In this document: positions 1 to 64,000 of the stretch, piece after piece | Layout: each line of letters starts with the position of its first letter | Numbering within the stretch: the first letter of the stretch is position 1 | Assembly (NCBI GenBank): GCA_029866155.1 | Contig: JARWZW010000030.1 | Coordinates: 1-64,000 of the forward strand | Reading direction: 5' to 3' | Origin: Caulobacter sp. | GTDB lineage: Bacteria; Pseudomonadota; Alphaproteobacteria; Caulobacterales; Caulobacteraceae | Length of the DNA stretch: 64,000 nt | Translations under genes and position numbers: made by a program | The notes under the pieces: generated by a model | The model's database searches: none | The model's input: the letters and a program-made list of their open reading frames with translations, nothing else | Told to the model about the DNA's origin: nothing

Positions 1-162
1 CACATGCTGCACTGGACGGCCTGGGAGCGGGGCATGAAGAGCCTCTATTACCTGCGCTCAAAGTCCGTGCAGCGGGCGGCCCATGCCGGCGAGGACGAGG
101 CCCGGGCCAGCGCCGAGGCCGCAGCCCCCACCGACTATGAGGAATGCCTCGCCTGTCAGTAG
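1..162 (+). CDS. nrdA: Ribonucleoside-diphosphate reductase large subunit, C-terminal end (partial)
   Basis: Only the last 53 codons lie in the window; the gene enters from the left edge and stops with TAG at 160-162. The visible peptide has a W-E-x-G-M-K-S-L-Y-Y-L-R-S stretch like the end of the catalytic barrel of class I ribonucleotide reductase large subunits. It ends in E-C-L-A-C-Q, a C-x-x-C tail that matches the flexible redox-active cysteine pair which shuttles electrons from thioredoxin or glutaredoxin to the active site. The enzyme makes deoxyribonucleotides in the cytoplasm. The identification rests on the tail alone, so class and exact subfamily are inferred. Confidence 0.75.
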   Translation, partial: HMLHWTAWERGMKSLYYLRSKSVQRAAHAGEDEARASAEAAAPTDYEECLACQ

Positions 163-223
163 ATCATAGCCGGGGCCCGACCCGTCATTAATGATCCAGA
201 CAAGGGCGTTCGTTTCGATCGGT

Positions 224-244
224 TGAGTGCCGTTACGGCACTCA
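224..244. terminator. Hairpin downstream of nrdA (possible terminator)
   Basis: TGAGTGCCG at 224-232 and CGGCACTCA at 236-244 form a perfect 9-bp stem with a TTA loop, 62 bp after the nrdA stop. No T-run follows, so it is not a textbook intrinsic terminator; it could be a transcript end or a 3'-end stabiliser. Confidence 0.4.
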
Positions 245-280
245 GCTGCTGATCCCAGCGAGCGCGCCCCGAGATAACGC

Positions 281-332
281 CAAGGATTGCATTGACCGAA
301 ATCCCTTCAACACAAGGGAAAATCGGTCCTTG
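281..332. other. Nested inverted repeats with two mutually exclusive pairings
   Basis: GACCGA (294-299) pairs with TCGGTC (323-328), and inside it TCCCTT (302-307) pairs with AAGGGA (314-319). Alternatively CAAGGA (281-286) can pair with TCCTTG (327-332), which competes for the same right arm. The function is unknown. Confidence 0.35.
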
Positions 333-496
333 CACGCAACAGTTGGCCTTGAAGAACGCCGATCGTTGATTTCGCTAACCTTTTTTTATCCAAACACGTA
401 AACGATGTAATGGAAGGTCCGGGGGGCCCTGATTGGCCATGCGCTGAAAGTCAGCAATGGGCAGCAGGCGTTTCCTCGGACAGTCCTGTCATTTGA

Positions 497-2452
<1,956 letters not shown>

Positions 2453-2523
2453 TCCCTGTCCGATAGGCTGATGGATAGTCGCTGACGCTTGACGCCCGCG
2501 CGGCTATGGACCCTCAGGGCCGT

Positions 2524-2922
2524 TTACTGCGATTGCTGCATCGGCATGAAGCGGAGGTTCCGCCAGCACCAAACCGCAACGATCACAAGCACGACAAACC
2601 ATAGGATGACAATCGCCACGCCCACTGTCCGGTTGACCGGTCTCGCGGCGGCAACCGCTTGCGTCCGAAACTCGGCCATCAGGGCGGAGGGGATCAATCG
2701 AACCGCGAGCGCGATCCCCAGAGGAACAATCACGAGGTCATCGAGGTAGCCCAGTATGGGAATGAAATCAGGGATCAGGTCGATGGGGCTTAAGGCGTAG
2801 GCCGCAATGGCACCGGCAACCAGCTTTGCAGCAAGGGGTGTTCGCGGGCTACGAGCGGCGATCCAAAGGGCGACGACATCGCGCTTAAGGCCTTGAGCCC
2901 AAGACTTGATCTGCGTCAGCAC
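2524..2922 (-). CDS. YkvA/DUF1232 family membrane protein
   Basis: This 132-residue protein carries the signature of the DUF1232 (YkvA) family, a hydrophobic stretch with A-L-S-P-I-D-L-I-P-D-F-I-P followed by G-Y-L-D-D-L at about residues 43-62. A second hydrophobic segment lies near the C-terminus. The family is widespread in bacteria and poorly characterised; it is usually predicted to be a small inner-membrane protein. The gene stands alone, 72 bp from the convergent end of the chemoreceptor. No function can be deduced from the neighbours. Confidence 0.85.
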   Translation of the reverse strand: MLTQIKSWAQGLKRDVVALWIAARSPRTPLAAKLVAGAIAAYALSPIDLIPDFIPILGYLDDLVIVPLGIALAVRLIPSALMAEFRTQAVAAARPVNRTVGVAIVILWFVVLVIVAVWCWRNLRFMPMQQSQ

Positions 2923-3056
2923 GAGAGCACTTGTGCAATGACTTTAGAAATTCCGCAACGGGTCGATCCACACCGTAGCCTTCCAGCCGGGAACCGGGAC
3001 GTTTGCTTGCCAGCCCCGCCTTCGAACGGTCGGGACTCAAGCGTCAGATTTTGGCC

Positions 3057-3911
3057 CTAGACCGTGCTGGCGCTGACCAGCCAGACAGCAGCAGGGATCA
3101 GGACGCCCTTGGGAGTGTCATAGGGCTCCAGCGCCGTCCTGACCGCCGCCGCGACAGGCTCAGCCAGATCGGGCGACTCGCGCAGGGCGCTGCCCAGCGG
3201 CCCGACCTTCAGGGTCAGGGCGACCGTCTGATCCAGGTCCGCCCCGCCGATCCGGGTATCGAAGGGCGTGATCGACATCTCGGAAAATCCCGCATCCTTG
3301 AGGATACCCATTACCCGTTCGGGATCGGCGAAGGCGAAGGGGCCGGGAGCCGTTGGATCGGCCGGGGCCGGCGGCGTCAGCAGCGGCAGGGCCGCCATCA
3401 TCGGGATCCGCATCCAGTCATTCTCGGCGAACGGCCTCCAGCAGACAAAAGCCAGTCGCCCGCCGGGGCGCAGGGACCTCCGCAGATTGGCGAAGGCCGC
3501 CACCGGGTCGCTGAAGAACATCACGCCGAACCTGGAAAAGACCCCGTCCCACTGGCCCTGTCCCAGGTCATCCTGCTGGGCGTCGGCCTCGCGGAACGCG
3601 ATCGCGGCCAGGCCTTCCGCAACCGTCCTCGCCCGCCCGACCTGCAGCATCGCCCGGGAGATGTCGACGCCGGTCGCCTGGCCAGCCGGTCCGAGCCGCT
3701 CGGCCAGGGCCAGGGTCGTGTGGCCGCAGCCACAGCCAACATCCAGGACTCGCTCGCCAGGCGCAGGCGCCAGCAGGTCCATGGCCGCCAGACCCAGGGG
3801 CTCCAGCTGGCGATCCAGCTGGTCGTGAAACTGGACCCAGGTCTGGCCGGCCAGGGCGTTCCAGTAGTCGATCTGGGCGGCGTTGCCTTCAGGTGTCCGG
3901 GAATCGCTCAT
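3057..3911 (-). CDS. Class I SAM-dependent methyltransferase
   Basis: The 284-residue product has a Rossmann-type methyltransferase fold. Motif I reads V-L-D-V-G-C-G-C-G-H-T at about residues 50-60, followed by an acidic motif II (G-V-D-I-S) and a C-x-R-P-F region after strand 5. It resembles the ubiquinone/menaquinone-type (UbiE-like) methyltransferases of broad substrate range. The start at 3911 was chosen because AGAGGAGA lies just upstream and the sequence after it (M-S-D-S-R-T-P-E-G-N-A) is typical for the family; the frame stays open further upstream without a better site. The substrate is unknown. Confidence 0.85.
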   Translation of the reverse strand: MSDSRTPEGNAAQIDYWNALAGQTWVQFHDQLDRQLEPLGLAAMDLLAPAPGERVLDVGCGCGHTTLALAERLGPAGQATGVDISRAMLQVGRARTVAEGLAAIAFREADAQQDDLGQGQWDGVFSRFGVMFFSDPVAAFANLRRSLRPGGRLAFVCWRPFAENDWMRIPMMAALPLLTPPAPADPTAPGPFAFADPERVMGILKDAGFSEMSITPFDTRIGGADLDQTVALTLKVGPLGSALRESPDLAEPVAAAVRTALEPYDTPKGVLIPAAVWLVSASTV

Positions 3912-3982
3912 GGACGTGTCTCCTCTGAGGTCTCTATAGCCCCGACAGGCCTCGCCCGCACGACCGCAGCCCCGAACCCGGT

Positions 3983-4570
3983 TCAGATCAGCTTGGGTTG
4001 TCCGCCTGAAAAGCGCGCCCCTTCGTGGGTCAGAAGCCACTGCTTGCGCGGCAGGCCGCCGCCATAGCCGGTCAGGGAGCCATCCGAGCCGATCACCCGG
4101 TGACAGGGCACGACGATCGCCACAGGGTTGGCCCCGTTGGCCAGACCGACCGCCCGGACCGCCCTGGGCCGGCCAATCCGGGCCGCAAGGGCGCCGTAGC
4201 TGAGGGTTTCGCCAGGCGGGATGCTGGTCAGGGCCTGCCAGACCGTGCGCTGGAAATCCGTTCCGCCCGTGGCCCAGGAAATCTGGCCCAGCTGCGACAG
4301 GTCTCCGGCGAAATAGGCCTCAAGGGCCCGGCGAATGGCGGTCGGCGCCGTACCGGTCGCCAGGGACACAGGGCCATAGGCGCGGGACAGCAGCCGAACC
4401 ATGCGGTCTTCATAATCGCCGAAATCCAGCACCCTCAGGCGGCCCTGGTCGTCGGTCACCAGGATGGATTGCCCGACCGGCGTGGCCATCCGGTCAAGGG
4501 TCAGTCGTCCTGGCGGCCGGGCGGGCGGCGGGGCGGACGCAGGGCTCAGATCAGGCGGCGGCTTTTGCAT
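3983..4570 (-). CDS. ogt: Methylated-DNA--protein-cysteine methyltransferase
   Basis: Suicide enzyme that removes O6-alkyl groups from guanine by transferring them to its own cysteine. The active-site motif P-C-H-R-V-I-G is present near residue 160, followed by the family's L-T-G-Y-G-G-G-L-x-x-K stretch. The N-terminus from 4570 is proline-rich, and the conserved domain starts about 20 residues later; an ATG at 4489 is a shorter option. The start lies inside the end of the upstream Ada/AlkA gene (20-bp overlap), so the two are very probably translated as one alkylation-repair operon. Length (195 residues) fits the Ogt/AGT family. Confidence 0.92.
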   Translation of the reverse strand: MQKPPPDLSPASAPPPARPPGRLTLDRMATPVGQSILVTDDQGRLRVLDFGDYEDRMVRLLSRAYGPVSLATGTAPTAIRRALEAYFAGDLSQLGQISWATGGTDFQRTVWQALTSIPPGETLSYGALAARIGRPRAVRAVGLANGANPVAIVVPCHRVIGSDGSLTGYGGGLPRKQWLLTHEGARFSGGQPKLI

Positions 4571-6038
4571 CGGCTTTTTCCTGAATGGACACTGCATCGG
4601 CGGTCCAGAGATGAAGGGCGGCATAGGCCCGCCAGGGCCGCCAGGCCTCGGCGCGGGCCAGAAGTTCCGCAGGGTTGGGTCTTTGTCCGGCCGAGTCCTC
4701 CAGGGCCCGCATCAGGCCGATATCGGCAGCCGGAAAGGCGTCGGGCTCCCGGAGCTGGCGCATGGCGATATACTGAGCCGTCCATTCCCCGATGCCGGGA
4801 AGAGCCTTCAGGGCGGAGATCGCGCTGTCCAGATCCTGGCGCGGACCAAACAGGGCCGGATCCGCGACCGAGGCCCCCGCCATGGCGGTCAGGGCCCGGG
4901 CCCTGGCTCCCGGCATGCCCAGACTGGTCAGGTCCTCCCCGGCCAGCCGTTCGGCCGTTGGAAAGGCCAGGTCCAGGCCGGGTTGCGCCCAGGCATCCGG
5001 CAGGGGCTGACCGTATTGCGCGGCCAGCTTGCCCGCCAGCCTGACAGCGGCCGGGACGGTGATCTGCTGGCCGAGGATGGCCCGGATCGCCAGTTCGAAG
5101 CCTTCCCAGGCGCCGGGGACTCGCAGGCCGGGTCGGGCCGCGACCCGACTGGCCAATCCGGGGTCCGTTGAAAGATGAGCCCCGATGACCAGCGGATCAG
5201 CCCCCAGGTCGAACACCCTCCGCACCCGGGTCAGGATGGTCGGCAGGACCGCCATGCGCGGAAACCGCACCTGAACGGCCAGCTGGTCCTGTCCGACGGG
5301 ACGGACCGCCACCGTCCCCATGTCGGGCCCGATGGCGATGGTTCGCGCATACTCGCCCTGGGTCACCCTTTCCACGCCCGGAATGGCCCGCAGCCGCAGG
5401 AAGCCGATCATGGCGTCCCAGTCATAGGGCCCACGAAACCGCAGTTTCAGTGTCACGCCGTCGGTCGCGGCTTCCCGGGTCGATCTTCGTCGCAGGGCTG
5501 CTGGGGCGCGCTGATACAGGGCCTGAAACGTCTCGTTGAAACGGCGGACGCTGCCAAAGCCGGCCGCCATGGCGATATCGGCCATGGCCAGGTCGGTCTC
5601 ATGGATCAGCTGCTTGGCCAGCAACACCCGCCGGGTCTGGGCTACCCCGACCGGCGAGGCCCCCAGATGCTGGCCAAACAGCCGGCGCAGTTGCCGCGCC
5701 CCGACACCCAGGCGACCCGCCAGCTGCTCGACATCTCCCTGGTCAAGGGCGCCCTCCTCGATAAGGCGGAGGGCCCGGTGAACCGTGTTGGAAGCGCCGC
5801 GCCAGGCGCCAAGGTCCGGGGAGGTTTCCGGGCGACAGCGCAGGCAGGCCCGGAAGCCCGCCGCCTCGGCGGCCGCCGCCGACGGAAAGAACCGCAGGTT
5901 CTGTGACCTTGGCAGCCTTGCCGGGCAGACCGGACGGCAGTAGATGCCTGTGGTCTTTACGCCGGTGAAGATCTTCCCGTCGAAACGGGCGTCCCGACTG
6001 GCGATGGCGCGGTAGCAGGCGTCATGATCAAGGTCCAT
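4551..6038 (-). CDS. alkA: Ada-type regulator fused to AlkA 3-methyladenine DNA glycosylase
   Basis: This 495-residue protein combines three parts. Residues about 1-75 are an Ada zinc domain with the four cysteines in T-G-I-Y-C-R-P-V-C and A-C-L-R-C, which in Ada senses methylphosphotriesters. Residues about 90-185 are an AraC-type helix-turn-helix pair. The C-terminal half is an AlkA-like glycosylase with the helix-hairpin-helix L-P-G-I-G-E-W-T-A-Q-Y and a catalytic aspartate in F-P-A-A-D. It should both switch on the adaptive response and excise alkylated bases. It is followed by ogt with an overlap, so the operon covers direct reversal and base excision. The start at 6038 fits the family pattern (M-D-L-D-H-D-A-C-Y); 6053 is possible. 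Neither has a strong ribosome binding site. Confidence 0.92.
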   Translation of the reverse strand: MDLDHDACYRAIASRDARFDGKIFTGVKTTGIYCRPVCPARLPRSQNLRFFPSAAAAEAAGFRACLRCRPETSPDLGAWRGASNTVHRALRLIEEGALDQGDVEQLAGRLGVGARQLRRLFGQHLGASPVGVAQTRRVLLAKQLIHETDLAMADIAMAAGFGSVRRFNETFQALYQRAPAALRRRSTREAATDGVTLKLRFRGPYDWDAMIGFLRLRAIPGVERVTQGEYARTIAIGPDMGTVAVRPVGQDQLAVQVRFPRMAVLPTILTRVRRVFDLGADPLVIGAHLSTDPGLASRVAARPGLRVPGAWEGFELAIRAILGQQITVPAAVRLAGKLAAQYGQPLPDAWAQPGLDLAFPTAERLAGEDLTSLGMPGARARALTAMAGASVADPALFGPRQDLDSAISALKALPGIGEWTAQYIAMRQLREPDAFPAADIGLMRALEDSAGQRPNPAELLARAEAWRPWRAYAALHLWTADAVSIQEKADAKAAA

Positions 6039-6172
6039 ATGGCCATGATCCATGGAACCAAGGCCCGCGTCTCGCGGTTTTCGGACATCACCGTCACAGC
6101 TCTCCGCTTGCGTCCGGCGGCGATCTGGGGTTTTACGCGGGCGCGAACCAAGAATGAACACCGAAGGACTGA

Positions 6173-6532
6173 ATGAAAGATCCCCTGAAGACGGGTTTTA
6201 CGGACCGTCTCACCGCCGCCGCTGACGCCAAGAAGGCCATGCTGGCCCGGATGAAGCCCAAGCCGACGGTCTCCGACCCCAATTTTGTCGACCGCGCCAC
6301 CCGCAAGGCTGAAGAGCTCGCGGCCAAACGCGCCCTGCACGAAGCCGAGAAGGAAAAGGCCCGTCAGGAATCGGAGGCCCGCAAGGCTCTGGAAGCCGAA
6401 GCAGCCCGCGAGGCCGAGGAAGCCGCCCTGGAAGCCAAGCGCGGTGAGCGCAAGGAACGCAAGGCCCTCAGCAAGGCTGAACAAAAGGCCAAGCGCGATG
6501 CCCGTTACGCCGCCCGCAAGGCGCGGAACTGA
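6173..6532 (+). CDS. DUF6481 family protein
   Basis: A 119-residue, very highly charged protein, almost entirely helical. The middle (about residues 45-100) is a run of Ala, Glu, Lys and Arg with coiled-coil character, and the end reads K-R-D-A-R-Y-A-A-R-K-A-R-N, which matches the C-terminal signature I remember for DUF6481 proteins of alphaproteobacteria. No membrane segment or signal peptide is seen. The gene is transcribed divergently from the Ada/AlkA gene, with 134 bp between the two starts. Function unknown. Confidence 0.75.
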   Translation: MKDPLKTGFTDRLTAAADAKKAMLARMKPKPTVSDPNFVDRATRKAEELAAKRALHEAEKEKARQESEARKALEAEAAREAEEAALEAKRGERKERKALSKAEQKAKRDARYAARKARN

Positions 6533-6559
6533 TCGTCGGCGCGTCGCTGCCGGTTGTCG

Positions 6560-7963
6560 TCAGAAATAGGCAATCAGGCTGAACGTCAGAAACAGGGTGT
6601 CGCCGCTGCGGGGCGCGTTGGGGGCTGTATTCAGGAAACGGCCCTTGAACAGGGCCAGCCCATTGGCCTCGAGACGCAGCGCGTCCGGCACAAGCCAGTA
6701 GCGGACCCTGCCCTCGACCTGCTGACCGGCAAAATTGCCTGAACCGCCGGTCGCATCCCGCACCGATGTGGTCGAGAAGCTGTCGGTCCGTGAGGCCAGC
6801 CACAGCCCGCGATAGGCGACAAAGCCGTCCAGCCGACTGGACGGGGCCACCTCGAGCCGGACGGCTGGCGTCAGGACATTGGCCCGTCCCACGGAGTTGT
6901 ACAGCCCTGACGGCGCCAGATCGGCCCGCCGCATGCCGAACAGGGTGTCGAACCGGCCAAACCGGCCACCCGGACGATCCCCGCTGGCATAGTCGAATTC
7001 CACGGACAGGCGCGGCTTCCATGCGGCATCAAAGCTGTATCCTGAATCCAGATGAACAAAATAAGCCAGGACATTAGCGGGCGGAGCCGTCGCCGCCAGT
7101 CCCGTCCGCAGACTTCCAACCTGGCCTATGGTCTCGACCTCAAAGTCCCAGGCCTTGGCCGCTGGCTCCCGAATAAGCCGCAGGCTGACCGTATCGAGGG
7201 ACCGGTCCCGCGTCGGCCGACCAGGCGAATCCTGCTCTTCGAAATGGATGTAGGAGATCTCGCCCGTGGCGCCGCCGACAGCCCCGTCCAGCAGCCGGCC
7301 CTGACTGACGACCGCGCCCCAAAGGGCAAGGTCGTCACTTTCCCGGTCTGGCGCGCCTTCGAGATCCAGGATTGAATCGAGGTCATCCGGACGTCGGGTC
7401 TGGGGCTGGACATAGAGGGCTGTCGCCTTCAGGCCTTCGGCCAGCGTGATATCCGTTCTGACGCCGGTGTAGCCATTGGTGGTGTTCCGGAAGTCGTCGG
7501 CCGCAACCAGCCGTCGGGACCCCAGATTGACGACGAATCGGCCGGCCTGCAGGGTGGTCCTGCTGCCAGGACCCAGCAGGTCCTTCAAATCGACGCCGAC
7601 ATAGGCCTGAACCGGCTCGAAGGTATTGACCTCGTTTGTGCTGATCGGCGTGCCGCTGTCGGCCCCGTAGGCGCGGCTGTCGAAGATCTCGACCCCGAAA
7701 CGCCAGGGGCCCGGGCGATACTCCGCAAGCAGGGTTGTGCGGATGCTGGTCAGGCTGTCTGACCCATTGAACCCGGGCCTGGGCTGACCTTCGAGGTGCT
7801 CCTGCCGGACCCGGAAGCTGCCGGAGAGCATGACATCTTCCGGCAGTCCGGCCACTGCCGAAACGGACCAGGGCGAAGGCCTGGCCTGGGCTTGGGCCGC
7901 TGTGGCGGCCAGGGGAACCCAACCGAGGGTCAGGGCGAGGACCGCCAGCGTCTTCCAGTCCAT
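6560..7963 (-). CDS. Alginate-export-type outer-membrane channel
   Basis: The 467-residue precursor begins with a cleavable signal peptide (M-D-W-K-T, a hydrophobic stretch, then A-A-Q-A-Q-A). The body alternates short amphipathic strands and ends in an aromatic C-terminal strand (S-L-I-A-Y-F), as expected of an outer-membrane beta barrel. Motifs such as Q-A-G-R-F-V-V-N-L-G-S-R-R and N-G-Y-T-G-V-R match the alginate_exp family, which in other Proteobacteria includes alginate and small-solute channels. The start at 7963 follows a GGGGAAG ribosome binding site. No alginate genes are nearby, so the transported molecule is unknown. Confidence 0.82.
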   Translation of the reverse strand: MDWKTLAVLALTLGWVPLAATAAQAQARPSPWSVSAVAGLPEDVMLSGSFRVRQEHLEGQPRPGFNGSDSLTSIRTTLLAEYRPGPWRFGVEIFDSRAYGADSGTPISTNEVNTFEPVQAYVGVDLKDLLGPGSRTTLQAGRFVVNLGSRRLVAADDFRNTTNGYTGVRTDITLAEGLKATALYVQPQTRRPDDLDSILDLEGAPDRESDDLALWGAVVSQGRLLDGAVGGATGEISYIHFEEQDSPGRPTRDRSLDTVSLRLIREPAAKAWDFEVETIGQVGSLRTGLAATAPPANVLAYFVHLDSGYSFDAAWKPRLSVEFDYASGDRPGGRFGRFDTLFGMRRADLAPSGLYNSVGRANVLTPAVRLEVAPSSRLDGFVAYRGLWLASRTDSFSTTSVRDATGGSGNFAGQQVEGRVRYWLVPDALRLEANGLALFKGRFLNTAPNAPRSGDTLFLTFSLIAYF

Positions 7964-8092
7964 GTCTTCCCCAGGCCAGGTCATAAACAGGACATTCCGG
8001 CACGCCGGACAGTCCTTAAGGCGTCGAATCCGATTGGGTCGATCGCGCTTGGCGCTTAGCATGGCCGAAAGACAGATTTGAGGACACCACCC

Positions 8093-8848
8093 ATGACCAC
8101 CGACCTATTCTCCCTGGCGGGCCGCACGGCCCTTATCACCGGCGGTTCACGCGGCATTGGCCGGATGATCGCGGCGGGTTTCATCGCCCAGGGCGCCAAG
8201 GTCTACATCTCCGCCCGCAAGACCCCCGCCTGCCAGCAGACCGCCGAGGAGATTGGCGCGGTCGCCCTGCCGGCCGATGTCTCGACCCTGGAGGGCATGA
8301 AGGCTCTGGCCGAGGCCTATGGCGCCCGCGAGTCCAGCCTGGACATCCTGGTCAACAACGCCGGCGCCGCCTGGCTGGCTCCCTTCGACGACTTCCCGGA
8401 AAAGGGCTGGGACAAGGTCATGGACCTGAACGTCAAGACCCCCTTTTACCTGACCGCCGCGCTTGCGCCGATGCTGCGGGCCAGCGCCTCGGCTGACCGG
8501 CCGGCCAAGGTGATCAATATCGCCTCCATCGACGGCATCTCGGTCAATCCGCAGGAGACCTATCCCTATGCCGCCAGCAAGGCCGGCCTGATCCATCTGA
8601 CCCGGCGCATGGCCAAGACCCTGATCGCCGACAACATCGTGGTCAGCGCTATCGCCCCTGGCGCCTTCGCCAGCGAGATGAACATCGCCGCCCGGGACCA
8701 GGCCGAGGCCGTCGCCGCCCGGGTTCCCGCCAGGCGGATTGGACGGGACGAGGACATGGCCGGGGCGGCCATCTATCTGGCCTCGCGCGCCGGGGACTAT
8801 GTGGTGGGCGCGACCCTCACCGTCGACGGCGGGGTCGCCTATTGCTGA
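8093..8848 (+). CDS. Short-chain dehydrogenase/reductase
   Basis: Classical SDR of 251 residues. The cofactor-binding T-G-G-S-R-G-I-G lies near residue 15, N-N-A-G near 85, and the catalytic Y-x-x-x-K (Y-A-A-S-K) with an upstream serine near 150-165. The C-terminus has the usual D-G-G. This makes an NAD(P)-dependent alcohol/ketone oxidoreductase of the cytoplasm; the substrate cannot be read from sequence. The start at 8093 has GAGGA upstream; an ATG 15 bp earlier is possible. It is divergent from the outer-membrane channel gene, with a shared 129-bp promoter region. Confidence 0.9.
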   Translation: MTTDLFSLAGRTALITGGSRGIGRMIAAGFIAQGAKVYISARKTPACQQTAEEIGAVALPADVSTLEGMKALAEAYGARESSLDILVNNAGAAWLAPFDDFPEKGWDKVMDLNVKTPFYLTAALAPMLRASASADRPAKVINIASIDGISVNPQETYPYAASKAGLIHLTRRMAKTLIADNIVVSAIAPGAFASEMNIAARDQAEAVAARVPARRIGRDEDMAGAAIYLASRAGDYVVGATLTVDGGVAYC

Positions 8849-9058
8849 TCAGAACCGGCGGCGGGCGGCCTTGCTGAGGGCGCCCACCGAGGCGGCGGCG
8901 AACTCGCCGGTGCGCCAGGCCGTGGCGCGGTCGTCCGCCTCGCCCCGGGCGGCGGCCACACCGTCCAGGGTCATGACCGTCCAGGTCCAGCGGGCATTTT
9001 CCGGGCGGACGAATAGGGCGTAGCCCGGGTTGCTCCGGGTCGACGGGTTGGGGGTCAT
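8849..9058 (-). CDS. Small hypothetical protein (69 aa)
   Basis: I do not recognise this family. The frame encodes 69 residues, with W-T-W-T-V-M-T-L-D-G-V-A-A-A-R-G in the middle and a basic end (A-A-R-R-R-F). It is credible because an excellent ribosome binding site, GAGGAGA, lies 8 bp before the ATG at 9058. The frame also ends exactly where the convergent SDR gene stops, leaving no gap. It has no membrane segment or signal peptide. Confidence 0.6.
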   Translation of the reverse strand: MTPNPSTRSNPGYALFVRPENARWTWTVMTLDGVAAARGEADDRATAWRTGEFAAASVGALSKAARRRF

Positions 9059-9166
9059 CGGACGTTCTCCTCAGGATGTCCGCTAACCATGATCCGGGCC
9101 GGTGCAGCCATGACCGTCGTCACGGCGCCGATTCGGTGCAGATGCGCTGCGGCCTTGGGGCCAGGG

Positions 9167-10738
9167 TCAGGCCAGGGGCGCCCGGACCTCGAATCGCGCG
9201 CCGGAGTCAGAGGCCGTCCAGCGGATGGTTCCCTGGCTGGCGGCCAGCAGGGACCGGGCGATGGGCAGGCCCAGGCCGGTTCCGCCCGCAGCCCGGCGAC
9301 TTGTGAAGAAGGGCTCGAACAGCCGGTCGCGATCGGCCTCGGCCACACCGGGACCATCGTCCTGGACGGCGATCAGGACCTGTCCCGCCAGCTGCCGGAC
9401 GCTGATCGCCACCCGGGTCGCCCCGGCCTGGCGGCTGTTTTCCAGCAGAGTGGCCATGACCGTCTCAAGGGTCATTTCGGGAACCGCCACGGCGGGCAGT
9501 CCCGCCGGCAGGTCCATGGTGATCTCGGGGCCGGACTCGGCCTGCAGATCAACCGTGCGGCGGAGGCTGGCAGCCAGGTCGGCCGCCACCCCGGCCTCGG
9601 GCCTGGCCATGTCGGCCCGGGCGAGATCGAGAAGCCGGGTGACCAGCCGCGACAGGCGGCGGTTGTCGGCGGCGATATTGTCGAGGAACCGGCGGCGTTC
9701 GGCCGGGCTCATGGTTTCGAAATGGTCCTGCAGCAGTTCCGCCGCCCCGCCGATGCCGGCCAGGGGGGTCTTGAACTCGTGGCTGATCGCCGCTGCGAAG
9801 TCCCTCAGATAGCGGGAGCGACGGTCGATGGCCGCCGCCATTTCCCGGAAATCGTCATAGAGAGCCCGGATCTCGATGGCCGCCGTGACCGGGGTGTCGG
9901 GGGTGGTCCCGCGCCCGGCAGACACTTCCCGGGCCGCCCGGCTGAGGGCCTCGATAGGCCGGGCGATGCCCCGGGACACAAGGCCGGCCATAACCACCAG
10001 CAGACCCAGGGTCAGGACCAGTCCCAGGCCGAACTTGATGCGGTCCTCATAGAGCCCGCGAAACAGGGCCCGGGGCGATCGCGACAGCAACAGGACACCC
10101 ACAGACCTTCCGGCGACCTTGATGGGCCGGGCATGATGGATCCGGAGGGCCGAGGCCCGGCTGAGCCATTCGAAACTGTAGCGGGGCCGGTAGTCGCCAT
10201 TGCGGCGCAGGACCGTGCGGGGCGAACCGTCCAGGGCCGCTACCACCTCGGGCAGGCCGGCCAGGGAGCCGCCCTGGCCATGGCCGCGCACCACCACCCC
10301 CTGGCGATCCAGAACCAGGACCGAGGCCAGGGTCGTCTGGACCGAGCGGTCGATCACCGGCCCCATCAGGGCTGTGGCGGTTACGGCCGCCGGGTCGGCG
10401 GGCGGCCCGGCCATGGGGGCCGGCCGCTCTGACAGGATCGGGGTGGCGCTGAGGTCAATGGTGGTGCGCTCTGGCCGGTAATAGCCGTCCGCCCGGGTGT
10501 CGATGGGCCCCTGGGGCGGGGCGCCCGGCCAGTCAGCTGTGGCCACGGCCGCCAGGACGGCGCCCTGGGCGACCAGCTCGGCCTCGGTCTGGCGGATCAG
10601 GGTGTTTTCATAGACCCGCAGGAACAGGGCGCCGGCTACGGGTATGGCCGCGACCAGCAAAAGCACCGCCAGCAGGATGGTGCGCAGCCGCAGGGCCGGC
10701 CAGTAGCGTTTCGCCAGGTCCTTGACCGCCTTGATCAC
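9167..10738 (-). CDS. Sensor histidine kinase (CreC-like)
   Basis: A 523-residue membrane histidine kinase. A first membrane helix lies at about residues 18-40, a long extracytoplasmic sensor region at about 41-225, and a second membrane helix at about 226-246. HAMP, HisKA and HATPase domains follow. The phospho-accepting histidine is in I-S-H-E-F-K-T-P-L-A-G; the ATPase has L-L-E-N-S-R-Q-A-G, D-D-G-P-G-V, F-E-P-F-F-T and G-T-G-L-G-L-P-I-A motifs. The ATG overlaps the stop of the upstream response regulator by 4 bp, so the pair is one unit. The architecture resembles CreC of the carbon-source-responsive CreBC system, but the signal here is unknown. Confidence 0.9.
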   Translation of the reverse strand: MIKAVKDLAKRYWPALRLRTILLAVLLLVAAIPVAGALFLRVYENTLIRQTEAELVAQGAVLAAVATADWPGAPPQGPIDTRADGYYRPERTTIDLSATPILSERPAPMAGPPADPAAVTATALMGPVIDRSVQTTLASVLVLDRQGVVVRGHGQGGSLAGLPEVVAALDGSPRTVLRRNGDYRPRYSFEWLSRASALRIHHARPIKVAGRSVGVLLLSRSPRALFRGLYEDRIKFGLGLVLTLGLLVVMAGLVSRGIARPIEALSRAAREVSAGRGTTPDTPVTAAIEIRALYDDFREMAAAIDRRSRYLRDFAAAISHEFKTPLAGIGGAAELLQDHFETMSPAERRRFLDNIAADNRRLSRLVTRLLDLARADMARPEAGVAADLAASLRRTVDLQAESGPEITMDLPAGLPAVAVPEMTLETVMATLLENSRQAGATRVAISVRQLAGQVLIAVQDDGPGVAEADRDRLFEPFFTSRRAAGGTGLGLPIARSLLAASQGTIRWTASDSGARFEVRAPLA

Positions 10739-11457
10739 GCGGCTGGGCCTCCGCCCTGGCAGGGCCCGAGGCGATAGCCCACCCCGGCCTTGGTCTCGAC
10801 CACGTCAAGCCCGCCCATCGCCGCGAACTTGCCCCTCAAGTTCCGGATATGGCTGTCCACCGTCCGGTCGGTGATGGCAAAGCCCGGGCCATGCAGGCGG
10901 TCGATGATGGCGTCGCGGCTGAACACCCGGCTGGGCGCCGCCGCCAGGGCCGAGAGGATGCCGAACTCGGTCACGGTCAGGGAGACTTCCGTTCCGGCCC
11001 AACGCGCGGTCCAGGCCTCAGGGTCCACAGACAAACGGCCATGGACCAGCCCCCGGGCCGCGGCGGCTTCCGGCGGTGCAGCCGTCGGCGATCCCGAGGC
11101 CCGGCGAAGGATTGCGCCAATCCGGGCTGTGACCTCCCGGGGACTGAAGGGCTTGACCACATAGTCGTCGGCGCCCAGCTCGATCCCAAGCACCCGGTCG
11201 ATCTCGTCGTCGCGGGACGACAGGAACAGGATCGGCGTCTGGCCCTTTGCCCTCAGGCGTCGGCAGACCTCCAGCCCGTCCAGTCGCGGCATGTTGATGT
11301 CCAGCACAACAAGGTCCGGCGCCGCCGCCTCCACGGCCTCAAGCGCCTCCACCCCGTCCTGGGCCTGGCGGGTGGCGTAGCCCGCCTTGGTCAGGGCGAA
11401 ATCCAGCAGTTCGCGGATATGGGGGTCGTCATCGACGATCAGGATGGAGCGGGACAT
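10735..11457 (-). CDS. OmpR-family response regulator (CreB-like)
   Basis: A 240-residue response regulator with an N-terminal receiver (acidic cluster V-D-D-D near residue 10, phospho-acceptor aspartate in V-V-L-D-I-N-M-P, conserved threonine/serine and V-V-K-P-F lysine) and a C-terminal winged helix (V-D-S-H-I-R-N-L-R-x-K). It should bind DNA after phosphorylation by the kinase encoded immediately downstream. The ATG at 11457 begins the canonical M-S-R-S-I-L-I-V-D-D-D; the frame stays open upstream into the palindromic repeat at 11564-11671, which is not coding. Target genes are unknown. Confidence 0.92.
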   Translation of the reverse strand: MSRSILIVDDDPHIRELLDFALTKAGYATRQAQDGVEALEAVEAAAPDLVVLDINMPRLDGLEVCRRLRAKGQTPILFLSSRDDEIDRVLGIELGADDYVVKPFSPREVTARIGAILRRASGSPTAAPPEAAAARGLVHGRLSVDPEAWTARWAGTEVSLTVTEFGILSALAAAPSRVFSRDAIIDRLHGPGFAITDRTVDSHIRNLRGKFAAMGGLDVVETKAGVGYRLGPCQGGGPAA

Positions 11458-11563
11458 GGACGGCATCATTGTGAAACGGGACCCCGGGTCAATGCAGCGC
11501 GCAACCTGACCGCTCCGGATGCAGCCCTGAGCCGGACACCATGCAGATGTGGTGCAGAGCGCC

Positions 11564-11671
11564 AGAGCATGTTCCGATAAGTGGGAAGCGGTTATCGGAA
11601 CATGCTCTAACACTTTGAATCAGAGCCTGTTTTTCCAGTATGATCGGTTCGATCATAATGGAACAGGCTCT
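11564..11671. repeat. Bipartite palindromic repeat, copy A (MITE-like)
   Basis: The 108-bp element consists of palindrome 1 (11564-11608; 17-bp perfect arms AGAGCATGTTCCGATAA and its complement), a 13-nt linker (11609-11621) and palindrome 2 (11622-11671; outer arms AGAGCCTGTT/AACAGGCTCT, inner arms ATGATCG/CGATCAT). It has no coding capacity. Its right end supplies the last two bases of the stop codon of the MFS gene at 11670-11672. The same design recurs at 17947 and 31360. Confidence 0.9.
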
Positions 11672-13043
11672 AGGCCCCCCGCCGGTCCTCATCCAGACTT
11701 CGCAGGGGCGAGAGGGCATAGACCAGGGCGAGGGTCGCCAGCATCAGCAGGCCCGGGACCAGGACCGCCATATGGGGGCCGATCGCCTTGGCGAGAAAGC
11801 CATAGGCCACGGCGCCCAGGGGACCGCCGCCCATTAGACCCAGGGTGAAGATCGACAGGATCCGTCCCCGACTTTCGGCCGGGGCATGATGCTGGACCAG
11901 ACCCCGGCCCAGGGTCATGGCCACGCCGCCGCCCAGGCCCCAGATGAAGTTCAGTCCGCAGAAGGCCCAGAAGGGCAGGGACAGGGCGCAGGCCACCAGC
12001 ACCGCTCCGCCCGTGGCGAGGGCCGCCAGATACAGCAGGCCCTTGCGGCGGATATGGCCGATCCGCACCAGGACCAGGGCCGAGACCATGGAGCCCGTCC
12101 AGAAACAGAGGCTGAACAGGGCCAGGGCCGAGGCGACATGGGTCTTGTCCGGGTCGGCCTGGAAATAGCTTTCGACGATCAGCGGGAGCAAAACATAGAA
12201 GCTGCCCATGAAACAGATTCCCATGGCCACGGCGCAGATCATCACGGCGGCGATCACCGGGATGCCGGCGGCCGCCTGAAGACCGCCGGCGATGTCCCCC
12301 GCCATCCGGCGGAGCAGAGGGCTGTCGCCGGACTGAGGCCGGTGTTCGGGAGGCCTGGGCCGCAGGCGGACCGCCGCCCAGGTGGCGGAGACCATCAGGA
12401 CCGACAGGGCCAGCAGCAGGGGCCCCACTCCGATGAAGGGTGCGGCGATGGCGCAGACCATCCCGAGGATCTGGGCGGCGAACTGGGCCAGGGCGGCGAA
12501 GCTGACCGCCTTCTGGATGCCGAAGGCGTCGCGGGACGGGGCGACCTGGCTCAGCAGGCTGTCCCGGGCCGGAATGGCGAAGGCCCCGATGGTTCCGACG
12601 ACCAGGGCATAGGCGATGGTCAGTCCGTAGGTCAGATGGCCGGTGGTGATCATCAGTCCCAGGGCCAGGAAGGTGATGACCGTCAGCCCGCAGGCGATGA
12701 TGACGATTCGCTGGGGGTTTCCACGGTCCGCAACGAAGCCTCCGATCAGGATCAGGAGGGTGGTGGGCAACTGAAGGCACATCTGGGCCAGGCCGAACCG
12801 GACCTCGTTCTCCTGCAGCAGGATCCGGACGATGTAGGGGAACAGCACCATCTGCACCCCAAACGCCAGGTACCAGGCGCCGTGGGTGAACAGATAGGCG
12901 CCAAAGCCTGTCGAGACGCCGGGCGCCGGGACTTCCGGGGCCGGGGCAGCCGGAACCGGTGGCGCGCCTGGGCGGCCCGGCTCCGGCCCGGGGGATTGCG
13001 GCCCTATCTGCGGGTGCCCAGCAGGTTTCGGGCCACAACCCAT
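11670..13043 (-). CDS. MFS transporter, exporter-like
   Basis: A 457-residue major facilitator with about 40 proline-rich N-terminal residues and then twelve predicted membrane helices. It resembles the enterobactin/drug exporter branch (MFS_3), with a G-G-x-x-A-D-R-G-N-P loop 2-3 motif. The ATG at 13043 lies 40 bp inside the end of the upstream acyl-CoA dehydrogenase gene and has GAGG 9 bp before it; no alternative start is evident closer to the first helix. The stop codon TAG is formed with the edge of repeat copy A. Substrate unknown. Confidence 0.85.
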   Translation of the reverse strand: MGCGPKPAGHPQIGPQSPGPEPGRPGAPPVPAAPAPEVPAPGVSTGFGAYLFTHGAWYLAFGVQMVLFPYIVRILLQENEVRFGLAQMCLQLPTTLLILIGGFVADRGNPQRIVIIACGLTVITFLALGLMITTGHLTYGLTIAYALVVGTIGAFAIPARDSLLSQVAPSRDAFGIQKAVSFAALAQFAAQILGMVCAIAAPFIGVGPLLLALSVLMVSATWAAVRLRPRPPEHRPQSGDSPLLRRMAGDIAGGLQAAAGIPVIAAVMICAVAMGICFMGSFYVLLPLIVESYFQADPDKTHVASALALFSLCFWTGSMVSALVLVRIGHIRRKGLLYLAALATGGAVLVACALSLPFWAFCGLNFIWGLGGGVAMTLGRGLVQHHAPAESRGRILSIFTLGLMGGGPLGAVAYGFLAKAIGPHMAVLVPGLLMLATLALVYALSPLRSLDEDRRGA

Positions 13044-14170
13044 TTGTGGACCTCGGTCGGGCCGTCATAGATTCGCATGGTCCGCACCTTGGCCGCCATC
13101 AGATGCAGCGGCAGTTCGCGGGTCATGCCCATGGCGCCGAAGGTCTGCATGGCCCTGTCGATGACCTCCCAGGCCATCTCGGTGGCATAGGCCTTGATCA
13201 TCGAGATCTCGGTGCGCACGTCGCGGCCCTGGTCCATCTTCCAGGCGCAGTCATAGGTCATCAGCCGGGCGGCATGGATGCGGGTCGCCGCGTCCGTCAC
13301 CCAGAACTGAATGGCCTGGCGCTCCGACAGGGGCACACCGAAGGTTTTGCGCTGCGGGGCGTACTCGATGATCATGTCCAGGGCCCTCTGGGCCAGACCG
13401 ATGGACCATGCGGCCATTTCGCAGCGGCGGGTGCCCAGCCGCACCTGCATGGGGGCAAAGCCCTGGCCTTCGGTCCCCAGCAGCTTCCAGCCCGGCACCC
13501 GGCAGTCTTCCAGCGCCACCTCATAGGTGACTTCCGTTCCGATCATCGGGATGGCCCGCAGCACCTTGAAACCGGGCGTCTCGCGATCGACCAGGAAGGC
13601 CGACATGCCGCCCCGGCTGCCCTTTTCCTTGTCGGTCACCGCCATCAGGATGGTGAAGTCGGCCTCGGCCGCCCGGGTGATCCAGATCTTGCGGCCGTTG
13701 ATCACCCAGTCGTCGCCGTCGCGCTCGGCGCGGGTCAGCATGCCGGAGGGATCGGCGCCGGCGCCCGGCTCGGAAATACCGATGGCGGAAATGGTCTCGC
13801 CCCGGGCATAGGGGGCCAGATAAGCCTCCTTCTGCTGTTCATTGACCGTGGTCATCAGCATCCGCAGGTTGGGGCTGTCCGGCGGCAGGGTATAGGCGGT
13901 GATGGTCCGGCCCAGGGCCTCATTGACCGCCACCATGGCCACATGCGGCAGGTCATAGCCCCCCACATCGACCGGGGCGTCCAGGCTCCAGAGACCCAGG
14001 TCCTTGGAAACCTTGTCGATCCGGGCCTTTTCCTCATGGGTCAGGACGGCCGGTTGGCCACTGGCCTCCCGCTGCAGGATGGCCGGCTCCATGGGGATCA
14101 GTTCGTCCTCGACAAACCGCCGGACCAGGTCCGCCAGCATGCGATGGTCTTCGTCGAGCTCGAAATTCAT
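13004..14170 (-). CDS. Acyl-CoA dehydrogenase, ACAD10/11-like
   Basis: A 388-residue flavin-dependent acyl-CoA dehydrogenase. The FAD/substrate-binding stretch I-S-E-P-G-A-G-A-D-P lies near residue 133, W-I-T-R-A near 165, and the C-terminal helix has Y-D-G-P-T-E-V-H. In many family members the catalytic base is a glutamate in Y-E-G; here the position reads Asp, as I recall for the ACAD10/11 branch. The enzyme would introduce a trans-2 double bond into an acyl-CoA, passing electrons to ETF. The downstream MFS start overlaps it by 40 bp. A possible link to the ETF-beta methyltransferase at 16881 is contextual only. Confidence 0.9.
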   Translation of the reverse strand: MNFELDEDHRMLADLVRRFVEDELIPMEPAILQREASGQPAVLTHEEKARIDKVSKDLGLWSLDAPVDVGGYDLPHVAMVAVNEALGRTITAYTLPPDSPNLRMLMTTVNEQQKEAYLAPYARGETISAIGISEPGAGADPSGMLTRAERDGDDWVINGRKIWITRAAEADFTILMAVTDKEKGSRGGMSAFLVDRETPGFKVLRAIPMIGTEVTYEVALEDCRVPGWKLLGTEGQGFAPMQVRLGTRRCEMAAWSIGLAQRALDMIIEYAPQRKTFGVPLSERQAIQFWVTDAATRIHAARLMTYDCAWKMDQGRDVRTEISMIKAYATEMAWEVIDRAMQTFGAMGMTRELPLHLMAAKVRTMRIYDGPTEVHKWVVARNLLGTRR

Positions 14171-14266
14171 GGCGGTCTCCTTCGTCCTGGATGGCGCAGG
14201 GGGCGGTGATTTGAAGTCAGTCTAGCAAGGCCTCCGCTAGGGAGGGGAAGCCGTGAATCCGACCGT

Positions 14267-14698
14267 TCAGGGTTCCCGGCGGATTGTGTTGGCTTCGCCG
14301 GGCGGCGCCTGGTCGATGACCAGCACCACCACCGGCGCCGCACCCAGCGCCGTGCCGGTATGCCACTGGCCCCGGGCCTCGATGATCGTGTCGCCGGGGC
14401 CAAATTCCTTCGACCCGCCGGTGTCCAGGTTGCTGACCCTCAGCTGGCCGGACTCGACATAGGCGCAGCGCGCATGGGGATGCTTGTGGACCGGCAGGCT
14501 GGACCCCGCCGCGATCACCACCCGGCTGACTGTCACCGCCGCCGGCCCCTGGGGCAGCAGGATCGGCTGGCCCGAATTGGTCGCCTCGAACCGTCCCAGC
14601 ACCGTCGCCTCCTGGGCCATGGCGGGCGCCGCCAGGGTCGCCAGGGTCAGAAGGACAGGGGCCAGGGCCTTGCCGGCGGCGAAAAGGGTCATGCGCAT
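14267..14698 (-). CDS. Secreted cupin-domain protein
   Basis: The 143-residue precursor starts with M-R-M-T-L-F and a signal peptide ending in A-M-A-Q-E. It then forms a single small beta barrel: the cupin metal motif is recognisable in P-V-H-K-H-P-H-A-R and in the later G-D-T-I-I-E-A-R-G-Q-W-H. It is probably a periplasmic metal-binding protein. A GGGGAGGAG ribosome binding site lies 11 bp before the ATG at 14698. The frame continues upstream, but without a start that suits a signal peptide. Reaction unknown. Confidence 0.8.
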   Translation of the reverse strand: MRMTLFAAGKALAPVLLTLATLAAPAMAQEATVLGRFEATNSGQPILLPQGPAAVTVSRVVIAAGSSLPVHKHPHARCAYVESGQLRVSNLDTGGSKEFGPGDTIIEARGQWHTGTALGAAPVVVLVIDQAPPGEANTIRREP

Positions 14699-14871
14699 GG
14701 TCGGTCGAACTCCTCCCCTCTTTTGGCCCGACTGGGCCGCTGAGGGAAGCGCCCTCAATAGTTCTTCCTCTCCGGGGAAGATGAACGATCGCGAAAGCGA
14801 TGGTGGAAGGGGTCCCCACCGGCGGGTCCGCGGCGAAGGCATCGCCGCCGCCTTTCCGCTATAATGCCCCC

Positions 14872-15864
14872 ATGACTCGCGCCCCCACCCTGCCCGACGC
14901 TCCCCTGCCCGACGCCGCCGCCGGAAACTGGGTGGATCGGCATGCGCCGGCGGGGCTGCGGCCCTGGCTGAAGCTGGGGCGGTTTGATCGGCCGGCCGGG
15001 ATCTGGCTGCTGATGCTGCCGGGCTGGATGGGCATCGCCCTGGCCGGCGCCATGCAGCAGCGCTGGCCGGACCCGGTCCTGATGGTCCTGTTCCTGGCGG
15101 GGGCGGCCCTGATGCGGGCGGCGGGCTGCGCCTATAACGACATCGTCGACCGGGACATCGACGCCAGGGTCGCCCGGACCGCCCTGCGGCCCATCCCGGC
15201 GGGCCAGATCAGCCTGAAACAGGCCTGGGCCTTCGTGCTGGGCTGCTGTGGCCTGGGCTTCCTGATCCTGCTGACCCTCAATGTCTGGGCCGTCGGACTG
15301 GGGATCGCCTCTACGGCCCTTGTGGCGGCCTATCCCTTCATGAAGCGGATCACCTGGTGGCCCCAGGCCTGGCTGGGCCTGACCTTCAACTGGGGGGCGC
15401 CCATGGGGTTTGCCGCAGCGCTGGGCGGCGCCAGCCTGATCCCCCTGGGAACGCCGGCGCCATTCGTGGCGCTCAGCCCCTGGCCCGCCGTCCTGCTCTA
15501 TGGCGCCCTGATCTTCTGGACCCTTGGCTATGACACCATCTACGCCGTCCAGGACCTGGAGGACGACGCCCTGGCCGGGGTGAAATCCTCGGCCCGGCGC
15601 CTGGGCGACAACGCGCCCCGGGGGGTGCTGGTCTTCTATGGCCTGTGTTTCGTGCTGGTGCTGATGGCCGGCTCCCTGGGGGGGCTGGGGCCCCTGGCCC
15701 TGCTGCCGCTTGGGCTGTTCGGGCTACATCTGTCGCGGCAGGCGGCCAGACTGCGGCTGGATGATCCCGCCCTGGCTTTGAGACTGTTCAAGTCCAACAC
15801 CCTGGCCGGCCTGCTGCTGGTGGCGGCCCTGGTGGCCGGCCTGTGGCGACCAGCGGGGTTCTAA
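14872..15864 (+). CDS. ubiA: 4-hydroxybenzoate polyprenyltransferase
   Basis: A 330-residue integral membrane prenyltransferase of ubiquinone synthesis. The first Asp-rich motif reads N-D-I-V-D-R-D-I-D near residue 90 and the second, Y-A-V-Q-D-L-E-D-D, near 225; these bind the Mg-diphosphate of the prenyl donor. Many hydrophobic helices follow the UbiA pattern. The product should attach the polyprenyl tail to 4-hydroxybenzoate in the inner membrane. A TATAAT at 14860-14865 sits just before the ATG, which would imply a leaderless transcript if it is a -10 element, but no -35 is convincing. Confidence 0.93.
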   Translation: MTRAPTLPDAPLPDAAAGNWVDRHAPAGLRPWLKLGRFDRPAGIWLLMLPGWMGIALAGAMQQRWPDPVLMVLFLAGAALMRAAGCAYNDIVDRDIDARVARTALRPIPAGQISLKQAWAFVLGCCGLGFLILLTLNVWAVGLGIASTALVAAYPFMKRITWWPQAWLGLTFNWGAPMGFAAALGGASLIPLGTPAPFVALSPWPAVLLYGALIFWTLGYDTIYAVQDLEDDALAGVKSSARRLGDNAPRGVLVFYGLCFVLVLMAGSLGGLGPLALLPLGLFGLHLSRQAARLRLDDPALALRLFKSNTLAGLLLVAALVAGLWRPAGF

Positions 15865-15927
15865 AGGCCTCCCCCTTCAAGTCTGGCGCCCCTTTCAAGC
15901 CGGATGGGGGCATGAGATGTTCGCCCC

Positions 15928-16884
15928 ATGGCCGTCGCCGCCCGCGTCAAACCCACCGACTATTTCACGCCGCAGGAATGGGCGCCTCTGGCGGCGCGTT
16001 CTCGCTGGATGGGCCTGTGGCTGGTCGCCCATGCCTGGTTGACCATCGCCGCCGCCATGGCCCTGGTCGTCCTGCTGCCCAACTCCCTGACCTGGCTGCT
16101 GGCGGTGATGATCATCGGCGGCCGTCAGCTGGGCCTAGCCATCCTGATGCATGACGGGGCCCATGGCTGTCTGCATCCGGAGCTGAAGGTCAATGACTGG
16201 GTGGGAAACTGGCTCTGCGGCGCCCCGACCAACGCCGACCTGCCGCGCTATCGCGATTATCACATGGGCCATCACAAGTACGCCCAGCAGGCCGAGGATC
16301 CGGACCTTGGCCTGTCGGCGCCCTTTCCCATCACCCGCAAGTCACTGTACCGCAAGCTGATCCGCGACCTGACCGGCCAGACCTTCTACAAGCAGCGGAT
16401 CGCCCCTTCCATCGCCGCCTTCCGGGACGGCGCCCGAAAGGGCGTGCCTCTGGCCAAGACGGCGGCCGGAGTCCTGGCCTTCTGGCGCCCCTTCCTCATC
16501 TTCAACGGCCTGATGTGGGCCGTCCTGATCCTTGCAGGGCTCTGGTGGGTCTGGCCGGCCCTGTGGCTGGTCCCCATGGCCACCTGGTATCCGATGATCA
16601 CAAGGCTGCGGAACATCGCCGAGCATGCCTGTATCGCCAAGGACGAGCCCGACCCCCTGCGCCATGCCCGCACCACCCATGCCGGCCCCATCGCCCGCCT
16701 GTTCCTGGCCCCCTACTATGTGAACTATCACTGCGAGCATCATATGTTCATGCATGTGCCCTGCTGGAACCTGCCGAAGGTCCACAGGCTGCTGGCGGCC
16801 AAGGGTGTGACGGCGGGGATGCTGACGGCCCCCGGCTATGGCGCCGTTCTGGACCTTGCGGCGGGACGGCCGGCCGTCGCTTGA
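15928..16884 (+). CDS. Fatty acid desaturase family protein
   Basis: A 318-residue membrane di-iron desaturase/hydroxylase. The three histidine boxes are visible: H-D-G-A-H (75-79), H-M-G-H-H (112-116) and H-C-E-H-H (268-272). Two pairs of hydrophobic helices separate them. The enzyme should use O2 to desaturate or hydroxylate a lipid; whether the substrate is a phospholipid acyl chain, a carotenoid or something else cannot be told. Its stop overlaps the start of the next gene (TTGA), so the two are probably co-translated. Confidence 0.88.
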   Translation: MAVAARVKPTDYFTPQEWAPLAARSRWMGLWLVAHAWLTIAAAMALVVLLPNSLTWLLAVMIIGGRQLGLAILMHDGAHGCLHPELKVNDWVGNWLCGAPTNADLPRYRDYHMGHHKYAQQAEDPDLGLSAPFPITRKSLYRKLIRDLTGQTFYKQRIAPSIAAFRDGARKGVPLAKTAAGVLAFWRPFLIFNGLMWAVLILAGLWWVWPALWLVPMATWYPMITRLRNIAEHACIAKDEPDPLRHARTTHAGPIARLFLAPYYVNYHCEHHMFMHVPCWNLPKVHRLLAAKGVTAGMLTAPGYGAVLDLAAGRPAVA

Positions 16885-17531
16885 TCCAGGACCGGACGGC
16901 GTTCATCCTCGAAAACACGCGGCTGCAGGTTCCGCCCCATACGCCGGAACTGCGACTGCATCTGGCCGACGAGATCACCCCCATCTGGCGGCTGACCGAA
17001 GAGCGCCTGGCCGAGATCGGCCTGCCGCCACCCTTCTGGGCCTTTGCCTGGGCCGGCGGCCAGGCCGTGGCGCGGCATGTGCTGGATCACCCTCATCTGG
17101 TGGCCGGCAAGCAGGTGCTGGACTTCGCCACGGGCTCGGGACTGGTGGCCATCGCCGCCATGCTGTCGGCGGCAAAAAGCGTGCTGGCCAGCGATGTCGA
17201 TGATTTCTGCGGACCGGCCGTCGCCTTGAACGCCGCCGCCAACGGTGTGCAGGTCACCTATACCGCCAGCGACCTGCTGGATGGACCGGTTCCGGACGGG
17301 ATCGAGGTCATACTGGCAGGCGACATCTGCTACGAACAGCCCCTGGCGGGCCGGGTCCTGGCCTGGTTGACGCGGGCAAGGGCAGAGGGGCGCACCGTGC
17401 TGATCGGCGATCCCATGCGGACCTATTTTCCCCGCGAGGGCCTGATCAAGCTGGCCGAATACCAGGTCCCCACGACCCGGGAACTGGAAGATTTCGAGGT
17501 CAAGCGGACCAGCGTCTGGGCCTTTCCCTGA
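16881..17531 (+). CDS. ETF-beta lysine methyltransferase-like (METTL20 family)
   Basis: A 216-residue class I methyltransferase. It begins I-Q-D-R-T-A-F-I-L-E-N-T-R-L, then P-P-F-W-A-F-A-W-A-G-G-Q and motif I V-L-D-F-A-T-G-S-G-L-V near 65-75; the post-motif II D-I-C-Y-E-Q-P is typical of protein lysine methyltransferases. The whole pattern matches the alphaproteobacterial METTL20 group, which methylates the beta subunit of electron transfer flavoprotein. The proposed start is TTG at 16881 overlapping the desaturase stop TGA by three bases; there is no ATG upstream in frame that avoids overlapping the desaturase by hundreds of bases. Confidence 0.85.
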   Translation: MIQDRTAFILENTRLQVPPHTPELRLHLADEITPIWRLTEERLAEIGLPPPFWAFAWAGGQAVARHVLDHPHLVAGKQVLDFATGSGLVAIAAMLSAAKSVLASDVDDFCGPAVALNAAANGVQVTYTASDLLDGPVPDGIEVILAGDICYEQPLAGRVLAWLTRARAEGRTVLIGDPMRTYFPREGLIKLAEYQVPTTRELEDFEVKRTSVWAFP

Positions 17532-17541
17532 CGCGGTGACG

Positions 17542-17883
17542 TCAGGTCTCGGACCAGACCGCCATCTCATTGCCGGCCGGGTCGCGGAAATGAAACCGCC
17601 GCCCCCCCGGAAAGCTGAAGATCGGCTTGACGATCTCGCCGCCCGCCGCCGCCACCTTGCCCGCCATGGCCTCGAGGTCGTGGGCATAGAGAATGACCAG
17701 CGGCCGATCGGTCGCCTCGCCAGGACTGGAGTCAAAACCGCCGTCGATCCCCTCGTCAAATCCCGCATAGTCCGGGCCATAGTCGATGAAGGTCCAGCCG
17801 AAGGCGGCCGTGTAAAAGGCCTTGCTGTCCGGCAGGGTCCCGCCGGGCAGTTCCACATAGTCGATCTTGCCGTCTTGACGCAT
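17542..17883 (-). CDS. VOC superfamily (glyoxalase-like) protein
   Basis: This 113-residue protein has the paired beta-alpha-beta-beta-beta layout of the vicinal oxygen chelate fold. It begins with I-D-Y-V-E-L-P, has an A-F-Y-T-A-A-F-G-W segment near residue 22, and ends with F-R-D-P-A-G-N-E-M-A-V-W, the usual second metal-ligand region. Such small proteins may be isomerases, dioxygenase-like enzymes or resistance proteins; nothing here decides. It converges on the methyltransferase gene, 10 bp apart. Confidence 0.85.
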   Translation of the reverse strand: MRQDGKIDYVELPGGTLPDSKAFYTAAFGWTFIDYGPDYAGFDEGIDGGFDSSPGEATDRPLVILYAHDLEAMAGKVAAAGGEIVKPIFSFPGGRRFHFRDPAGNEMAVWSET

Positions 17884-17946
17884 GACGCCTCCTGTATGTT
17901 CCTACTTTGTTTCAGGCAAGCGGCAGGGTCAAGTTTGGTCCAACCT

Positions 17947-18053
17947 AGAGCCTGTTCGGTTGTGATCGAACCGATCAAAACGGAAAAAAGGCTCTGATTC
18001 AGAGTGTTAGAGGGTGGTCCGATAGCCGCTTCACACTTGTCGGAACATGCTCT
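17947..18053. repeat. Bipartite palindromic repeat, copy B (MITE-like)
   Basis: The 107-bp element is in the opposite arrangement to copy A. Palindrome 2 type is at 17947-17995 (outer arms AGAGCC/GGCTCT), the linker GATTCAGAGTGTT at 17996-18008, and palindrome 1 type at 18009-18053 with a partly decayed left arm. It is flanked by TA on both sides (T-A before GAGC, T-A after GCTC). The right end forms the stop codon of the SDR gene at 18052-18054. Confidence 0.9.
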
Positions 18054-18825
18054 AGCGCGTCTGGCCCCCATCCACCGGCACGACGGCGCCGTGAACAAAG
18101 CTGGCGCGATCGCTCATCAGGAAGGCCGCCATGGTTCCGATTTCCTCAGGGGTTCCAAAGCGGCGCAGGGGCACCTCGCGCTTGAGCCAGCGGTTCCAGT
18201 TGTCGGCCCTCTCACCGGTCGACCGGGCCTCCCAGTCGCCGCCGGGGAAGATGATGTTACCCGGCGCGATACAGTTGACCCGCACGCCGGAGGCCCCGGT
18301 GATCCTTGCCAGCTCCTTGGTCAGGTGATTCACCGCCGCCTTGGCCGTGCCGTAGGTCAGGGGCGTGCCCAGGGCGCCCAGGCCGGCGATGGAGCTGATG
18401 AACAGGATGGAGCCCCTGCCCCTCGGCTGCATCAAACGATAAGCGCCCCGCGCCAGCCGCCAGGCCGAACCCAGGTTCTGGGAAAATCCCGCATCCCAGG
18501 TGTCGTCATCGACCTCCGCCCCCGGAGGACAGGGATGCAGGCCGACATTGGCGACCGCGCCATGAATCGGCCCCAGCGCCGCTTCCGCCCCGGCCAGGGC
18601 GGCCTCGATCACCGCCGTCTCGCGCAGGTCGCCGGCCATGGACCACAGGCTGTCGGCGCCATAGGTCTCCGCCAGCCGGGCCCGGGTCTCTTCCAGGGCC
18701 TCAGCCCCCCGGGCAGTGATGGCGACGCGGGCGCCCTCGGCCAGGCAGGTCTCCACGATCCCCAGGCCGATGCCGCGGCTGGCGCCGGCGACAAAGATGG
18801 TCTTGCCCTTGAGTCCCAGGTCCAT
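18052..18825 (-). CDS. Short-chain dehydrogenase/reductase
   Basis: Classical SDR of 257 residues: A-G-A-S-R-G-I-G-L-G cofactor motif near residue 12, an N-V-G in place of the usual N-N-A-G near 90, catalytic serine in F-I-S-S-I-A, and Y-G-T-A-K as the Y-x-x-x-K. The start at 18825 has a GGAGGA ribosome binding site. The stop codon TAG is made with the edge of repeat copy B. Substrate unknown; the N-A-N-V-G variant and the insertion G-L-H-P-C-P-P after it distinguish it from the SDR at 8093. Confidence 0.9.
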   Translation of the reverse strand: MDLGLKGKTIFVAGASRGIGLGIVETCLAEGARVAITARGAEALEETRARLAETYGADSLWSMAGDLRETAVIEAALAGAEAALGPIHGAVANVGLHPCPPGAEVDDDTWDAGFSQNLGSAWRLARGAYRLMQPRGRGSILFISSIAGLGALGTPLTYGTAKAAVNHLTKELARITGASGVRVNCIAPGNIIFPGGDWEARSTGERADNWNRWLKREVPLRRFGTPEEIGTMAAFLMSDRASFVHGAVVPVDGGQTR

Positions 18826-18893
18826 GGCGTTCCTCCTCAGTCTGTTTTGACCAGAGTGGAGGACGGTCCCCTGCGTCATGCAAGGGCCGACCG

Positions 18894-19043
18894 CTAAAGC
18901 CTGAGCAGCGCCCGCAGGCCATAGGCGACCAGGGCCGTGGCCAGGGTCCCGCTGATCGCCAGGCCGAAGAACCAGGCCAGCCTGTGGGTCAACGGCGCCT
19001 GCGGCTCGTCGGCTTTTGGCGGGCCCTCAATGATATCCGGCAT
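18894..19043 (-). CDS. CydX-like small subunit of bd oxidase (DUF2474 type)
   Basis: This 49-codon gene is easily missed. It starts with ATG at 19043, overlaps the end of cydB by 17 bp and stops with TAG at 18894-18896. The peptide has a polar N-terminus (M-P-D-I-I-E-G-P-P-K), then L-T-H-R-L-A-W-F-F-G and one hydrophobic helix, ending in R-A-L-L-R-L. Size, single helix, R-L-A-W-F motif and position after cydAB fit the DUF2474/CydX group, which stabilises cytochrome bd oxidases. The family assignment is from memory of the pattern. Confidence 0.8.
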   Translation of the reverse strand: MPDIIEGPPKADEPQAPLTHRLAWFFGLAISGTLATALVAYGLRALLRL

Positions 19044-20052
19044 CGGCGGCCACCTTTCCCCGGAAGATCCAGTAGACCCAGGCGGTGTAGCCCAGGATCA
19101 CCGGGAGCAGGATCCCGACGCCCCAGAGCATGAAGGCCAGGGCGCCGTCCTCGTTGGCCGCCATCCGGAAGGTGACGTCATAGGGAATGATATTGGGAAA
19201 GAAGCCGGCGGCCAGGCCGATATAGCCCGACAGGAAGACCAGCAGGGCCCCCAGGAACGGCGCATGGTGCGAACGCCTCCACAGCCCCCAGGCGACGATG
19301 GCAAGGCCTGCCAGCCCCGCCAGAGGGATGGGCAGATGGATGAGGAGCGTCCCCAGGTCGAAGCCGTCAGCGGCAAAACCCCATCGTTCCGCGACCCGTG
19401 GATGGATCAGCAGGGTCGCGAGACTGACCCCGGCCAGCAGCAGGGCGGTGGCGGCGGCCGCAACTGTGGCCCACCGCCGCGCATCCTCATGCAGCAAGCC
19501 CTCGGTCCGCCAGAGGATCCAGCCGGAGCCGAGCAGGGCGTAGCCGGCGACCAGTCCAATGGCGACCAGCAGGCTGTAGGGAGTGGCCCAGTCGAAGGCC
19601 CCGCCGGCGAAGGCCCCGTTGGCAACCGTAATGCCCTGGACGAAGCCGCCCAGAACCAGACCCTGGGCCAGGGCCGCGGTCAGGGAGCCGCCGGCAAAGG
19701 CGGCCGTCCAGAGGGCCTTGCCCCGCTCGCGTCCATGCAGCCGGAACTCGAACGCTACGCCGCGCAGGATCAGGGCCAGCAGCATCAGCATCAGGGGCAG
19801 ATAGAGGGCCGGGCCCAGGATGGCGTAGGCCATGGGAAAGGCCGCGAAAAGTCCGCCGCCGCCCAGGACCAGCCAGGTCTCGTTGCCGTCCCAGTAGGGG
19901 GCGATGGAGTTCATCATCGCATCCCGCTCTTCGGGTCCCCGGGCAAAGGGAAAGAGGATGCCGACCCCCAGGTCGAAGCCATCCAGCAGAACATACATCA
20001 GCACGGCCACGGCGATCAGCCCGGCCCAGATCAGCGGCAGGTCGAGGGTCAT
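19027..20052 (-). CDS. cydB: Cytochrome bd-type quinol oxidase subunit II
   Basis: A 341-residue membrane protein with eight or nine hydrophobic helices. The N-terminus (W-A-G-L-I, then L-L-D-G-F-D-L-G-V-G) and the W-D-G-N-E-T-W-L-V-L-G-G segment near residue 54 are diagnostic of CydB/CioB. It pairs with CydA to reduce O2 to water at the expense of quinol. The start overlaps the cydA stop by 4 bp and the gene is followed, with overlap, by the CydX-like small gene, giving an A-B-X operon. Confidence 0.96.
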   Translation of the reverse strand: MTLDLPLIWAGLIAVAVLMYVLLDGFDLGVGILFPFARGPEERDAMMNSIAPYWDGNETWLVLGGGGLFAAFPMAYAILGPALYLPLMLMLLALILRGVAFEFRLHGRERGKALWTAAFAGGSLTAALAQGLVLGGFVQGITVANGAFAGGAFDWATPYSLLVAIGLVAGYALLGSGWILWRTEGLLHEDARRWATVAAAATALLLAGVSLATLLIHPRVAERWGFAADGFDLGTLLIHLPIPLAGLAGLAIVAWGLWRRSHHAPFLGALLVFLSGYIGLAAGFFPNIIPYDVTFRMAANEDGALAFMLWGVGILLPVILGYTAWVYWIFRGKVAADAGYH

Positions 20053-21479
20053 GAGCGGTCTCCCTCAGGATTCCGGGGCGCGCGCTCGCCGGACTCCGGT
20101 TCATCCGGCGCAGCGGCCATCGGACTGCCGGGCGCCCGATCGTCGATCTCGGGCGCAGGCTCATCCGGCCCGGCGCCCCTGGCCATCAGCCGCAGGATGT
20201 AGAGGGCCCCTGCGCTGAACACGACGGCATAGACCGCGATGAACCCCAGCAGGGTCGCTGAAACCTGACCTGCGCCGACCGGAGATACGGCGTCAGCCGT
20301 TCGCAGCAGGCCGGTGATCACCCAGGGCTGACGGCCAACCTCGGTGACGATCCAGCCGCAGATCACGGCGACGAACCCCATGGGCCCCATCAGGACGCAG
20401 GCGCGAAGCAGCCAGGTCGCCCGTTCGGGCCCGCCGCGGCAGCATCGCCAGGTGCCCCAGATTCCCAGACCGATCATCGCCAGACCCAGCCCTACCATGA
20501 TCCTGAAGGACCAGTAGACCAGGCCGACAACCGGCCAGTCCTCCTTTGGCCAGCTGTCCAGACCCCGGATCACCGTTTCCCTGGGCACGCCCTGGATCAG
20601 ATTGCCGATCCCGGGGATGGCGACCTCGCCATGGGTCTTTGCCGCCTTGCGGTCCGGAATGCCCACCAGACTCTGGGCCTGGTCGGGGCCGGTCTTCCAG
20701 TAGGCCTCGATGGCGGCCAGCTTCAGGGGCTGGTGATCGCGGACCAGCACCCCGGACTCGTGGCCCACGGCCAGTTGCAGCGGCGCGACGATGGCGAACA
20801 TGCCGATGGCCATGCGCAGCGCCATCCGCGATTCCGGCTGCTCGGGGTCGCGCAGCAAGACAAAGGCGCTGGCCCCGCCCACCGCCAGGGCCGTGGTCAG
20901 GAAGGCCGCCAGGGACATGTGCATCAGCCGGACCGGGAAGGTGGGATTGAAGACCACGGCCCACCAGTCGGTGGCGATCAGCCCACCATCCGGCAGGATG
21001 GCGAAGCCGGTTGGGAACTGCATCCAGCTGTTGGCCGACAGGATCCAGAAGGCCGAAATCAGGGTGCCGATCGCGACCAGCAGTGTGGCGGTGAAATGCA
21101 GGCGGGGCCCGACCTTTTTCCAGCCGAAGAGCATGATCCCCAGGAAGCTGGCCTCGAGGAAGAAGGCCGTCAGGACCTCGAAGGCCAGAAGAGGGCCCAG
21201 CACCGGCGCCGAGACCTGGGCGAAGACGCTCCAGTTGGATCCGAACTGGTAGCTCATCACCACGCCGGACACGACGCCCATGCCGAAGCTCAGGGCGAAG
21301 ATCTTGACCCAGAACAGATAGAGATTGCGGAACACCTCGCGACGGGTGGCCAGCCACAGGCCTTCGAGGACCGCCAGGAAGCTGGCCAATCCTATGGAGA
21401 AACTCGGAAAAATGATGTGGAAGGCGATGGTGAAGGCGAACTGCAGCCTTGCCAGCAACAGGGCGTCGAAGTCCGTCAT
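20049..21479 (-). CDS. cydA: Cytochrome bd-type quinol oxidase subunit I (cyanide-insensitive type)
   Basis: A 476-residue haem-binding subunit. The N-terminus R-L-Q-F-A-F-T-I-A-F-H carries the haem b595 histidine (His21), and G-H-E-S-G-V-L near residue 255 begins the quinol loop. The loop is short, as in the cyanide-insensitive (CIO) branch, rather than the longer E. coli form. The protein ends in a Pro/Glu-rich cytoplasmic tail of about 45 residues. The operon likely supports respiration at low oxygen or under inhibitors. A hairpin (21520-21542) separates it from the upstream ABC transporter gene. Confidence 0.96.
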   Translation of the reverse strand: MTDFDALLLARLQFAFTIAFHIIFPSFSIGLASFLAVLEGLWLATRREVFRNLYLFWVKIFALSFGMGVVSGVVMSYQFGSNWSVFAQVSAPVLGPLLAFEVLTAFFLEASFLGIMLFGWKKVGPRLHFTATLLVAIGTLISAFWILSANSWMQFPTGFAILPDGGLIATDWWAVVFNPTFPVRLMHMSLAAFLTTALAVGGASAFVLLRDPEQPESRMALRMAIGMFAIVAPLQLAVGHESGVLVRDHQPLKLAAIEAYWKTGPDQAQSLVGIPDRKAAKTHGEVAIPGIGNLIQGVPRETVIRGLDSWPKEDWPVVGLVYWSFRIMVGLGLAMIGLGIWGTWRCCRGGPERATWLLRACVLMGPMGFVAVICGWIVTEVGRQPWVITGLLRTADAVSPVGAGQVSATLLGFIAVYAVVFSAGALYILRLMARGAGPDEPAPEIDDRAPGSPMAAAPDEPESGERAPRNPEGDRS

Positions 21480-21519
21480 GCCATCATCCCACCGCGCCGG
21501 ACTGGTTCAATCCAGGCCC

Positions 21520-21542
21520 GGGGGTTCTAACGCAGAACCCCC
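21520..21542. terminator. Hairpin between ABC transporter and cydA
   Basis: GGGGGTTCT (21520-21528) and AGAACCCCC (21534-21542) form a perfect 9-bp stem with a 5-nt loop. No T-run follows on either strand. It could end the ABC-transporter transcript or sit in the cydA leader. Confidence 0.4.
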
Positions 21543-21587
21543 GTCATTGGATGCAGTGACAAGGCGTCGCGGCCCTGGCCTGTCGGG

Positions 21588-23438
21588 TCAGGCCGCGTCA
21601 GCTGAGAACTGCAGTCCGGCCAGCTTGGCATAGAGCCCGCCCCTGGCCACCAGTTCGCCATGGGTGCCCTGTTCGACGACCCGGCCATCTTCCATCACAA
21701 CGATCCGGTCAGCCCGCAGCACCGTCGCCAGACGGTGGGCGATGACCAGGGTGGTGCGCCCCCCCATGGCCTCGTCCAGGGCCTTCTGGACCAGCCGTTC
21801 GTTTTCGGCGTCCAGGGCGCTGGTGGCCTCGTCCAGCAGCAGGATCGGCGCTTCCCGAACCAGGGCCCTGGCGATGGCGAGGCGCTGCTTCTGGCCCCCT
21901 GACAGGGTCTTGGCCCGCTCGCCGACCGGGCTGTCATAGCCCTCGGGCAGGGCGGCGATGAAACCGGCCGCCTCGGCGGCAGCGGCGGCCTCGGCCACCT
22001 CCGCGTCGCTGGCCCCGTCCCGGCCGAACCTGATGTTGTCCCTGGCGGAACCGGAAAACAGGGCGGCGTCCTGGGCGACCAGGGCCATGCGCGAGCGCAC
22101 CTCGCCCGGATCGGCGTCGGTCAGGTTGACGCCGTCCAGGCGGATGACTCCGGACTGGGGATCGTAGAACCGCAGCAGCAGGCGAAACACCGTGCTCTTG
22201 CCGGCGCCCGAGGGGCCCACCAGGGCCACGGTCTCTCCCGGCCGGATCTGCAGGTCGAAGCCACGCAGGGCAGGCAGGTCGGGCCGGCCGGGATAGGCGA
22301 AGGTCACCTGTTCAAAGGCGACCGCGCCCCGGGCCGGGGACGGCAGGGCGACGGGATGGGCCGGGGCGGCGATGTTGGGCCGGGCTGCGAGCAGTTCCGA
22401 AATCCGCAGCATGGCTCCGGAGGCCTTCTGCACGTCTCCCCAGACCTCACCCAGCATGCCGACGCCACTGGCCGCCATGATGGAAAGGAAGGCGAACTGG
22501 ATCAGATCCCCCGGTGTCATCTGGCGGTTGATCACCGCATGGGCGGCGGCCCAGAGGACCAGGGTCACGCCTCCGAACACCAGGCAGATGACAACCGCCG
22601 TCATGCCTGCCCGGGCTGTCAGCCGCGCCATGGACTTGGCGAAGGCGCTGTCGACGGCGGCGCTGAACCGGTTGCCGGCCAGGGTTTCGCGATTGAAGGC
22701 CTGGACCGTCTCCAGGGCGTCGAGGCTTTCACCGGCAAAGGCGACCGCATCGGCGAACCGGTCCTGGGCCTGGACCGACAGGCTGCGGACCCTGCGGCCA
22801 AACAGGAACATCGGCGCGACCACCACCGGGGCCAGCAACATCACGAACAGGGTCAGCTTCGGGCTGACCAGGGCCATGACCACGGTCGCCCCGATCAGGG
22901 TCAGAAGATTTCGCAGGGCGATGGAGGCCGAGGACCCCACCAGGGTTTCGACGATGGTGATGTCGGTGGTCATCCGCGACAGCACCTCGCCGGTGCGGGT
23001 CGACAGGAAGAAGGCAGGATCCAGGGTCAGGACATGGCGGTAGAGGGTCTTGCGAAGGTCAGCCACCACCTGCTCGCCCAGACGCGAAATAAAATAGAAC
23101 CGGCAGGCGCTGGTGACGGCCAGAAGGATTGCGACCGCGCCAAGCCCGAGAAAGGCGGTGTTGAGGGCGGCGTGCGAACCGCTGAGGAAGCCCTTGTCCA
23201 CGACCAGCTTGGCGGCTCCGGTCATGCCCAGAGTCGCCACGGTCGAGCCGATCAGAAAGGCGAAAGCCCCGGCCGCAAAGCCCCAATGGGCGCGAACGAA
23301 GGGCAGTAGCCGGGTGAGGTTTCGAACGTCTCGGGACTTTTCACGGCGGTTGACCGCCTCGGTCATGGCCTGGGCCAACTCGGCCCCGGCGCCCGGGCGG
23401 CCGTCCACCTTGGCCTGTCCCGCGTCTGTACTGCTCAT
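21588..23438 (-). CDS. ABC exporter with fused permease and ATPase (MsbA-like)
   Basis: A 616-residue half-transporter. The N-terminal two-thirds has six hydrophobic helices of the ABC exporter fold with L-S-R-M-T-T-D in the coupling region. The C-terminal ATPase shows Walker [10 protein letters not shown], signature L-S-G-G-Q and Walker [13 protein letters not shown]. It should work as a homodimer in the inner membrane, exporting a lipid or hydrophobic compound. It precedes cydAB on the same strand, but it is a single gene and not the CydDC pair. The ATG at 23438 is divergent from rpmE. Confidence 0.9.
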
Positions 23439-23447
23439 TCCGGCCCC

Positions 23448-23476
23448 TTGCCTTGTCGTGCGGCCTTATGTATAGC
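23448..23476 (+). promoter_or_regulatory. Putative sigma-70 promoter of rpmE
   Basis: TTGCCT at 23448-23453 and TATAGC at 23471-23476 are 17 bp apart, 67 bp before the rpmE start. Match and spacing are good for a housekeeping promoter; not tested. Confidence 0.4.
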
Positions 23477-23542
23477 CGCCCGTCTCGCGGACGACCCCGC
23501 GATCCACATCATTATGCCGCTTTAAGTCGGTTGGACCGCCCG

Positions 23543-23767
23543 ATGAAACAAGACACCCATCCCGACTATCATTTCATCACCGTGGTGATGACCGATGGCT
23601 CCAGCTATCAGACCCGCTCCACCTATGCCAAGGAGGGTGCTGTCCTGAACCTGGATATCGATCCCTCGACCCACCCGGCCTGGACCGGCGGCAACCAGCA
23701 CCTTCTGGATCGCGGTGGCCGCGTCAGCCGCTTCAACGCAAAGTTCGGCGCCTTCACCAAGAAATAA
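23543..23767 (+). CDS. rpmE: 50S ribosomal protein L31
   Basis: The 74-residue protein matches L31: [10 protein letters not shown] at the start, [12 protein letters not shown], then [12 protein letters not shown] near residue 40 and F-N-A-K-F at the end. It has no cysteines, so this is the zinc-free type. The ATG at 23543 was chosen because the family N-terminus begins there. It is followed by a strong intrinsic terminator and preceded by a recognisable promoter, so it is probably monocistronic. Confidence 0.96.
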
Positions 23768-23813
23768 GCAGTCCCGCGCTGTCCCATTCGGGCGGCGCAG
23801 GATTCATGACGAG

Positions 23814-23845
23814 GCCGGCCCTGCGGAAACGCGGGCCGGCTTTTT
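23814..23845 (+). terminator. Intrinsic terminator of rpmE
   Basis: GCCGGCCC (23814-23821) pairs with GGGCCGGC (23833-23840); one bulged T and an inner GCG/CGC stem close a GAAA tetraloop, and five T follow at 23841-23845. This is a strong intrinsic terminator. Confidence 0.9.
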
Positions 23846-23892
23846 CGTGCGCGGATTTTGGGGAAGGCGAACGACCTGGAGTCTGGCCCGGC

Positions 23893-23945
23893 AAGCGTGA
23901 AGCGGTTCTCGGCCCATTCTCCAACTCTTTGAACCAGAGCCTGTA
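23893..23945. repeat. Decayed copy D of the bipartite palindromic repeat
   Basis: The 53-bp remnant aligns with copy A from the loop of palindrome 1 through the linker to the left arm of palindrome 2 (GAAGCGGTT, CTTTGAA, CAGAGCCTGT are shared), with substitutions that break the pairing. It ends 18 bp from the stop of rcdA. Confidence 0.75.
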
Positions 23946-23962
23946 CCCGGCCGCCGCGCAGA

Positions 23963-24481
23963 TCAGTTGGCGCCGGCGAAAGCGTCCCTCAGGCGATCGA
24001 ACTGGCTCAGAACCGCATTGGGGGCCTCGGCCTCGCCAACCTCGAGATACATCTTCCTGTCCAGGTGCCGGACCCGATCATAGAGCCGGGCGGACCGGTC
24101 CAGCAGGTCCAGTAGGCCCATGGGCAGGGGTTCTTCCGGCGCTCCTGCCAGGCAGACCGCCTCGGCGCTCAGCCGGTAGCGCTCGTCACAGGCGGCGTCG
24201 GCCAGCATGTCGCCTTCCCGCACAGCCCGTTGCACCAGCAGCCAGCTGGCCACCTGCATCAGACGGGTCGTGAGACGCATGCTCTCGGAGGCATAGGCCA
24301 GGGCTCCGTTGCGGGAGAGCAGCTTGGATTCCTGCCGCCCGCCGCCGTCCAGATAGGCCGCCGTCTCCTCGACCAGGTCCATTCCCTCCTGGAAGGTGCG
24401 CTCAAAAAGCTCTGACCGGGCGAAATCGGCAATCACGCCGGCGCGCCACGGCGCCGTCGCCAGCGCTCCAAGATCGTTCAT
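23963..24481 (-). CDS. rcdA: RcdA-like regulator of CtrA degradation (DUF1465)
   Basis: A 172-residue helical protein of the DUF1465 family, the family of Caulobacter RcdA. RcdA is an adaptor that, with CpdR and PopA, delivers CtrA and other substrates to the ClpXP protease at the old cell pole. Features include an E-L-F-E-R-T-F-x-E-G-M-D-L-V-E-E-T-A-A-Y-L segment near residue 25 and a long helix with R-L-T-T-R-L-M-Q-V-A-S-W-L-L near 75-88. The ATG at 24481 follows GGAG; a GTG two codons earlier is possible. A DUF1192 gene and a quinone oxidoreductase lie next to it, a grouping I recall from other alphaproteobacteria. Confidence 0.85.
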   Translation of the reverse strand: MNDLGALATAPWRAGVIADFARSELFERTFQEGMDLVEETAAYLDGGGRQESKLLSRNGALAYASESMRLTTRLMQVASWLLVQRAVREGDMLADAACDERYRLSAEAVCLAGAPEEPLPMGLLDLLDRSARLYDRVRHLDRKMYLEVGEAEAPNAVLSQFDRLRDAFAGAN

Positions 24482-24592
24482 GGACACTCCGCCCCAAAGC
24501 TCTCAACAGAACGGCGCCAATGGCCGCTCGATGGTTCGACTGCAACGCCCGTGCCAGAGCCGGATCGGGTCCGTCCGTGCCCGGCCCGGGAT

Positions 24593-24802
24593 TCAGCCAT
24601 TCTTGAAATTGAACAGGGCGTCCGCCGCCGACTTGGTCGCCTGTTTCCGGGCGATCTGGGCACGGCTGCGGGCGATTTCAGCCTCCAGGACCTCGATACG
24701 CTCCTCTAGTTCCGACACACCGTAGATTTCGAGATCCTCGCGGGTCAGGGCCTTCAGGCCATCCCCCGGCAGGGGCCTGGCGCCCGCCGGTTCATCCATC
24801 AT
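24593..24802 (-). CDS. DUF1192 family protein
   Basis: A 69-residue protein with T-R-E-D-L-E-I-Y-G-V-S-E-L-E-E-R-I near residue 20, then a heptad-like E-V-L-E-A-E-I-A-R coiled coil and an A-A-D-A-L-F-N-F-K end. This is the DUF1192 pattern, a small alphaproteobacterial family of unknown role usually found beside DUF1465/RcdA. Two consecutive ATG codons (24802, 24799) follow a GAGGAGAGAGG ribosome binding site. Confidence 0.85.
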   Translation of the reverse strand: MMDEPAGARPLPGDGLKALTREDLEIYGVSELEERIEVLEAEIARSRAQIARKQATKSAADALFNFKNG

Positions 24803-24899
24803 CGCCCTCTCTCCTCGCCGCGCCCTATCGCGAAAGTCCGGGTTCTGGCCTATCTGAGCCCTCAAGCCCGACCTTCGCAAGCCAAAGGAACGCCAAGCC

Positions 24900-25877
24900 A
24901 TGTCCCAGACCAACATGACGGCCATCACCATCGAGGGCGGCAAGGGTCCGGCAGAAGCCCTGCGGCCTGAAACGGCGCCAATTCCCCAGCCGGGCGAGGG
25001 CGATGTGCTGATCCGGGTCAGGGCGGCAGGGGTCAACCGGCCGGACCTGCTGCAGCGGATGGGCTATTATCCCCCGCCCCCCGGCGCCCCGGCCACGCTT
25101 GGCCTCGAAGCGGCGGGTGAAGTCGTCACCGGCGCCGGGCGCTGGAAGGCCGGCGACCGGGTCTGCGCCCTGCTGGGCGGCGGCGGCTATGCGGAATTTG
25201 TCGCCGTGGACGCCCGGCACGCCTTGCCTATCCCGGCAGGTCTGGACTTTACCCAGGCCGCCAGCCTGCCCGAGACGGTCTTCACCGTCTATGTCAACGT
25301 CTTCGAGCATGGCGCCCTGAAGGCCGGCGAAACCCTGCTGATCCATGGAGCCACCTCGGGCATCGGCGTCACCGCCATCCAGATGGCCAAGGCGGCAGGC
25401 GCCCGGGTCATCGCCACAGGACGGGGCGCCGAAAAGGCCGCCCAGGCCCTGGCCCTGGGCGCCGACATCGCCGTGGACGCCTCGAGTGAGGATTTCGAGG
25501 CCGTGGTCAAGGCGGACGGCGGCGCCGATGTGGTGCTGGACATGGTCGGCGCCAGCTATTTCGCCAAGAACCTGGAGGCCCTGAAGACCGGCGGCCGGAT
25601 CGTCTATATCGCATCCCTTGGCGGGGGCATGCTGGAGGTCCCGATCATGAAGATCATGCAGAAGCGGGCGGTCATCACCGGATCGACCCTTCGGCCCCGC
25701 AGCGTCGACGAAAAGGCCCGGATCGCCGCCGAGGTGGAACGGGTTGTCTGGCCCTGGATCGCCGCCGGCAAGGTCAGGACCGTGATCGACGCCACCTTCC
25801 CCCTGGCCCAGGCCGCCCGGGCCCACGCCCACCTGGAAGCCGGCGCTCATGTCGGCAAGGTGGTCCTGACAGCTTAG
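24900..25877 (+). CDS. NAD(P)H-quinone oxidoreductase (MDR family)
   Basis: A 325-residue zinc-independent medium-chain dehydrogenase/reductase. The GroES-like N-terminal part has R-A-A-G-V-N-R-P-D-L-L-Q-R near residue 41; the nucleotide-binding fold has H-G-A-T-S-G-I-G-V-T-A near 150. It matches the PIG3/quinone oxidoreductase branch, which reduces quinones or enones with NADPH. It is transcribed divergently from DUF1192 and rcdA, with a 97-bp spacer. Confidence 0.92.
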   Translation: MSQTNMTAITIEGGKGPAEALRPETAPIPQPGEGDVLIRVRAAGVNRPDLLQRMGYYPPPPGAPATLGLEAAGEVVTGAGRWKAGDRVCALLGGGGYAEFVAVDARHALPIPAGLDFTQAASLPETVFTVYVNVFEHGALKAGETLLIHGATSGIGVTAIQMAKAAGARVIATGRGAEKAAQALALGADIAVDASSEDFEAVVKADGGADVVLDMVGASYFAKNLEALKTGGRIVYIASLGGGMLEVPIMKIMQKRAVITGSTLRPRSVDEKARIAAEVERVVWPWIAAGKVRTVIDATFPLAQAARAHAHLEAGAHVGKVVLTA

Positions 25878-25917
25878 GATTTGAGGCTGGGCCTGATGAT
25901 CAGGGTGGCGGGGCTTC

Positions 25918-26718
25918 TCAGCCCGCCGCCTTGAGCTTCTCCAGGATCAGCGGATGCAGGTCGAGGTTGGAGGCCAGCAGGTTGCCGCTGTCCAGCATGG
26001 TCTCGCCGCCGTCGAGGTCGGTGACCTTGCCGCCGGATTCTGTGATCAGCAGCAGGCCCGCCGCGATGTCCCAGTTCTTCAGGCCCCGCTCCCAATAGCC
26101 GTCATACCGCCCGGCCGCGACCCAGGCCAGGTCCAGGGCCGCAGAACCATAGCGGCGCACCCCGGCCACCCTCTGGGTGATCTGATGCAGCTCTTTCAGG
26201 AACTGGGCATGGCCGGGCTTGCCCAGGAAGGGAATGCCGGTGGCCAGAAGGGCGTCGTCCAGGCGGTTGCGGGCCGCCACCCGCAGGCGGCGCTCGGCGC
26301 CCAGCCAGGCGCCCTTGCCCTTTTCGGCCCAGAACAGGTCGGCCGTGATCGGGTTATAGGTCACCGAGGCGACGATCTGGCCTTCGCGCTGAAGGGCGAT
26401 GTTGATCGCGAAATGCGGAATGGCGTGGATGAAGTTGGTGGTGCCATCCAGGGGGTCGACGATCCAGGTATGGGTCTTGTCGGTGCCCTCGATCAGGCCC
26501 CTCTCCTCGCCGATGAAGCTGTAGCCAGGCCGCGCCTTGCTGAGCAGTTCGAAGAGGGTCTGTTCGGCCTTCAGGTCGGCGGCGGTGACAAAGTCGCTGG
26601 CCGACCCCTTGCGGGAGACTTGAAGTTCCCCGACCTCGCCGAAGTCACGGGCCATCCCCTTCCCGGTCTTGCGGGCGGCATCCATCATGACGTTCATCAG
26701 GGGCGAGGTGGCGGGCAT
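25918..26718 (-). CDS. Inositol monophosphatase family protein
   Basis: A 266-residue Mg-dependent phosphatase. The metal-binding motifs are visible: G-E-E near residue 70, W-I-V-D-P-L-D-G-T-T-N-F near 84-95 and W-D-I-A-A-G near 215. The family includes inositol-1-phosphatase, CysQ and SuhB, the last acting as an rRNA transcription factor in E. coli. This protein is closest in pattern to SuhB/IMPase, but the substrate is not decided. The ATG at 26718 is preferred; the frame opens five codons earlier. Confidence 0.92.
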   Translation of the reverse strand: MPATSPLMNVMMDAARKTGKGMARDFGEVGELQVSRKGSASDFVTAADLKAEQTLFELLSKARPGYSFIGEERGLIEGTDKTHTWIVDPLDGTTNFIHAIPHFAINIALQREGQIVASVTYNPITADLFWAEKGKGAWLGAERRLRVAARNRLDDALLATGIPFLGKPGHAQFLKELHQITQRVAGVRRYGSAALDLAWVAAGRYDGYWERGLKNWDIAAGLLLITESGGKVTDLDGGETMLDSGNLLASNLDLHPLILEKLKAAG

Positions 26719-26797
26719 GGCGGGGGGTCTCAAAAAAAGGTCGCGGAACCTAGCGACGAGGCCGGTCTATAGCAAGGTTCTGTGGGGTTTGCCCTGA

Positions 26798-27445
26798 TCA
26801 GCTGCGCGAGGCGGCGCCCCGGGCCATGGCGGCGTTCAGTGCGACAACGGCCGCAGCCGGGCCGTCCGGATGGCTCCAGACCCCTGCGCTGACCGCCAGG
26901 AAATCGGCCCCGGCTGCGGCCAGGCCCTCAGCATTGTCGGCCGTCACCCCGCCTATGGCGACACAGGGGATCTGCATGGTCTCCTGCCAGATGGTCAGGA
27001 TGTCCGGCTCGGGACGGTAGAGGGTTTCCTTGGTGGCGGTCGGAAAGAAGGCGCCAAAGGCGACATAGTCGGCCCCCGCCTCCGCCGCCTCCATGGCCAG
27101 GTGTCGGCTGTCATGACAGGTGACGCCGATCATGGCGTCCCGGCCCATGATCCGCCGCGCCTCGGCGCAGCTGGCGTCAGACTGACCCACATGCACGCCG
27201 TCGCAGCCCAGCCGGGCCGCCAGGTCGGGCTGGTCATTGAGGATCACGGCGACATCGTGCGCCCGGGCAATGGGCGCCAGCGCCTCGACAGCGGCGGCGA
27301 TCTCGGCCTCCGGCGCGTCCTTCAGACGGACCTGCAGCGCGGCGACATCACCGGCCTCCAGGGCCTGCGCCAGTCGCCCGGCAAAGGCCGAAAGATCGCC
27401 CAGCACCGGCGGCGTGATCAGATAGAGGCGGCAATCAGTTGTCAT
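26798..27445 (-). CDS. thiE: Thiamine-phosphate synthase
   Basis: A 215-residue TIM-barrel enzyme that joins hydroxymethylpyrimidine diphosphate and thiazole phosphate to form thiamine phosphate. Motifs are Q-V-R-L-K-D near residue 38, I-L-N-D near 70, G-V-H-V-G-Q-S-D near 85, [11 protein letters not shown] near 130 and A-I-G-G-V-T near 160. It follows the inositol phosphatase region on the same strand, 80 bp away. No TPP riboswitch was recognised in the 331 bp upstream. Confidence 0.92.
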
Positions 27446-27776
27446 GGTCAGGGTTTAGCGCAGGAGGAGGCGGCGAGGAACAGCAGGCGTGTCTGCAGGA
27501 CGGTTCGGGCGAGGTGGCGGGCGGCGAAAGCCGGCCGTCAGAGGGGGTCTACACCAAGTATTGGCAACGGCTTTCAAAGCCGATGTTACGGGTAGGGGCA
27601 AGGATCCCCTCCATCATCGCTATCGCGACGGCCCCTTCCACCGATCGGGCCCTGCGGGCCTGGAGAATGAGCCTGGAACCGGCGATCAATCATCCCGCAA
27701 AGACCCCCTTTGACTACCGCAAGGTGACCCGGTTCTAATCCCTTCCAACAAGACATGAGATCCTTGGGAGGCTCCC
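27446..27776. other. Intergenic region thiE / acyl-CoA dehydrogenase pair
   Basis: This divergent region shows no credible gene: the plus-strand open frame across it has no known motif and no ribosome binding site. A 13-bp palindrome GGCTTTCAAAGCC lies near 27570. The last bases contain GGGAGG, the ribosome binding site of the TTG-started gene at 27777. The promoters of both flanking genes must lie here, but I could not place them. Confidence 0.4.
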
Positions 27777-28916
27777 TTGAACTTCGATTTTTCCGACGAG
27801 CAGAAGCAGCTGCGCGATGAAGCCAGGCGCTTCCTGACCGACCGCTGCAGCCCCGCCGCCGTCCGGGCGATCCTCGAAGGGCCGGAACCGTTCGACCGCG
27901 GCCTGTGGAAGGGTCTGGCCGAGATGGGCTTCCTCGGCGCCGCCATCCCCGAGGAATACGGCGGCGTGGGCCTGGGCCATCTGGAGCTCTGCGTCATCGC
28001 CGAGGAACTGGGCCGCGTCGTCGCCCCCGTGCCCATGGCTTCCTCCATCTATCTGGCAGCCGAGTTCCTGATGGCGGCCGGCACGGAAGAGCAGAAGTCC
28101 CGCTGGCTGCCGAAGCTGGCCTCCGGCGAGACCATCGGCTGTTTTGCCTGGTCCGAGGGCGTCGGCCGGGTGACCCCCAAATCGATCCGCACGGCCGTCA
28201 ACGGCGGAACAATCAGCGGAACCAAGGCGCCCGTCGCCGATGGCGATGTCGCCGGCCTGGCCATTGTCGCCGCCCGCAGCGGGACGGGAACCGGCGAGAA
28301 CGCCATCAGCCTGTATCTGGTAGACCTGATCGGGGCTGGCGTCTCGGTGGAGGCCATCGACACCATTGACCCGACCCGCAGCCAGTCGCGGATCGTCTTT
28401 GACGGCGCCCCGGCCGAACTGCTGGGCCTCGCCGGCGAAGGCTGGGCTATCGCCTCGCAGGTCATGGACCGGGCCGCCGTCCTGGTCGCCTTCGAACAGG
28501 TGGGCGGTTCCGACCGCGCCCTGGAAATGGGCCGCGACTACGCCCTGGACCGCATGGCCTTTGGCCGGCAGATCGGCAGTTTCCAGGCGGTCAAGCACAT
28601 GCTGGCCGACATGTATGTCGCCGCAACCCTGGCCCGTTCCAACGCCTATTACGGGGCCTGGGCCCTGTCGACCGGCTCGTCGGAGCTGCCGGTTGCGGCG
28701 GCCACGGCCCGGGTCTCGGCCACGGACGCCTTCCAGCACTGCGCCAAGAACAATATCCAGGTCCATGGCGGCATGGGCTTTACCTGGGCCTTTGACTGCC
28801 ACCTCTATTACCGCAGGGCCAATGCCCTGGCCCTGGGCCTGGGTTCCAAATCCACCTGGGAAGACCTGTTGATCGACCGACTGCGCCAGCGCAACGACGC
28901 GCCCGCAGCCGCCTGA
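27777..28916 (+). CDS. Acyl-CoA dehydrogenase (probable non-catalytic-type subunit)
   Basis: A 379-residue acyl-CoA dehydrogenase beginning at a TTG codon 5 bp after GGGAGG; the sequence M-N-F-D-F-S-D-E-Q-K-Q-L-R-D-E is typical for the family. The middle domain has C-F-A-W-S-E-G near residue 122 and the C-terminal domain Q-V-H-G-G-M-G-F-T-W near 320. After that it reads H-L-Y-Y-R-R-A where many members have a glutamate-bearing loop, so it may lack the catalytic base. It is followed 52 bp later by a second dehydrogenase gene, as in heteromeric acyl-CoA dehydrogenases. Confidence 0.9.
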   Translation: MNFDFSDEQKQLRDEARRFLTDRCSPAAVRAILEGPEPFDRGLWKGLAEMGFLGAAIPEEYGGVGLGHLELCVIAEELGRVVAPVPMASSIYLAAEFLMAAGTEEQKSRWLPKLASGETIGCFAWSEGVGRVTPKSIRTAVNGGTISGTKAPVADGDVAGLAIVAARSGTGTGENAISLYLVDLIGAGVSVEAIDTIDPTRSQSRIVFDGAPAELLGLAGEGWAIASQVMDRAAVLVAFEQVGGSDRALEMGRDYALDRMAFGRQIGSFQAVKHMLADMYVAATLARSNAYYGAWALSTGSSELPVAAATARVSATDAFQHCAKNNIQVHGGMGFTWAFDCHLYYRRANALALGLGSKSTWEDLLIDRLRQRNDAPAAA

Positions 28917-28968
28917 TCCGAAAGCCCAACCACCCTCACCGTTTCCCTTCCAGCGAAGGACCAAAGAC

Positions 28969-30225
28969 ATGAATTTCGACGACACGCCCGAAGAAGCCGC
29001 CTTCCGCGCCACCGCCCGCGCCTGGCTGGACGCCCATGCGCCCAAGGAACTTGAAGCCGAGCTGAAGATGAGCGGCTTTGGCGGCATGACCCTGAAATCG
29101 GTCGACCCCATGGCCGCCTCCAAGGCCTGGCAGGCGAAGAAAAAGGCGGCCGGCTGGGCCTGCCTGCACTGGCCCAAGGACTATGGCGGCCGGGGCGCCA
29201 CCCCCATCGAGCGGGTGATCTGGGGCCAGGAGGAAGGCGTGTTCGGCGTTCTGTCGGGCACCTTCACCATCGGCCACGGCATGTGCGGCCCGACCTTGAT
29301 GGCCTGGGCCACGGAAGAACAGAAGCGCGAGCTTCTGCCGCCCATGGCGTCCGGCGAGCATATCTGGTGCCAGCTGTTCAGCGAACCGGCCGGCGGCTCC
29401 GACCTGGCCGGCCTGCGCACCCGGGCCGAGAAGGCCACGGACGGCTCCGGCGACTGGATCATCAATGGCCAGAAGATCTGGACCAGCGGCGCCCAGCACA
29501 GCGACTATGGCATCCTGATCACCCGCACCGACAGCGATGTGCCCAAGCACAAGGGCCTGACCATGTTCTTCCTGAGCATGAAGTCGCCCGGCGTCGAGAT
29601 CCGCCCGATCAAGCAGGCCAATGGCCAGTCGGGCTTCAACGAGGTCTATTTCACAGACGTCCGCATCCCCGACGCCCAGCGCCTGGGCGCCGTGGGCAAT
29701 GGTTGGCAGGTGTCCCTGACCACCCTGATGAACGAGCGGCTGTCCATCGGGTCTGGCATGCCGACCGGTTTCCCCGAGCTGTTCGACTATTGCATGAACC
29801 TGCAGACCGAGGACGGTCCGGCCATTGACGACCGGTCGGTGCGCTCGCGCCTGGCCACCTATGCGGTGCGGGCCAGCGGCCTGAAATACACCGGCATGCG
29901 GGCCATCAGCGCCCTGTCGCGAGGCGAGACCCCGGGACCGGAAAACAGCATCGGCAAGCTGGTCGCCGGGGCCAGCATGCAGGAACTGGCCATGTTCGCC
30001 CTGGACCTCCAGGGACAGGCCGGTGTGGTCAGCGACCCCGCCCAGGCCGAGGCCGGCGCCCGGTTCCAGGCCATGCTGATGCGCTCGCCCGCCACCCGGG
30101 TGGAAGGCGGTACCGACGAGATCCTGCGCAACATCATCGCCGAACGGGTGCTCGGCCTGCCCGGCGACATCCGGGTCGACAAGGATGTCGCCTTCAAGGA
30201 CATCCCGACCCGCGGCCGGGGGTAG
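28969..30225 (+). CDS. Acyl-CoA dehydrogenase (catalytic-type subunit)
   Basis: A 418-residue acyl-CoA dehydrogenase. It carries F-S-E-P-A-G-G-S-D-L-A-G-L near residue 138 (flavin/substrate contact), G-Q-K-I-W-T-S-G near 170, and the C-terminal R-V-E-G-G-T-D-E-I-L-R-N, whose glutamate is a candidate catalytic base. With the gene just upstream it probably forms a two-subunit enzyme. The natural acyl-CoA substrate is unknown; no other beta-oxidation genes are adjacent. Confidence 0.92.
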   Translation: MNFDDTPEEAAFRATARAWLDAHAPKELEAELKMSGFGGMTLKSVDPMAASKAWQAKKKAAGWACLHWPKDYGGRGATPIERVIWGQEEGVFGVLSGTFTIGHGMCGPTLMAWATEEQKRELLPPMASGEHIWCQLFSEPAGGSDLAGLRTRAEKATDGSGDWIINGQKIWTSGAQHSDYGILITRTDSDVPKHKGLTMFFLSMKSPGVEIRPIKQANGQSGFNEVYFTDVRIPDAQRLGAVGNGWQVSLTTLMNERLSIGSGMPTGFPELFDYCMNLQTEDGPAIDDRSVRSRLATYAVRASGLKYTGMRAISALSRGETPGPENSIGKLVAGASMQELAMFALDLQGQAGVVSDPAQAEAGARFQAMLMRSPATRVEGGTDEILRNIIAERVLGLPGDIRVDKDVAFKDIPTRGRG

Positions 30226-30278
30226 GAACACGGGGGGCTGGCGGGTCCCGGGCGAACAGCGGCTCTGCCCGCCCCCGT

Positions 30279-30354
30279 CAGCCTTCGGCTGCGTGAGTTT
30301 CTCTCCAGGGGGAGAAGGGTTTGGCGAGGCTTTCTCTCTCCCCGTGGGGGGAGA
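30279..30354. repeat. Cluster of three short hairpins
   Basis: Three successive hairpins lie between the dehydrogenase and bfd: CAGCC-TTC-GGCTG (30279-30291), TCTCC-AGGG-GGAGA (30302-30315) and TCTCCCC-GTGG-GGGGAGA (30337-30354). The composition resembles GC-rich intergenic repeats common in alphaproteobacterial genomes, but this is the only copy in the window. Confidence 0.5.
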
Positions 30355-30408
30355 CGGTGTAACGCTTGGGGCGTCGGACGAGGGCGGCCCCGGCTCTTGA
30401 CGATTAGA

Positions 30409-30435
30409 TGCGAATGCGTTGCAACGTCGTTCGCA
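30409..30435. promoter_or_regulatory. Palindromic operator candidate upstream of bfd-bfr (Fur-like)
   Basis: TGCGAA (30409-30414) and TTCGCA (30430-30435) are inverted around the perfect 10-bp palindrome CGTTGCAACG (30417-30426). The TGCnAA half-sites and the iron-storage genes downstream suggest an iron regulator such as Fur; the match is by eye. Confidence 0.4.
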
Positions 30436-30482
30436 ATTTGCTACAGCCTGACTCAATCGAAGCCGCCAGAGAGTCCGCTGTC

Positions 30483-30668
30483 TTGTACGTCTGCAACTGC
30501 AATGGCATCCGCGAACGCGAGGTGCGCCAGGCCATCGACGAGGGCGCCTCACGGCCGGCCGACATCTTTCGGCGCCAGCAGTGCCAGCCGCAATGCGCCA
30601 AGTGCGTCTGTGACATGCGGCGGATGATCGATGAGCAGCGGGAAACCCTGCGCTACGCCGCGGAATAG
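30483..30668 (+). CDS. bfd: Bacterioferritin-associated ferredoxin
   Basis: A 61-residue [2Fe-2S] protein. The four cluster cysteines are in V-C-N-C-N-G and P-Q-C-A-K-C. In other bacteria Bfd docks on bacterioferritin and passes electrons to its haem to release stored iron. I place the start at TTG 30483, because Bfd proteins begin M-Y-V-C-N-C-N; an ATG at 30408 would add 25 residues and would cover the palindromic operator candidate. The bacterioferritin gene follows 116 bp downstream. Confidence 0.88.
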   Translation: MYVCNCNGIREREVRQAIDEGASRPADIFRRQQCQPQCAKCVCDMRRMIDEQRETLRYAAE

Positions 30669-30784
30669 GCGCAGGCCACCTATCTGGCCGCCCCTGACAT
30701 CACGGTCTGTTCACCCCGTCACGCCTTGCCAGCCGTTGCCTGTGCGGGCGTACTGTCCGCCTCGAAAAACAGGGAATCACCGCC

Positions 30785-31276
30785 ATGAAGGGCGATCCGG
30801 CCATTATCCGCATCCTGAACGCGGTCCTGACCAACGAACTGACGGCGGTGAACCAGTATTTCCTGCACGCCCGGATGTACCAGCACTGGGGCCTGAGCCG
30901 GATCGGCCAGATCACCTATGACGAGTCCATCGGCGAGATGAAACACGCCGATAAGCTGATCAAGCGCATCCTGTTCCTGGATGGCCTGCCCAACCTGCAG
31001 GACCTGCACAAGCTGAAGGTCGGCGAGACCGTGCCTGAAGGGCTGGCCGCCGATCTGGCGGTCGAGGTTGGCGGCCGGGCGACCCTGATCCCCGGCATCC
31101 AGGCCTGCGATGCGGCCCAGGACTATGTCAGCCGCGAACTGCTGGTCGAGATCCTGTCAGACACAGAGGAACATATCGATTTCCTGGAAACCCAGCTGGA
31201 CCTGATCCGCACCCTGGGCGAGGCCAACTACCTGCAGAGCGCCATGGGCCCCCTGGAAGGCGGCGGGGGTCACTAG
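30785..31276 (+). CDS. bfr: Bacterioferritin
   Basis: A 163-residue four-helix ferritin that stores iron in a 24-subunit shell. Ferroxidase ligands Glu18, Glu51, His54, Glu94 and His130 are at the expected positions, as is the haem ligand Met52. At the position of E. coli Glu127 the sequence reads Thr, within D-T-E-E-H, so the ligand may come from a neighbouring glutamate; I recall the same D-T-E-E-H motif in some other bacterioferritins. It is probably co-regulated with bfd by iron. An inverted repeat follows at 31293-31338. Confidence 0.95.
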   Translation: MKGDPAIIRILNAVLTNELTAVNQYFLHARMYQHWGLSRIGQITYDESIGEMKHADKLIKRILFLDGLPNLQDLHKLKVGETVPEGLAADLAVEVGGRATLIPGIQACDAAQDYVSRELLVEILSDTEEHIDFLETQLDLIRTLGEANYLQSAMGPLEGGGGH

Positions 31277-31292
31277 ACGAAGGCCGGTCAGC

Positions 31293-31338
31293 TTCGCCTC
31301 AAGTGGTCCAGCGGGCCAGAGGCTTCCCTTGAGGCGAA
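31293..31338. terminator. Large two-tier hairpin downstream of bfr
   Basis: TTCGCCTCAAG (31293-31303) and CTTGAGGCGAA (31328-31338) form a perfect 11-bp stem; inside it TGGTCC/GGGCCA (31304-31318) forms a second one with an AGC loop. No T-run follows. It may end the bfr transcript. Confidence 0.45.
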
Positions 31339-31359
31339 CGGGTCATCACTCCGCCCCCT

Positions 31360-31472
31360 AGAGCCTGTTTCGATCCGATAGCCGCTTAGCACTTATCGGA
31401 ACATGCTCTGATTCAAAGGGTTAGAGCATGTTTCGATCCGATAACCGCTTCACACTTGTCGGAAAATGCTCT
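31360..31472. repeat. Bipartite palindromic repeat, copy C (MITE-like)
   Basis: The 113-bp element has two palindromes of the same type (31360-31409 and 31423-31472), each with AGAGC.../...GCTCT ends and a CGATCCGATA core, separated by the linker GATTCAAAGGGTT (31410-31422). TA flanks both ends. The right end supplies the stop codon of the receiver-domain gene at 31471-31473. Confidence 0.9.
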
Positions 31473-32265
31473 ACCTCCTGCCGCCGTCCGGTTCGGTCGG
31501 GAAGAAGTCCATCAACCGCGCCACCGCCGGCTTGAGGCGGGCCATATCGGCGCTATCACCAATGGCCTGGCCAAGGGCGGCGGCGGCCTCCATCAGTTTC
31601 AGGTCCCCCACGGCGACAGCGGCCTGTTGCAGGTCCACGGCCTGGGCCAGCATGGCGCGCCGGGCCTGGGGCCAGTCGGTCCCTACAGCCTGGTAGGCGG
31701 CGCGAACGATCCTCAACGACTGCAGGATCTTGGCCTGGGCCGGGGTTTTCTGAGCGTCGGAGCGACGCTTGCGCGGGCCGGTATAGTCGCCGCTGTTGAA
31801 CCGCCGACGGTCCGGTCCGACATAGTGGACCGCTTCCACCCAGTCCCTGGGCTTGAGGGCCACGGCCTCGAGGCGACGGACCAGGTCCTTGATGGTAAAG
31901 GGCTTGCGAAGGAATTCATGGACGCCGGCGTCGCGGGCATTGAGGATGGTCTGTGCGGTCGCGTCGCCCGTGACCATGATGATCGGCGCCTTGCGGCAGG
32001 ACAGATCGCTGCGCCGAAAGGTCCTGGCCAGCCGGGCGCCGTCCAGCTCCGGCCCCGTATTCTCGACAAACAGGATCTGGGGATCCACCGCCCGCGCTGT
32101 ATGGATCGCCTTGCCATCCGAGGCGGCGGTCCAGACCTGACAGGTTACAAGACTGCGCAGCAGTTCCTGCAACAGCTTGTTGGCGGCCGAATTCGGATCA
32201 ACAATAAGAACCCGCTGCAGTTGCGGGGCCATGCGCTGCATGATCCTGTCGTCGGCGCTCAGCAC
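31471..32265 (-). CDS. Atypical receiver-domain protein (Asp-to-Glu at the phosphorylation site)
   Basis: A 264-residue protein with an N-terminal CheY-like receiver and a C-terminal helical region. The receiver has V-L-I-V-D-P at 19-24 (one of the two usual acidic residues is lost), V-T-G-D with Thr99, and L-R-K-P-F with Lys121. The residue where phospho-aspartate is expected is Glu68, in F-V-E-N-T-G-P-E-L-D-G. The C-terminal half carries V-G-P-D-R-R-R-F-N-S-G-D, a motif I associate with a conserved Caulobacter family. GTG at 32265 is the chosen start; ATG at 32241 and 32232 are alternatives. The stop is made with repeat copy C. It probably signals without classical phosphorylation. Confidence 0.82.
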   Translation of the reverse strand: MLSADDRIMQRMAPQLQRVLIVDPNSAANKLLQELLRSLVTCQVWTAASDGKAIHTARAVDPQILFVENTGPELDGARLARTFRRSDLSCRKAPIIMVTGDATAQTILNARDAGVHEFLRKPFTIKDLVRRLEAVALKPRDWVEAVHYVGPDRRRFNSGDYTGPRKRRSDAQKTPAQAKILQSLRIVRAAYQAVGTDWPQARRAMLAQAVDLQQAAVAVGDLKLMEAAAALGQAIGDSADMARLKPAVARLMDFFPTEPDGGRR

Positions 32266-32285
32266 TGCTAGTATGGATCCACGAT

Positions 32286-32332
32286 CATTAAACCGGACAG
32301 GTTAATGTCACAAACAGTGTAAACATACTGTT
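32286..32332. promoter_or_regulatory. Two adjacent palindromes in the divergent promoter region
   Basis: CATTAA and TTAATG are inverted with 10 bp between them (32286-32307), and AACAGT and ACTGTT with 8 bp between (32313-32332). They lie in an AT-rich patch between the receiver gene and the PpiC-type gene, about 20 bp from the former. They look like operator sites for unknown dimeric regulators. Confidence 0.45.
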
Positions 32333-32526
32333 GCAGATCGACTTCCGACATAGCTCCATTCTTTGGTCTGCGCCGTGCGGAATGGCTTGAAATGATCGGG
32401 TCCATCTTCTTTCCATCTAGTTTTGATGATTCCGGCAGAACCTGAATGGGTCCGGGCGCCGAAAGGATTCCCAAGCGCCCTGAAAGTCTCTAGTTGGACC
32501 CGACAGTCCAAGGAGCTTTCCTGCCC

Positions 32527-33537
32527 ATGGCCAGGCGATCCATTGCCCTTCCGTTGCTGCTGAGCCTGGTGACCAGCCTGTTGCTGGCCGCCTGCGACAC
32601 CGAAAAACGGGATGACCGTCCGCCGGAAACCGGCGACCGGGCGGTCGCCCGGGTGGATGGCCAGCCCATCTGGGCCTCCGACGTCAAACGGGAAGCTGTG
32701 TCCCAGGGCCTCATCGGCGAGGGCGAGCCCCTGGACATCCAGTCCGACCTGTTCAGGCAGGTGCTGGAGGAGGTCATTGACCGGGATCTGCTGGCAGCCG
32801 AGGCCATCAAGCGCGGCATCAACAAGGATCCGACGGTCCAGCGGCGGCTTGCGGCGGCCCGCAAGCGAATCCTGGGCGACATGCTGGTCGCCGGCGTCGT
32901 CGAAAAGGGCGTGACCGAGGAGAACATCCAGACCCTTTATCGCGAGCAGCAGAAACTTTCGGCCCGCTCGGAAGAGATCAAGGCCCGCCAGATCCTGCTG
33001 CCATCGGCTCCCGCGGCCGAGGACGTCAAGAAGCTGCTGGCGGCGGGCGCCTCCTTCGACGCCCTGGCCATGGAGCGGTCAACCGACAGCGCCACCCGCT
33101 TCAGCGGCGGCGATTTTGGCGGCTTCTTCACACTGGATGTCATGTCGCCCGCCTATCAGGCGGCGCTGAAGGCTGCGCAGCCGGGACAGATCGTCGGTCC
33201 CGTCGCAGTCGAGGGCGGCTGGGCCATCGTCCGGGTCGATGAAAAACGACCCGAACAGCCCATAGCCATCGAGGCGGCCCGGCCGCAGATCGTCCGTTTT
33301 CTGACCTATGGACAGGTGCGCGACCTGCTTGAGAAGCTGCGGGGCGGCGCCAAGGTCGAGAACCTTCTTCCCAAGGGCCCGGCCCTGCCCGGAGCGCCCA
33401 GCGAACCGGCGGCCGCTCCCCCCGCCCCCCCTGCGACGCCCACCCCCACCAATCCCGGGCCGACCAATCCTGGGCCGGCGCCCGATGCGCCCACCGCCTC
33501 GCCGCCCGCCAAAACCCCGGGACCCGCCAAGCCATGA
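32527..33537 (+). CDS. PpiC-type peptidyl-prolyl isomerase lipoprotein
   Basis: A 336-residue periplasmic lipoprotein. The signal peptide ends in L-L-L-A-A-C, a lipobox, so the mature protein begins with a lipidated cysteine. A helical SurA-like N-terminal part is followed by a parvulin domain at about residues 150-240 (K-A-R-Q-I-L-L, then G-G-D-F-G-G-F-F). The end is a long Pro/Ala/Thr-rich tail. It resembles EpsD-type foldases. The ATG at 32527 follows AAGGAG. Its stop overlaps the argJ start by 4 bp, an unusual coupling of an envelope foldase to arginine synthesis. Confidence 0.87.
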   Translation: MARRSIALPLLLSLVTSLLLAACDTEKRDDRPPETGDRAVARVDGQPIWASDVKREAVSQGLIGEGEPLDIQSDLFRQVLEEVIDRDLLAAEAIKRGINKDPTVQRRLAAARKRILGDMLVAGVVEKGVTEENIQTLYREQQKLSARSEEIKARQILLPSAPAAEDVKKLLAAGASFDALAMERSTDSATRFSGGDFGGFFTLDVMSPAYQAALKAAQPGQIVGPVAVEGGWAIVRVDEKRPEQPIAIEAARPQIVRFLTYGQVRDLLEKLRGGAKVENLLPKGPALPGAPSEPAAAPPAPPATPTPTNPGPTNPGPAPDAPTASPPAKTPGPAKP

Positions 33538-34988
33538 CCCGCAAGACCGGAAAGTCCTCCTCCGCGCTGGATATCCCGGCCCGGGCCCTTGAAGCCGCCG
33601 CGAAGCCGGCCGAAATGGTCGGGCAGGCCGTCGAGCGCGCCCTTGATCCCCTGGCCTCGGCCATCAAGCGCGCGGCCCTCAAACGGGCCCAGAAGAGCAG
33701 CGAGACCCCGCCTCCGGCCGGAGCCAGCGCCCCGACCACGCCCGGAAAGCCGGGCCTGCTGGTGTCGCCCCTGGCCGTGCCGTTTCCGGAAATCGCCCCG
33801 GTGGCCGGAGTCGAGATCGCCACGGTCCGGGCCGGTTTCTACAGGCACGAGCGCGACGACCTGCTGATCATGAGCTTCCCCCAGGGGGCCAGCTGCGCCG
33901 GTGTCTTCACCCGGCACGGGGTCGGATCGGCGCCGGTGGACTGGTGCAAGCGCCAGCTCACCGCCTCCAGGGGGGAGGATGTCCGGGCCCTGGTGGTCAA
34001 TGCCGGCTGCGCCAACAGCTTCACCGGCAAGCCCGGCGCCGACGCCGTGCGGCGGGTGGCGACAGCGGTGGGCAAGCGCTTCGACTGCCGCCAGCGGGAT
34101 GTGATGATGGCCTCGACCGGGGTGATCGGCGTGGTCCTTGATGACTCAAGGATCACAGCCCGCCTGGCCGAGGCGGAGGCGAAAATGACTCCCGACGGCT
34201 GGACCGCCGCTGCCCAGGCCATCATGACCACCGACACCTTTGCCAAGGGCGCGGTGGCGACGGCCCTGATCGACGGCCATCCGGTGCGGATCGCCGGCAT
34301 CGCCAAGGGTTCGGGCATGATCGCTCCGGACATGGCCACCATGCTGTCGTTCGTGGTCACTGACGCCGATATCGCGCCGGCCGCCCTCCAGACCCTGGTC
34401 AGCCTCTATGCCCGTTCGACCTTCAACGCCGTGACGGTGGATGGCGACCGGTCGACCAATGACACCCTGCTGCTGTTCGCCACGGCCAAGTCTTCCGCGC
34501 CGCGCATCAGCCGGGCCGGAGACCGCCGACTGGCCGATTTCCGGGAGAAGCTTGAAGCCCTGTTGCTGGACCTGGCCCTGCAGCTGGTCCGGGATGGCGA
34601 AGGGGCGAGCAAGTTCGTCAAGATCACCGTCACCGGCGCTGAAAGCCACGCCTCCGCCCGCAAGATCGCCCGGACAGTCGCCGAAAGTCCCCTGGTCAAG
34701 ACGGCCTTCGCCGGCGAGGACGCCAACTGGGGGCGGATCGTCATGGCCGTGGGCCGGGCCGACGAACCGGTCAACCGCGACCGGATGAGCGTACGGTTCG
34801 GAGATCTGGTCGCCGCCCAGGACGGCCTGGTCTCGCCGACCTACTCCGAGGAAAAGATGAGCGCCTACATGAATAACCAGGAGCTTGAAGTCGGGATCGA
34901 CGTCGGGGTGGGACGCGGCCATGCCGTGATCTGGACCTGCGACCTGACCAAACAGTATGTGGCGATCAACGGCGACTATCGCAGCTGA
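33534..34988 (+). CDS. argJ: Bifunctional glutamate N-acetyltransferase / amino-acid acetyltransferase
   Basis: ArgJ moves the acetyl group from N-acetylornithine to glutamate in arginine synthesis. The product is 484 residues, about 75 more than usual. The extra N-terminus is Lys/Ala/Pro-rich, and the conserved enzyme begins at P-L-A-V-P-F-P-E-I-A-P. The self-cleavage site is in M-I-A-P-D-M-A-T-M-L, where the threonine becomes the nucleophile of the beta subunit. The end has the conserved D-L-T-x-x-Y-V-x-I-N-x-x-Y-R-S. It overlaps the foldase gene (ATGA). An internal start giving a normal-length protein is possible but has no obvious ATG near residue 75. Confidence 0.93.
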   Translation: MTRKTGKSSSALDIPARALEAAAKPAEMVGQAVERALDPLASAIKRAALKRAQKSSETPPPAGASAPTTPGKPGLLVSPLAVPFPEIAPVAGVEIATVRAGFYRHERDDLLIMSFPQGASCAGVFTRHGVGSAPVDWCKRQLTASRGEDVRALVVNAGCANSFTGKPGADAVRRVATAVGKRFDCRQRDVMMASTGVIGVVLDDSRITARLAEAEAKMTPDGWTAAAQAIMTTDTFAKGAVATALIDGHPVRIAGIAKGSGMIAPDMATMLSFVVTDADIAPAALQTLVSLYARSTFNAVTVDGDRSTNDTLLLFATAKSSAPRISRAGDRRLADFREKLEALLLDLALQLVRDGEGASKFVKITVTGAESHASARKIARTVAESPLVKTAFAGEDANWGRIVMAVGRADEPVNRDRMSVRFGDLVAAQDGLVSPTYSEEKMSAYMNNQELEVGIDVGVGRGHAVIWTCDLTKQYVAINGDYRS

Positions 34989-34994
34989 CGCACA

Positions 34995-35020
34995 GACCGG
35001 GCCGCAAGGCGGCTCCGGTC
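34995..35020. terminator. Bidirectional hairpin between argJ and pstS
   Basis: GACCGGGCCGC (34995-35005) pairs with GCGGC-CCGGTC (35009-35020) with one bulged T and an AAG loop. It lies 7 bp after the argJ stop and 2 bp after the convergent pstS stop. No T-run, so a Rho-independent role is uncertain. Confidence 0.45.
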
Positions 35021-35021
35021 C

Positions 35022-36065
35022 CTACCTGGAAAACTCCGTCGTCCAGTAGAACTGCACGCGATTGGCCAAGTGCCTGGGCAAGGGCACATAACCAAGGGCC
35101 GAGGCCTGCGGACCGCCATTGAACAGGGCCCACTCGAACAGCCGGACCAGCGCTCGGCTCTTTGCGCCGTCCCTGGGATGCTTGGGGGCAAGGACGAAGG
35201 TGGTGGCGGTGATGGGATAGGCCCCGGCGCCCGGGGCGTTTGTCACCACGAGGTTGAAATCCGTTGCTGCGTCCCAGTTCACGTTCTCGACTGCCGCAGC
35301 GAAGCTGCCCGGATTCGGGGCCACGAAGTTGCCGGCGCGGTTCTTGACCAGCGCCCATGCAAGGCCGTCCCGATAGACATAGCTCAGTTCCACATAGCCG
35401 ATACTGTTGTTGGTTCGTCGCACCAGAACCGACACGCCATCGTTGCCCGCTGCGCCCTTGCCAACCGGCCAGGCCACCCTGGTTCCTTCTCCGACCCGGG
35501 CTTTCCATTCCGGACTGACCTTGGAAAAGTAGTTGACCCAGTTGAAGGTGGTCCCCGATCCATCGGACCTGTGGACGACATGGATGCTGTCCTTGGGCAA
35601 TTTGAAGCCAGGATTCAGGCGCTGGATGGCCGGGTCATTCCAGCGGGTGATCTTTCCCAGATAGATGTCGGCCAGGACCGGTCCGGTAAACCTCATCCGG
35701 CCCGGCGACACGCCCGGAATATTCACGACCGGCACAACGCCGCCGATGACCACTGGAAACTGTCCCAGTCCGTGTTTGGCCAGTTCGGCGGAACTGAGTG
35801 GCCGGTCGGAAGCTGCGAAATCGACCTTCCGCGCCTGGATCAGTTCCAGCCCGGCTCCCGACCCGACCGACGCATAGGTGATCGTGACGCCTGTGCTTGC
35901 CCGGTAGTCTGAGGCGTAGTCCTGGACCCATCTGGACAGGATAGGATTGATGAAGGTGGACCCTGCGCCGTTCAGGGGCACAGGCTTGGCTGCGGCGATC
36001 AGCAACAGCCCGAGCAGAGGGATGGCGACCACGGCCAGAAGCCTCTTGAGTCCCGATACGTTCAT
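35022..36065 (-). CDS. pstS: Phosphate ABC transporter substrate-binding protein
   Basis: A 347-residue periplasmic protein with a signal peptide ending near A-A-A-K-P and the PstS hallmark G-A-G-S-T-F-I-N-P-I near residue 34. Further phosphate-contact motifs are A-S-D-R-P-L near 85 and H-R-S-D-G-S-G-T-T-F near 170. It captures phosphate for the PstCAB transporter, but no pst genes follow here, so it stands apart from its transporter. No pho box was found upstream. Confidence 0.94.
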   Translation of the reverse strand: MNVSGLKRLLAVVAIPLLGLLLIAAAKPVPLNGAGSTFINPILSRWVQDYASDYRASTGVTITYASVGSGAGLELIQARKVDFAASDRPLSSAELAKHGLGQFPVVIGGVVPVVNIPGVSPGRMRFTGPVLADIYLGKITRWNDPAIQRLNPGFKLPKDSIHVVHRSDGSGTTFNWVNYFSKVSPEWKARVGEGTRVAWPVGKGAAGNDGVSVLVRRTNNSIGYVELSYVYRDGLAWALVKNRAGNFVAPNPGSFAAAVENVNWDAATDFNLVVTNAPGAGAYPITATTFVLAPKHPRDGAKSRALVRLFEWALFNGGPQASALGYVPLPRHLANRVQFYWTTEFSR

Positions 36066-36412
36066 CTTTGTGCCCCGTAGCGCTGGCGGGTTGCGGCTAT
36101 TGCCGTTCAGCTTCCAGATTCGTCATGGCAAGGGATTGAGTTGGCGCACCGTCGGCATGCTGGATCCGATGCCGAGACTGCAAGAAGTCCCGTGGGTTTC
36201 CAGACCCGACGGAGTTTGGTCGCCAACTGCAATTCTATAATTCCAATATCCTCGAACTATGGAACTTTAGCAAGCCTTCAGCCCTCGGCGGCAGCAGCAG
36301 GTGCAAATCGCCGTTGGACCGGACGCCCAGACGCGGCTTTCACGCTGAGCGGAGTTGCGGAAAGCCCTCCATGCCTCTTGTCATAGCGCCCCGACCCGGC
36401 GAACAGAGGGTC
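36066..36412. other. Intergenic region pstS / mutT
   Basis: This divergent region has no supportable gene. It contains an AT-rich patch at 36229-36275 with TATAAT at 36236-36241, which is also part of an AATT-CTAT-AATT near-palindrome, but no good -35 at normal spacing on either strand. I looked for CTGTCA-type pho boxes and saw none. Confidence 0.4.
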
Positions 36413-36820
36413 ATGAGCAAGCCATCCCTCCTCCTTGTCGTGGCCGCCGCCCTGGTCGATGTCGATGGACGGGTGCTGATCTGCCAGCGGCCGGCCGGCA
36501 AGCAACTGGCCGGGCTATGGGAGTTTCCGGGCGGCAAGGTCGAGGCGGGCGAAACCCCGGAGGCCTGCCTGATCCGGGAACTCAAGGAAGAGCTGGATAT
36601 CGACGTCAAGGCCGCCTGCCTTGCTCCGTTCGTTTTTGCAAGCCACGGTTACGATTCATTTCACCTGCTCATGCCACTCTACCTTCTCAGGCGCTGGGAC
36701 GGTGTGATCAGGGCGCTGGAACATGAGGCTCTTGCGTGGGTGAAGCCCGAAAGACTGGCCGACTATCCAATGCCTCCGGCGGACGCGCCGCTGGTCGCCT
36801 GGTTGCGCGACCTTCTCTGA
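36413..36820 (+). CDS. mutT: NUDIX hydrolase, MutT-like 8-oxo-dGTP diphosphatase
   Basis: A 135-residue NUDIX enzyme. The NUDIX box is complete: G-G-K-V-E-A-G-E-T-P then R-E-L-K-E-E-L near residues 38-61. The start V-A-A-A-L-V-D and the E-H-E-A-L-A-W motif later match MutT of the oxidised-nucleotide sanitation pathway. The ATG at 36413 follows AGAGGG. The stop TGA overlaps a possible CTG start of the pilin gene. Confidence 0.9.
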   Translation: MSKPSLLLVVAAALVDVDGRVLICQRPAGKQLAGLWEFPGGKVEAGETPEACLIRELKEELDIDVKAACLAPFVFASHGYDSFHLLMPLYLLRRWDGVIRALEHEALAWVKPERLADYPMPPADAPLVAWLRDLL

Positions 36821-36984
36821 TCCAGCGCTTCTTGAGGGACCAGCGGGGCACGACGGCCGTGGAATATGGCCTGATCGCCGGTTTGGTCTTTCTGGTGATC
36901 GTCACCTCGGTCACGGCCTTTGGCAACAGGACCACCGGTGTCATGAACAACGTCGCCACCGCCATCGACGAAGCCATCAAATAG
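36817..36984 (+). CDS. Flp-type (type IVb) pilin with apparent CTG start
   Basis: A short prepilin: leader of about 11 residues (I-Q-R-F-L-R-D-Q-R-G), then T-T-A-V-E-Y-G-L-I-A-G with the fifth-position glutamate, and one hydrophobic helix. Cleavage by a prepilin peptidase would follow the glycine. The normal-length leader begins at CTG 36817, which overlaps the mutT stop (CTGA). The only in-frame ATG, at 36736, would add 27 residues lying over mutT; a TTG at 36832 would leave a leader of only five or six residues. No tad/cpa assembly genes are nearby. It converges with the next gene with an 8-bp overlap. Confidence 0.78.
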   Translation: MIQRFLRDQRGTTAVEYGLIAGLVFLVIVTSVTAFGNRTTGVMNNVATAIDEAIK

Positions 36985-37906
36985 TCGGCTCGTCCCCCGG
37001 CCGGGTTTCCGGCAGGGGCTGTTCTGCAACGCCAAGCGCATCGGCCAGCCGCATGCGGGCGCTTCCCGGCTTCAAGGGTTTCTGCTGGCTTTCGTGAGGC
37101 GCCCAGCCGGTTACGGTGATGATCTCGAAACTGGCCGGGACCTTTCCGTCCGGACCGGCGAACCGATCCTGATAGAGCGCCATGGCCCGCATCAGCACCG
37201 ACCGGGTAAGGGGTTTCCGGGAGCGGTCCAGCAGGACATTGGTCTCCCCCATGGCGCGCAGGTCGGCCAACAGCCGCAGCGGATTGCCGTAGCGGACCGT
37301 CACCCGGTCCACATCGCTGACCGGCAGGGCGAACCCGGCGCGCTGCAAAAGGCCGGCGCCGTCATAGCCATCGGCAAAGGGCGAAACCCGCAGGGCCGCG
37401 CCACCGGTCAGGGCCGACTCGGCCTCCAGCAGGCACTGGCGCAGCTCCGTCAGGCTGGCGCCCCCAAGGAAGGCGCCGATGAACAGGCCGTCGGGCTTCA
37501 GGGCCCGACGGATCTGGATCAGGGCGCCGACCAGATCATTGGTCCAGTGCAGGGCCAGGGTCGAGACGATCAGGTCCAGGCTTTCCGGGGCGAAGGGCAG
37601 ACGCTCTTCATCCACCACCAGCCGGGTCCCCGATCGGCCGGCCAGCATGGCGGCCGACAGGTCAGTCTCGATCAGCTGGCCGACCCGCGCCGCCGCGGGG
37701 CTTTCGGCCAGGGCGGCGGCGAAGGCGCCGTTCCGGGCGCCCAGGTCCAGGGCCAGGGGAAAATCCCGCAGGATCGGCTCCAGCCGGGCCGCCGCATCCT
37801 GGGCCGCCCGGATCTTGAGAAAATCGGCAGCCCCGTAGCCGCTGGCTGCCCGGTTGAGGCGGCGACGATGCAGGGCGCGGTCAAAGAGCAGCGGAGGCGA
37901 GGACAT
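36977..37906 (-). CDS. BioC/NDUFAF5-like methyltransferase-fold protein
   Basis: A 309-residue protein starting M-S-S-P-P-L-L-F-D-R-A-L-H-R-R-R, a pattern of the BioC-like NDUFAF5 group. The SAM-binding motif is L-A-L-D-L-G-A-R-N-G near residue 55, and A-L-H-W-T-N-D-L near 130 is typical. The mitochondrial homologue acts on an arginine of a complex I subunit; the bacterial role is inferred. The frame is open far upstream, but the family N-terminus begins at 37906. Confidence 0.85.
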   Translation of the reverse strand: MSSPPLLFDRALHRRRLNRAASGYGAADFLKIRAAQDAAARLEPILRDFPLALDLGARNGAFAAALAESPAAARVGQLIETDLSAAMLAGRSGTRLVVDEERLPFAPESLDLIVSTLALHWTNDLVGALIQIRRALKPDGLFIGAFLGGASLTELRQCLLEAESALTGGAALRVSPFADGYDGAGLLQRAGFALPVSDVDRVTVRYGNPLRLLADLRAMGETNVLLDRSRKPLTRSVLMRAMALYQDRFAGPDGKVPASFEIITVTGWAPHESQQKPLKPGSARMRLADALGVAEQPLPETRPGDEPTI

Positions 37907-37986
37907 GGGGAAGGGTAGATGACTCGGGATGAGGGTGAAGGAAAGGGACCGCCCTGTCCGGCTGGCGGCCGGACGGGGCCAGCGGG

Positions 37987-38760
37987 TCAGGTTTCGTCGT
38001 CCGTCCGGCTCTTGTGACGCTGAACGGCGTCGCTGAAGGCCGAGGCCAGGATGCCAGTCGGCAGGGCGATGAAGCCGATGCTGAAGATTGCGGTGATGGC
38101 CGCAAGGAGCTTGCCCAGGGGCGTAACCGGAAAGACATCTCCATAGCCGATGGTCGTCATGGTCGCCACGGACCACCAGAGGGCGCGAAGGATGCTGCCG
38201 AACTTGTCCGGCTGGATCGCGCCTTCGGCCAGGTAAAGGGCGGTGGCGGCAACAACCATCAGGAAGAAACCCGCCATCAGGCTGAGAAGCAGTTCCTCGC
38301 GCCGGCTGGCCACCGCCTCGGACAGATGCTCCAGGGCCCGGGACATGCGGCCCAGCTTGGCGAGGCGCAGGATGCGCCCAAGACGGGCCAGCCGCAGCAG
38401 CATGGCGCTGGATCCGCCGACCACGACCAGGGAGGCCGCAATCGCCAGCAGGTCGAGGATAGCGGCTGGCGAGATCAGAAACTTCAGCCGGGCCTTCCAG
38501 GCAGATTCGCCGTCCCGGGCCAGGGGCGCCGTCCAGATGCGAAGGGCGTACTCCACAGCGAACACCAGGGCGAATAGAAGTTCGGCGGCCATGAACCAGG
38601 CGCCGAACCGCCGCTGAAGCAGCGGCTCTGTCTCGACAATCGCCAGGGCCGTGGCCGCCAGGATCAGGACAGCCAGGGCCCTGTTGACCGGAGACAGGCC
38701 AAGGCCCGGCCAGGCGCGCGGCTCAAGCTGGCGATATATCCGCGTGCGAATTGAAGTCAT
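37987..38760 (-). CDS. Voltage-gated potassium channel family protein
   Basis: A 257-residue six-helix ion channel. The fourth segment has regularly spaced arginines (L-R-L-A-R-L-G-R-I-L-R-L), the mark of a voltage sensor, and the pore has the potassium filter T-T-I-G-Y-G-D before the last helix. A short charged tail follows. It should form a tetramer in the inner membrane. The ATG at 38760 follows GAGGG; the frame runs upstream without family similarity. Confidence 0.92.
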   Translation of the reverse strand: MTSIRTRIYRQLEPRAWPGLGLSPVNRALAVLILAATALAIVETEPLLQRRFGAWFMAAELLFALVFAVEYALRIWTAPLARDGESAWKARLKFLISPAAILDLLAIAASLVVVGGSSAMLLRLARLGRILRLAKLGRMSRALEHLSEAVASRREELLLSLMAGFFLMVVAATALYLAEGAIQPDKFGSILRALWWSVATMTTIGYGDVFPVTPLGKLLAAITAIFSIGFIALPTGILASAFSDAVQRHKSRTDDET

Positions 38761-38979
38761 CCTGTCGCCCTCGCTGACCCGGTCGTCCGTTCGACCGTCA
38801 GCGACATAGCCGCTTTCGGGATGATTTGCCCGGGCCGACATCGAGGCTTGAGGCGGGGCGTCCGATGCGCCCATCACCTTTTTAACAATCCTTGATTGCT
38901 TGTAGCCCTCTCCACATCTTGAGAGGCCATTGCCGGTGGAATAGGCTGGGCTTGCGGGTGCAAGGGAGCCGAACAAGGC

Positions 38980-39756
38980 ATGGTGCGGGATCAGAAGACC
39001 GGTGCAAGGCGCTGGAGGCCCGGTCCTGACCTGCTGGCCATCGCCAGGCGGACACTGGACCTGGTTCTGCCGCCCACCGACCTGGCCGGGGCCCGCGCCC
39101 AGTCGCCGGGCCTCAGCGCCCTGGCCTGGGGCCGGATCACCTTCATCGACGATCCGGTCTGTGATGGCTGTGGCCAGCCGGCGGAGTTTGCCCTGATCGG
39201 GCGATGCCCGGCCTGCGAGGCCCGGCCGCATGTGTTTTCCCGGGCCCGGGCCGCCTGTCTCTATGACGAGCATAGCCGCGAGCCGATCCTGCAGTTCAAG
39301 CATGCCGACCGCACCGACCTGGCGCCGCTGTTCGCCCGCTGGCTGTCGCGGGCCGGGGGCGACCTGGTGGCGGAGGCGGACCTGATCGTTCCGGTTCCGC
39401 TACATCGCTGGCGGCTGCTGTCGCGGCGCTACAACCAGGCCGCCGAAATGGCCCGCAGGCTGGCGGCGATCCGGGGCAAGAGCTACGCGCCGCAGGTGCT
39501 GGTCAGGCCCAGGGCCACAGCGACCCAAGGGGGACGCTCGGCCTCCGGGCGGCGACGTAACATGGCCGCCGCCTTCGCCGTTCCGGCCGGCCAGAAGGCG
39601 AAGGTCACCGGCAGACGCCTTTTGCTGGTCGATGATGTCCTGACGACCGGCGCGACCGCCGACGCCTGCGCCCGGGCCCTCAAGGCGGCGGGCGCGGCGC
39701 AGGTCTGGCTTGTTGTTGTCGCGAGGGTGAAACAGAGCGCAAGAGGCCCTACATAA
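38980..39756 (+). CDS. comF: ComF family phosphoribosyltransferase-like protein
   Basis: A 258-residue ComF/GntX-type protein. The N-terminal zinc-binding region has C-D-G-C-G and C-P-A-C, the middle has I-V-P-V-P-L-H-R-W-R, and the PRPP-binding loop reads L-V-D-D-V-L-T-T-G-A-T near residue 215. ComF proteins take part in DNA uptake in competent bacteria, although the biochemical role is unclear. It is first in a tight operon with glutaredoxin, a nitrilase-like amidase and DUF1178. Confidence 0.9.
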   Translation: MVRDQKTGARRWRPGPDLLAIARRTLDLVLPPTDLAGARAQSPGLSALAWGRITFIDDPVCDGCGQPAEFALIGRCPACEARPHVFSRARAACLYDEHSREPILQFKHADRTDLAPLFARWLSRAGGDLVAEADLIVPVPLHRWRLLSRRYNQAAEMARRLAAIRGKSYAPQVLVRPRATATQGGRSASGRRRNMAAAFAVPAGQKAKVTGRRLLLVDDVLTTGATADACARALKAAGAAQVWLVVVARVKQSARGPT

Positions 39757-39785
39757 AAGCGTCAAAAGTCCCTATGGAAGGCGTC

Positions 39786-40043
39786 ATGTCCAAGGTCGAG
39801 ATCTACACCCGCCCCTTCTGCGGCTATTGCGCCCGCGCCCTCAGCCTGCTCAACGCCAAGGGCGCCGATTTCAGGGAAATCGAGGCCGGCATGGACCCGG
39901 CCCTGCGCAACGAGATGATCCAGAGGTCGGGCGGCCGCGCCACCTTCCCGCAGATCTTCATTGGCGGCGACCATATCGGCGGCTGCGATGACCTGATGGC
40001 CCTGGAAAGCCAGGGCCGGCTCGACCCGCTCCTGTCGGCATGA
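39786..40043 (+). CDS. grxC: Glutaredoxin 3
   Basis: An 85-residue dithiol glutaredoxin. The active site reads C-G-Y-C at residues 12-15 rather than the common C-P-Y-C. The glutathione-binding T-F-P-Q-I-F and G-G-C-D-D-L motifs are intact. It reduces protein disulfides with glutathione. The ATG at 39786 follows GGAAGG; the stop overlaps the next gene by 4 bp. Confidence 0.94.
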   Translation: MSKVEIYTRPFCGYCARALSLLNAKGADFREIEAGMDPALRNEMIQRSGGRATFPQIFIGGDHIGGCDDLMALESQGRLDPLLSA

Positions 40044-40897
40044 CGCCGCCGGCAGCGTCCTTCAAGACCGGGCCCTTCAAGGCCGGGCTTGTGCAACTAC
40101 GCACGCCCGCCAGCCATGCCGCCGCCCTGGCCCAGGCCGAACCGCTGATCCGGCAGGCGGCGGCGGAGGGCGCAGAGCTGATCGTTACGCCGGAAGGCAC
40201 AAATATCCTGCAGCGCAATCGCGAAGCCCTGCTGCCGCAGCTTCGGCTGGTCGAAGATGATCCTGTGGTTCAGGGGCTTGGCGCCCTGGCCGGGGAGCTG
40301 AAGGTCTGGCTGGCGATCGGGTCGGTGCTGGTGCGCCGGCAGGATGGACAGGCCGCCAACCGCCAGCTGCTGGTCGGGCCGGACGGGGCCATCGCCGCCG
40401 GATATGACAAGCTGCACATGTTCGATGTCGACCTGCCGACCGGGGAAACCGCCCGCGAGTCAGAGGTCTATACCCCCGGAAGCGAGGCGGTGGCGGCCAG
40501 CACGCCCTTTGGCCAGTTGGGTCTGACCATCTGCTACGACATGCGGTTTCCGGCCCTCTACCGGGCGCTGGCCCTGTATGGCGCGAGGGTCATCACCGTG
40601 CCGGCCGCCTTTACCCGGCCGACCGGCGAGGCCCATTGGGAAATCCTGCTGCGGGCCCGGGCCATCGAGACCGGCAGCTTCATCCTGGCGGCGGCGCAAG
40701 GCGGGTTTCACGAGGATGGCAGGGGCACCTGGGGCCACAGCCTGATCATCGGCCCCTGGGGCGAGGTGCTGGGCCAGCTTGACGGCGACGAGCCGGGGGT
40801 GATCACCGCGATGATCGATCCGGCCCTGGCCGACCGGGCGCGGACCGCCATTCCGGCCCTGAAGAACGCCCGGAACTTCAGCGGGCCGGGCGCATGA
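40040..40897 (+). CDS. Carbon-nitrogen hydrolase (Nit1/omega-amidase-like)
   Basis: A 285-residue nitrilase-superfamily amidase. The catalytic triad is visible: Glu52 in V-T-P-E-G-T-N, Lys in Y-D-K-L-H-M-F-D near 120 and Cys in I-C-Y-D-M-R-F-P near 160. The pattern fits the Nit1 group, whose members hydrolyse deaminated glutathione, a metabolite-repair role that would suit the neighbouring glutaredoxin. That substrate is inferred from the family. Confidence 0.92.
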   Translation: MTPPAASFKTGPFKAGLVQLRTPASHAAALAQAEPLIRQAAAEGAELIVTPEGTNILQRNREALLPQLRLVEDDPVVQGLGALAGELKVWLAIGSVLVRRQDGQAANRQLLVGPDGAIAAGYDKLHMFDVDLPTGETARESEVYTPGSEAVAASTPFGQLGLTICYDMRFPALYRALALYGARVITVPAAFTRPTGEAHWEILLRARAIETGSFILAAAQGGFHEDGRGTWGHSLIIGPWGEVLGQLDGDEPGVITAMIDPALADRARTAIPALKNARNFSGPGA

Positions 40898-41325
40898 TCA
40901 AGTATGCACTTGCCTGCCAGGCCGGCCATGGGTTCGAGGGCTGGTTCGGCGCTTCGGCCGACTATGATGACCAGGCGGCGCGGGGCCTGCTGTCCTGTCC
41001 GGTCTGCGGCTCCGCCGAAGTGCGCAAGCAGATCATGGCGCCGGCGGTGCGCGGCACCAAGGCCCAGTCGGCGCCGGATACGGGCGCGCAACAGCACAAG
41101 ATGATGATGGAGGCCCTGGGCGCCGTCAGGGCCCATGTGGAGGCCAATTTCGACTATGTCGGCGACAGCTTCGCCACCGAGGCCCGGGCCATCCACGACG
41201 GCAAGAGCGAGGAACGTAGCATCTATGGAGAGGCCACCCCGGTCCAGGCGCGCGCCCTGATCGCCGACGGCATCCAGGTCGCCCCCCTGCCCCCAGCCCC
41301 GCCGAAGAAGGAAGAGATCAACTGA
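40894..41325 (+). CDS. DUF1178 family protein
   Basis: A 143-residue protein starting M-I-K-Y-A-L-A-C with F-E-G-W-F near residue 14 and a C-P-V-C-G pair near 35, likely a small zinc-binding site together with the early cysteine. The helical middle has H-V-E-A-N-F-D-Y-V-G. This is the DUF1178 pattern; the function is unknown. It overlaps the amidase gene by 4 bp and closes the comF-grxC-nit operon. Confidence 0.9.
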   Translation: MIKYALACQAGHGFEGWFGASADYDDQAARGLLSCPVCGSAEVRKQIMAPAVRGTKAQSAPDTGAQQHKMMMEALGAVRAHVEANFDYVGDSFATEARAIHDGKSEERSIYGEATPVQARALIADGIQVAPLPPAPPKKEEIN

Positions 41326-41356
41326 TCGAAGGCCGGCGGCCCCGCCAGCCCCGGGA

Positions 41357-42517
41357 TCAGATGACCACGGCCCTGGCCCGGGCCAGCCGCTCGACCCCGG
41401 CGTCCAGGGTCGCGTCCTGCTTGGCGAAACACAGGCGGATCAGGTTTACCGGGGCCCCGGTCTCATAGAAGGCGCTGATCGGTATGGCCGCGACCCCGTG
41501 GTCCGTGACTGTACGCAGGCAGAAGGTCCGGTCCGATTCGCGGACTCCGGAGGCTGCCAGGTCAACCATCAGGAAATAGGTGCCGGCCGAGGGCGCCACG
41601 GCGAACCCCGCCGCCGTCAGGCCGCCGGCCAGCCGATCGCGGGAACGCTGAAGCGCGCCCGGCATGGCCGCGAACCAGTCGGGACAATGGTCAAGCCCCC
41701 AGGCAACCGCCGCCTGGAGATTGGGCGGGGTGGTGAAGGTCAGGAACTGGTGGGCCCCGGCCAGGGCCCGGGTCAGGGCCGGGGCGGCGCAGATGAAGCC
41801 CACCTTCCAGCCGGTCAGGGCGAACATCTTGCCCGCCGAGCCGATCTTGACCGTGCGCTGTCGCATACCCGGAAAGGCCATGAGCGGCCTGAAGGGCCGG
41901 CCGTCGAAGACAATCTGTTCCCAGACCTCGTCACAGACGGCGATGGCGTCATGGGCCACGCAGAACTCCGCCAGCAGGGCCAGGTCCTCGTCTTCCCAGA
42001 GGGTGGCGGCGGGATTTATCGGGTTGTTGAGCACCACCATCCGGGTCCGGGCCGTGAAGGCGGCTTCCAGCTGCGCCCGCTCCAGCCGGAATCCGGGCGC
42101 TTCCAGGGTGACCAGCCTGGGCACCCCGCCGGCCCGGCGGACCATGGGCAGGTAGGCGTCATAGAGGGGCTGGAACAGCACCACCTCGTCCCCCGGGGAG
42201 ATCAGCGACAGGAAGGCGGCCGCCAGGGCTTCCGTAGCGCCGGACGTCACGGTGATCTCGAGATCAGGATCCAGATCCAGGCCCTGGAAGCGGCCATAAT
42301 GGCGCGCCGCCGCCGCCCGCAGCTCGGCCAGGCCCCGCATGGGCGGATACTGATTGTAGCCCTCCACTGTTTCCAGGGCCGCTCTCTGACGGACGGCCAG
42401 AGGCCCTGGCTGGTCAGGAAACCCCTGTCCCAGATTGATGGCCCCCGTCTGACGGGCCAGGCCGCTCATCTCCTCGAAAATGGTGGTCGGCAGATCGGCA
42501 AAGACAGGATGGACCAA
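41357..42517 (-). CDS. Class I/II pyridoxal-phosphate aminotransferase
   Basis: A 386-residue fold-type I aminotransferase. It starts V-H-P-V-F-A-D-L-P-T-T-I-F-E, has G-Q-G-F-P-D near residue 31, N-N-P-I-N-P near 170, D-E-V-W-E near 205 and the PLP lysine in S-A-G-K-M-F near 240. It resembles methionine/kynurenine-type aminotransferases. I choose the TTG at 42517, which has GGAG 10 bp upstream and begins at the family N-terminus. The ATG codons at 42574 and 42580 would overlap the divergent GNAT start and add residues unlike the family. Confidence 0.88.
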   Translation of the reverse strand: MVHPVFADLPTTIFEEMSGLARQTGAINLGQGFPDQPGPLAVRQRAALETVEGYNQYPPMRGLAELRAAAARHYGRFQGLDLDPDLEITVTSGATEALAAAFLSLISPGDEVVLFQPLYDAYLPMVRRAGGVPRLVTLEAPGFRLERAQLEAAFTARTRMVVLNNPINPAATLWEDEDLALLAEFCVAHDAIAVCDEVWEQIVFDGRPFRPLMAFPGMRQRTVKIGSAGKMFALTGWKVGFICAAPALTRALAGAHQFLTFTTPPNLQAAVAWGLDHCPDWFAAMPGALQRSRDRLAGGLTAAGFAVAPSAGTYFLMVDLAASGVRESDRTFCLRTVTDHGVAAIPISAFYETGAPVNLIRLCFAKQDATLDAGVERLARARAVVI

Positions 42518-42572
42518 GATTTCAGGCTCCGGCGGGGTTGCGCGACGCAGGCTCGCACACAAAGCTTCTGCC

Positions 42573-43070
42573 ATGCGCATCGTCGATTTCGAACCCCGTC
42601 ATGCTTCGGCCTGGAAACAGCTCAACGAAGCCTGGATCACCCGTCATTTTTCGATCGAGCCAAGCGACCGCAAGGTGCTGGACGACCCGGCGGGCCAGGT
42701 CCTGCAGCCAGGAGGCCGGATCTTCATCGCCGAGGATGACCGGGGCCGGGCCGTGGGATGTGTCGGGCTGATGGCCCTTCCACAGGCTCCTGGCGGTGGT
42801 TTCGAGGTGATCAAGATGACGGTCAGCGAAACCGCTCGGGGCGCCGGTCTTGGCCGGGCCCTGCTCCAGACCTGTATTGACGCGGCCACCGGCCTTGGGG
42901 TCTCCCGGCTCTATCTGGAAACCAATGCCGACCTGGCGCCGGCCCTGGCGCTCTATCGGGCCATGGGGTTCGTCGATCTGCCGCCTCAGCAAACGCCCTA
43001 TGCCCGCTGCAATGTCTGGATGGAGCGCTCCCTGCAGCCAGCGCTTTCGCAGGGCCCGTCGTCTCGGTAG
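42573..43070 (+). CDS. GNAT family N-acetyltransferase
   Basis: A 165-residue acetyltransferase of the GNAT fold. The acetyl-CoA loop reads R-G-A-G-L-G-R-A-L-L near residues 89-98, preceded by the strand F-E-V-I-K-M-T-V and followed by R-L-Y-L-E-T-N-A-D. The N-terminus I-V-D-F-E-P-R-H and W-I-T-R-H-F match a common MarR-associated GNAT subgroup. Acceptor unknown. Confidence 0.88.
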   Translation: MRIVDFEPRHASAWKQLNEAWITRHFSIEPSDRKVLDDPAGQVLQPGGRIFIAEDDRGRAVGCVGLMALPQAPGGGFEVIKMTVSETARGAGLGRALLQTCIDAATGLGVSRLYLETNADLAPALALYRAMGFVDLPPQQTPYARCNVWMERSLQPALSQGPSSR

Positions 43071-43102
43071 AGAGACCGCTTGAGGACGTGCAGGGGTGAA
43101 CG

Positions 43103-44806
43103 GTGATTGTCGGGATTGATCTGGGAACGACCAACAGCGCGGTTGGCGTCTGGCGCAACGGCAAGGCGGAACTGATCCCCAATCGCCTGGGCCAGACCCT
43201 CACGCCTTCGGCCGTCGGCCTGGACGAGAGCGGCGCCCTGCTGGTCGGCATGGCGGCGCGGGAACGGATGTCGACCCATCCGGGGCGCACCGCCGTCACC
43301 TTCAAGCGCTATATGGGGTCGACCCGGGCCACACCCCTGGGAGACAGGACCTATCTGCCGGAAGAGCTTTCCGGGCTGTTGCTGTCGTCCCTGAAGGCCG
43401 ATGCAGAAGCTTTTCTGGGTGAGCCGGTCACCGAGGCGGTGATCACGGTGCCGGCCTATTTCAACGATCGCCAGCGCAAGGCCACAAGGCGCGCCGGGGA
43501 ACTGGCCGGCCTTAAGGTCCAGCGGCTGCTCAATGAACCTACGGCGGCGGCCTTGGCCTATGGCATCCATGAACTGGGCGACGAGAGCCGATTCCTGGTC
43601 TTTGACCTGGGCGGCGGCACCTTTGACGTCTCGATCCTGGAGATTTTCGAGGGGGTGATCGAGGTCCGGGCCTCGGCCGGCGACAACCGTCTGGGGGGCG
43701 AGGATTTCAACGACCTGCTGGTCGCCGAGATGTTCACCCGGTTCGGCAAGGACTGGGGTGAAGCGGCCAAGACCGACGCCGGCCTGCGCCAGCGGCTGAG
43801 GGCCAGCGCCGAGCGGGCCCGGCGAGCCCTGACCGACAATGCCACTGCCACCCTGTCGGTGATCTGGAAGGACCAGGCTTACGAGATGGAGATCACCGGG
43901 GAGGTTTTCGAAGCCCGGGCGGCGGCGCTGCTGGCCCGGCTCCGGGAACCGGTCCTGCGGTCCCTGAGGGACAGCGACATCCGGGCAGAGGCCCTCAGCG
44001 AAATCGTCATGGTCGGCGGCGCCACCCGCATGCCCGTCGTGCGCCGGGCGGTGACGCGCATGTTCGGCCGCTTTCCCTCCACCGCCGTTCACCCGGACGA
44101 GGCCGTGGCCCTGGGAGCAGCGATCCAGGCCGGACTGAAGGCCCGGGACATCGACCTGAAGGAAATCGTGCTGACCGACGTCTGTCCCTACAGCCTGGGG
44201 GTGGAGAGCACGGAAATGGGCCCCAACGGCCAGGCCCGGGGCTCGGTCTTCTCACCGGTCATCGAGCGCAACACGGTGGTTCCGGCCAGCCGGATGCAGA
44301 GCTTCTTTCCGGTCCATAACGGCCAGAGAAAAGTGACCTTCAACATCTATCAGGGCGAATCCCGCAACGTCTCGGACAATATTCGCCTGGGGCAGGTCGA
44401 GATTCCGGTGCCGCCCGGCAAGGCCAGCGAGGTCGAGATCCAGTGCCGGTTTACCTATGATATCAATGGCCTGATCGAGGTGAACCTCAATGTGCCGGCC
44501 AGCGGAGAGTCCCGCGAACTGCTGATTGTCGATGACGAAGGCCCCAAGGGTCAGGACCTGGCGCAACAGCGGGCGCGGCTGGCCCTGCTCAAGCAGCACC
44601 CGCGGGAAAACGAGGCCAACCGGGCCGCCCTGTCCCGGGCCAATCGCTGCTACGAGGACTATCTGGGCGACAAGCGGGACTATGTCGCCGGCTTGATGAG
44701 TCGTTTCGAGGCGGTGCTGGAGACCCAGGACCCGCTGGCCGCCGACCATGCCCGGGCCGAGCTGACCAGCGCCCTGGACGCCCTTGAGGGCGAGAGCTAT
44801 CTGTGA
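43103..44806 (+). CDS. hscC: Hsp70-family chaperone HscC
   Basis: A 567-residue specialised Hsp70, shorter than DnaK. The ATPase motifs are G-I-D-L-G-T-T-N-S-A near residue 5, N-E-P-T-A-A-A-L-A-Y-G near 140, D-L-G-G-G-T-F-D-V-S near 165 and V-G-G-A-T-R-M-P near 305. The substrate-binding domain and lid are reduced, as in HscC. GTG at 43103 is the start. The stop overlaps the next gene (GTGA), which encodes a J-like protein, presumably its partner. Client proteins are unknown. Confidence 0.92.
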   Translation: MIVGIDLGTTNSAVGVWRNGKAELIPNRLGQTLTPSAVGLDESGALLVGMAARERMSTHPGRTAVTFKRYMGSTRATPLGDRTYLPEELSGLLLSSLKADAEAFLGEPVTEAVITVPAYFNDRQRKATRRAGELAGLKVQRLLNEPTAAALAYGIHELGDESRFLVFDLGGGTFDVSILEIFEGVIEVRASAGDNRLGGEDFNDLLVAEMFTRFGKDWGEAAKTDAGLRQRLRASAERARRALTDNATATLSVIWKDQAYEMEITGEVFEARAAALLARLREPVLRSLRDSDIRAEALSEIVMVGGATRMPVVRRAVTRMFGRFPSTAVHPDEAVALGAAIQAGLKARDIDLKEIVLTDVCPYSLGVESTEMGPNGQARGSVFSPVIERNTVVPASRMQSFFPVHNGQRKVTFNIYQGESRNVSDNIRLGQVEIPVPPGKASEVEIQCRFTYDINGLIEVNLNVPASGESRELLIVDDEGPKGQDLAQQRARLALLKQHPRENEANRAALSRANRCYEDYLGDKRDYVAGLMSRFEAVLETQDPLAADHARAELTSALDALEGESYL

Positions 44807-46617
44807 ACGGCTCCATCTGGGATCGGCTGGGTCTGGAGCGGACGCGGGAGACCCGCGCGGTTCGCCGGGCCTATGCAGCCAGACTCAAGATCACCAACCC
44901 GGAGGATGACGCCGCCGGCTTCCAGGCCCTGCGCGAGGCCTATGAGGCGGCTCTGCGCTATTGCGAGACCGGTTTCGATCTCAGCGGCGTCCGGTTCTAC
45001 TATGAGTCCGGCCCGGACGATGATGACCAGGACGATGATGGCGATGATCCGGGCGCCCTCCCGGACCGCCCAGAAAACGCCGGCGCGGAGCCTTCCCCAA
45101 CCGGTCCGCTCGCCGGGCAGGCCGACCACCCGGGCGCAAGCCCGGCCGCCAACCCGGACGCCAGGGCGTCGCAGGACCCGGGACCTGTCGAGAACAGGCC
45201 GGATCACCAGGCCGCCCTTGCGGCCAGCCGCCAGCGCCTCCTGGCCCTGCTGAGGGCCGAGCCGGCCGCCAGTTCGTCGGCCCTGGCCCTGGCCCTGGAG
45301 GACATGATGAGCCAACCGGCGCTGCAGGGGCTGGACAGCCGCAGCGACTGGGAATTCTGGCTGGCCCGGACCATCCGGCAGGAGGCGCCGCGGTCCGACC
45401 CCCTGATCCACCTGGCCGTCGACGCCCTGAAATGGCGGCGGCATGGCGACGGCGCCCTCGGCCGTGCCGTGGACGCCGCCTTCGACCGGCGGGACGCCCT
45501 GGAATTTCTTCGGGATCTGCGGCTCAAGCGTCATCCGCGACATGTCGCCTTCCTGGCCCTGTCGGGACCGCCGCCCCGGTCCGTCCTGTCCTATCTGTTT
45601 CGCCCTTCGCCCCTGGGGGACCTGCCGGGACTGATTTTACGACTGGAGGAGGATTTTCCGTCCCTGCAGGAGGACTTCCCCCATCTCGAGGCCTGGCAGG
45701 CCTGGCTCGAGGTTCCCCGCCTGTCCCCGGCGGCGCTCTGGGCCGCCATACTGGCCGTTCCGGTATCGGCCCTGGCCTGCCTGTTCCTCGCGCCGGGGGC
45801 CTCGCCCCTGACAGACCTCGGCCTCGCCCTGTCTGGCGGTCTGGCGGTCCTTGGACTGGCCTTTGCCTGGCTCTATGGCATCCAGACGCCCCGTCGACGC
45901 TGGCGCGAGTCCTGGCAATGGCGGGCTCCGGCCTTTGTCGAGCATGGCTGGGCTCCGGCGGGGGGCGCCTTGATCCTGCTGGCGGCGGCCCTGCCTGTCT
46001 CACCCTGGTCCCTGTTGCTGCTGGCCATCCCCGGACTTGGCCTGTCGGCCTGGGCTGCGATTGTCGGCGAGATGGACCGACGGGAGGACGACACCTCCTG
46101 GTGGGTCCGCATGCTGCGGGCCAATGCCTATTACCTGATCTGGATAGCCCTTCTCGCCTGGCGAGGCCCCCCGGCGGTCCATGTCATGGCGCCGGCGCTG
46201 TTGACCGGCGCCGTCCTCAGCGCCCTGGGGTCTCAGAGCCTGCTGGATTTCTGGTGTACGAGGCTGGGGCCGGTCGCCCGGCGGGCCGGCGCCTCGGCCC
46301 TGCTGACTCTGGTTGGTCTGGCGGGCGCCCTGCTGTTCCTGAACGGGCCCGAGCCCGAAGGTCCTATCCAGGGACTGGTCATCGCCCTGGTCGCCATTGC
46401 TGTCCTGGCGGCGCGGCCTCTGGCGGAGACCCTGAATACGGGGCCCCTGACCGCCCGCCACTGGATCGGCTGGCTGGGGCTGATCATCCTGGGCAATCTG
46501 CTTTCGTCCGGGACGCCCTACGACCTGGCCCTGGCCTGCGGCTGGATCCTGGTGGGCCCGACCATCGTCGGCGCCGCAGCCCTGATGGACGCCATGGCCG
46601 AATCCCGCCGCAGCTGA
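44803..46617 (+). CDS. J-like domain membrane protein, partner of HscC
   Basis: A 604-residue protein. Residues 1-55 form a J-like helical domain (I-W-D-R-L-G-L-E, R-R-A-Y-A-A-R-L-K, A-L-R-E-A-Y-E-A-A-L). The HPD tripeptide needed to stimulate Hsp70 reads Asn32-Pro33-Glu34. A Pro/Asp/Glu-rich linker (about 65-130) follows, then a soluble helical region and a C-terminal half with about eight hydrophobic helices. The translation start overlaps the hscC stop. The pairing suggests an HscC system tethered to the inner membrane. Confidence 0.87.
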   Translation: MNGSIWDRLGLERTRETRAVRRAYAARLKITNPEDDAAGFQALREAYEAALRYCETGFDLSGVRFYYESGPDDDDQDDDGDDPGALPDRPENAGAEPSPTGPLAGQADHPGASPAANPDARASQDPGPVENRPDHQAALAASRQRLLALLRAEPAASSSALALALEDMMSQPALQGLDSRSDWEFWLARTIRQEAPRSDPLIHLAVDALKWRRHGDGALGRAVDAAFDRRDALEFLRDLRLKRHPRHVAFLALSGPPPRSVLSYLFRPSPLGDLPGLILRLEEDFPSLQEDFPHLEAWQAWLEVPRLSPAALWAAILAVPVSALACLFLAPGASPLTDLGLALSGGLAVLGLAFAWLYGIQTPRRRWRESWQWRAPAFVEHGWAPAGGALILLAAALPVSPWSLLLLAIPGLGLSAWAAIVGEMDRREDDTSWWVRMLRANAYYLIWIALLAWRGPPAVHVMAPALLTGAVLSALGSQSLLDFWCTRLGPVARRAGASALLTLVGLAGALLFLNGPEPEGPIQGLVIALVAIAVLAARPLAETLNTGPLTARHWIGWLGLIILGNLLSSGTPYDLALACGWILVGPTIVGAAALMDAMAESRRS

Positions 46618-46622
46618 ACAGG

Positions 46623-46654
46623 AAAAAGCCCCCGGCGGACTATCCGCCGGGGGC
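46623..46654 (-). terminator. Intrinsic terminator of the RcnB-like gene
   Basis: GCCCCCGGCGGA (46628-46639) and TCCGCCGGGGGC (46643-46654) form a perfect 12-bp stem with a 3-nt loop. On the minus strand it is followed by five T (46623-46627), as expected for the gene ending at 46696. It may also stop plus-strand readthrough from the J protein gene. Confidence 0.85.
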
Positions 46655-46695
46655 CTGGTTTCAGGCATGAAGGCCGGACCCCATGGGTCCAGGGG

Positions 46696-47343
46696 TCAGT
46701 CGAACAGGTCGAACACGACCGAGGCGATCAGGCCGGTGGCGATGGCCGTCAGGATGACGTCGTCGCCGTGACGATAGTAGCCGTAGCCGCGCGGGGGCGG
46801 GGGCAGGCGATAGGCGCGGTAGTCAACATAATAGCCCCGTCCGCGATAGACCGGCGGCAGATACTCGCCCCGGCGCCAGGTGCGTGCGTAGTAGCCGCGG
46901 GGAGCCTGATACCGTCCGGCATGGTAACGGTGCTGCGACCGGCGGGCCCACTGGCCATAGCCAGGACCGTGGTAGCGTCCGTCCCGATAGCCGTCCCGGC
47001 GATGATCGCCGCCGCCCTGATGATAACCGCGGTCAGCGTAGCCGCCACGATCGCCGCGATCATGGTCATCCCGGCGATGGTCGCCGCCGCCCTGTTGATA
47101 ACCCCGGTCACGGTCGTCCCGGGCGTTGTCGCCACGGTCCTGGCGGTCGCCGCGCTCCTGGGGGGCGCCCCGCTCGTTGGGCTGCGTGCCGCGTTCGTTC
47201 GGACGGGCGCCGCGCTGGCCGCCACGGTCGTCCTGGCGCTCGTAGCGGTCGGATCCCTGCTGGCCGCCATAGGGCTGGGCAGAGGCGGCCCCGGCAGTGG
47301 CGAGGACGGTCAGGGCTGCCGCCGCGATCAGGATGCGCTTCAT
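46696..47343 (-). CDS. RcnB-like periplasmic protein
   Basis: A 215-residue exported protein. The signal peptide ends A-A-S-A-Q. The middle (about 20-130) is low-complexity, rich in Arg, Asp, Gly, Gln and Tyr, with repeats such as G-G-G-D-H-R-R-D. The C-terminal domain, W-R-R-G-E-Y-L-P-P then Y-R-L-P-P-P-P-R-G-Y, is the RcnB motif, and it ends in a hydrophobic strand (I-A-T-G-L-I). RcnB in E. coli influences nickel/cobalt export, but most family members are uncharacterised. A GGGAGA site precedes the ATG at 47343. Confidence 0.85.
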   Translation of the reverse strand: MKRILIAAAALTVLATAGAASAQPYGGQQGSDRYERQDDRGGQRGARPNERGTQPNERGAPQERGDRQDRGDNARDDRDRGYQQGGGDHRRDDHDRGDRGGYADRGYHQGGGDHRRDGYRDGRYHGPGYGQWARRSQHRYHAGRYQAPRGYYARTWRRGEYLPPVYRGRGYYVDYRAYRLPPPPRGYGYYRHGDDVILTAIATGLIASVVFDLFD

Positions 47344-47462
47344 TGTCTTGTCTCCCGGCGGCGGGGCCTTTGGACCATCCTTGGGTCCCCGTCGTTGGGA
47401 GGGGTTATGAAGACCTTCGCTTGAGCCCAAGCTGAACGGCGATGATCATCTGGCGTTCATGT

Positions 47463-48071
47463 TCAACGCCGGCGAAAGACCAGGCTCAGATTGTTGGCGG
47501 GCATGGCGATCCGCTCTCTGAGATCGAGGCCCTGGTCATCAGCCAGCGACCGGACAGCCTCCAGGCGTCGGAGCCCCCAGGCGGGATTGCGCCCCTTCAG
47601 GCTGGCGTCGAAATCGAGGTTCGAAGGGGCGGTGAGGATCCCGTCTTCCAGATAGGGACCGTAGAGGTACAGCAATCCGCCGGCAGGCAATCGCGAGGAG
47701 GCCCCCTTCATGAGGCCCTCGGTCGCGGCCCAGGGCGAGATATGGACCATGTTGATGCAGACAACGGCGTCCACGGCCCCGACCGGCCAGTGTTCAGGAT
47801 CGCTGGCGTCGAGCAGCAGGGGCGCGAGCATCCCCGGCGCGCCGGCAGCGTCCCGCCACCCAGCGATGCTGGTAAGGGCTTCCGGATCTGGATCGGTAGG
47901 CTGCCAGGCCAGATTCGGCAGGCGACCAGCGAAGCTGGCGGCATGCTCGCCGGTCCCTGCAGCGACCTCAAGCACCAGGCCGGACTGCGGCAGGCGAGGC
48001 TGCAGAACCGCGAAGATCGGATCGCGATTGCGCACGGCCGCCGGCGATGACCGTAGAGGATGACTCGTCAT
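47463..48071 (-). CDS. DUF938 methyltransferase-fold protein
   Basis: A 202-residue protein of the DUF938 family. It starts with S-S-P-A-A-V-R-N-R-D-P-I, followed by the SAM-binding motif V-L-E-V-A-A-G-T-G-E-H near residue 35, N-M-V-H-I-S-P-W near 108 and L-Y-L-Y-G-P-Y near 135. Such proteins are probably methyltransferases of unknown substrate. It lies 34 bp downstream of typA on the same strand. Confidence 0.9.
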   Translation of the reverse strand: MTSHPLRSSPAAVRNRDPIFAVLQPRLPQSGLVLEVAAGTGEHAASFAGRLPNLAWQPTDPDPEALTSIAGWRDAAGAPGMLAPLLLDASDPEHWPVGAVDAVVCINMVHISPWAATEGLMKGASSRLPAGGLLYLYGPYLEDGILTAPSNLDFDASLKGRNPAWGLRRLEAVRSLADDQGLDLRERIAMPANNLSLVFRRR

Positions 48072-48105
48072 TGACCCTGGCCCCGGAAGCGTCGCCCGGA
48101 AGCGA

Positions 48106-49938
48106 CTACTCGTCCTTGACGCGACGCTTGCGGAAGCTGGGGTTCAGCACCTTCTTGCGCAGGCGGATATTCTTGGGGGTCACCTCGACCAGTTCGTCTT
48201 CCTCGATGTAGGCGATAGCCTGTTCGAGGGTCATCCGGCGGGGCGGGGTCAGGCGGATCGACTCGTCCTTGCCGCTGGCCCGGACGTTGGTCAGCTGCTT
48301 GGCCTTCATCGGGTTGACGTCCAGGTCGTCCATCCGGCTGTTTTCGCCGATGATCATGCCCTGGTAGGTCTTTTCGTTGCCGCCCACGAACATGAAGCCC
48401 CGCTCCTCGAGGTTCCACAGGGCATAGGCCTGGGTTTCACCATCGGAGTTGGAGACCAGAACGCCCTTCCGGCCGGCGTCGATAGCGCCCTTGTAGGGCT
48501 CATAATGGCTGAACACGCGGTTCAACACCCCGGTGCCCCGGGTATCGGTCAGGAACTCGCCCTGGTAGCCGATCAGCGACCGGGAAGGGCTCATCAGCAG
48601 GATGCGGGTCTTGCCGGCGCCGGACGGGCCCATGTCCTTCAGTTCGGCCTTGCGGGCCGAAAGCTTCTCGATGACGATGCCGCTGAACTCGTCATCGACG
48701 TCGATCATCACCTCCTCGACCGGCTCCAGACGGGCTCCGGTTTCCGGATCGGTCTGGAACACCACCCGGGGACGGCTGATCGACAGCTCGAAGCCTTCGC
48801 GGCGCATGGATTCGATCAGCACGCCCAGCTGGAGCTCGCCGCGGCCGGCGACTTCAAAGGCGTCCTTTTCCGAGGTTTCAGTGACCCGGATGGCCACATT
48901 GGCCTCCAGTTCCTTCATCAGGCGGTCCCGGATCACGCGGCTCTGGACCTTGTCGCCTTCGCGGCCGGCCAGGGGGCTGTCATTGACCGAAACCGTCATG
49001 GAGATGGTCGGGGGATCGATGGGCTGGGCCGGCAGGGCGTCAGAGACGTCCATGGCGCAGAGGGTGTCGGCCACTGTCGCCTTGCTGAGACCCGCAATGG
49101 CGACGATATCGCCAGCCTCGGCGTCATCGATCGGCTGGCGCTTGAGGCCCCGGAAGGCCAGGACCTTGGTGATCCGGCCCCGTTCGATCTCCTTGCCGTC
49201 CCGCGACAGGGCATGGATCGCCATGCCGGGCACGGCCTTGCCGGATTCGATCCGGCCGGTCAGCAGGCGGCCCAGGAAGGGATCGCTTTCGATCAGCACT
49301 GACAGGATCTGGAAGGGCTCGTCAGCACGGCTGACCGCCTTGGGTTCCGGCACATGGCGAACGATGAGGTCGAACAGGGGCGCCAGCGTGTCATTGGGCT
49401 TGGCCAGGTCCATGGTCGCCCAGCCGTTCTTGCCGGAGGCATAGATATGGGGGAAATCCAGCTGCTCGTCCGTGGCGCCGATGGCGGCGAAAAGGTCGAA
49501 GGCGTCGTTTAGGACCCGGTCCGGGTCGGCATGGGGGCGGTCGACCTTGTTGAGGCAGAGGATTGGCCGCAGGCCCATCTTCAGGGCCTTGCCGAGGACG
49601 AACTTGGTCTGGGGCATGACGCCTTCCTCGGCGTCGACCAGCAGGACACAGCCGTCCACCATGCCCAGGATCCGCTCGACCTCGCCGCCGAAGTCGGCAT
49701 GTCCGGGGGTGTCGATGATGTTGATGCGGGTCTCGCCCGCCTCGCCATGCCACAGCACGCTGGTGCATTTGGCCAGGATGGTGATGCCGCGCTCACGCTC
49801 CTGGTCATTGGAGTCCATGGCCCGTTCGACGGTGGCTTCATTGGCTCGGAACACGCCGGACTGGGCGAGCAACTGATCGACGAGCGTGGTCTTGCCATGG
49901 TCGACGTGGGCGATAATGGCGATATTTCGCAGGGACAT
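48106..49938 (-). CDS. typA: Ribosome-associated GTPase TypA/BipA
   Basis: A 610-residue translational GTPase. G1 is A-H-V-D-H-G-K-T-T near residue 11, G3 D-T-P-G-H-A-D-F near 73, G4 N-K-V-D near 128. EF-G-like beta-barrel and alpha/beta domains and the BipA-specific C-terminus follow (with T-P-P-R near 545). It assists ribosome assembly and stress adaptation. The ATG at 49938 begins the family sequence M-S-L-R-N-I-A-I-I; the frame is open upstream but without similarity. Confidence 0.96.
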   Translation of the reverse strand: MSLRNIAIIAHVDHGKTTLVDQLLAQSGVFRANEATVERAMDSNDQERERGITILAKCTSVLWHGEAGETRINIIDTPGHADFGGEVERILGMVDGCVLLVDAEEGVMPQTKFVLGKALKMGLRPILCLNKVDRPHADPDRVLNDAFDLFAAIGATDEQLDFPHIYASGKNGWATMDLAKPNDTLAPLFDLIVRHVPEPKAVSRADEPFQILSVLIESDPFLGRLLTGRIESGKAVPGMAIHALSRDGKEIERGRITKVLAFRGLKRQPIDDAEAGDIVAIAGLSKATVADTLCAMDVSDALPAQPIDPPTISMTVSVNDSPLAGREGDKVQSRVIRDRLMKELEANVAIRVTETSEKDAFEVAGRGELQLGVLIESMRREGFELSISRPRVVFQTDPETGARLEPVEEVMIDVDDEFSGIVIEKLSARKAELKDMGPSGAGKTRILLMSPSRSLIGYQGEFLTDTRGTGVLNRVFSHYEPYKGAIDAGRKGVLVSNSDGETQAYALWNLEERGFMFVGGNEKTYQGMIIGENSRMDDLDVNPMKAKQLTNVRASGKDESIRLTPPRRMTLEQAIAYIEEDELVEVTPKNIRLRKKVLNPSFRKRRVKDE

Positions 49939-50100
49939 TCGGGACTGCTTTATTTGGAGGGCGGCGTCTGGAGCGAGGCGCGCGCTTTTACGCGAGTGCG
50001 GCGCAATAAGCCACCCCATGGCCATGACAGTCTGAATCGGGCGCCCAAAGCCTTGAAAATATTCTCTCTTTGATGAATTTTCACCCTGCAGAGGGAATTT

Positions 50101-50115
50101 TTGTGCGATGCACAA
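50101..50115. promoter_or_regulatory. Palindrome TTGTGC-GAT-GCACAA
   Basis: A perfect 6-3-6 palindrome lies 163 bp upstream of the typA start. It is part of the larger inverted repeat described with the candidate RNA and could be an operator; the related PhaR-type TGC motifs came to mind but the match is loose. Confidence 0.4.
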
Positions 50116-50323
50116 TGGCGAAAATGGGGCGCTATGACCTTGCGGAACAAGTGTTTTTGAAAACCGATGCAGAAATTCTTCGCTGTAGCGCACAGTTTGC
50201 CCTTGCCGGATTGTGCATCGCAACCTATCTTCCAGCTCGTGAGGCGGCGCTGCCGCTTCTGCCCTTCCTGGGCGTTTCCTCCCTAATGAACTGGCCGGGC
50301 CTTCGGGCTCGGCCGTTTTTTTT
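50104..50323 (+). ncRNA. Candidate small RNA with intrinsic terminator
   Basis: Between typA (minus) and the formylglutamate hydrolase gene (minus), a strong plus-strand terminator stands without a plus-strand gene before it. TGCGATGCACAAT (50104-50116) and its exact complement ATTGTGCATCGCA (50210-50222) can pair across 93 nt. GGC (50117-50119) with GCC (50205-50207) and GGGC (50127-50130) with GCCC (50199-50202) could extend the stem. The frame open here runs straight through the terminator and has no known motif. The 5' end and promoter are not identified; the boundaries are the structured span only. Confidence 0.45.
50293..50323 (+). terminator. Intrinsic terminator on the plus strand
   Basis: GGCCGGGCC (50293-50301) and GGCTCGGCC (50306-50314) pair with one mismatch around a TTCG tetraloop, followed by eight T (50316-50323). 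The only plus-strand transcript it could end starts in 49.94-50.28 kb. Confidence 0.88.
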
Positions 50324-50328
50324 GGGTC

Positions 50329-51246
50329 TCAGGCCAGGCTTTTCCAGCCCTCGGCCAGCTGTTTCGACAAACGGGCGACCGCCTGTTTCAGGACAATCAG
50401 ACCCTCGGTCGGCTGCTGGGCAGCCTCATCCCAATAGAGCGCGCGATCAATCTCGATCTGTAGGGCATGGACCCCGCGTGACGGCTGTCCGTAATGCTCG
50501 GTGGTGTAGCCGCCGGCATAGGGCATGTTGCGGACAACACGGAAACCCTGGGCCTCAAGGGCCTTTTCCACCATTCGGGTCAGGCCCGGGGCGCAGGCGG
50601 AGCCGAAGCGGTCCCCGAGCACAAAATCACATCCCTTGCCAAAGCGGGGCGTCACCACCGTGCGGGCGGCGGCTGCGGGCATGGAGTGCCAGTCGATCAG
50701 GATCGCCAGACCAAAGGTCTCGCGGGCCTGGTCGATCAGCCCGGAAAGGGCGTCATGATAGGGCCGATGGGCCGTCTCGACACGCCGCTGGGCCTCCTCG
50801 AAGGTCAGCTTGCGGGCGTAGATCTTCTGGCCTTCGCCGGCGGTCCGGGCGATGGCGCCCAGCCCGGCCGCCACCCGGGCAGTCCGCCCCTGGGCGTAGT
50901 CGGGAAGATCGCCATCAAACATAGAGGGATCCAGCTCCCAGGGATGGCGATTCAGGTCGATATAGGCCCTGCCGAACCGTGACCGGATGGCATGGGCGCC
51001 GACGACCGGTCCGAACGCAACAAGGGAGTCGACCAGAACATCTTCCGACCGGCGCATAACGGACACTTCGACAGCGACCGCCGCCAGCATGTCGGCCGGA
51101 TAGAAGCCACCCGAATGCGGCGAGGCGAAGATCAGCGGCGTGGCGGGCGCTCCGGACAGGGGAGACAGCACGTCGAAGGCTGCGTCCGGGGTCGCGGGCC
51201 AGTCGGCGGCGGCAATCCCTTCGCCTTGAGCACTGAGGATGGTCAT
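50329..51246 (-). CDS. N-formylglutamate amidohydrolase family protein
   Basis: A 305-residue hydrolase. Motifs are F-A-S-P-H-S-G-G near residue 40, R-S-E-D then V-D near 65, I-D-L-N-R near 100, and I-D-W-H-S-M near 200, with metal-binding His/Glu typical of the family. It would release formate from N-formylglutamate (last step of one histidine degradation route) or act on a related amide; no hut genes are adjacent. The ATG at 51246 is preferred; 51273 is an alternative. It is divergent from cpdR. Confidence 0.9.
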   Translation of the reverse strand: MTILSAQGEGIAAADWPATPDAAFDVLSPLSGAPATPLIFASPHSGGFYPADMLAAVAVEVSVMRRSEDVLVDSLVAFGPVVGAHAIRSRFGRAYIDLNRHPWELDPSMFDGDLPDYAQGRTARVAAGLGAIARTAGEGQKIYARKLTFEEAQRRVETAHRPYHDALSGLIDQARETFGLAILIDWHSMPAAAARTVVTPRFGKGCDFVLGDRFGSACAPGLTRMVEKALEAQGFRVVRNMPYAGGYTTEHYGQPSRGVHALQIEIDRALYWDEAAQQPTEGLIVLKQAVARLSKQLAEGWKSLA

Positions 51247-51390
51247 CGGCCCTTTTTCATCCGACCCTGTCATCCGGTCAAAGGCTTTCGACGCAGTCGG
51301 CGCCGCTTCGGCCGGACGGTTCACCACGCCTTTACATCTGGTCTGGTAAGACTGCTGGCCCAGACGTTCGACCTTGCGCAAGAGTCCAGC

Positions 51391-51750
51391 ATGCCACGCA
51401 TCCTATTGGCCGAAGACGACGACTCCCTCCGCAACTTCCTGTCCCGGGCTCTCGAGCGGGCCGGATACGACGTCCGCGCCTGCGCGGATGGCGAGGAGGC
51501 CGCAGCCTGTCTCGACGAGAACTGGGACCTGTTGCTGACCGATATCGTCATGCCCGGAATGGACGGCATCGAGGTGGCGCGCCACGCGGCTGCCCGCCAC
51601 CCCGGCCTGAGGATCATGTTCATTACCGGCTTCGCAGCCGTGGCCCTGTCCGCCAGCGAACGTGCGCCGGCCGGCGCAAAGGTCCTTTCAAAGCCCATTC
51701 ACCTTCGTGAAATCGTCACCGAGGTCGACAGGATGATGGCTGCGGCTTGA
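51391..51750 (+). CDS. cpdR: Single-domain response regulator CpdR
   Basis: A 119-residue receiver-only protein. It has A-E-D-D-D near residue 8, the phospho-acceptor Asp51 in L-L-T-D-I-V-M-P, Thr79 and Lys101 in L-S-K-P. The M-F-I-T-G-F-A-A-V-A-L stretch is characteristic of CpdR. In Caulobacter, unphosphorylated CpdR primes ClpXP for polar localisation and substrate delivery, and phosphorylation by the CckA-ChpT relay switches it off. RcdA, acting in the same hierarchy, is encoded 27 kb away in this window. Confidence 0.9.
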   Translation: MPRILLAEDDDSLRNFLSRALERAGYDVRACADGEEAAACLDENWDLLLTDIVMPGMDGIEVARHAAARHPGLRIMFITGFAAVALSASERAPAGAKVLSKPIHLREIVTEVDRMMAAA

Positions 51751-51769
51751 CGAGCGCAAACAAGGGCGG

Positions 51770-51798
51770 TTGCGCGAGACGAAATCACTTTGTATAGA
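51770..51798 (+). promoter_or_regulatory. Putative sigma-70 promoter of tRNA-Val
   Basis: TTGCGC (51770-51775) and TATAGA (51793-51798) are separated by 17 bp and end 18 bp before the mature tRNA. It lies just after the cpdR stop. Confidence 0.5.
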
Positions 51799-51816
51799 CC
51801 CGCCTCCTGACGGTTC

Positions 51817-51891
51817 GGATGCGTAGCTCAGCGGGAGAGCACTTCGTTGACATCGAAGGGGTCACTGGTTCAATCCCAGTCGCGTCCACCA
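51817..51891 (+). tRNA. tRNA-Val (GAC)
   Basis: All arms are visible. The acceptor GGATGCG (51817-51823) pairs with CGCGTCC (51881-51887) with one G-T pair. The D arm has GCTC/GAGC, the anticodon stem CTTCG/CGAAG surrounds loop TTGACAT with anticodon GAC at 51849-51851, and the T arm is ACTGG-TTCAATC-CCAGT. Discriminator A is at 51888 and CCA is encoded at 51889-51891. It decodes GUC and GUU valine codons. Confidence 0.96.
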
Positions 51892-52316
51892 TCGTCCCCC
51901 TCCGGGACCCAGCGCTAGACTCCCCGCCCGGCGCAATTTCCTATCCTTCTGCCTGGCCCTCGCCCTGACCTGTTCAGGCCGCCGCCTCGCCCCTTCAGGC
52001 TGACGTGGCCGATAGTCGCAGAGCCCAGTCGAAACTTTCATCTTCTTCCGAAAGGTGACCCTGCAGGCAGGCAGCCCGTCGGCGAGCTCTGTCGGTAGGC
52101 CGGACAGATCAGAAGAAGGCGGAATTTGCCATCTATGGTAGTGAATCCGGCTCAAATTGGGGCTGTTTTCTGTGTAAATTCAAGCAGCCCTGCTTGCATC
52201 CGCTACGACATTGGATAACAAACGCGCTGCGAGGTTGACTCCGGTCTGCCTCGATAAACGAGCCCGATAGGCGCGACGCCCGCCGGCCATCATAGCAATA
52301 CTAGGGAGACCTCGAT
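51892..52316. other. Intergenic region tRNA-Val / XRE regulator
   Basis: No gene is supported here; the minus-strand frame across 51.86-52.16 kb overlaps the tRNA and has no motif. The region has an AT-rich part at 52130-52230 and a 16-bp palindrome CAAGCAG-CC-CTGCTTG at 52181-52196, about 120 bp before the XRE gene. I found no duplicate of the tRNA 3' end that would mark an integrated element. Confidence 0.4.
52181..52196. promoter_or_regulatory. Palindrome upstream of the XRE regulator
   Basis: CAAGCAG and CTGCTTG are exact inverted repeats with 2 bp between them in an otherwise AT-rich stretch. A plausible dimer-binding site, perhaps for the XRE protein itself. Confidence 0.35.
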
Positions 52317-52715
52317 TTGCCTCGCCCCATGAATGCATCACCCGATCCCATCGACGTCGCCGTCGGCGCTCGCATGCGGATGCGCCGGAAAACCCTGGGA
52401 CTGACGCAGACGGCCCTGGCGGAAGCCCTGGGCATTACCTTCCAGCAGGTCCAGAAGTACGAGCGTGGCGCCAACCGGGTGTCCGCCTCCATGCTGGTCC
52501 GGGCCGCAAAACGTCTGGAATGCCCGGTGGCGTTCCTGGTCGGTGAAGAGCCGGGCGGTTTCCCGACCGATGAATCGCTGCTCACCATGCTGGCCTTCCC
52601 CGGCGCCATCGATCTGCTGACAGCCTATACCTCGATCGAAGACTCCCAGTCTCGCGCAGCGGTCCTCAATGTCGCCCGCGCCCTGAACAGCGGCGACTCC
52701 AAGAAGGCCGCCTGA
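52317..52715 (+). CDS. XRE-family transcriptional regulator
   Basis: A 132-residue DNA-binding protein. The helix-turn-helix covers about residues 18-72: R-K-T-L-G-L-T-Q-T-A-L-A-E-A-L-G and F-Q-Q-V-Q-K-Y-E-R-G-A-N-R. The C-terminal part is helical and may mediate dimerisation. TTG at 52317 was chosen because GGGAG lies 8 bp before it; the ATG at 52329 has no comparable site. An intrinsic terminator follows at 52773. Targets unknown. Confidence 0.88.
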   Translation: MPRPMNASPDPIDVAVGARMRMRRKTLGLTQTALAEALGITFQQVQKYERGANRVSASMLVRAAKRLECPVAFLVGEEPGGFPTDESLLTMLAFPGAIDLLTAYTSIEDSQSRAAVLNVARALNSGDSKKAA

Positions 52716-52772
52716 GGCGCTTCCCTGTGGCTGGCGACCGCATTTTACGCGTCATGGCGCGCGGCGGTCGCA

Positions 52773-52801
52773 GTTGCATCCTGTAGTGCAACGCTTTTTT
52801 T
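52773..52801 (+). terminator. Intrinsic terminator of the XRE gene
   Basis: GTTGCA (52773-52778) and TGCAAC (52787-52792) form a 6-bp stem with an 8-nt loop, followed by GC and seven T (52795-52801). A CGACCGC/GCGGTCG hairpin lies just upstream. Confidence 0.7.
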
Positions 52802-52854
52802 GCACCTGACCAGTAACTGTCCACATCCAATCTTCCTTTCCAAGGGATCCGGGT

Positions 52855-55284
52855 GTGATCAAGGTGCTTTCCAGCCTCGGCAACGACCACGATCTGCGGC
52901 TGGTAATACTGGCGGTGGCCGTCTGTCTGGGCGCCTGCCTGACGGCCTTCCGTCTTTATTCCCGGATGACCGGGGCCAGGGGACTGGTCAGGGGCGCCTG
53001 GCTGCTTCTGGCCGCCCTTGTCGCCGGATGCGGCGTCTGGGCGACTCATTTCCTCGGGCTCCTGGCCTATGACCCCGGACTGCCTACGGGTTTTTCCTCT
53101 ACCGGCACCATCGCCTCCCTGATGATTTCCGTCGCCTTCATGGGCGGCGGCTTCTTCGCCTCCATCCCGGTGGATGACGAGCGCTCCAACCAGATCGCCG
53201 GGGGCATGCTGATCGGCCTCGGGGTTGCGGGCATGCATTATTCGGGCATGTCAGCCTTTGTCACCGAAGGACGGATCGAGTGGGAGCCCGCAACTGTAGC
53301 GGCCTCGATCATCACCGGGATTGTCGGGGCGACCCTGTCCCTGATGGTGATCGGCCAGGGCAAGGGGCTGGTCAAGTTGGTCGCCGCGGCCGGCCTGCTG
53401 GGCGCCGGGGTCCTGGCCATGCACTTCATCGGCATGGCGGCCATCACCATCGTTCCCGATCCGTTGGTCGAGGTTCCTGAATCCATGATGTCCGTGGGCG
53501 TCATGACCTTCGCCGTGGCCTCGATCACCGGCCTGATCATCCTGGGCGGCCTGGGCGCCATGCTGATCGAAAGCCAGACGACCCGATCGGCCCTGGAGCG
53601 AATCCGCACCCTGGCCAATGCCGCCTATGAAGGCATCGTTGTGATCCAGAACGGCCGGATCAACGACGCCAACTCCGCTTTCTGCGAACTGGCCGGGGCC
53701 CCGCTTGAGGACCTGGTGGGCCTGAGTCTGCTGGACGACATCCTGACCTTTGACGACCCGCTGCAAAGCCCAGACGAACGGCGTGAGGCCCATCTGCAGC
53801 CCCTGACCGACAAGATCAGCATTCCGGTCGAGGTGTTTTCGCGCCTGATGGACGATGGCGCCCGGATCGAGACTTCCGGACTGACGGTCCTGGCGATCCG
53901 CGACCTACGCGAGCGGCGCTCGGCAGAGGACAAGATTCGCTATCTGGCGGAGCATGACGGCCTGACCGGCCTGCCAAACCGCAATGCACTGCAGGTCAAG
54001 CTGGCCGCCGCGATCGAGCGGGTCGAGGCTTCAGGCGAAACGCTGGCCCTGATCTGCGTCGACCTGGACCATTTCAAGGAAGCCAACGATCTGCACGGCC
54101 ATCTGGCCGGGGATTCCGTCCTCAGGGAGGCCGCCCGGCGGCTACAGGGGTCGATCAGCGCCCCGTCCTTTGCAGCCCGGCTGGGTGGCGATGAATTCGT
54201 CGTGGTCCAGATCACCGATCAGGACCAGCCCTCCGCAGCGGCCGAACTGGCCGGAGAGCTGCTGGACATCCTCAGGGTTCCCGGACAGTTCGAGGGCCAG
54301 GAACTGGTCATGGGCGCCAGCCTCGGGGTGTCGCTCTATCCGGACGATGGCCGAACCCGCGAAGCCCTCCTGGCCAATGCCGACATGGCCCTGTATCGCG
54401 CCAAGGAAAGTGGTCGGGGGGCCTACCGGTTCTTCAAGCGGGAAATGGACGAGTCGATCCGCGAGCGCCGCACAATGGCCCGCGAACTGCGTCAGGCGAT
54501 CATCGACGAGCATCTGATCGTTCATTACCAGCCCCTCGCCCGGGCCAGCGATGGCGAGGTCTGCGGCTTCGAGGCCCTGGTCCGCTGGAAGCATCCGGTG
54601 CGGGGCATGATCCCGCCCCTGGATTTCATCCCCGTCGCCGAGGAAAGCGGCCTGATCGGTCCCCTGGGCGAGTGGGTCCTGCGCAGGGCCTGCGCTGACG
54701 CCGCAGCCTGGGACAAGCCCTTGCGGATCGCCGTGAACCTGTCACCCCTGCAGCTGAACCAGCCGGCCCTTCCCACCCTGGTGCATGAAGTCCTGATCCA
54801 GACCGGACTGTCCCCGGCCCGGCTGGAGCTGGAAATCACCGAAAGCGCCCTGTTCAAGGACTACCAGCGCGCCCTGGACAACCTGCGCCGCCTCAAGGCC
54901 CTTGGCGTCCGGATCGCCATGGATGATTTCGGCACGGGCTTTTCCTCGCTGTCCACCCTGCAGTCCTTCCCCTTCGACAAGATCAAGGTGGACAAGAGCT
55001 TCGTCGAGAACATCCACCGGGACGAGCGGGCGACCGTCATCGTCCGGGCGGTCCTGGGACTGGGCCGCAGCCTCAATATCCCGGTCGTGGCGGAGGGTGT
55101 CGAAACCGAGGAACAGCGCCAGTTCCTGCGCGACGAGGACTGCGCCGAACTTCAGGGTTACGCCATCGGGCGACCGGCCCCGGTCGAGACCCTGGGCGCA
55201 TGGACCAACAACGATCTGGTGATTGCCGCCCTTGAGGTGGTCGACGAGGTCAGGCCTGTCCTGAGACGCAAGCGGCGGGCCTGA
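52855..55284 (+). CDS. MHYT-PAS-GGDEF-EAL cyclic-di-GMP signalling protein
   Basis: An 809-residue membrane protein. The N-terminal MHYT sensor (about 1-235, several helices) carries T-H-F-L-G, M-H-Y-S-G and M-H-F-I-G, thought to bind copper and sense gases. A PAS-like region (about 245-350) follows. The GGDEF domain has an intact L-G-G-D-E-F but no RxxD inhibitory site five residues upstream. The EAL domain keeps all catalytic motifs (F-E-A-L, N-L-S, E-I-T-E, D-D-F-G, K-V-D-K, A-E-G-V-E-T). It may therefore both make and degrade c-di-GMP. GTG at 52855 follows AAGGGA. Confidence 0.93.
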   Translation: MIKVLSSLGNDHDLRLVILAVAVCLGACLTAFRLYSRMTGARGLVRGAWLLLAALVAGCGVWATHFLGLLAYDPGLPTGFSSTGTIASLMISVAFMGGGFFASIPVDDERSNQIAGGMLIGLGVAGMHYSGMSAFVTEGRIEWEPATVAASIITGIVGATLSLMVIGQGKGLVKLVAAAGLLGAGVLAMHFIGMAAITIVPDPLVEVPESMMSVGVMTFAVASITGLIILGGLGAMLIESQTTRSALERIRTLANAAYEGIVVIQNGRINDANSAFCELAGAPLEDLVGLSLLDDILTFDDPLQSPDERREAHLQPLTDKISIPVEVFSRLMDDGARIETSGLTVLAIRDLRERRSAEDKIRYLAEHDGLTGLPNRNALQVKLAAAIERVEASGETLALICVDLDHFKEANDLHGHLAGDSVLREAARRLQGSISAPSFAARLGGDEFVVVQITDQDQPSAAAELAGELLDILRVPGQFEGQELVMGASLGVSLYPDDGRTREALLANADMALYRAKESGRGAYRFFKREMDESIRERRTMARELRQAIIDEHLIVHYQPLARASDGEVCGFEALVRWKHPVRGMIPPLDFIPVAEESGLIGPLGEWVLRRACADAAAWDKPLRIAVNLSPLQLNQPALPTLVHEVLIQTGLSPARLELEITESALFKDYQRALDNLRRLKALGVRIAMDDFGTGFSSLSTLQSFPFDKIKVDKSFVENIHRDERATVIVRAVLGLGRSLNIPVVAEGVETEEQRQFLRDEDCAELQGYAIGRPAPVETLGAWTNNDLVIAALEVVDEVRPVLRRKRRA

Positions 55285-55315
55285 CAGACCGGTCGCGCGT
55301 GACGCCCGGCGGGCT

Positions 55316-55825
55316 TCAAGCCTGTCCGACGGTCTCGAACATACAGGCGGCCATGGCCTCTTCCGGGCTCTTGGCGCCGGCCAGCAGGAAATCGAAGGCT
55401 GGATAGAAGCGGTCCGCGGCCTCCATCGCCACGTCGATCATGGCCGCTGTCTGGGCGGGGGTCGGACGGTCGGATTCAAACAGCCCCATGGCGTGACGGA
55501 ACACCACCTCGCCATCATCGGCCCAGATTTCGAAATGGCCCTGCCAGAGTCGCTGGTTCACCAGGTTGGACAGCTCATAGGCCTTGGCGCGCACAGCCTT
55601 GCCGGCCTTCAGGTCGATGGACAGGCAGAGCTGAAGGCATTCCGCCTCGGGCCGCCAGGCAAACCACAGCTCGTAGTCTTTCCAGTCGCCAGCCAGGGAA
55701 AATGCCAGATCGCCATCCTCTGTCCGGTCAAACGCCAGATTCTCGGCCGCGAGCACATGTTCGACCACTTCAAGCGGGTCGAGCGCCAGGAAGACTTCAT
55801 CATCTTCCGGAGGCGAGATATCCAT
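55316..55825 (-). CDS. YbjN domain-containing protein
   Basis: A 169-residue protein with an acidic N-terminus and the YbjN fold: D-G-D-L-A-F-S-L, W-F-A-W-R near residue 55, C-L-S-I-D-L, then N-Q-R-L-W-Q-G-H-F-E-I-W and E-V-V-F-R-H near 105. It resembles type III secretion chaperones in fold, but YbjN proteins are regulators or chaperone-like factors of unclear role. The start at 55825 is preferred because the upstream open frame has no family similarity. Confidence 0.88.
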   Translation of the reverse strand: MDISPPEDDEVFLALDPLEVVEHVLAAENLAFDRTEDGDLAFSLAGDWKDYELWFAWRPEAECLQLCLSIDLKAGKAVRAKAYELSNLVNQRLWQGHFEIWADDGEVVFRHAMGLFESDRPTPAQTAAMIDVAMEAADRFYPAFDFLLAGAKSPEEAMAACMFETVGQA

Positions 55826-55946
55826 CGGTTTTGCCGTCCTTTGGAGGGCGGGCGATATCGTGGAATCTATCCCGAATCGCCTGCACCTGATGACCCTAGT
55901 CTGGTTCGCGGTTGCCGTCACAGCCGCTTCTTTCAGGGCGCGAGCT

Positions 55947-56186
55947 TTACTCGCCCTGTACCGGAGGGGCCGCACCCTTCAGGCTTGCGATCTCGGCGCG
56001 AAGCGTCTCGATCTCGGCCTTGAGGGCCTCGAACTCGTCGCGGCGGATCAGGTCGAGCTCGGCGGCGAAACGATCACCCTGGGCGCGAAACGCAGCCTTG
56101 GCTTCTTCGCCGGCCGCCTGGGCGAGGCCCGCGGCGGCTGTCGTCAGCTTGGCGATCTCATCCAGAAAGGGGTTCTGAGTATGCAT
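55947..56186 (-). CDS. ubiK: UbiK/BMFP family ubiquinone accessory factor
   Basis: A 79-residue protein with N-P-F-L-D-E-I-A-K-L near the start, a helical A-A-G-L-A-Q-A-A-G-E-E segment, and a C-terminal coiled coil beginning D-E-F-E-A-L-K-A-E-I-E-T-L. This is the BMFP/YqiC pattern; in E. coli UbiK helps the late ubiquinone-synthesis enzymes. UbiA is encoded elsewhere in the window (14872). It is divergent from lgt. Confidence 0.88.
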   Translation of the reverse strand: MHTQNPFLDEIAKLTTAAAGLAQAAGEEAKAAFRAQGDRFAAELDLIRRDEFEALKAEIETLRAEIASLKGAAPPVQGE

Positions 56187-56272
56187 GCCTCTTCATATGG
56201 GAAACGATTGGTGAAAGCGAAGGGGAATAAGTCTAAACCAGCACTGTTTCGTCTCCGGTGAGGTTAATGCCC

Positions 56273-57160
56273 ATGCCCTTCCCCGATATCTCGCCCTTCG
56301 TCGGCGGCTGGACCGTGACCTTGCCAATCGTTGGCGAGTTCGGGATCCGCTGGTACGCCCTGGCCTATGTCGCAGGAATCCTGCTGGGCTGGCGTTACGC
56401 TCTCGGCCTTGCCCGCAACCTGGTCATCCGTGGCGGCCAGCCCTCTCCAGTTTCGGCGCCCCAGATCGACGACCTGATCCTTTGGGTCACTCTTGGCGTC
56501 ATCCTCGGCGGTCGCCTCGGCTATGTAGCCTTCTACCAGCCTCACATGATCTGGGAGGCGCCCGGCCAGATCCTGCAGATCTGGCAGGGGGGCATGAGCT
56601 TCCATGGCGGCCTCATCGGGGTGATCGTCGCCATGGCGCTGTTTGCCCGAAGCAACGGGATCGATCTGCTGAAGCTGGCCGACACCGTGGCCCCGGCCGT
56701 GCCCTTCGGCCTGCTGTTCGGCCGGATCGCCAACTTCATCAATGGCGAGCTGTGGGGCCGGGAAACCAGCCTGCCCTGGGGCTTCGTCTTCCCCGGCGCC
56801 GGCGGCGCGCCACGCCATCCCAGCCAGCTGTATGAAGCGGCGCTTGAGGGCCTGGTCCTGTTCCTGCTCCTGCGGTTCGCAACCCATCAGCTTCTCTGGC
56901 TGCAGCGCCGGGGTGTGGTGGCCGGCATCTTCCTGGCCGGCTATGGCCTGTTCCGTCTGTCTCTGGAGAATGTCCGGGAACCCGACAACTTCCTGTCCGG
57001 CCTGGTGGAGGCCACGGGCGGGCTGACCATGGGGATGCTGCTCTCGGTCCCGATGATGCTGGCCGGAGCATGGCTGGTCTGGCGAGGACTGCGGGAGCCG
57101 GTGGACATTGTCCGACAGGCGCCCGCGACCGACGCTCCCAAGCCCGGGACCCAATCATGA
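56273..57160 (+). CDS. lgt: Prolipoprotein diacylglyceryl transferase
   Basis: A 295-residue inner-membrane enzyme that attaches diacylglycerol to the lipobox cysteine of lipoproteins. Motifs are R-W-Y-A-L-A-Y near residue 25, S-F-H-G-G-L-I-G near 115, G-R-I-A-N-F-I-N-G-E-L-W-G-R near 155 and H-P-S-Q-L-Y-E near 187. ATG 56273 has GAGG 9 bp before it; the ATG at 56267 is too close to it. Its stop overlaps the midA start by 4 bp. The PpiC lipoprotein at 32527 is one predicted substrate. Confidence 0.95.
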   Translation: MPFPDISPFVGGWTVTLPIVGEFGIRWYALAYVAGILLGWRYALGLARNLVIRGGQPSPVSAPQIDDLILWVTLGVILGGRLGYVAFYQPHMIWEAPGQILQIWQGGMSFHGGLIGVIVAMALFARSNGIDLLKLADTVAPAVPFGLLFGRIANFINGELWGRETSLPWGFVFPGAGGAPRHPSQLYEAALEGLVLFLLLRFATHQLLWLQRRGVVAGIFLAGYGLFRLSLENVREPDNFLSGLVEATGGLTMGMLLSVPMMLAGAWLVWRGLREPVDIVRQAPATDAPKPGTQS

Positions 57161-58218
57161 GCCTGGCGGAACGTCTGAAAGCCCAGATCACCCAGAGCGG
57201 TCCGATCTCGGTGGCGGCCTACATGACCCTCTGCCTGCATGACTCCCGGGACGGCTATTACGCCACACGGCCCGCCCTGGGCGGCCAGGGCGATTTCATA
57301 ACCGCGCCGCTGGTCAGCCAGATGTTCGGTGAACTGCTCGGACTCTGGGCTGTCGAGACCTGGACCCGTCTGGGCAAGCCCTCGCCGTTTCGACTTGTCG
57401 AGGTGGGTCCCGGTGACGGAACCCTGATGTCGGATCTTTTGCGGGCCGTCCGCCTGGCCCCGGACTTCATAGCCGCCGCCGATCTCTGGCTGGTCGAGAC
57501 CTCGGCGCCGCTCAGGGCCGCCCAGGCCGGGAAGCTGGCGGGCGCGGTTCTGCAGCCACGCTGGGCGGACAGCCTGGACGACGTGGCCGAGGGGGCCCCG
57601 GTGATCCTGATCGGCAATGAGCTGCTTGACTGCCTGCCGGCCCGCCAGTTCGTCATGACCCCCGGCGGCTGGGTCGAGCGTCTGGTTGGGCTTGGCGCCG
57701 ACGGGGCGCTGGCCTTTGGCCTGGCGCCCTCGGACCATGGCCTGGCGCCAGAGCCGGGCGCCTTGGTTCTGGAAGTGTCTCCGGCCCAGGAAGCCTTTGC
57801 GGCCCAGGTGGCCCAGCGGGTGGTGCGGGAGCGGGGCGCAGCCCTGCTGATCGACTATGGCCGCTCTGAGCCCGAGTTCGGCGACACGCTGCAGTCCCTG
57901 AAAGCCCATGAAAAGGTCGATCCCCTGGCCTTTCCAGGCGAGTCGGACCTGACCATCCATACCGATTTCCCGGCCGTCCTGGCGGCGGCGCGCGAGGCGG
58001 AGGCGGAAACCGCCGGGCCGATTGCACAGGGACTGTTCCTTGGCAGGCTGGGACTGTCACACCGGGCGGAGGCCCTGATCGCCGCACGGCCGGACCTCGC
58101 CCCGGTGATTGGCCGTCAGATGAACAGGCTGATGGCGCCAGATCAGATGGGCGAGCTCTTCAAGGTCATCAGCATCCACCAGCCGGGCTTCCCCTCGCCG
58201 GGGTTCGAGACCGCCTGA
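57157..58218 (+). CDS. MidA/NDUFAF7-family methyltransferase
   Basis: A 353-residue protein of the MidA family. Y-M-T-L-C-L-H-D-S-R-D-G-Y-Y near residue 22 and G-D-F-I-T-A-P near 45 are diagnostic. The SAM motif is L-V-E-V-G-P-G-D-G-T near 80 and I-G-N-E-L-L-D near 150. The mitochondrial homologue NDUFAF7 dimethylates an arginine of complex I subunit NDUFS2, so a role in complex I maturation is inferred. It overlaps lgt (ATGA). Confidence 0.92.
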   Translation: MSLAERLKAQITQSGPISVAAYMTLCLHDSRDGYYATRPALGGQGDFITAPLVSQMFGELLGLWAVETWTRLGKPSPFRLVEVGPGDGTLMSDLLRAVRLAPDFIAAADLWLVETSAPLRAAQAGKLAGAVLQPRWADSLDDVAEGAPVILIGNELLDCLPARQFVMTPGGWVERLVGLGADGALAFGLAPSDHGLAPEPGALVLEVSPAQEAFAAQVAQRVVRERGAALLIDYGRSEPEFGDTLQSLKAHEKVDPLAFPGESDLTIHTDFPAVLAAAREAEAETAGPIAQGLFLGRLGLSHRAEALIAARPDLAPVIGRQMNRLMAPDQMGELFKVISIHQPGFPSPGFETA

Positions 58219-59475
58219 TCAGGCGCGCTTTCCAACCACCGTCAGAATGAGGGCGGCCACCGCCGCCGCAACGACGATGGGCGCCGTAAACAGGACGACG
58301 GAGCCGCCACTCGCTCCGGCCCCCAGCATCTGCCCTGCCACAACCGGTCCGATCACCGAGCCCAGACGACCGGCGGCAACAGCCGCGCCGACCCCGGCGC
58401 CTCTCACCTCATCGGCATAGTACCAGGGACCAATGGCATAGAGGCCGAACTGCCCGGCCATGATCAGAAGTCCTGCAGCAAAGGCCAGCAGGCTGAGGGT
58501 CGCTGGCGAACTGGAAGGCGCAGCCAGAACCACCAGCACCGCCACAAGGGCGGCAAAGACTGACGCCAGGGGCCATCTCGGGCCCAGACGATCAATGGCG
58601 AGGCCGATCAAAAGACCTCCGGTCGCACCGCCAATATTGAACAGGGTGGCGACGCCGGCCGCCGAACTCGCCGTGATGCCCCGGTCAACCAGCATGACCG
58701 GCAACCAGTTCAGGAACAGATGCAGCACCAGGGCTATGGCCGCATAGCTGATCCAAAGACAGAGGGTTTGCAGCAATCGGCCTCTGGCAAAAAGCGCCCT
58801 CATGGCTGCCGCCCCGGACAATCGCGGCCCACCAGGATCCGTCCCACCCACGGCTGGCTGCGCCTGTCTTCCCGTCTCAGGCATGAACCTCCAGACCAGA
58901 ACCGCCAGAATCAGGGGCGCGAGCCCGCCGACAACAAAGACCAGCCGCCAGTCATCCTGGGCGAGATCGCTTCTGGCCAGCAACCCTGCCAGCGCGCCTC
59001 CCAGGGGCAGGCCCGCCGTGATCATCCCGACCGTCATGGCCTTCCGGTCCGACCGCGCCAGTTCCGAACCCATGGCGATGAGCATCGGCATGGCCCCGCC
59101 AAGGCCGAGCCCGGTCAATGTCCGGATGATCAACAGGGCCGGAAGGTTTGCCGCAACGGCCGTGGCCAGGCTGAAGAGACCAAAGACCGCTATCGAGACG
59201 ACCAGCACCGGCCTTCGGCCGATGCGATCCGACAGCGGTCCCGCAAAGGCAGCGCCGAAGAACAGTCCCACGAGGCTTGCGCTGAACGCCAGCCCAGCCT
59301 CGGGCCGGGTCAGACCCAGGTCCGGCATCATGCGCGGCGCAGTCACGCCCATCGAGGCGATATCGAAGCCTTCCGTCATGGCCGCAAGCAAACAGAGGCT
59401 CAGGGCGATCCAGGAAGGATTTGAACGGTTCAGGGGAGCCTCCCGGCCAAGGCGCTGCAGTCCAAACCCATGCAA
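58219..59475 (-). CDS. MFS transporter, aromatic-acid:H+ symporter type
   Basis: A 418-residue permease with twelve predicted helices. M-T-E-G-F-D-I near residue 33 and G-P-L-S-D-R-I-G-R-R-P near 80 are the AAHS-type signatures, suggesting uptake of an aromatic or similar organic acid. The annotated start is TTG 59475, which lacks a ribosome binding site. An in-frame CTG at 59433 has GGGAGG 5 bp upstream and may be the true start. It ends directly against midA (convergent, no gap). Confidence 0.85.
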   Translation of the reverse strand: MHGFGLQRLGREAPLNRSNPSWIALSLCLLAAMTEGFDIASMGVTAPRMMPDLGLTRPEAGLAFSASLVGLFFGAAFAGPLSDRIGRRPVLVVSIAVFGLFSLATAVAANLPALLIIRTLTGLGLGGAMPMLIAMGSELARSDRKAMTVGMITAGLPLGGALAGLLARSDLAQDDWRLVFVVGGLAPLILAVLVWRFMPETGRQAQPAVGGTDPGGPRLSGAAAMRALFARGRLLQTLCLWISYAAIALVLHLFLNWLPVMLVDRGITASSAAGVATLFNIGGATGGLLIGLAIDRLGPRWPLASVFAALVAVLVVLAAPSSSPATLSLLAFAAGLLIMAGQFGLYAIGPWYYADEVRGAGVGAAVAAGRLGSVIGPVVAGQMLGAGASGGSVVLFTAPIVVAAAVAALILTVVGKRA

Positions 59476-59580
59476 CGCCAGACAGGCGGGTCACGTCAAC
59501 ATCGGTCAATTCCATCTCTGGAGCCCGCGATGATCGGGATCTCCCAATTCCCGAACCGATGGAAACCACCGGCTTTCTGA

Positions 59581-60738
<1,158 letters not shown>

Positions 60739-60752
60739 GCCTGGAGTTTCCG

Positions 60753-61160
60753 ATGATACTGCTTGCCCTTCTTTTCATGTTGATGTCCGGCCAGACCGCC
60801 CCGGCTCCGCCGGTCGCTGCCGCCGCTCAGCCAGCCGAGCCCCCGGCCTCGCCCCGCCTGGAAGCCCTGCTGGCCGGGTACAAGGGACGGCCGCAGGCGG
60901 ACCTGACCTCAAGGCTTGGGCCGCCTGACAGCATCAAGCAGGCGGCCGATGGCCAGGTCCTGTTCTGGACCCTCAACCTGCCGGGTGCGACAGTCTGCGG
61001 GCCAAACGCATCCGGCAATCTGGTCTGCGGGCGTCAGGGCGGCGGCGACTGCAGCATCGCCGTGGCCTTCAAGACCGCAACAGGCATGGGAATCTGGAAG
61101 TCGGGCGGCCTGCCCGCCGCCTGCGAAGCGGTCGCTGACCGGCTGCAGCCCCGCCCCTGA
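60753..61160 (+). CDS. Exported hypothetical protein
   Basis: A 135-residue precursor of unrecognised family. The N-terminus [12 protein letters not shown] is a signal-peptide-like hydrophobic stretch followed by a Pro/Ala-rich segment. The mature part has L-A-G-Y-K-G-R-P near residue 40, a W-T-L-N-L-P strand, and four cysteines (V-C-G, V-C-G, D-C-S, A-A-C), which may form disulfides in the periplasm. It is 14 bp after obg and 4 bp before proB, so it is probably in one operon with both. Confidence 0.75.
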
Positions 61161-61164
61161 CCGG

Positions 61165-62274
61165 ATGCTGGCCGGGGCCCGTCGCATTGTTGTCAAGGTC
61201 GGCTCGGCCCTGGTGGCGGACGCCGCCACGGGGGCGGCGGATCGCGACTGGCTGGCCGCCTTCGCCTCAGACGCCGCCGGTCTGATCGCCGCGGGGGTCC
61301 AGATTCTGGTGGTTTCTTCCGGCGCGGTCGCGCTTGGCCGGGGCCGTCTGGGCCTGGGGTCGCGCGCCCTGAGCCTGCCGGAGAAACAGGCTGCCGCCGC
61401 TGCGGGCCAGTCGGTCCTGATGCGGGCCTGGGAAGAGGCCTTCGAGCCCCATGGCAGACCTGTGGCCCAGGTCCCGATGACCCGCAACGACACCGAGGTT
61501 CGCCGCCGCTGGCTGAACGCCCGGGCCACCACCGACACCCTGCTGGCCCTGGGCGCCGTGCCTGTCGTCAACGAGAACGACACGGTGGTGACCGAAGAGA
61601 TACGCTATGGCGACAATGACCGCCTGGCCGCCCGGGTCGCCCAGATGATCGGCGCGGACCGGCTGGTGCTGCTCAGCGATATCGACGGCCTCTACACTTC
61701 TGATCCCCGGCAAGATCCGGCGGCGCGCCGGCTGGACCGGATCCAGACCCTGACCCCGAAGATCATGGCCATGGCCGGCGGGGCCAATGCCGGGGCCGGG
61801 GTCGGGACCGGGGGCATGGCCACCAAGCTGTCGGCGGCGAAGATCGCCCAGGCCGCCGGCTGCGCCACCATCATCACCATGGGCAGGCGACAAAATCCGC
61901 TCGGCGCCCTGGGCCAGGGGGCTGCCGCAACGGTGATCGAGGCCGCCACCACGCCCGCCGCCGCCTACAAGGCCTGGATCGCGGGAAGCCTGTCGCCCTC
62001 TGGCGTCCTGACGGTCGATGATGGCGCAGCCCGGGCCCTGGCCCAGGGCAAGAGCCTTCTGGCCGCCGGGGTCAGGGGGGTCAGCGGCCGGTTCGGCAAG
62101 GGCGACGCCGTCAGGATCGTCACCCAGGAGGGGATCGAGGTTGGCAGGGGCCTGGCCCGCTACGACCGGGCCGACGCCGAAAAGATCGCAGGCCTGAGAT
62201 CGGACGCCATAGAGGCGGCGATCGGCTTCACGGCCGGTCCGATGATCCATGCCGACGACCTTGTGCGGGATTAG
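61165..62274 (+). CDS. proB: Glutamate 5-kinase
   Basis: A 369-residue enzyme, first step of proline synthesis: ATP-dependent phosphorylation of glutamate. The amino-acid-kinase part has V-V-K-V-G-S-A-L-V near residue 8, V-S-S-G-A-V-A-L-G near 50, N-E-N-D-T-V near 137 and G-T-G-G-M-A-T-K near 213. A C-terminal PUA domain starts near residue 275. The ATG at 61165 lies 4 bp after the preceding stop. No proA is present in the window; obg-proB adjacency is common in alphaproteobacteria. Confidence 0.95.
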
Positions 62275-62303
62275 GCCGGCCGGGCGCCTCCCGGGCAGTC
62301 CGG

Positions 62304-62324
62304 GATCATAACGGACCAGGCTCT
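62304..62324. repeat. Fragment E of the bipartite palindromic repeat
   Basis: A 21-bp segment matches the right arm of palindrome 2 of copy A with two differences (GATCATAACGGACCAGGCTCT here). The rest of the element is missing. Its end, followed by TA, again forms the stop codon of the neighbouring minus-strand gene (62323-62325). Confidence 0.75.
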
Positions 62325-64000
62325 AGTCAGGTCGCCGGGGCGCTGCCCCTTCCGATTCGAGAGACTCTTCCTCCCGGCCGCTTGCGTCCCAGCCGTCGAA
62401 ATCGCCTGGCTTCATGCGGGCCAGGTCGGCGGCCAGAAGGCGTTCCGTGGTGCGGGCCGCATCGCGGGAGGCCAGGACATAGGCCTCTTCCTGGCCCCAC
62501 ATGGGACGCAGTTCCTCGAAGGCGCGCAGGTCATGGCCGCGGAAATAGTCGGCCGCCCGATGGGCCCGGTGGGCGCGGAATCCCAGGCGGCGCAGGGCTG
62601 TGACCCCCATGGCCAGGGCAGCCTCGAAGGTCTCACGCTCGATGGCGTCGGCGCCGTTGGCCAGAAGATCATAGGCGTGGCGGCGATCGAAGGCCCGGGC
62701 CAGGATGATCAGGTTGGGGAAGGCCTCCCGCGCCTTTTCGACCAGTTCCGAGGTCTTTTCCTTGTCGTCCAGGGCGACCACCAGCATCCGGGCCCGCTCG
62801 GCTCCGGCCGCCCGCAACAGGTCCAGCCGGGTGGCGTCGCCATAATGGACCCGGCGGCCGAACCGGCGCAGGACGTCAATCTGCTCGATGTCCGAATCCA
62901 GAACCGTCGCCTTGAAGCCATTGGCCCCCAGCAGGCGGCCCGTGATCTGACCAAACCGCCCGAAGCCGGCGATGATGATGTCGGGCTCGGCCTCGTCAAA
63001 GTCAGGATCGTCGGGCTTCACGTCCGGGATCGAGGCTTCCAGCAGATCGGCGATCTTTTCATAGGCCATCATGGCCAGGGGCGTCAGGGCCATGGAGACG
63101 GCGACGGCCGCGGTCAGCAGGGCCGCCAGGTCGGCGCCGATCACCCCGGCCCCGACGGTAAAGGTCAGCAGGACAAAGGCGAACTCTCCGCCCTGGGCCA
63201 GGGCGGTTGCGACAGCCGCCGCGGCCCGGGTGGTAGCGCCGCCGATCAGGGCCAGGCCAAACATCACGGCGAACTTCAGGACCATCATGCCGATGACCAT
63301 GGCCGCCAGCAGCAGGGGTTGGGACAGGATGACCGTGAAGTTGATGCCGGCGCCGACGGTAATGAAGAACAGGCCCAGCAACAGTCCCCGGAAGGGCTCG
63401 ATATCGGTTTCCAGTTCGCGGCGGTATTCGCTTTCGGCCAGCACGACCCCGGCCAGGAAGGCGCCAAGGGCCGGTGACAGCCCGACGGTCTGCATCAGGG
63501 CGGCGACGCCGACAACGATCAGTAGCGCCGTTGCAGTGAAGATTTCCCGCAGCCGCGACTGGGCGATGAAGCGGAAGACCGGCTGGACCACATAGCGCCC
63601 GCCGCCGACCACAGCCGCCACGGCGGACAGGACAGCAAGGGTCTGCAGCCAGGCCGGCAGGCCGGCGATCAGGCTGCCGCCATGTCCCCCGGCATGGTCT
63701 GCCGCCTCCGCCACAAGATGGACCGGCGCGGCCGCCAGCAGGGGCAGCAGGGCGAACAGCGGGATGACCGCAAGATCCTGCAGCAGCAGAACGCCAAACG
63801 CAGCCCGGCCGACCGGGCCCTGACGCAGGCCCTTTTCATCAAGGGTCTGCAGCACGATGGCGGTCGAGGACATGGACAGCACCAGCCCGACAGCCAGGGC
63901 GATCTTCCAGTCCAGGCCCAGCAACAGACTGGCCCCGCCGATCGCCATGGCGGTCAAGACCACCTGGGCGCCGCCCAGACCGAAGATGGTCTTGCGCATG
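62323..64000 (-). CDS. Monovalent cation:proton antiporter with TrkA-N domain (KefB type, partial)
   Basis: The C-terminal 558 residues or so of a CPA2-type antiporter; the first helices lie beyond the right edge of the window. About ten hydrophobic helices of the exchanger are visible, including L-L-L-Q-D-L-A-V-I-P near the visible start. An Rossmann-type TrkA-N domain follows (I-I-I-A-G-F-G-R-F-G-Q, D-S-D, Y-G-D-A-T) and then an acidic tail. The arrangement matches KefB/KefC, glutathione-gated potassium efflux in E. coli. The stop TAG is completed by repeat fragment E. Confidence 0.92.
   Translation of the reverse strand, partial: MRKTIFGLGGAQVVLTAMAIGGASLLLGLDWKIALAVGLVLSMSSTAIVLQTLDEKGLRQGPVGRAAFGVLLLQDLAVIPLFALLPLLAAAPVHLVAEAADHAGGHGGSLIAGLPAWLQTLAVLSAVAAVVGGGRYVVQPVFRFIAQSRLREIFTATALLIVVGVAALMQTVGLSPALGAFLAGVVLAESEYRRELETDIEPFRGLLLGLFFITVGAGINFTVILSQPLLLAAMVIGMMVLKFAVMFGLALIGGATTRAAAAVATALAQGGEFAFVLLTFTVGAGVIGADLAALLTAAVAVSMALTPLAMMAYEKIADLLEASIPDVKPDDPDFDEAEPDIIIAGFGRFGQITGRLLGANGFKATVLDSDIEQIDVLRRFGRRVHYGDATRLDLLRAAGAERARMLVVALDDKEKTSELVEKAREAFPNLIILARAFDRRHAYDLLANGADAIERETFEAALAMGVTALRRLGFRAHRAHRAADYFRGHDLRAFEELRPMWGQEEAYVLASRDAARTTERLLAADLARMKPGDFDGWDASGREEESLESEGAAPRRPD

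Follow-up and report, generated by a model that had tools for sequence, protein, structure and literature searches.

Three short palindromic repeats lie between genes in a contig of Caulobacter sp. (assembly GCA_029866155.1, contig JARWZW010000030.1), and they raise the question of what kind of element they represent and how such elements came to lie exactly at the ends of genes. The window analysed here is the stretch of 64,000 nt from positions 1-64,000 of this contig, forward strand.

Repeat copies of the window and the genes that end at them

Three full bipartite elements had been proposed by the first-pass annotation, and all three are real: copy A (11565-11670, minus strand, 106 bp), copy B (17948-18052, plus strand, 105 bp) and copy C (31361-31471, plus strand, 111 bp). 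Element spans are counted here from GAGC to GCTC, giving 105-111 bp; the length of 107-113 bp that was originally claimed differs by the outer A/T, which had been included in the coordinates. A sequence model of the repeat was built from 43 copies, with A and B among them and C and D (described below) not; the scores of A (123 bits) and B (96 bits) are therefore high by construction. Copy C matched this model with 80 bits (E 4.4e-17). In copy A, arm1 (11623-11670) and arm2 (11565-11607) are separated by a linker (11609-11621, minus strand) with a GATTC (GANTC) site, and the same site is present in the linkers of copies B (17996-18008, plus strand) and C (31410-31422, plus strand). Copy C is unusual in that both of its arms are arm2-like. 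Variation in palindrome type between copies, which had been put forward for the family, applies to this copy only among those compared; the 43 aligned copies all have the order arm1-linker-arm2.

The claim that the elements are bounded by TA holds on both sides for copy B (17946-17947 and 18053-18054) and copy C; copy A has TA on one side (11671-11672), with CA (plus strand) on its low-coordinate side (11563-11564). A decayed copy, earlier placed at 23893-23945, is also real (copy D, minus strand; 39.8 bits, E 1.1e-7), but its extent had been drawn too short, the actual span being 23879-24008, where arm1 is mostly gone and the linker and arm2 are still recognisable. The supposed fragment at 62304-62324 is only a one-mismatch match to a 10-mer, with no model match at E<=1. 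The terminal motif has 19 matches in the window, compared with 3.95 expected. Searching the window with Rfam at the gathering threshold gave two matches, none of them on the repeats.

Three Pfam-matched genes on the minus strand end exactly at the full copies, namely those of an MFS transporter at A (11670-13043), a short-chain dehydrogenase at B (18052-18879) and a response regulator at C (31471-32265). This bears out the intergenic placement first described, though mechanically called ORFs enter or cross the copies (e.g. 16836-18098 over B). Another response-regulator frame (10735-11613) meets copy A only by mechanical upstream extension, its Pfam domains starting from residue 57. The three genes that end at the copies each terminate with a TAG codon (11670-11672, 18052-18054 and 31471-31473, minus strand) that consists of the target TA and the first G of the copy. 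Across the repeat, TA plus G closes a frame open for at least 100 codons at 41 of 97 copy sides (plus one TGA); in the two remaining phases such open frames number 15 and 18. The target TA is often the TA of a stop codon; because the TA and the first G of the element remake a TAG stop, the neighbouring gene retains its end.

Copy number, arm structure and target sites

The check for further copies proposed with the original description found many. The linker pattern (up to three mismatches) has 50 matches in the genome, with none for the reversed-pattern control, and the source genome contains about 50 or more copies. The family is present in 58 of 75 Caulobacter genomes (model search, with no more than 50 matches scored per genome). 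Weak matches of ~70-71% across most of the query were also seen on Bartonella plasmids. The repeat is multicopy and gene-less, its 105-111 bp being too short for a transposase gene. From the 51 copies of the source genome, the alignment retained 43 and left out eight (C and D included). In the arms 90.4% of cells pair, and double changes number 36, compared with 15.9 in shuffles.

Occupied and empty sites were compared with sister species G017. Flank matches in the G017 stretches fetched were found for 17 of the 51 copies; four weak ones were dropped and 13 were aligned. For seven of these 13, the G017 site could be read as empty and has just one TA. Four of the seven copies (B, L003, L017 and L165) have TA on both sides in the source genome, and the other three (L016, L019 and L166) have TA on one side and a one-base change on the other; flank drift was seen at L016, L017 and L165. 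As for the remaining aligned copies, both genomes carry a copy at L056 and at L007, though at L007 the flanks are not the same, and L018, L030, L054 and L162 were unreadable. The left TA is preceded by C in 30 of 31 copies (window background 29%) and the right TA is followed by G in 21 of 28 (window background 35%). Among copies with TA on both sides, 11 of 17 have a CTAG target, compared with 20 of 715 TAs in the window. The TA target duplication suggested at the outset is borne out by the single TA of the seven empty sites and by the CTAG preference; duplication of CTA rather than TA may have occurred, since nearly every left TA has a preceding C. Each of the three outcomes named at the outset as refuting (few further copies, no empty sites in relatives, a duplication other than TA) was thus checked, and the results favoured the original description.

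Covariation in the arms and the precise placement of many copies at stop codons (those of three Pfam-matched genes within the window) are also what would be seen if the copies were retained because they terminate transcription or form hairpins at mRNA 3' ends, with mobility a matter of history and selection on RNA structure maintaining the pairing. This explanation is considered unlikely: target choice also accounts for the stop-codon position, and template switching may likewise yield compensatory changes in palindromes.

IS630-family elements as candidate parents

A search for an IS630 transposase with matching ends had been recommended with the original description, and it recovered IS630 elements that begin with GAGC and lie at TA. 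Using TA-bounded 16-bp inverted repeats, and not the sequence of the repeat itself, candidate ends were found at 10 of 27 IS630 loci of the genus; eight of these are GAGC-ended (one with a right end of GACC) and span 1034-1050 bp. One IS630 element present in six copies in one genome has sharp common ends and a CTAG target in all six. For named IS630 loci, ends of this kind were found in 43 of 80, with a GAGC start at 39 of the 43 left ends and 36 of the 43 right ends. PMC2170065 describes that IS630-family elements duplicate TA, and its reference list contains the title of a CTAG paper.

Ends of the repeat were fitted to IS end profiles over positions 5-25, with the terminal GAGC excluded, and tested against shuffles. 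All 19 genus representatives matched at both ends (p<=0.001), as did 41 of 43 left ends and 42 of 43 right ends among the copies of the source genome (p<0.05). The match is strongest for the genus form, whose right end is identical in 19 of 21 bases (counted by eye) to the IS end of L199/L207, and is weaker for this species (left end of its own consensus, p 0.0015). Assignment to an IS end was possible for the left arm alone (16 of 19 representatives), since in 14 of 19 the right arm was closer to the left-end than to the right-end profile; derivation of arm2 from the right IS end was rejected, as the profile fit gives it no support.

Many copies, single-TA empty sites, the CTAG target and ends like those of IS630 together argue for a MITE of IS630 type, and from these sequence comparisons the repeat is very probably a non-autonomous MITE of an alphaproteobacterial IS630-family element. 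The transposase would recognise the two outer ends (GAGC...GCTC), and inward of each an inverted copy of that end would form two hairpin arms with a 15-nt linker between them. An IS630-type transposase acting in trans would excise the repeat and insert it at TA, with CTAG preferred and the TA duplicated. Both this mobilisation in trans and the way in which the arms became palindromic are what we infer.

In the source genome itself, the IS630 copies are either damaged or truncated where a contig stops. No IS630 match was obtained in four repeat-rich genomes (G001, G041, G054 and G069, with 47-48 scored repeat matches each), so in these genomes the parent must either have disappeared or be a different element. 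A dependence of copy number on the presence of IS630 was rejected, given that several repeat-rich genomes are without it. In other lineages, a PF13358 match was found in eight of 12 genomes, and IS ends were readable for G351 and for one IS type of G102; the IS and repeat ends agree in GATGA in the former and in GAGC only in the latter. Around the 80 named IS loci, no bipartite repeat was found under strict search conditions, and single arms in these flanks numbered 31, compared with 37 in a Markov control.

Alphaproteobacterial IS630 elements (e.g. ISRm2011-2) resemble the repeat in their TA ends, GAGC termini and, where seen, CTAG target, but are ~1.03-1.06 kb long and possess the transposase gene that the repeat lacks. 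A similar layout is known from the RIME elements of rhizobia, which are about 108 bp long and have two palindromes. RUP of pneumococcus is likewise 107 bp, intergenic and multicopy with TA termini, and its mobilisation in trans by IS630-Spn1 has been proposed (PMC2229807); according to the table of that source it has one pair of terminal inverted repeats, whereas the repeat described here has a hairpin arm at each end.

CIR repeats and GANTC sites

The family had been called undescribed, which is only partly right and overstated, because Caulobacter CcrM-associated intergenic repeats (CIR; Chen and Shapiro 2003, as presented in PMC2229807 and PMC10969869) have the same layout. CIR have been described for Caulobacter and Brucella (PMC2229807) and, as characterised there, share with the repeats of the window a length of ~110 bp, two palindromic arms with a linker, TA termini, an intergenic location and the genus. 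They differ in that one arm of CIR carries GANTC in its terminal loop, a site that is absent from the arm loops in the consensus of the 43 copies. The repeat described here has GANTC in its linker, where it is not conserved across the family: the site is present in 39 of 50 copies of the source genome, in eight of 17 copies of G017 and, among 17 representatives from other species, in a single one; another of these has GANTC in an arm loop. An approximate CIR arm pattern matched in 27 of 75 genus genomes and not in the source genome.

These linker sites, the naming of CIR after such sites and the function suggested for CIR in PMC2229807 would suit a regulatory element of the host that is under selection for the CcrM site and that multiplied through recombination, with no transposase involved. 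We regard this as very improbable, as 16 of the 17 representatives from other species and 11 of 50 copies of the source genome are without the site, and the single-TA empty sites and CTAG preference indicate transposition. An element of the REP/BIME/REPIN type, mobilised by a RAYT (Y1) transposase, would also have two hairpins and be intergenic and multicopy, but can hardly be entertained, as PF01797 (RAYT) was not found in this draft genome and the TA of the empty sites and the CTAG target fit IS630 ends instead.

Unexpectedly, GANTC was also found ahead of the transposase gene in alphaproteobacterial IS630 elements of this subgroup. In 48 elements counted as alphaproteobacterial it occurs 128 times in the first 85 bp, 13 times in the last 85 bp and 15 times in all the middles, the corresponding counts for six elements from outside the class being 2, 1 and 10. 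With near-duplicates removed, 43 alphaproteobacterial elements have 117, 13 and 14 sites, and 39 of the 43 have one at exactly position 21. Further alphaproteobacterial loci (17 of 30 with ends) gave 39, 6 and 3 sites, with position 21 occupied in 14 of 17; further loci from outside the class (five of 10 with ends) gave 2, 2 and 18, with position 21 occupied in none of five. In the named sets, the site at position 21 is present in all five alphaproteobacterial elements with ends (nine fetched), ISRm2011-2 included, and in none of three others; it is absent from all nine non-alphaproteobacterial relatives. Position 21 begins a GA-N-TC (site 1) in 49 of 53 distinct alphaproteobacterial elements and the site is missing in four. 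Over the first 30 columns, only G21, A22, T24 and C25 are near-invariant besides GAGC, with N23 free (A40 G8 T3 C2). As background, at least three GANTC occur in five of 6465 flank windows of 85 bp.

The stretch that separates the left end from the transposase gene holds up to three GANTC sites in almost constant positions, an arrangement by which methylation may influence expression of the transposase or use of the ends. We lean towards CcrM control of this IS630 subgroup in the alphaproteobacteria, as judged from site placement. Expression or end use may follow the methylation state after passage of the replication fork, as Dam methylation acts on Tn10 and Tn5 (PMC5390034, section 27). A wider proposal, which we put at about an even chance, is that alphaproteobacterial IS630 elements have a conserved CcrM control region tying their movement to the cell cycle and that the widespread bipartite palindromic repeats of the class, CIR included, are their MITEs; in that case the known association of the repeats with CcrM sites would be left over from the control of transposition and would not reflect host regulation. 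If so, CcrM would join Dam, to which it is unrelated, as a methylase that acts on transposons in the way seen with Tn10 and Tn5, and the coupling of transposition to the cell cycle would be directly testable in a standard laboratory strain of Caulobacter. CIR have been considered only partially MITE-like, with more information needed on their mechanism of mobility (PMC2229807); ends and a target in common with the IS630 elements of the genus offer a testable answer for mobility of the CIR type. Among the open-licence papers listed in literature searches, none was seen to report an IS630 parent for such repeats or CcrM sites in IS630 elements.

It is a real, though lesser, possibility that the conserved GANTC of the IS elements serves to bind the transposase or as part of a promoter, and that the match to the CcrM site is a coincidence. 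Their clustering in the first 85 bp would suit such motifs, and sites 1 and 3 can be read as an inverted repeat. For site 1, the free N between a fixed GA and TC argues against this. The site is missing from the opposite end, to which the same transposase binds, and from the non-alphaproteobacterial relatives, and the bodies of the elements are nearly free of GANTC. At sites 2 and 3 the N is not free, so for these a role as binding or promoter motifs may hold.

Repeat copies and their architecture

Three full elements were found in the window where the first-pass annotation had placed them, taking GAGC...GCTC as their bounds: copy A (11565-11670, minus strand), copy B (17948-18052, plus strand) and copy C (31361-31471, plus strand). 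Copies A and B are among the sequences used to build the scoring model (a profile of aligned own copies), and copy C, both arms of which are arm2-like, was detected from outside it (E value 4e-17). Copy D, which is decayed, likewise matches from outside the model (E value 1e-7), and its span was revised to 23879-24008 on the minus strand. A fragment proposed at 62304 is not supported, giving a one-mismatch match to the terminal 10-mer and no hit to the model. That the elements form a multi-copy family was borne out, as the linker pattern, allowing up to three mismatches, gave 50 matches in the genome versus 0 for the reversed pattern. The window also holds an Rfam match to the suhB (mmgR) sRNA (50254-50329, plus strand; 55.6 bits) and a tRNA gene (51817-51888, plus strand).

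Forty-three of 51 collected copies entered the alignment, sharing a layout of arm1 (48 nt), linker (15 nt) and arm2 (48 nt). In the consensus, from which the structure was drawn, both arms possess a 9-bp outer stem, GAGC(C/A)TGTT, a linker-facing bulge and an upper stem. Double changes preserving pairs occurred in 36 cells versus 15.9 in shuffles, and the covariation score was 0.129 versus 0.099 (as high in 0 of 500 shuffles), a control that can be inflated by kinship of the sequences.

Insertion sites and flanking frames

Comparison with stretches amounting to about a quarter of the genome of the sister species (G017) gave flank matches for 17 of the 51 copies; four weak matches were dropped and 13 aligned (identity beside copy B being 92% over 652 bp). 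Empty sites with a single TA were identified in G017 for seven of the 13, upholding the suggested TA target duplication. Of the window's three full copies, this comparison covered copy B. In the window's genome, four of these copies (copy B, L003, L017 and L165) have TA on both sides and three (L016, L019 and L166) have TA on one side and a one-base change on the other; flanks at L016, L017 and L165 have drifted. L056 is present in both genomes, as is L007 with differing flanks, and the remaining four sites were unreadable.

Among copies with locatable ends, TA was present on the left in 31 of 47 and on the right in 28 of 50, preceded by C in 30 of the 31 and followed by G in 21 of the 28. Where both sides carry TA (17 copies), CTAG occurs at 11, versus 20 of 715 TAs in the window. 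A CTA duplication is also compatible with the empty-site and flank data; duplication of TA, the known target of the IS630 family (PMC2170065), is favoured from the symmetry of the ends and this family habit.

Of 97 element sides, 41 mark the exact end of a frame with 100 or more open codons, its TAG being formed by the flanking TA and the first G of the element (one further side gives TGA; the other two phases gave 15 and 18 open frames). Part of these 41 frames are not genes, since antisense frames are often open at the window's G+C content of 66.8%. All three minus-strand frames adjoining window copies match Pfam families (MFS transporter, short-chain dehydrogenase and response regulator).

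IS630 elements, their ends and GANTC sites

The IS630-family transposase domain PF13358 was identified in 16 of 75 genus genomes, including the window's genome and G017. A search for 16-bp inverted repeats adjoining TA, blind to the sequence of the repeat, gave end candidates at 10 of 27 IS630 loci; eight are GAGC-ended (one right end reading GACC) and lie 1034-1050 bp apart. One IS in genome G027 has six copies with sharp ends common to all and a CTAG target in 6/6; these copies (L209, L214, L219, L222, L223 and L224) are nearly identical, a likely active element. Among the best 80 of at least 229 confirmed named relatives, TA-bounded ends were located in 43, starting with GAGC at 39 left and 36 right ends.

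Repeat positions 5-25, excluding the terminal GAGC, were scored on the IS end profiles against shuffles. All 19 genus representatives, which are related and hence not 19 independent tests, gave p<=0.001 at both ends, and own copies gave p<0.05 at 41 of 43 left and 42 of 43 right ends. The transposase-start end fits the left arm better in 16 of 19 representatives, which supports this arm as a probable palindromic duplication of one IS end. For the right arm, the right-end profile was better in only 5 of 19, giving no assignment to an IS end, and we therefore only infer such an origin for it. L308, a repeat copy in G057, has a left end with GAATC at position 21, like the IS elements.

GANTC, the site of the cell-cycle DNA methylase CcrM, was counted in 48 IS630 elements with ends: 128 sites lie in the transposase-start 85 bp (first-order Markov expectation 32.3), 13 in the last 85 bp and 15 in all middles; removal of near-duplicates left 43 elements with 117, 13 and 14, and a site at exactly position 21 (site 1) in 39. 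Six non-alphaproteobacterial relatives gave 2, 1 and 10. In a second, later-fetched set, alphaproteobacterial elements (ends in 17 of 30 loci) gave 39, 6 and 3, with position 21 occupied in 14 of 17, and remote non-alphaproteobacterial elements (ends in 5 of 10 loci) gave 2, 2 and 18, with 0 of 5. A third, named set had site 1 at exactly position 21 in 5/5 alphaproteobacterial elements with ends (nine fetched) and in 0 of 3 non-alphaproteobacterial ones. Across the first two sets, 53 distinct alphaproteobacterial elements carry site 1 in 49 (absent from L228, L240, L266 and L267), site 2 in 38 and site 3 in 48. Only GAGC and G21, A22, T24 and C25 are near-invariant among the first 30 columns, N23 being free; at sites 2 and 3, by comparison, N is T in nearly every case. 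In flank background, three or more GANTC occurred in 5 of 6465 windows. Judged from sequence conservation, these sites may place the IS630 elements under CcrM control, for which Dam is a methylase precedent (PMC5390034).

Distribution and relation to CIR

Model searches detected the family in at least 58 of 75 genus genomes and, among 288 genomes sampled elsewhere in the class, in at least 12 (8 families); both counts are minima because the searches applied stricter filters and capped the number of candidates scored. Most class-wide sequences inspected keep this layout but differ in the sequences of their arms, and a few weak matches show a single arm only. Bipartite repeats of similar layout with other arm sequences (L357-L385) occur in other families of the class, and several of them share a linker core resembling TCAAA..GTTAG.

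Caulobacter CcrM-associated intergenic repeats (CIR) share the layout of the window repeats but, in the available text of PMC2229807 and PMC10969869, have as one defining feature a GANTC in an arm loop, which the window copies lack; the latter are therefore filed as CIR-like sisters and not as CIR. No report of an IS630 parent for such repeats, or of CcrM sites in IS630 elements, was found in the literature searched.

A second repeat type was observed in 27 of 75 genus genomes (e.g. L346 and L350), its arm starting with GAGCATTTTCCGACGAAGTGG and its loop containing GGATTCC (a GANTC site) in some species and lacking it in others. This type is close to what we take to be CIR.
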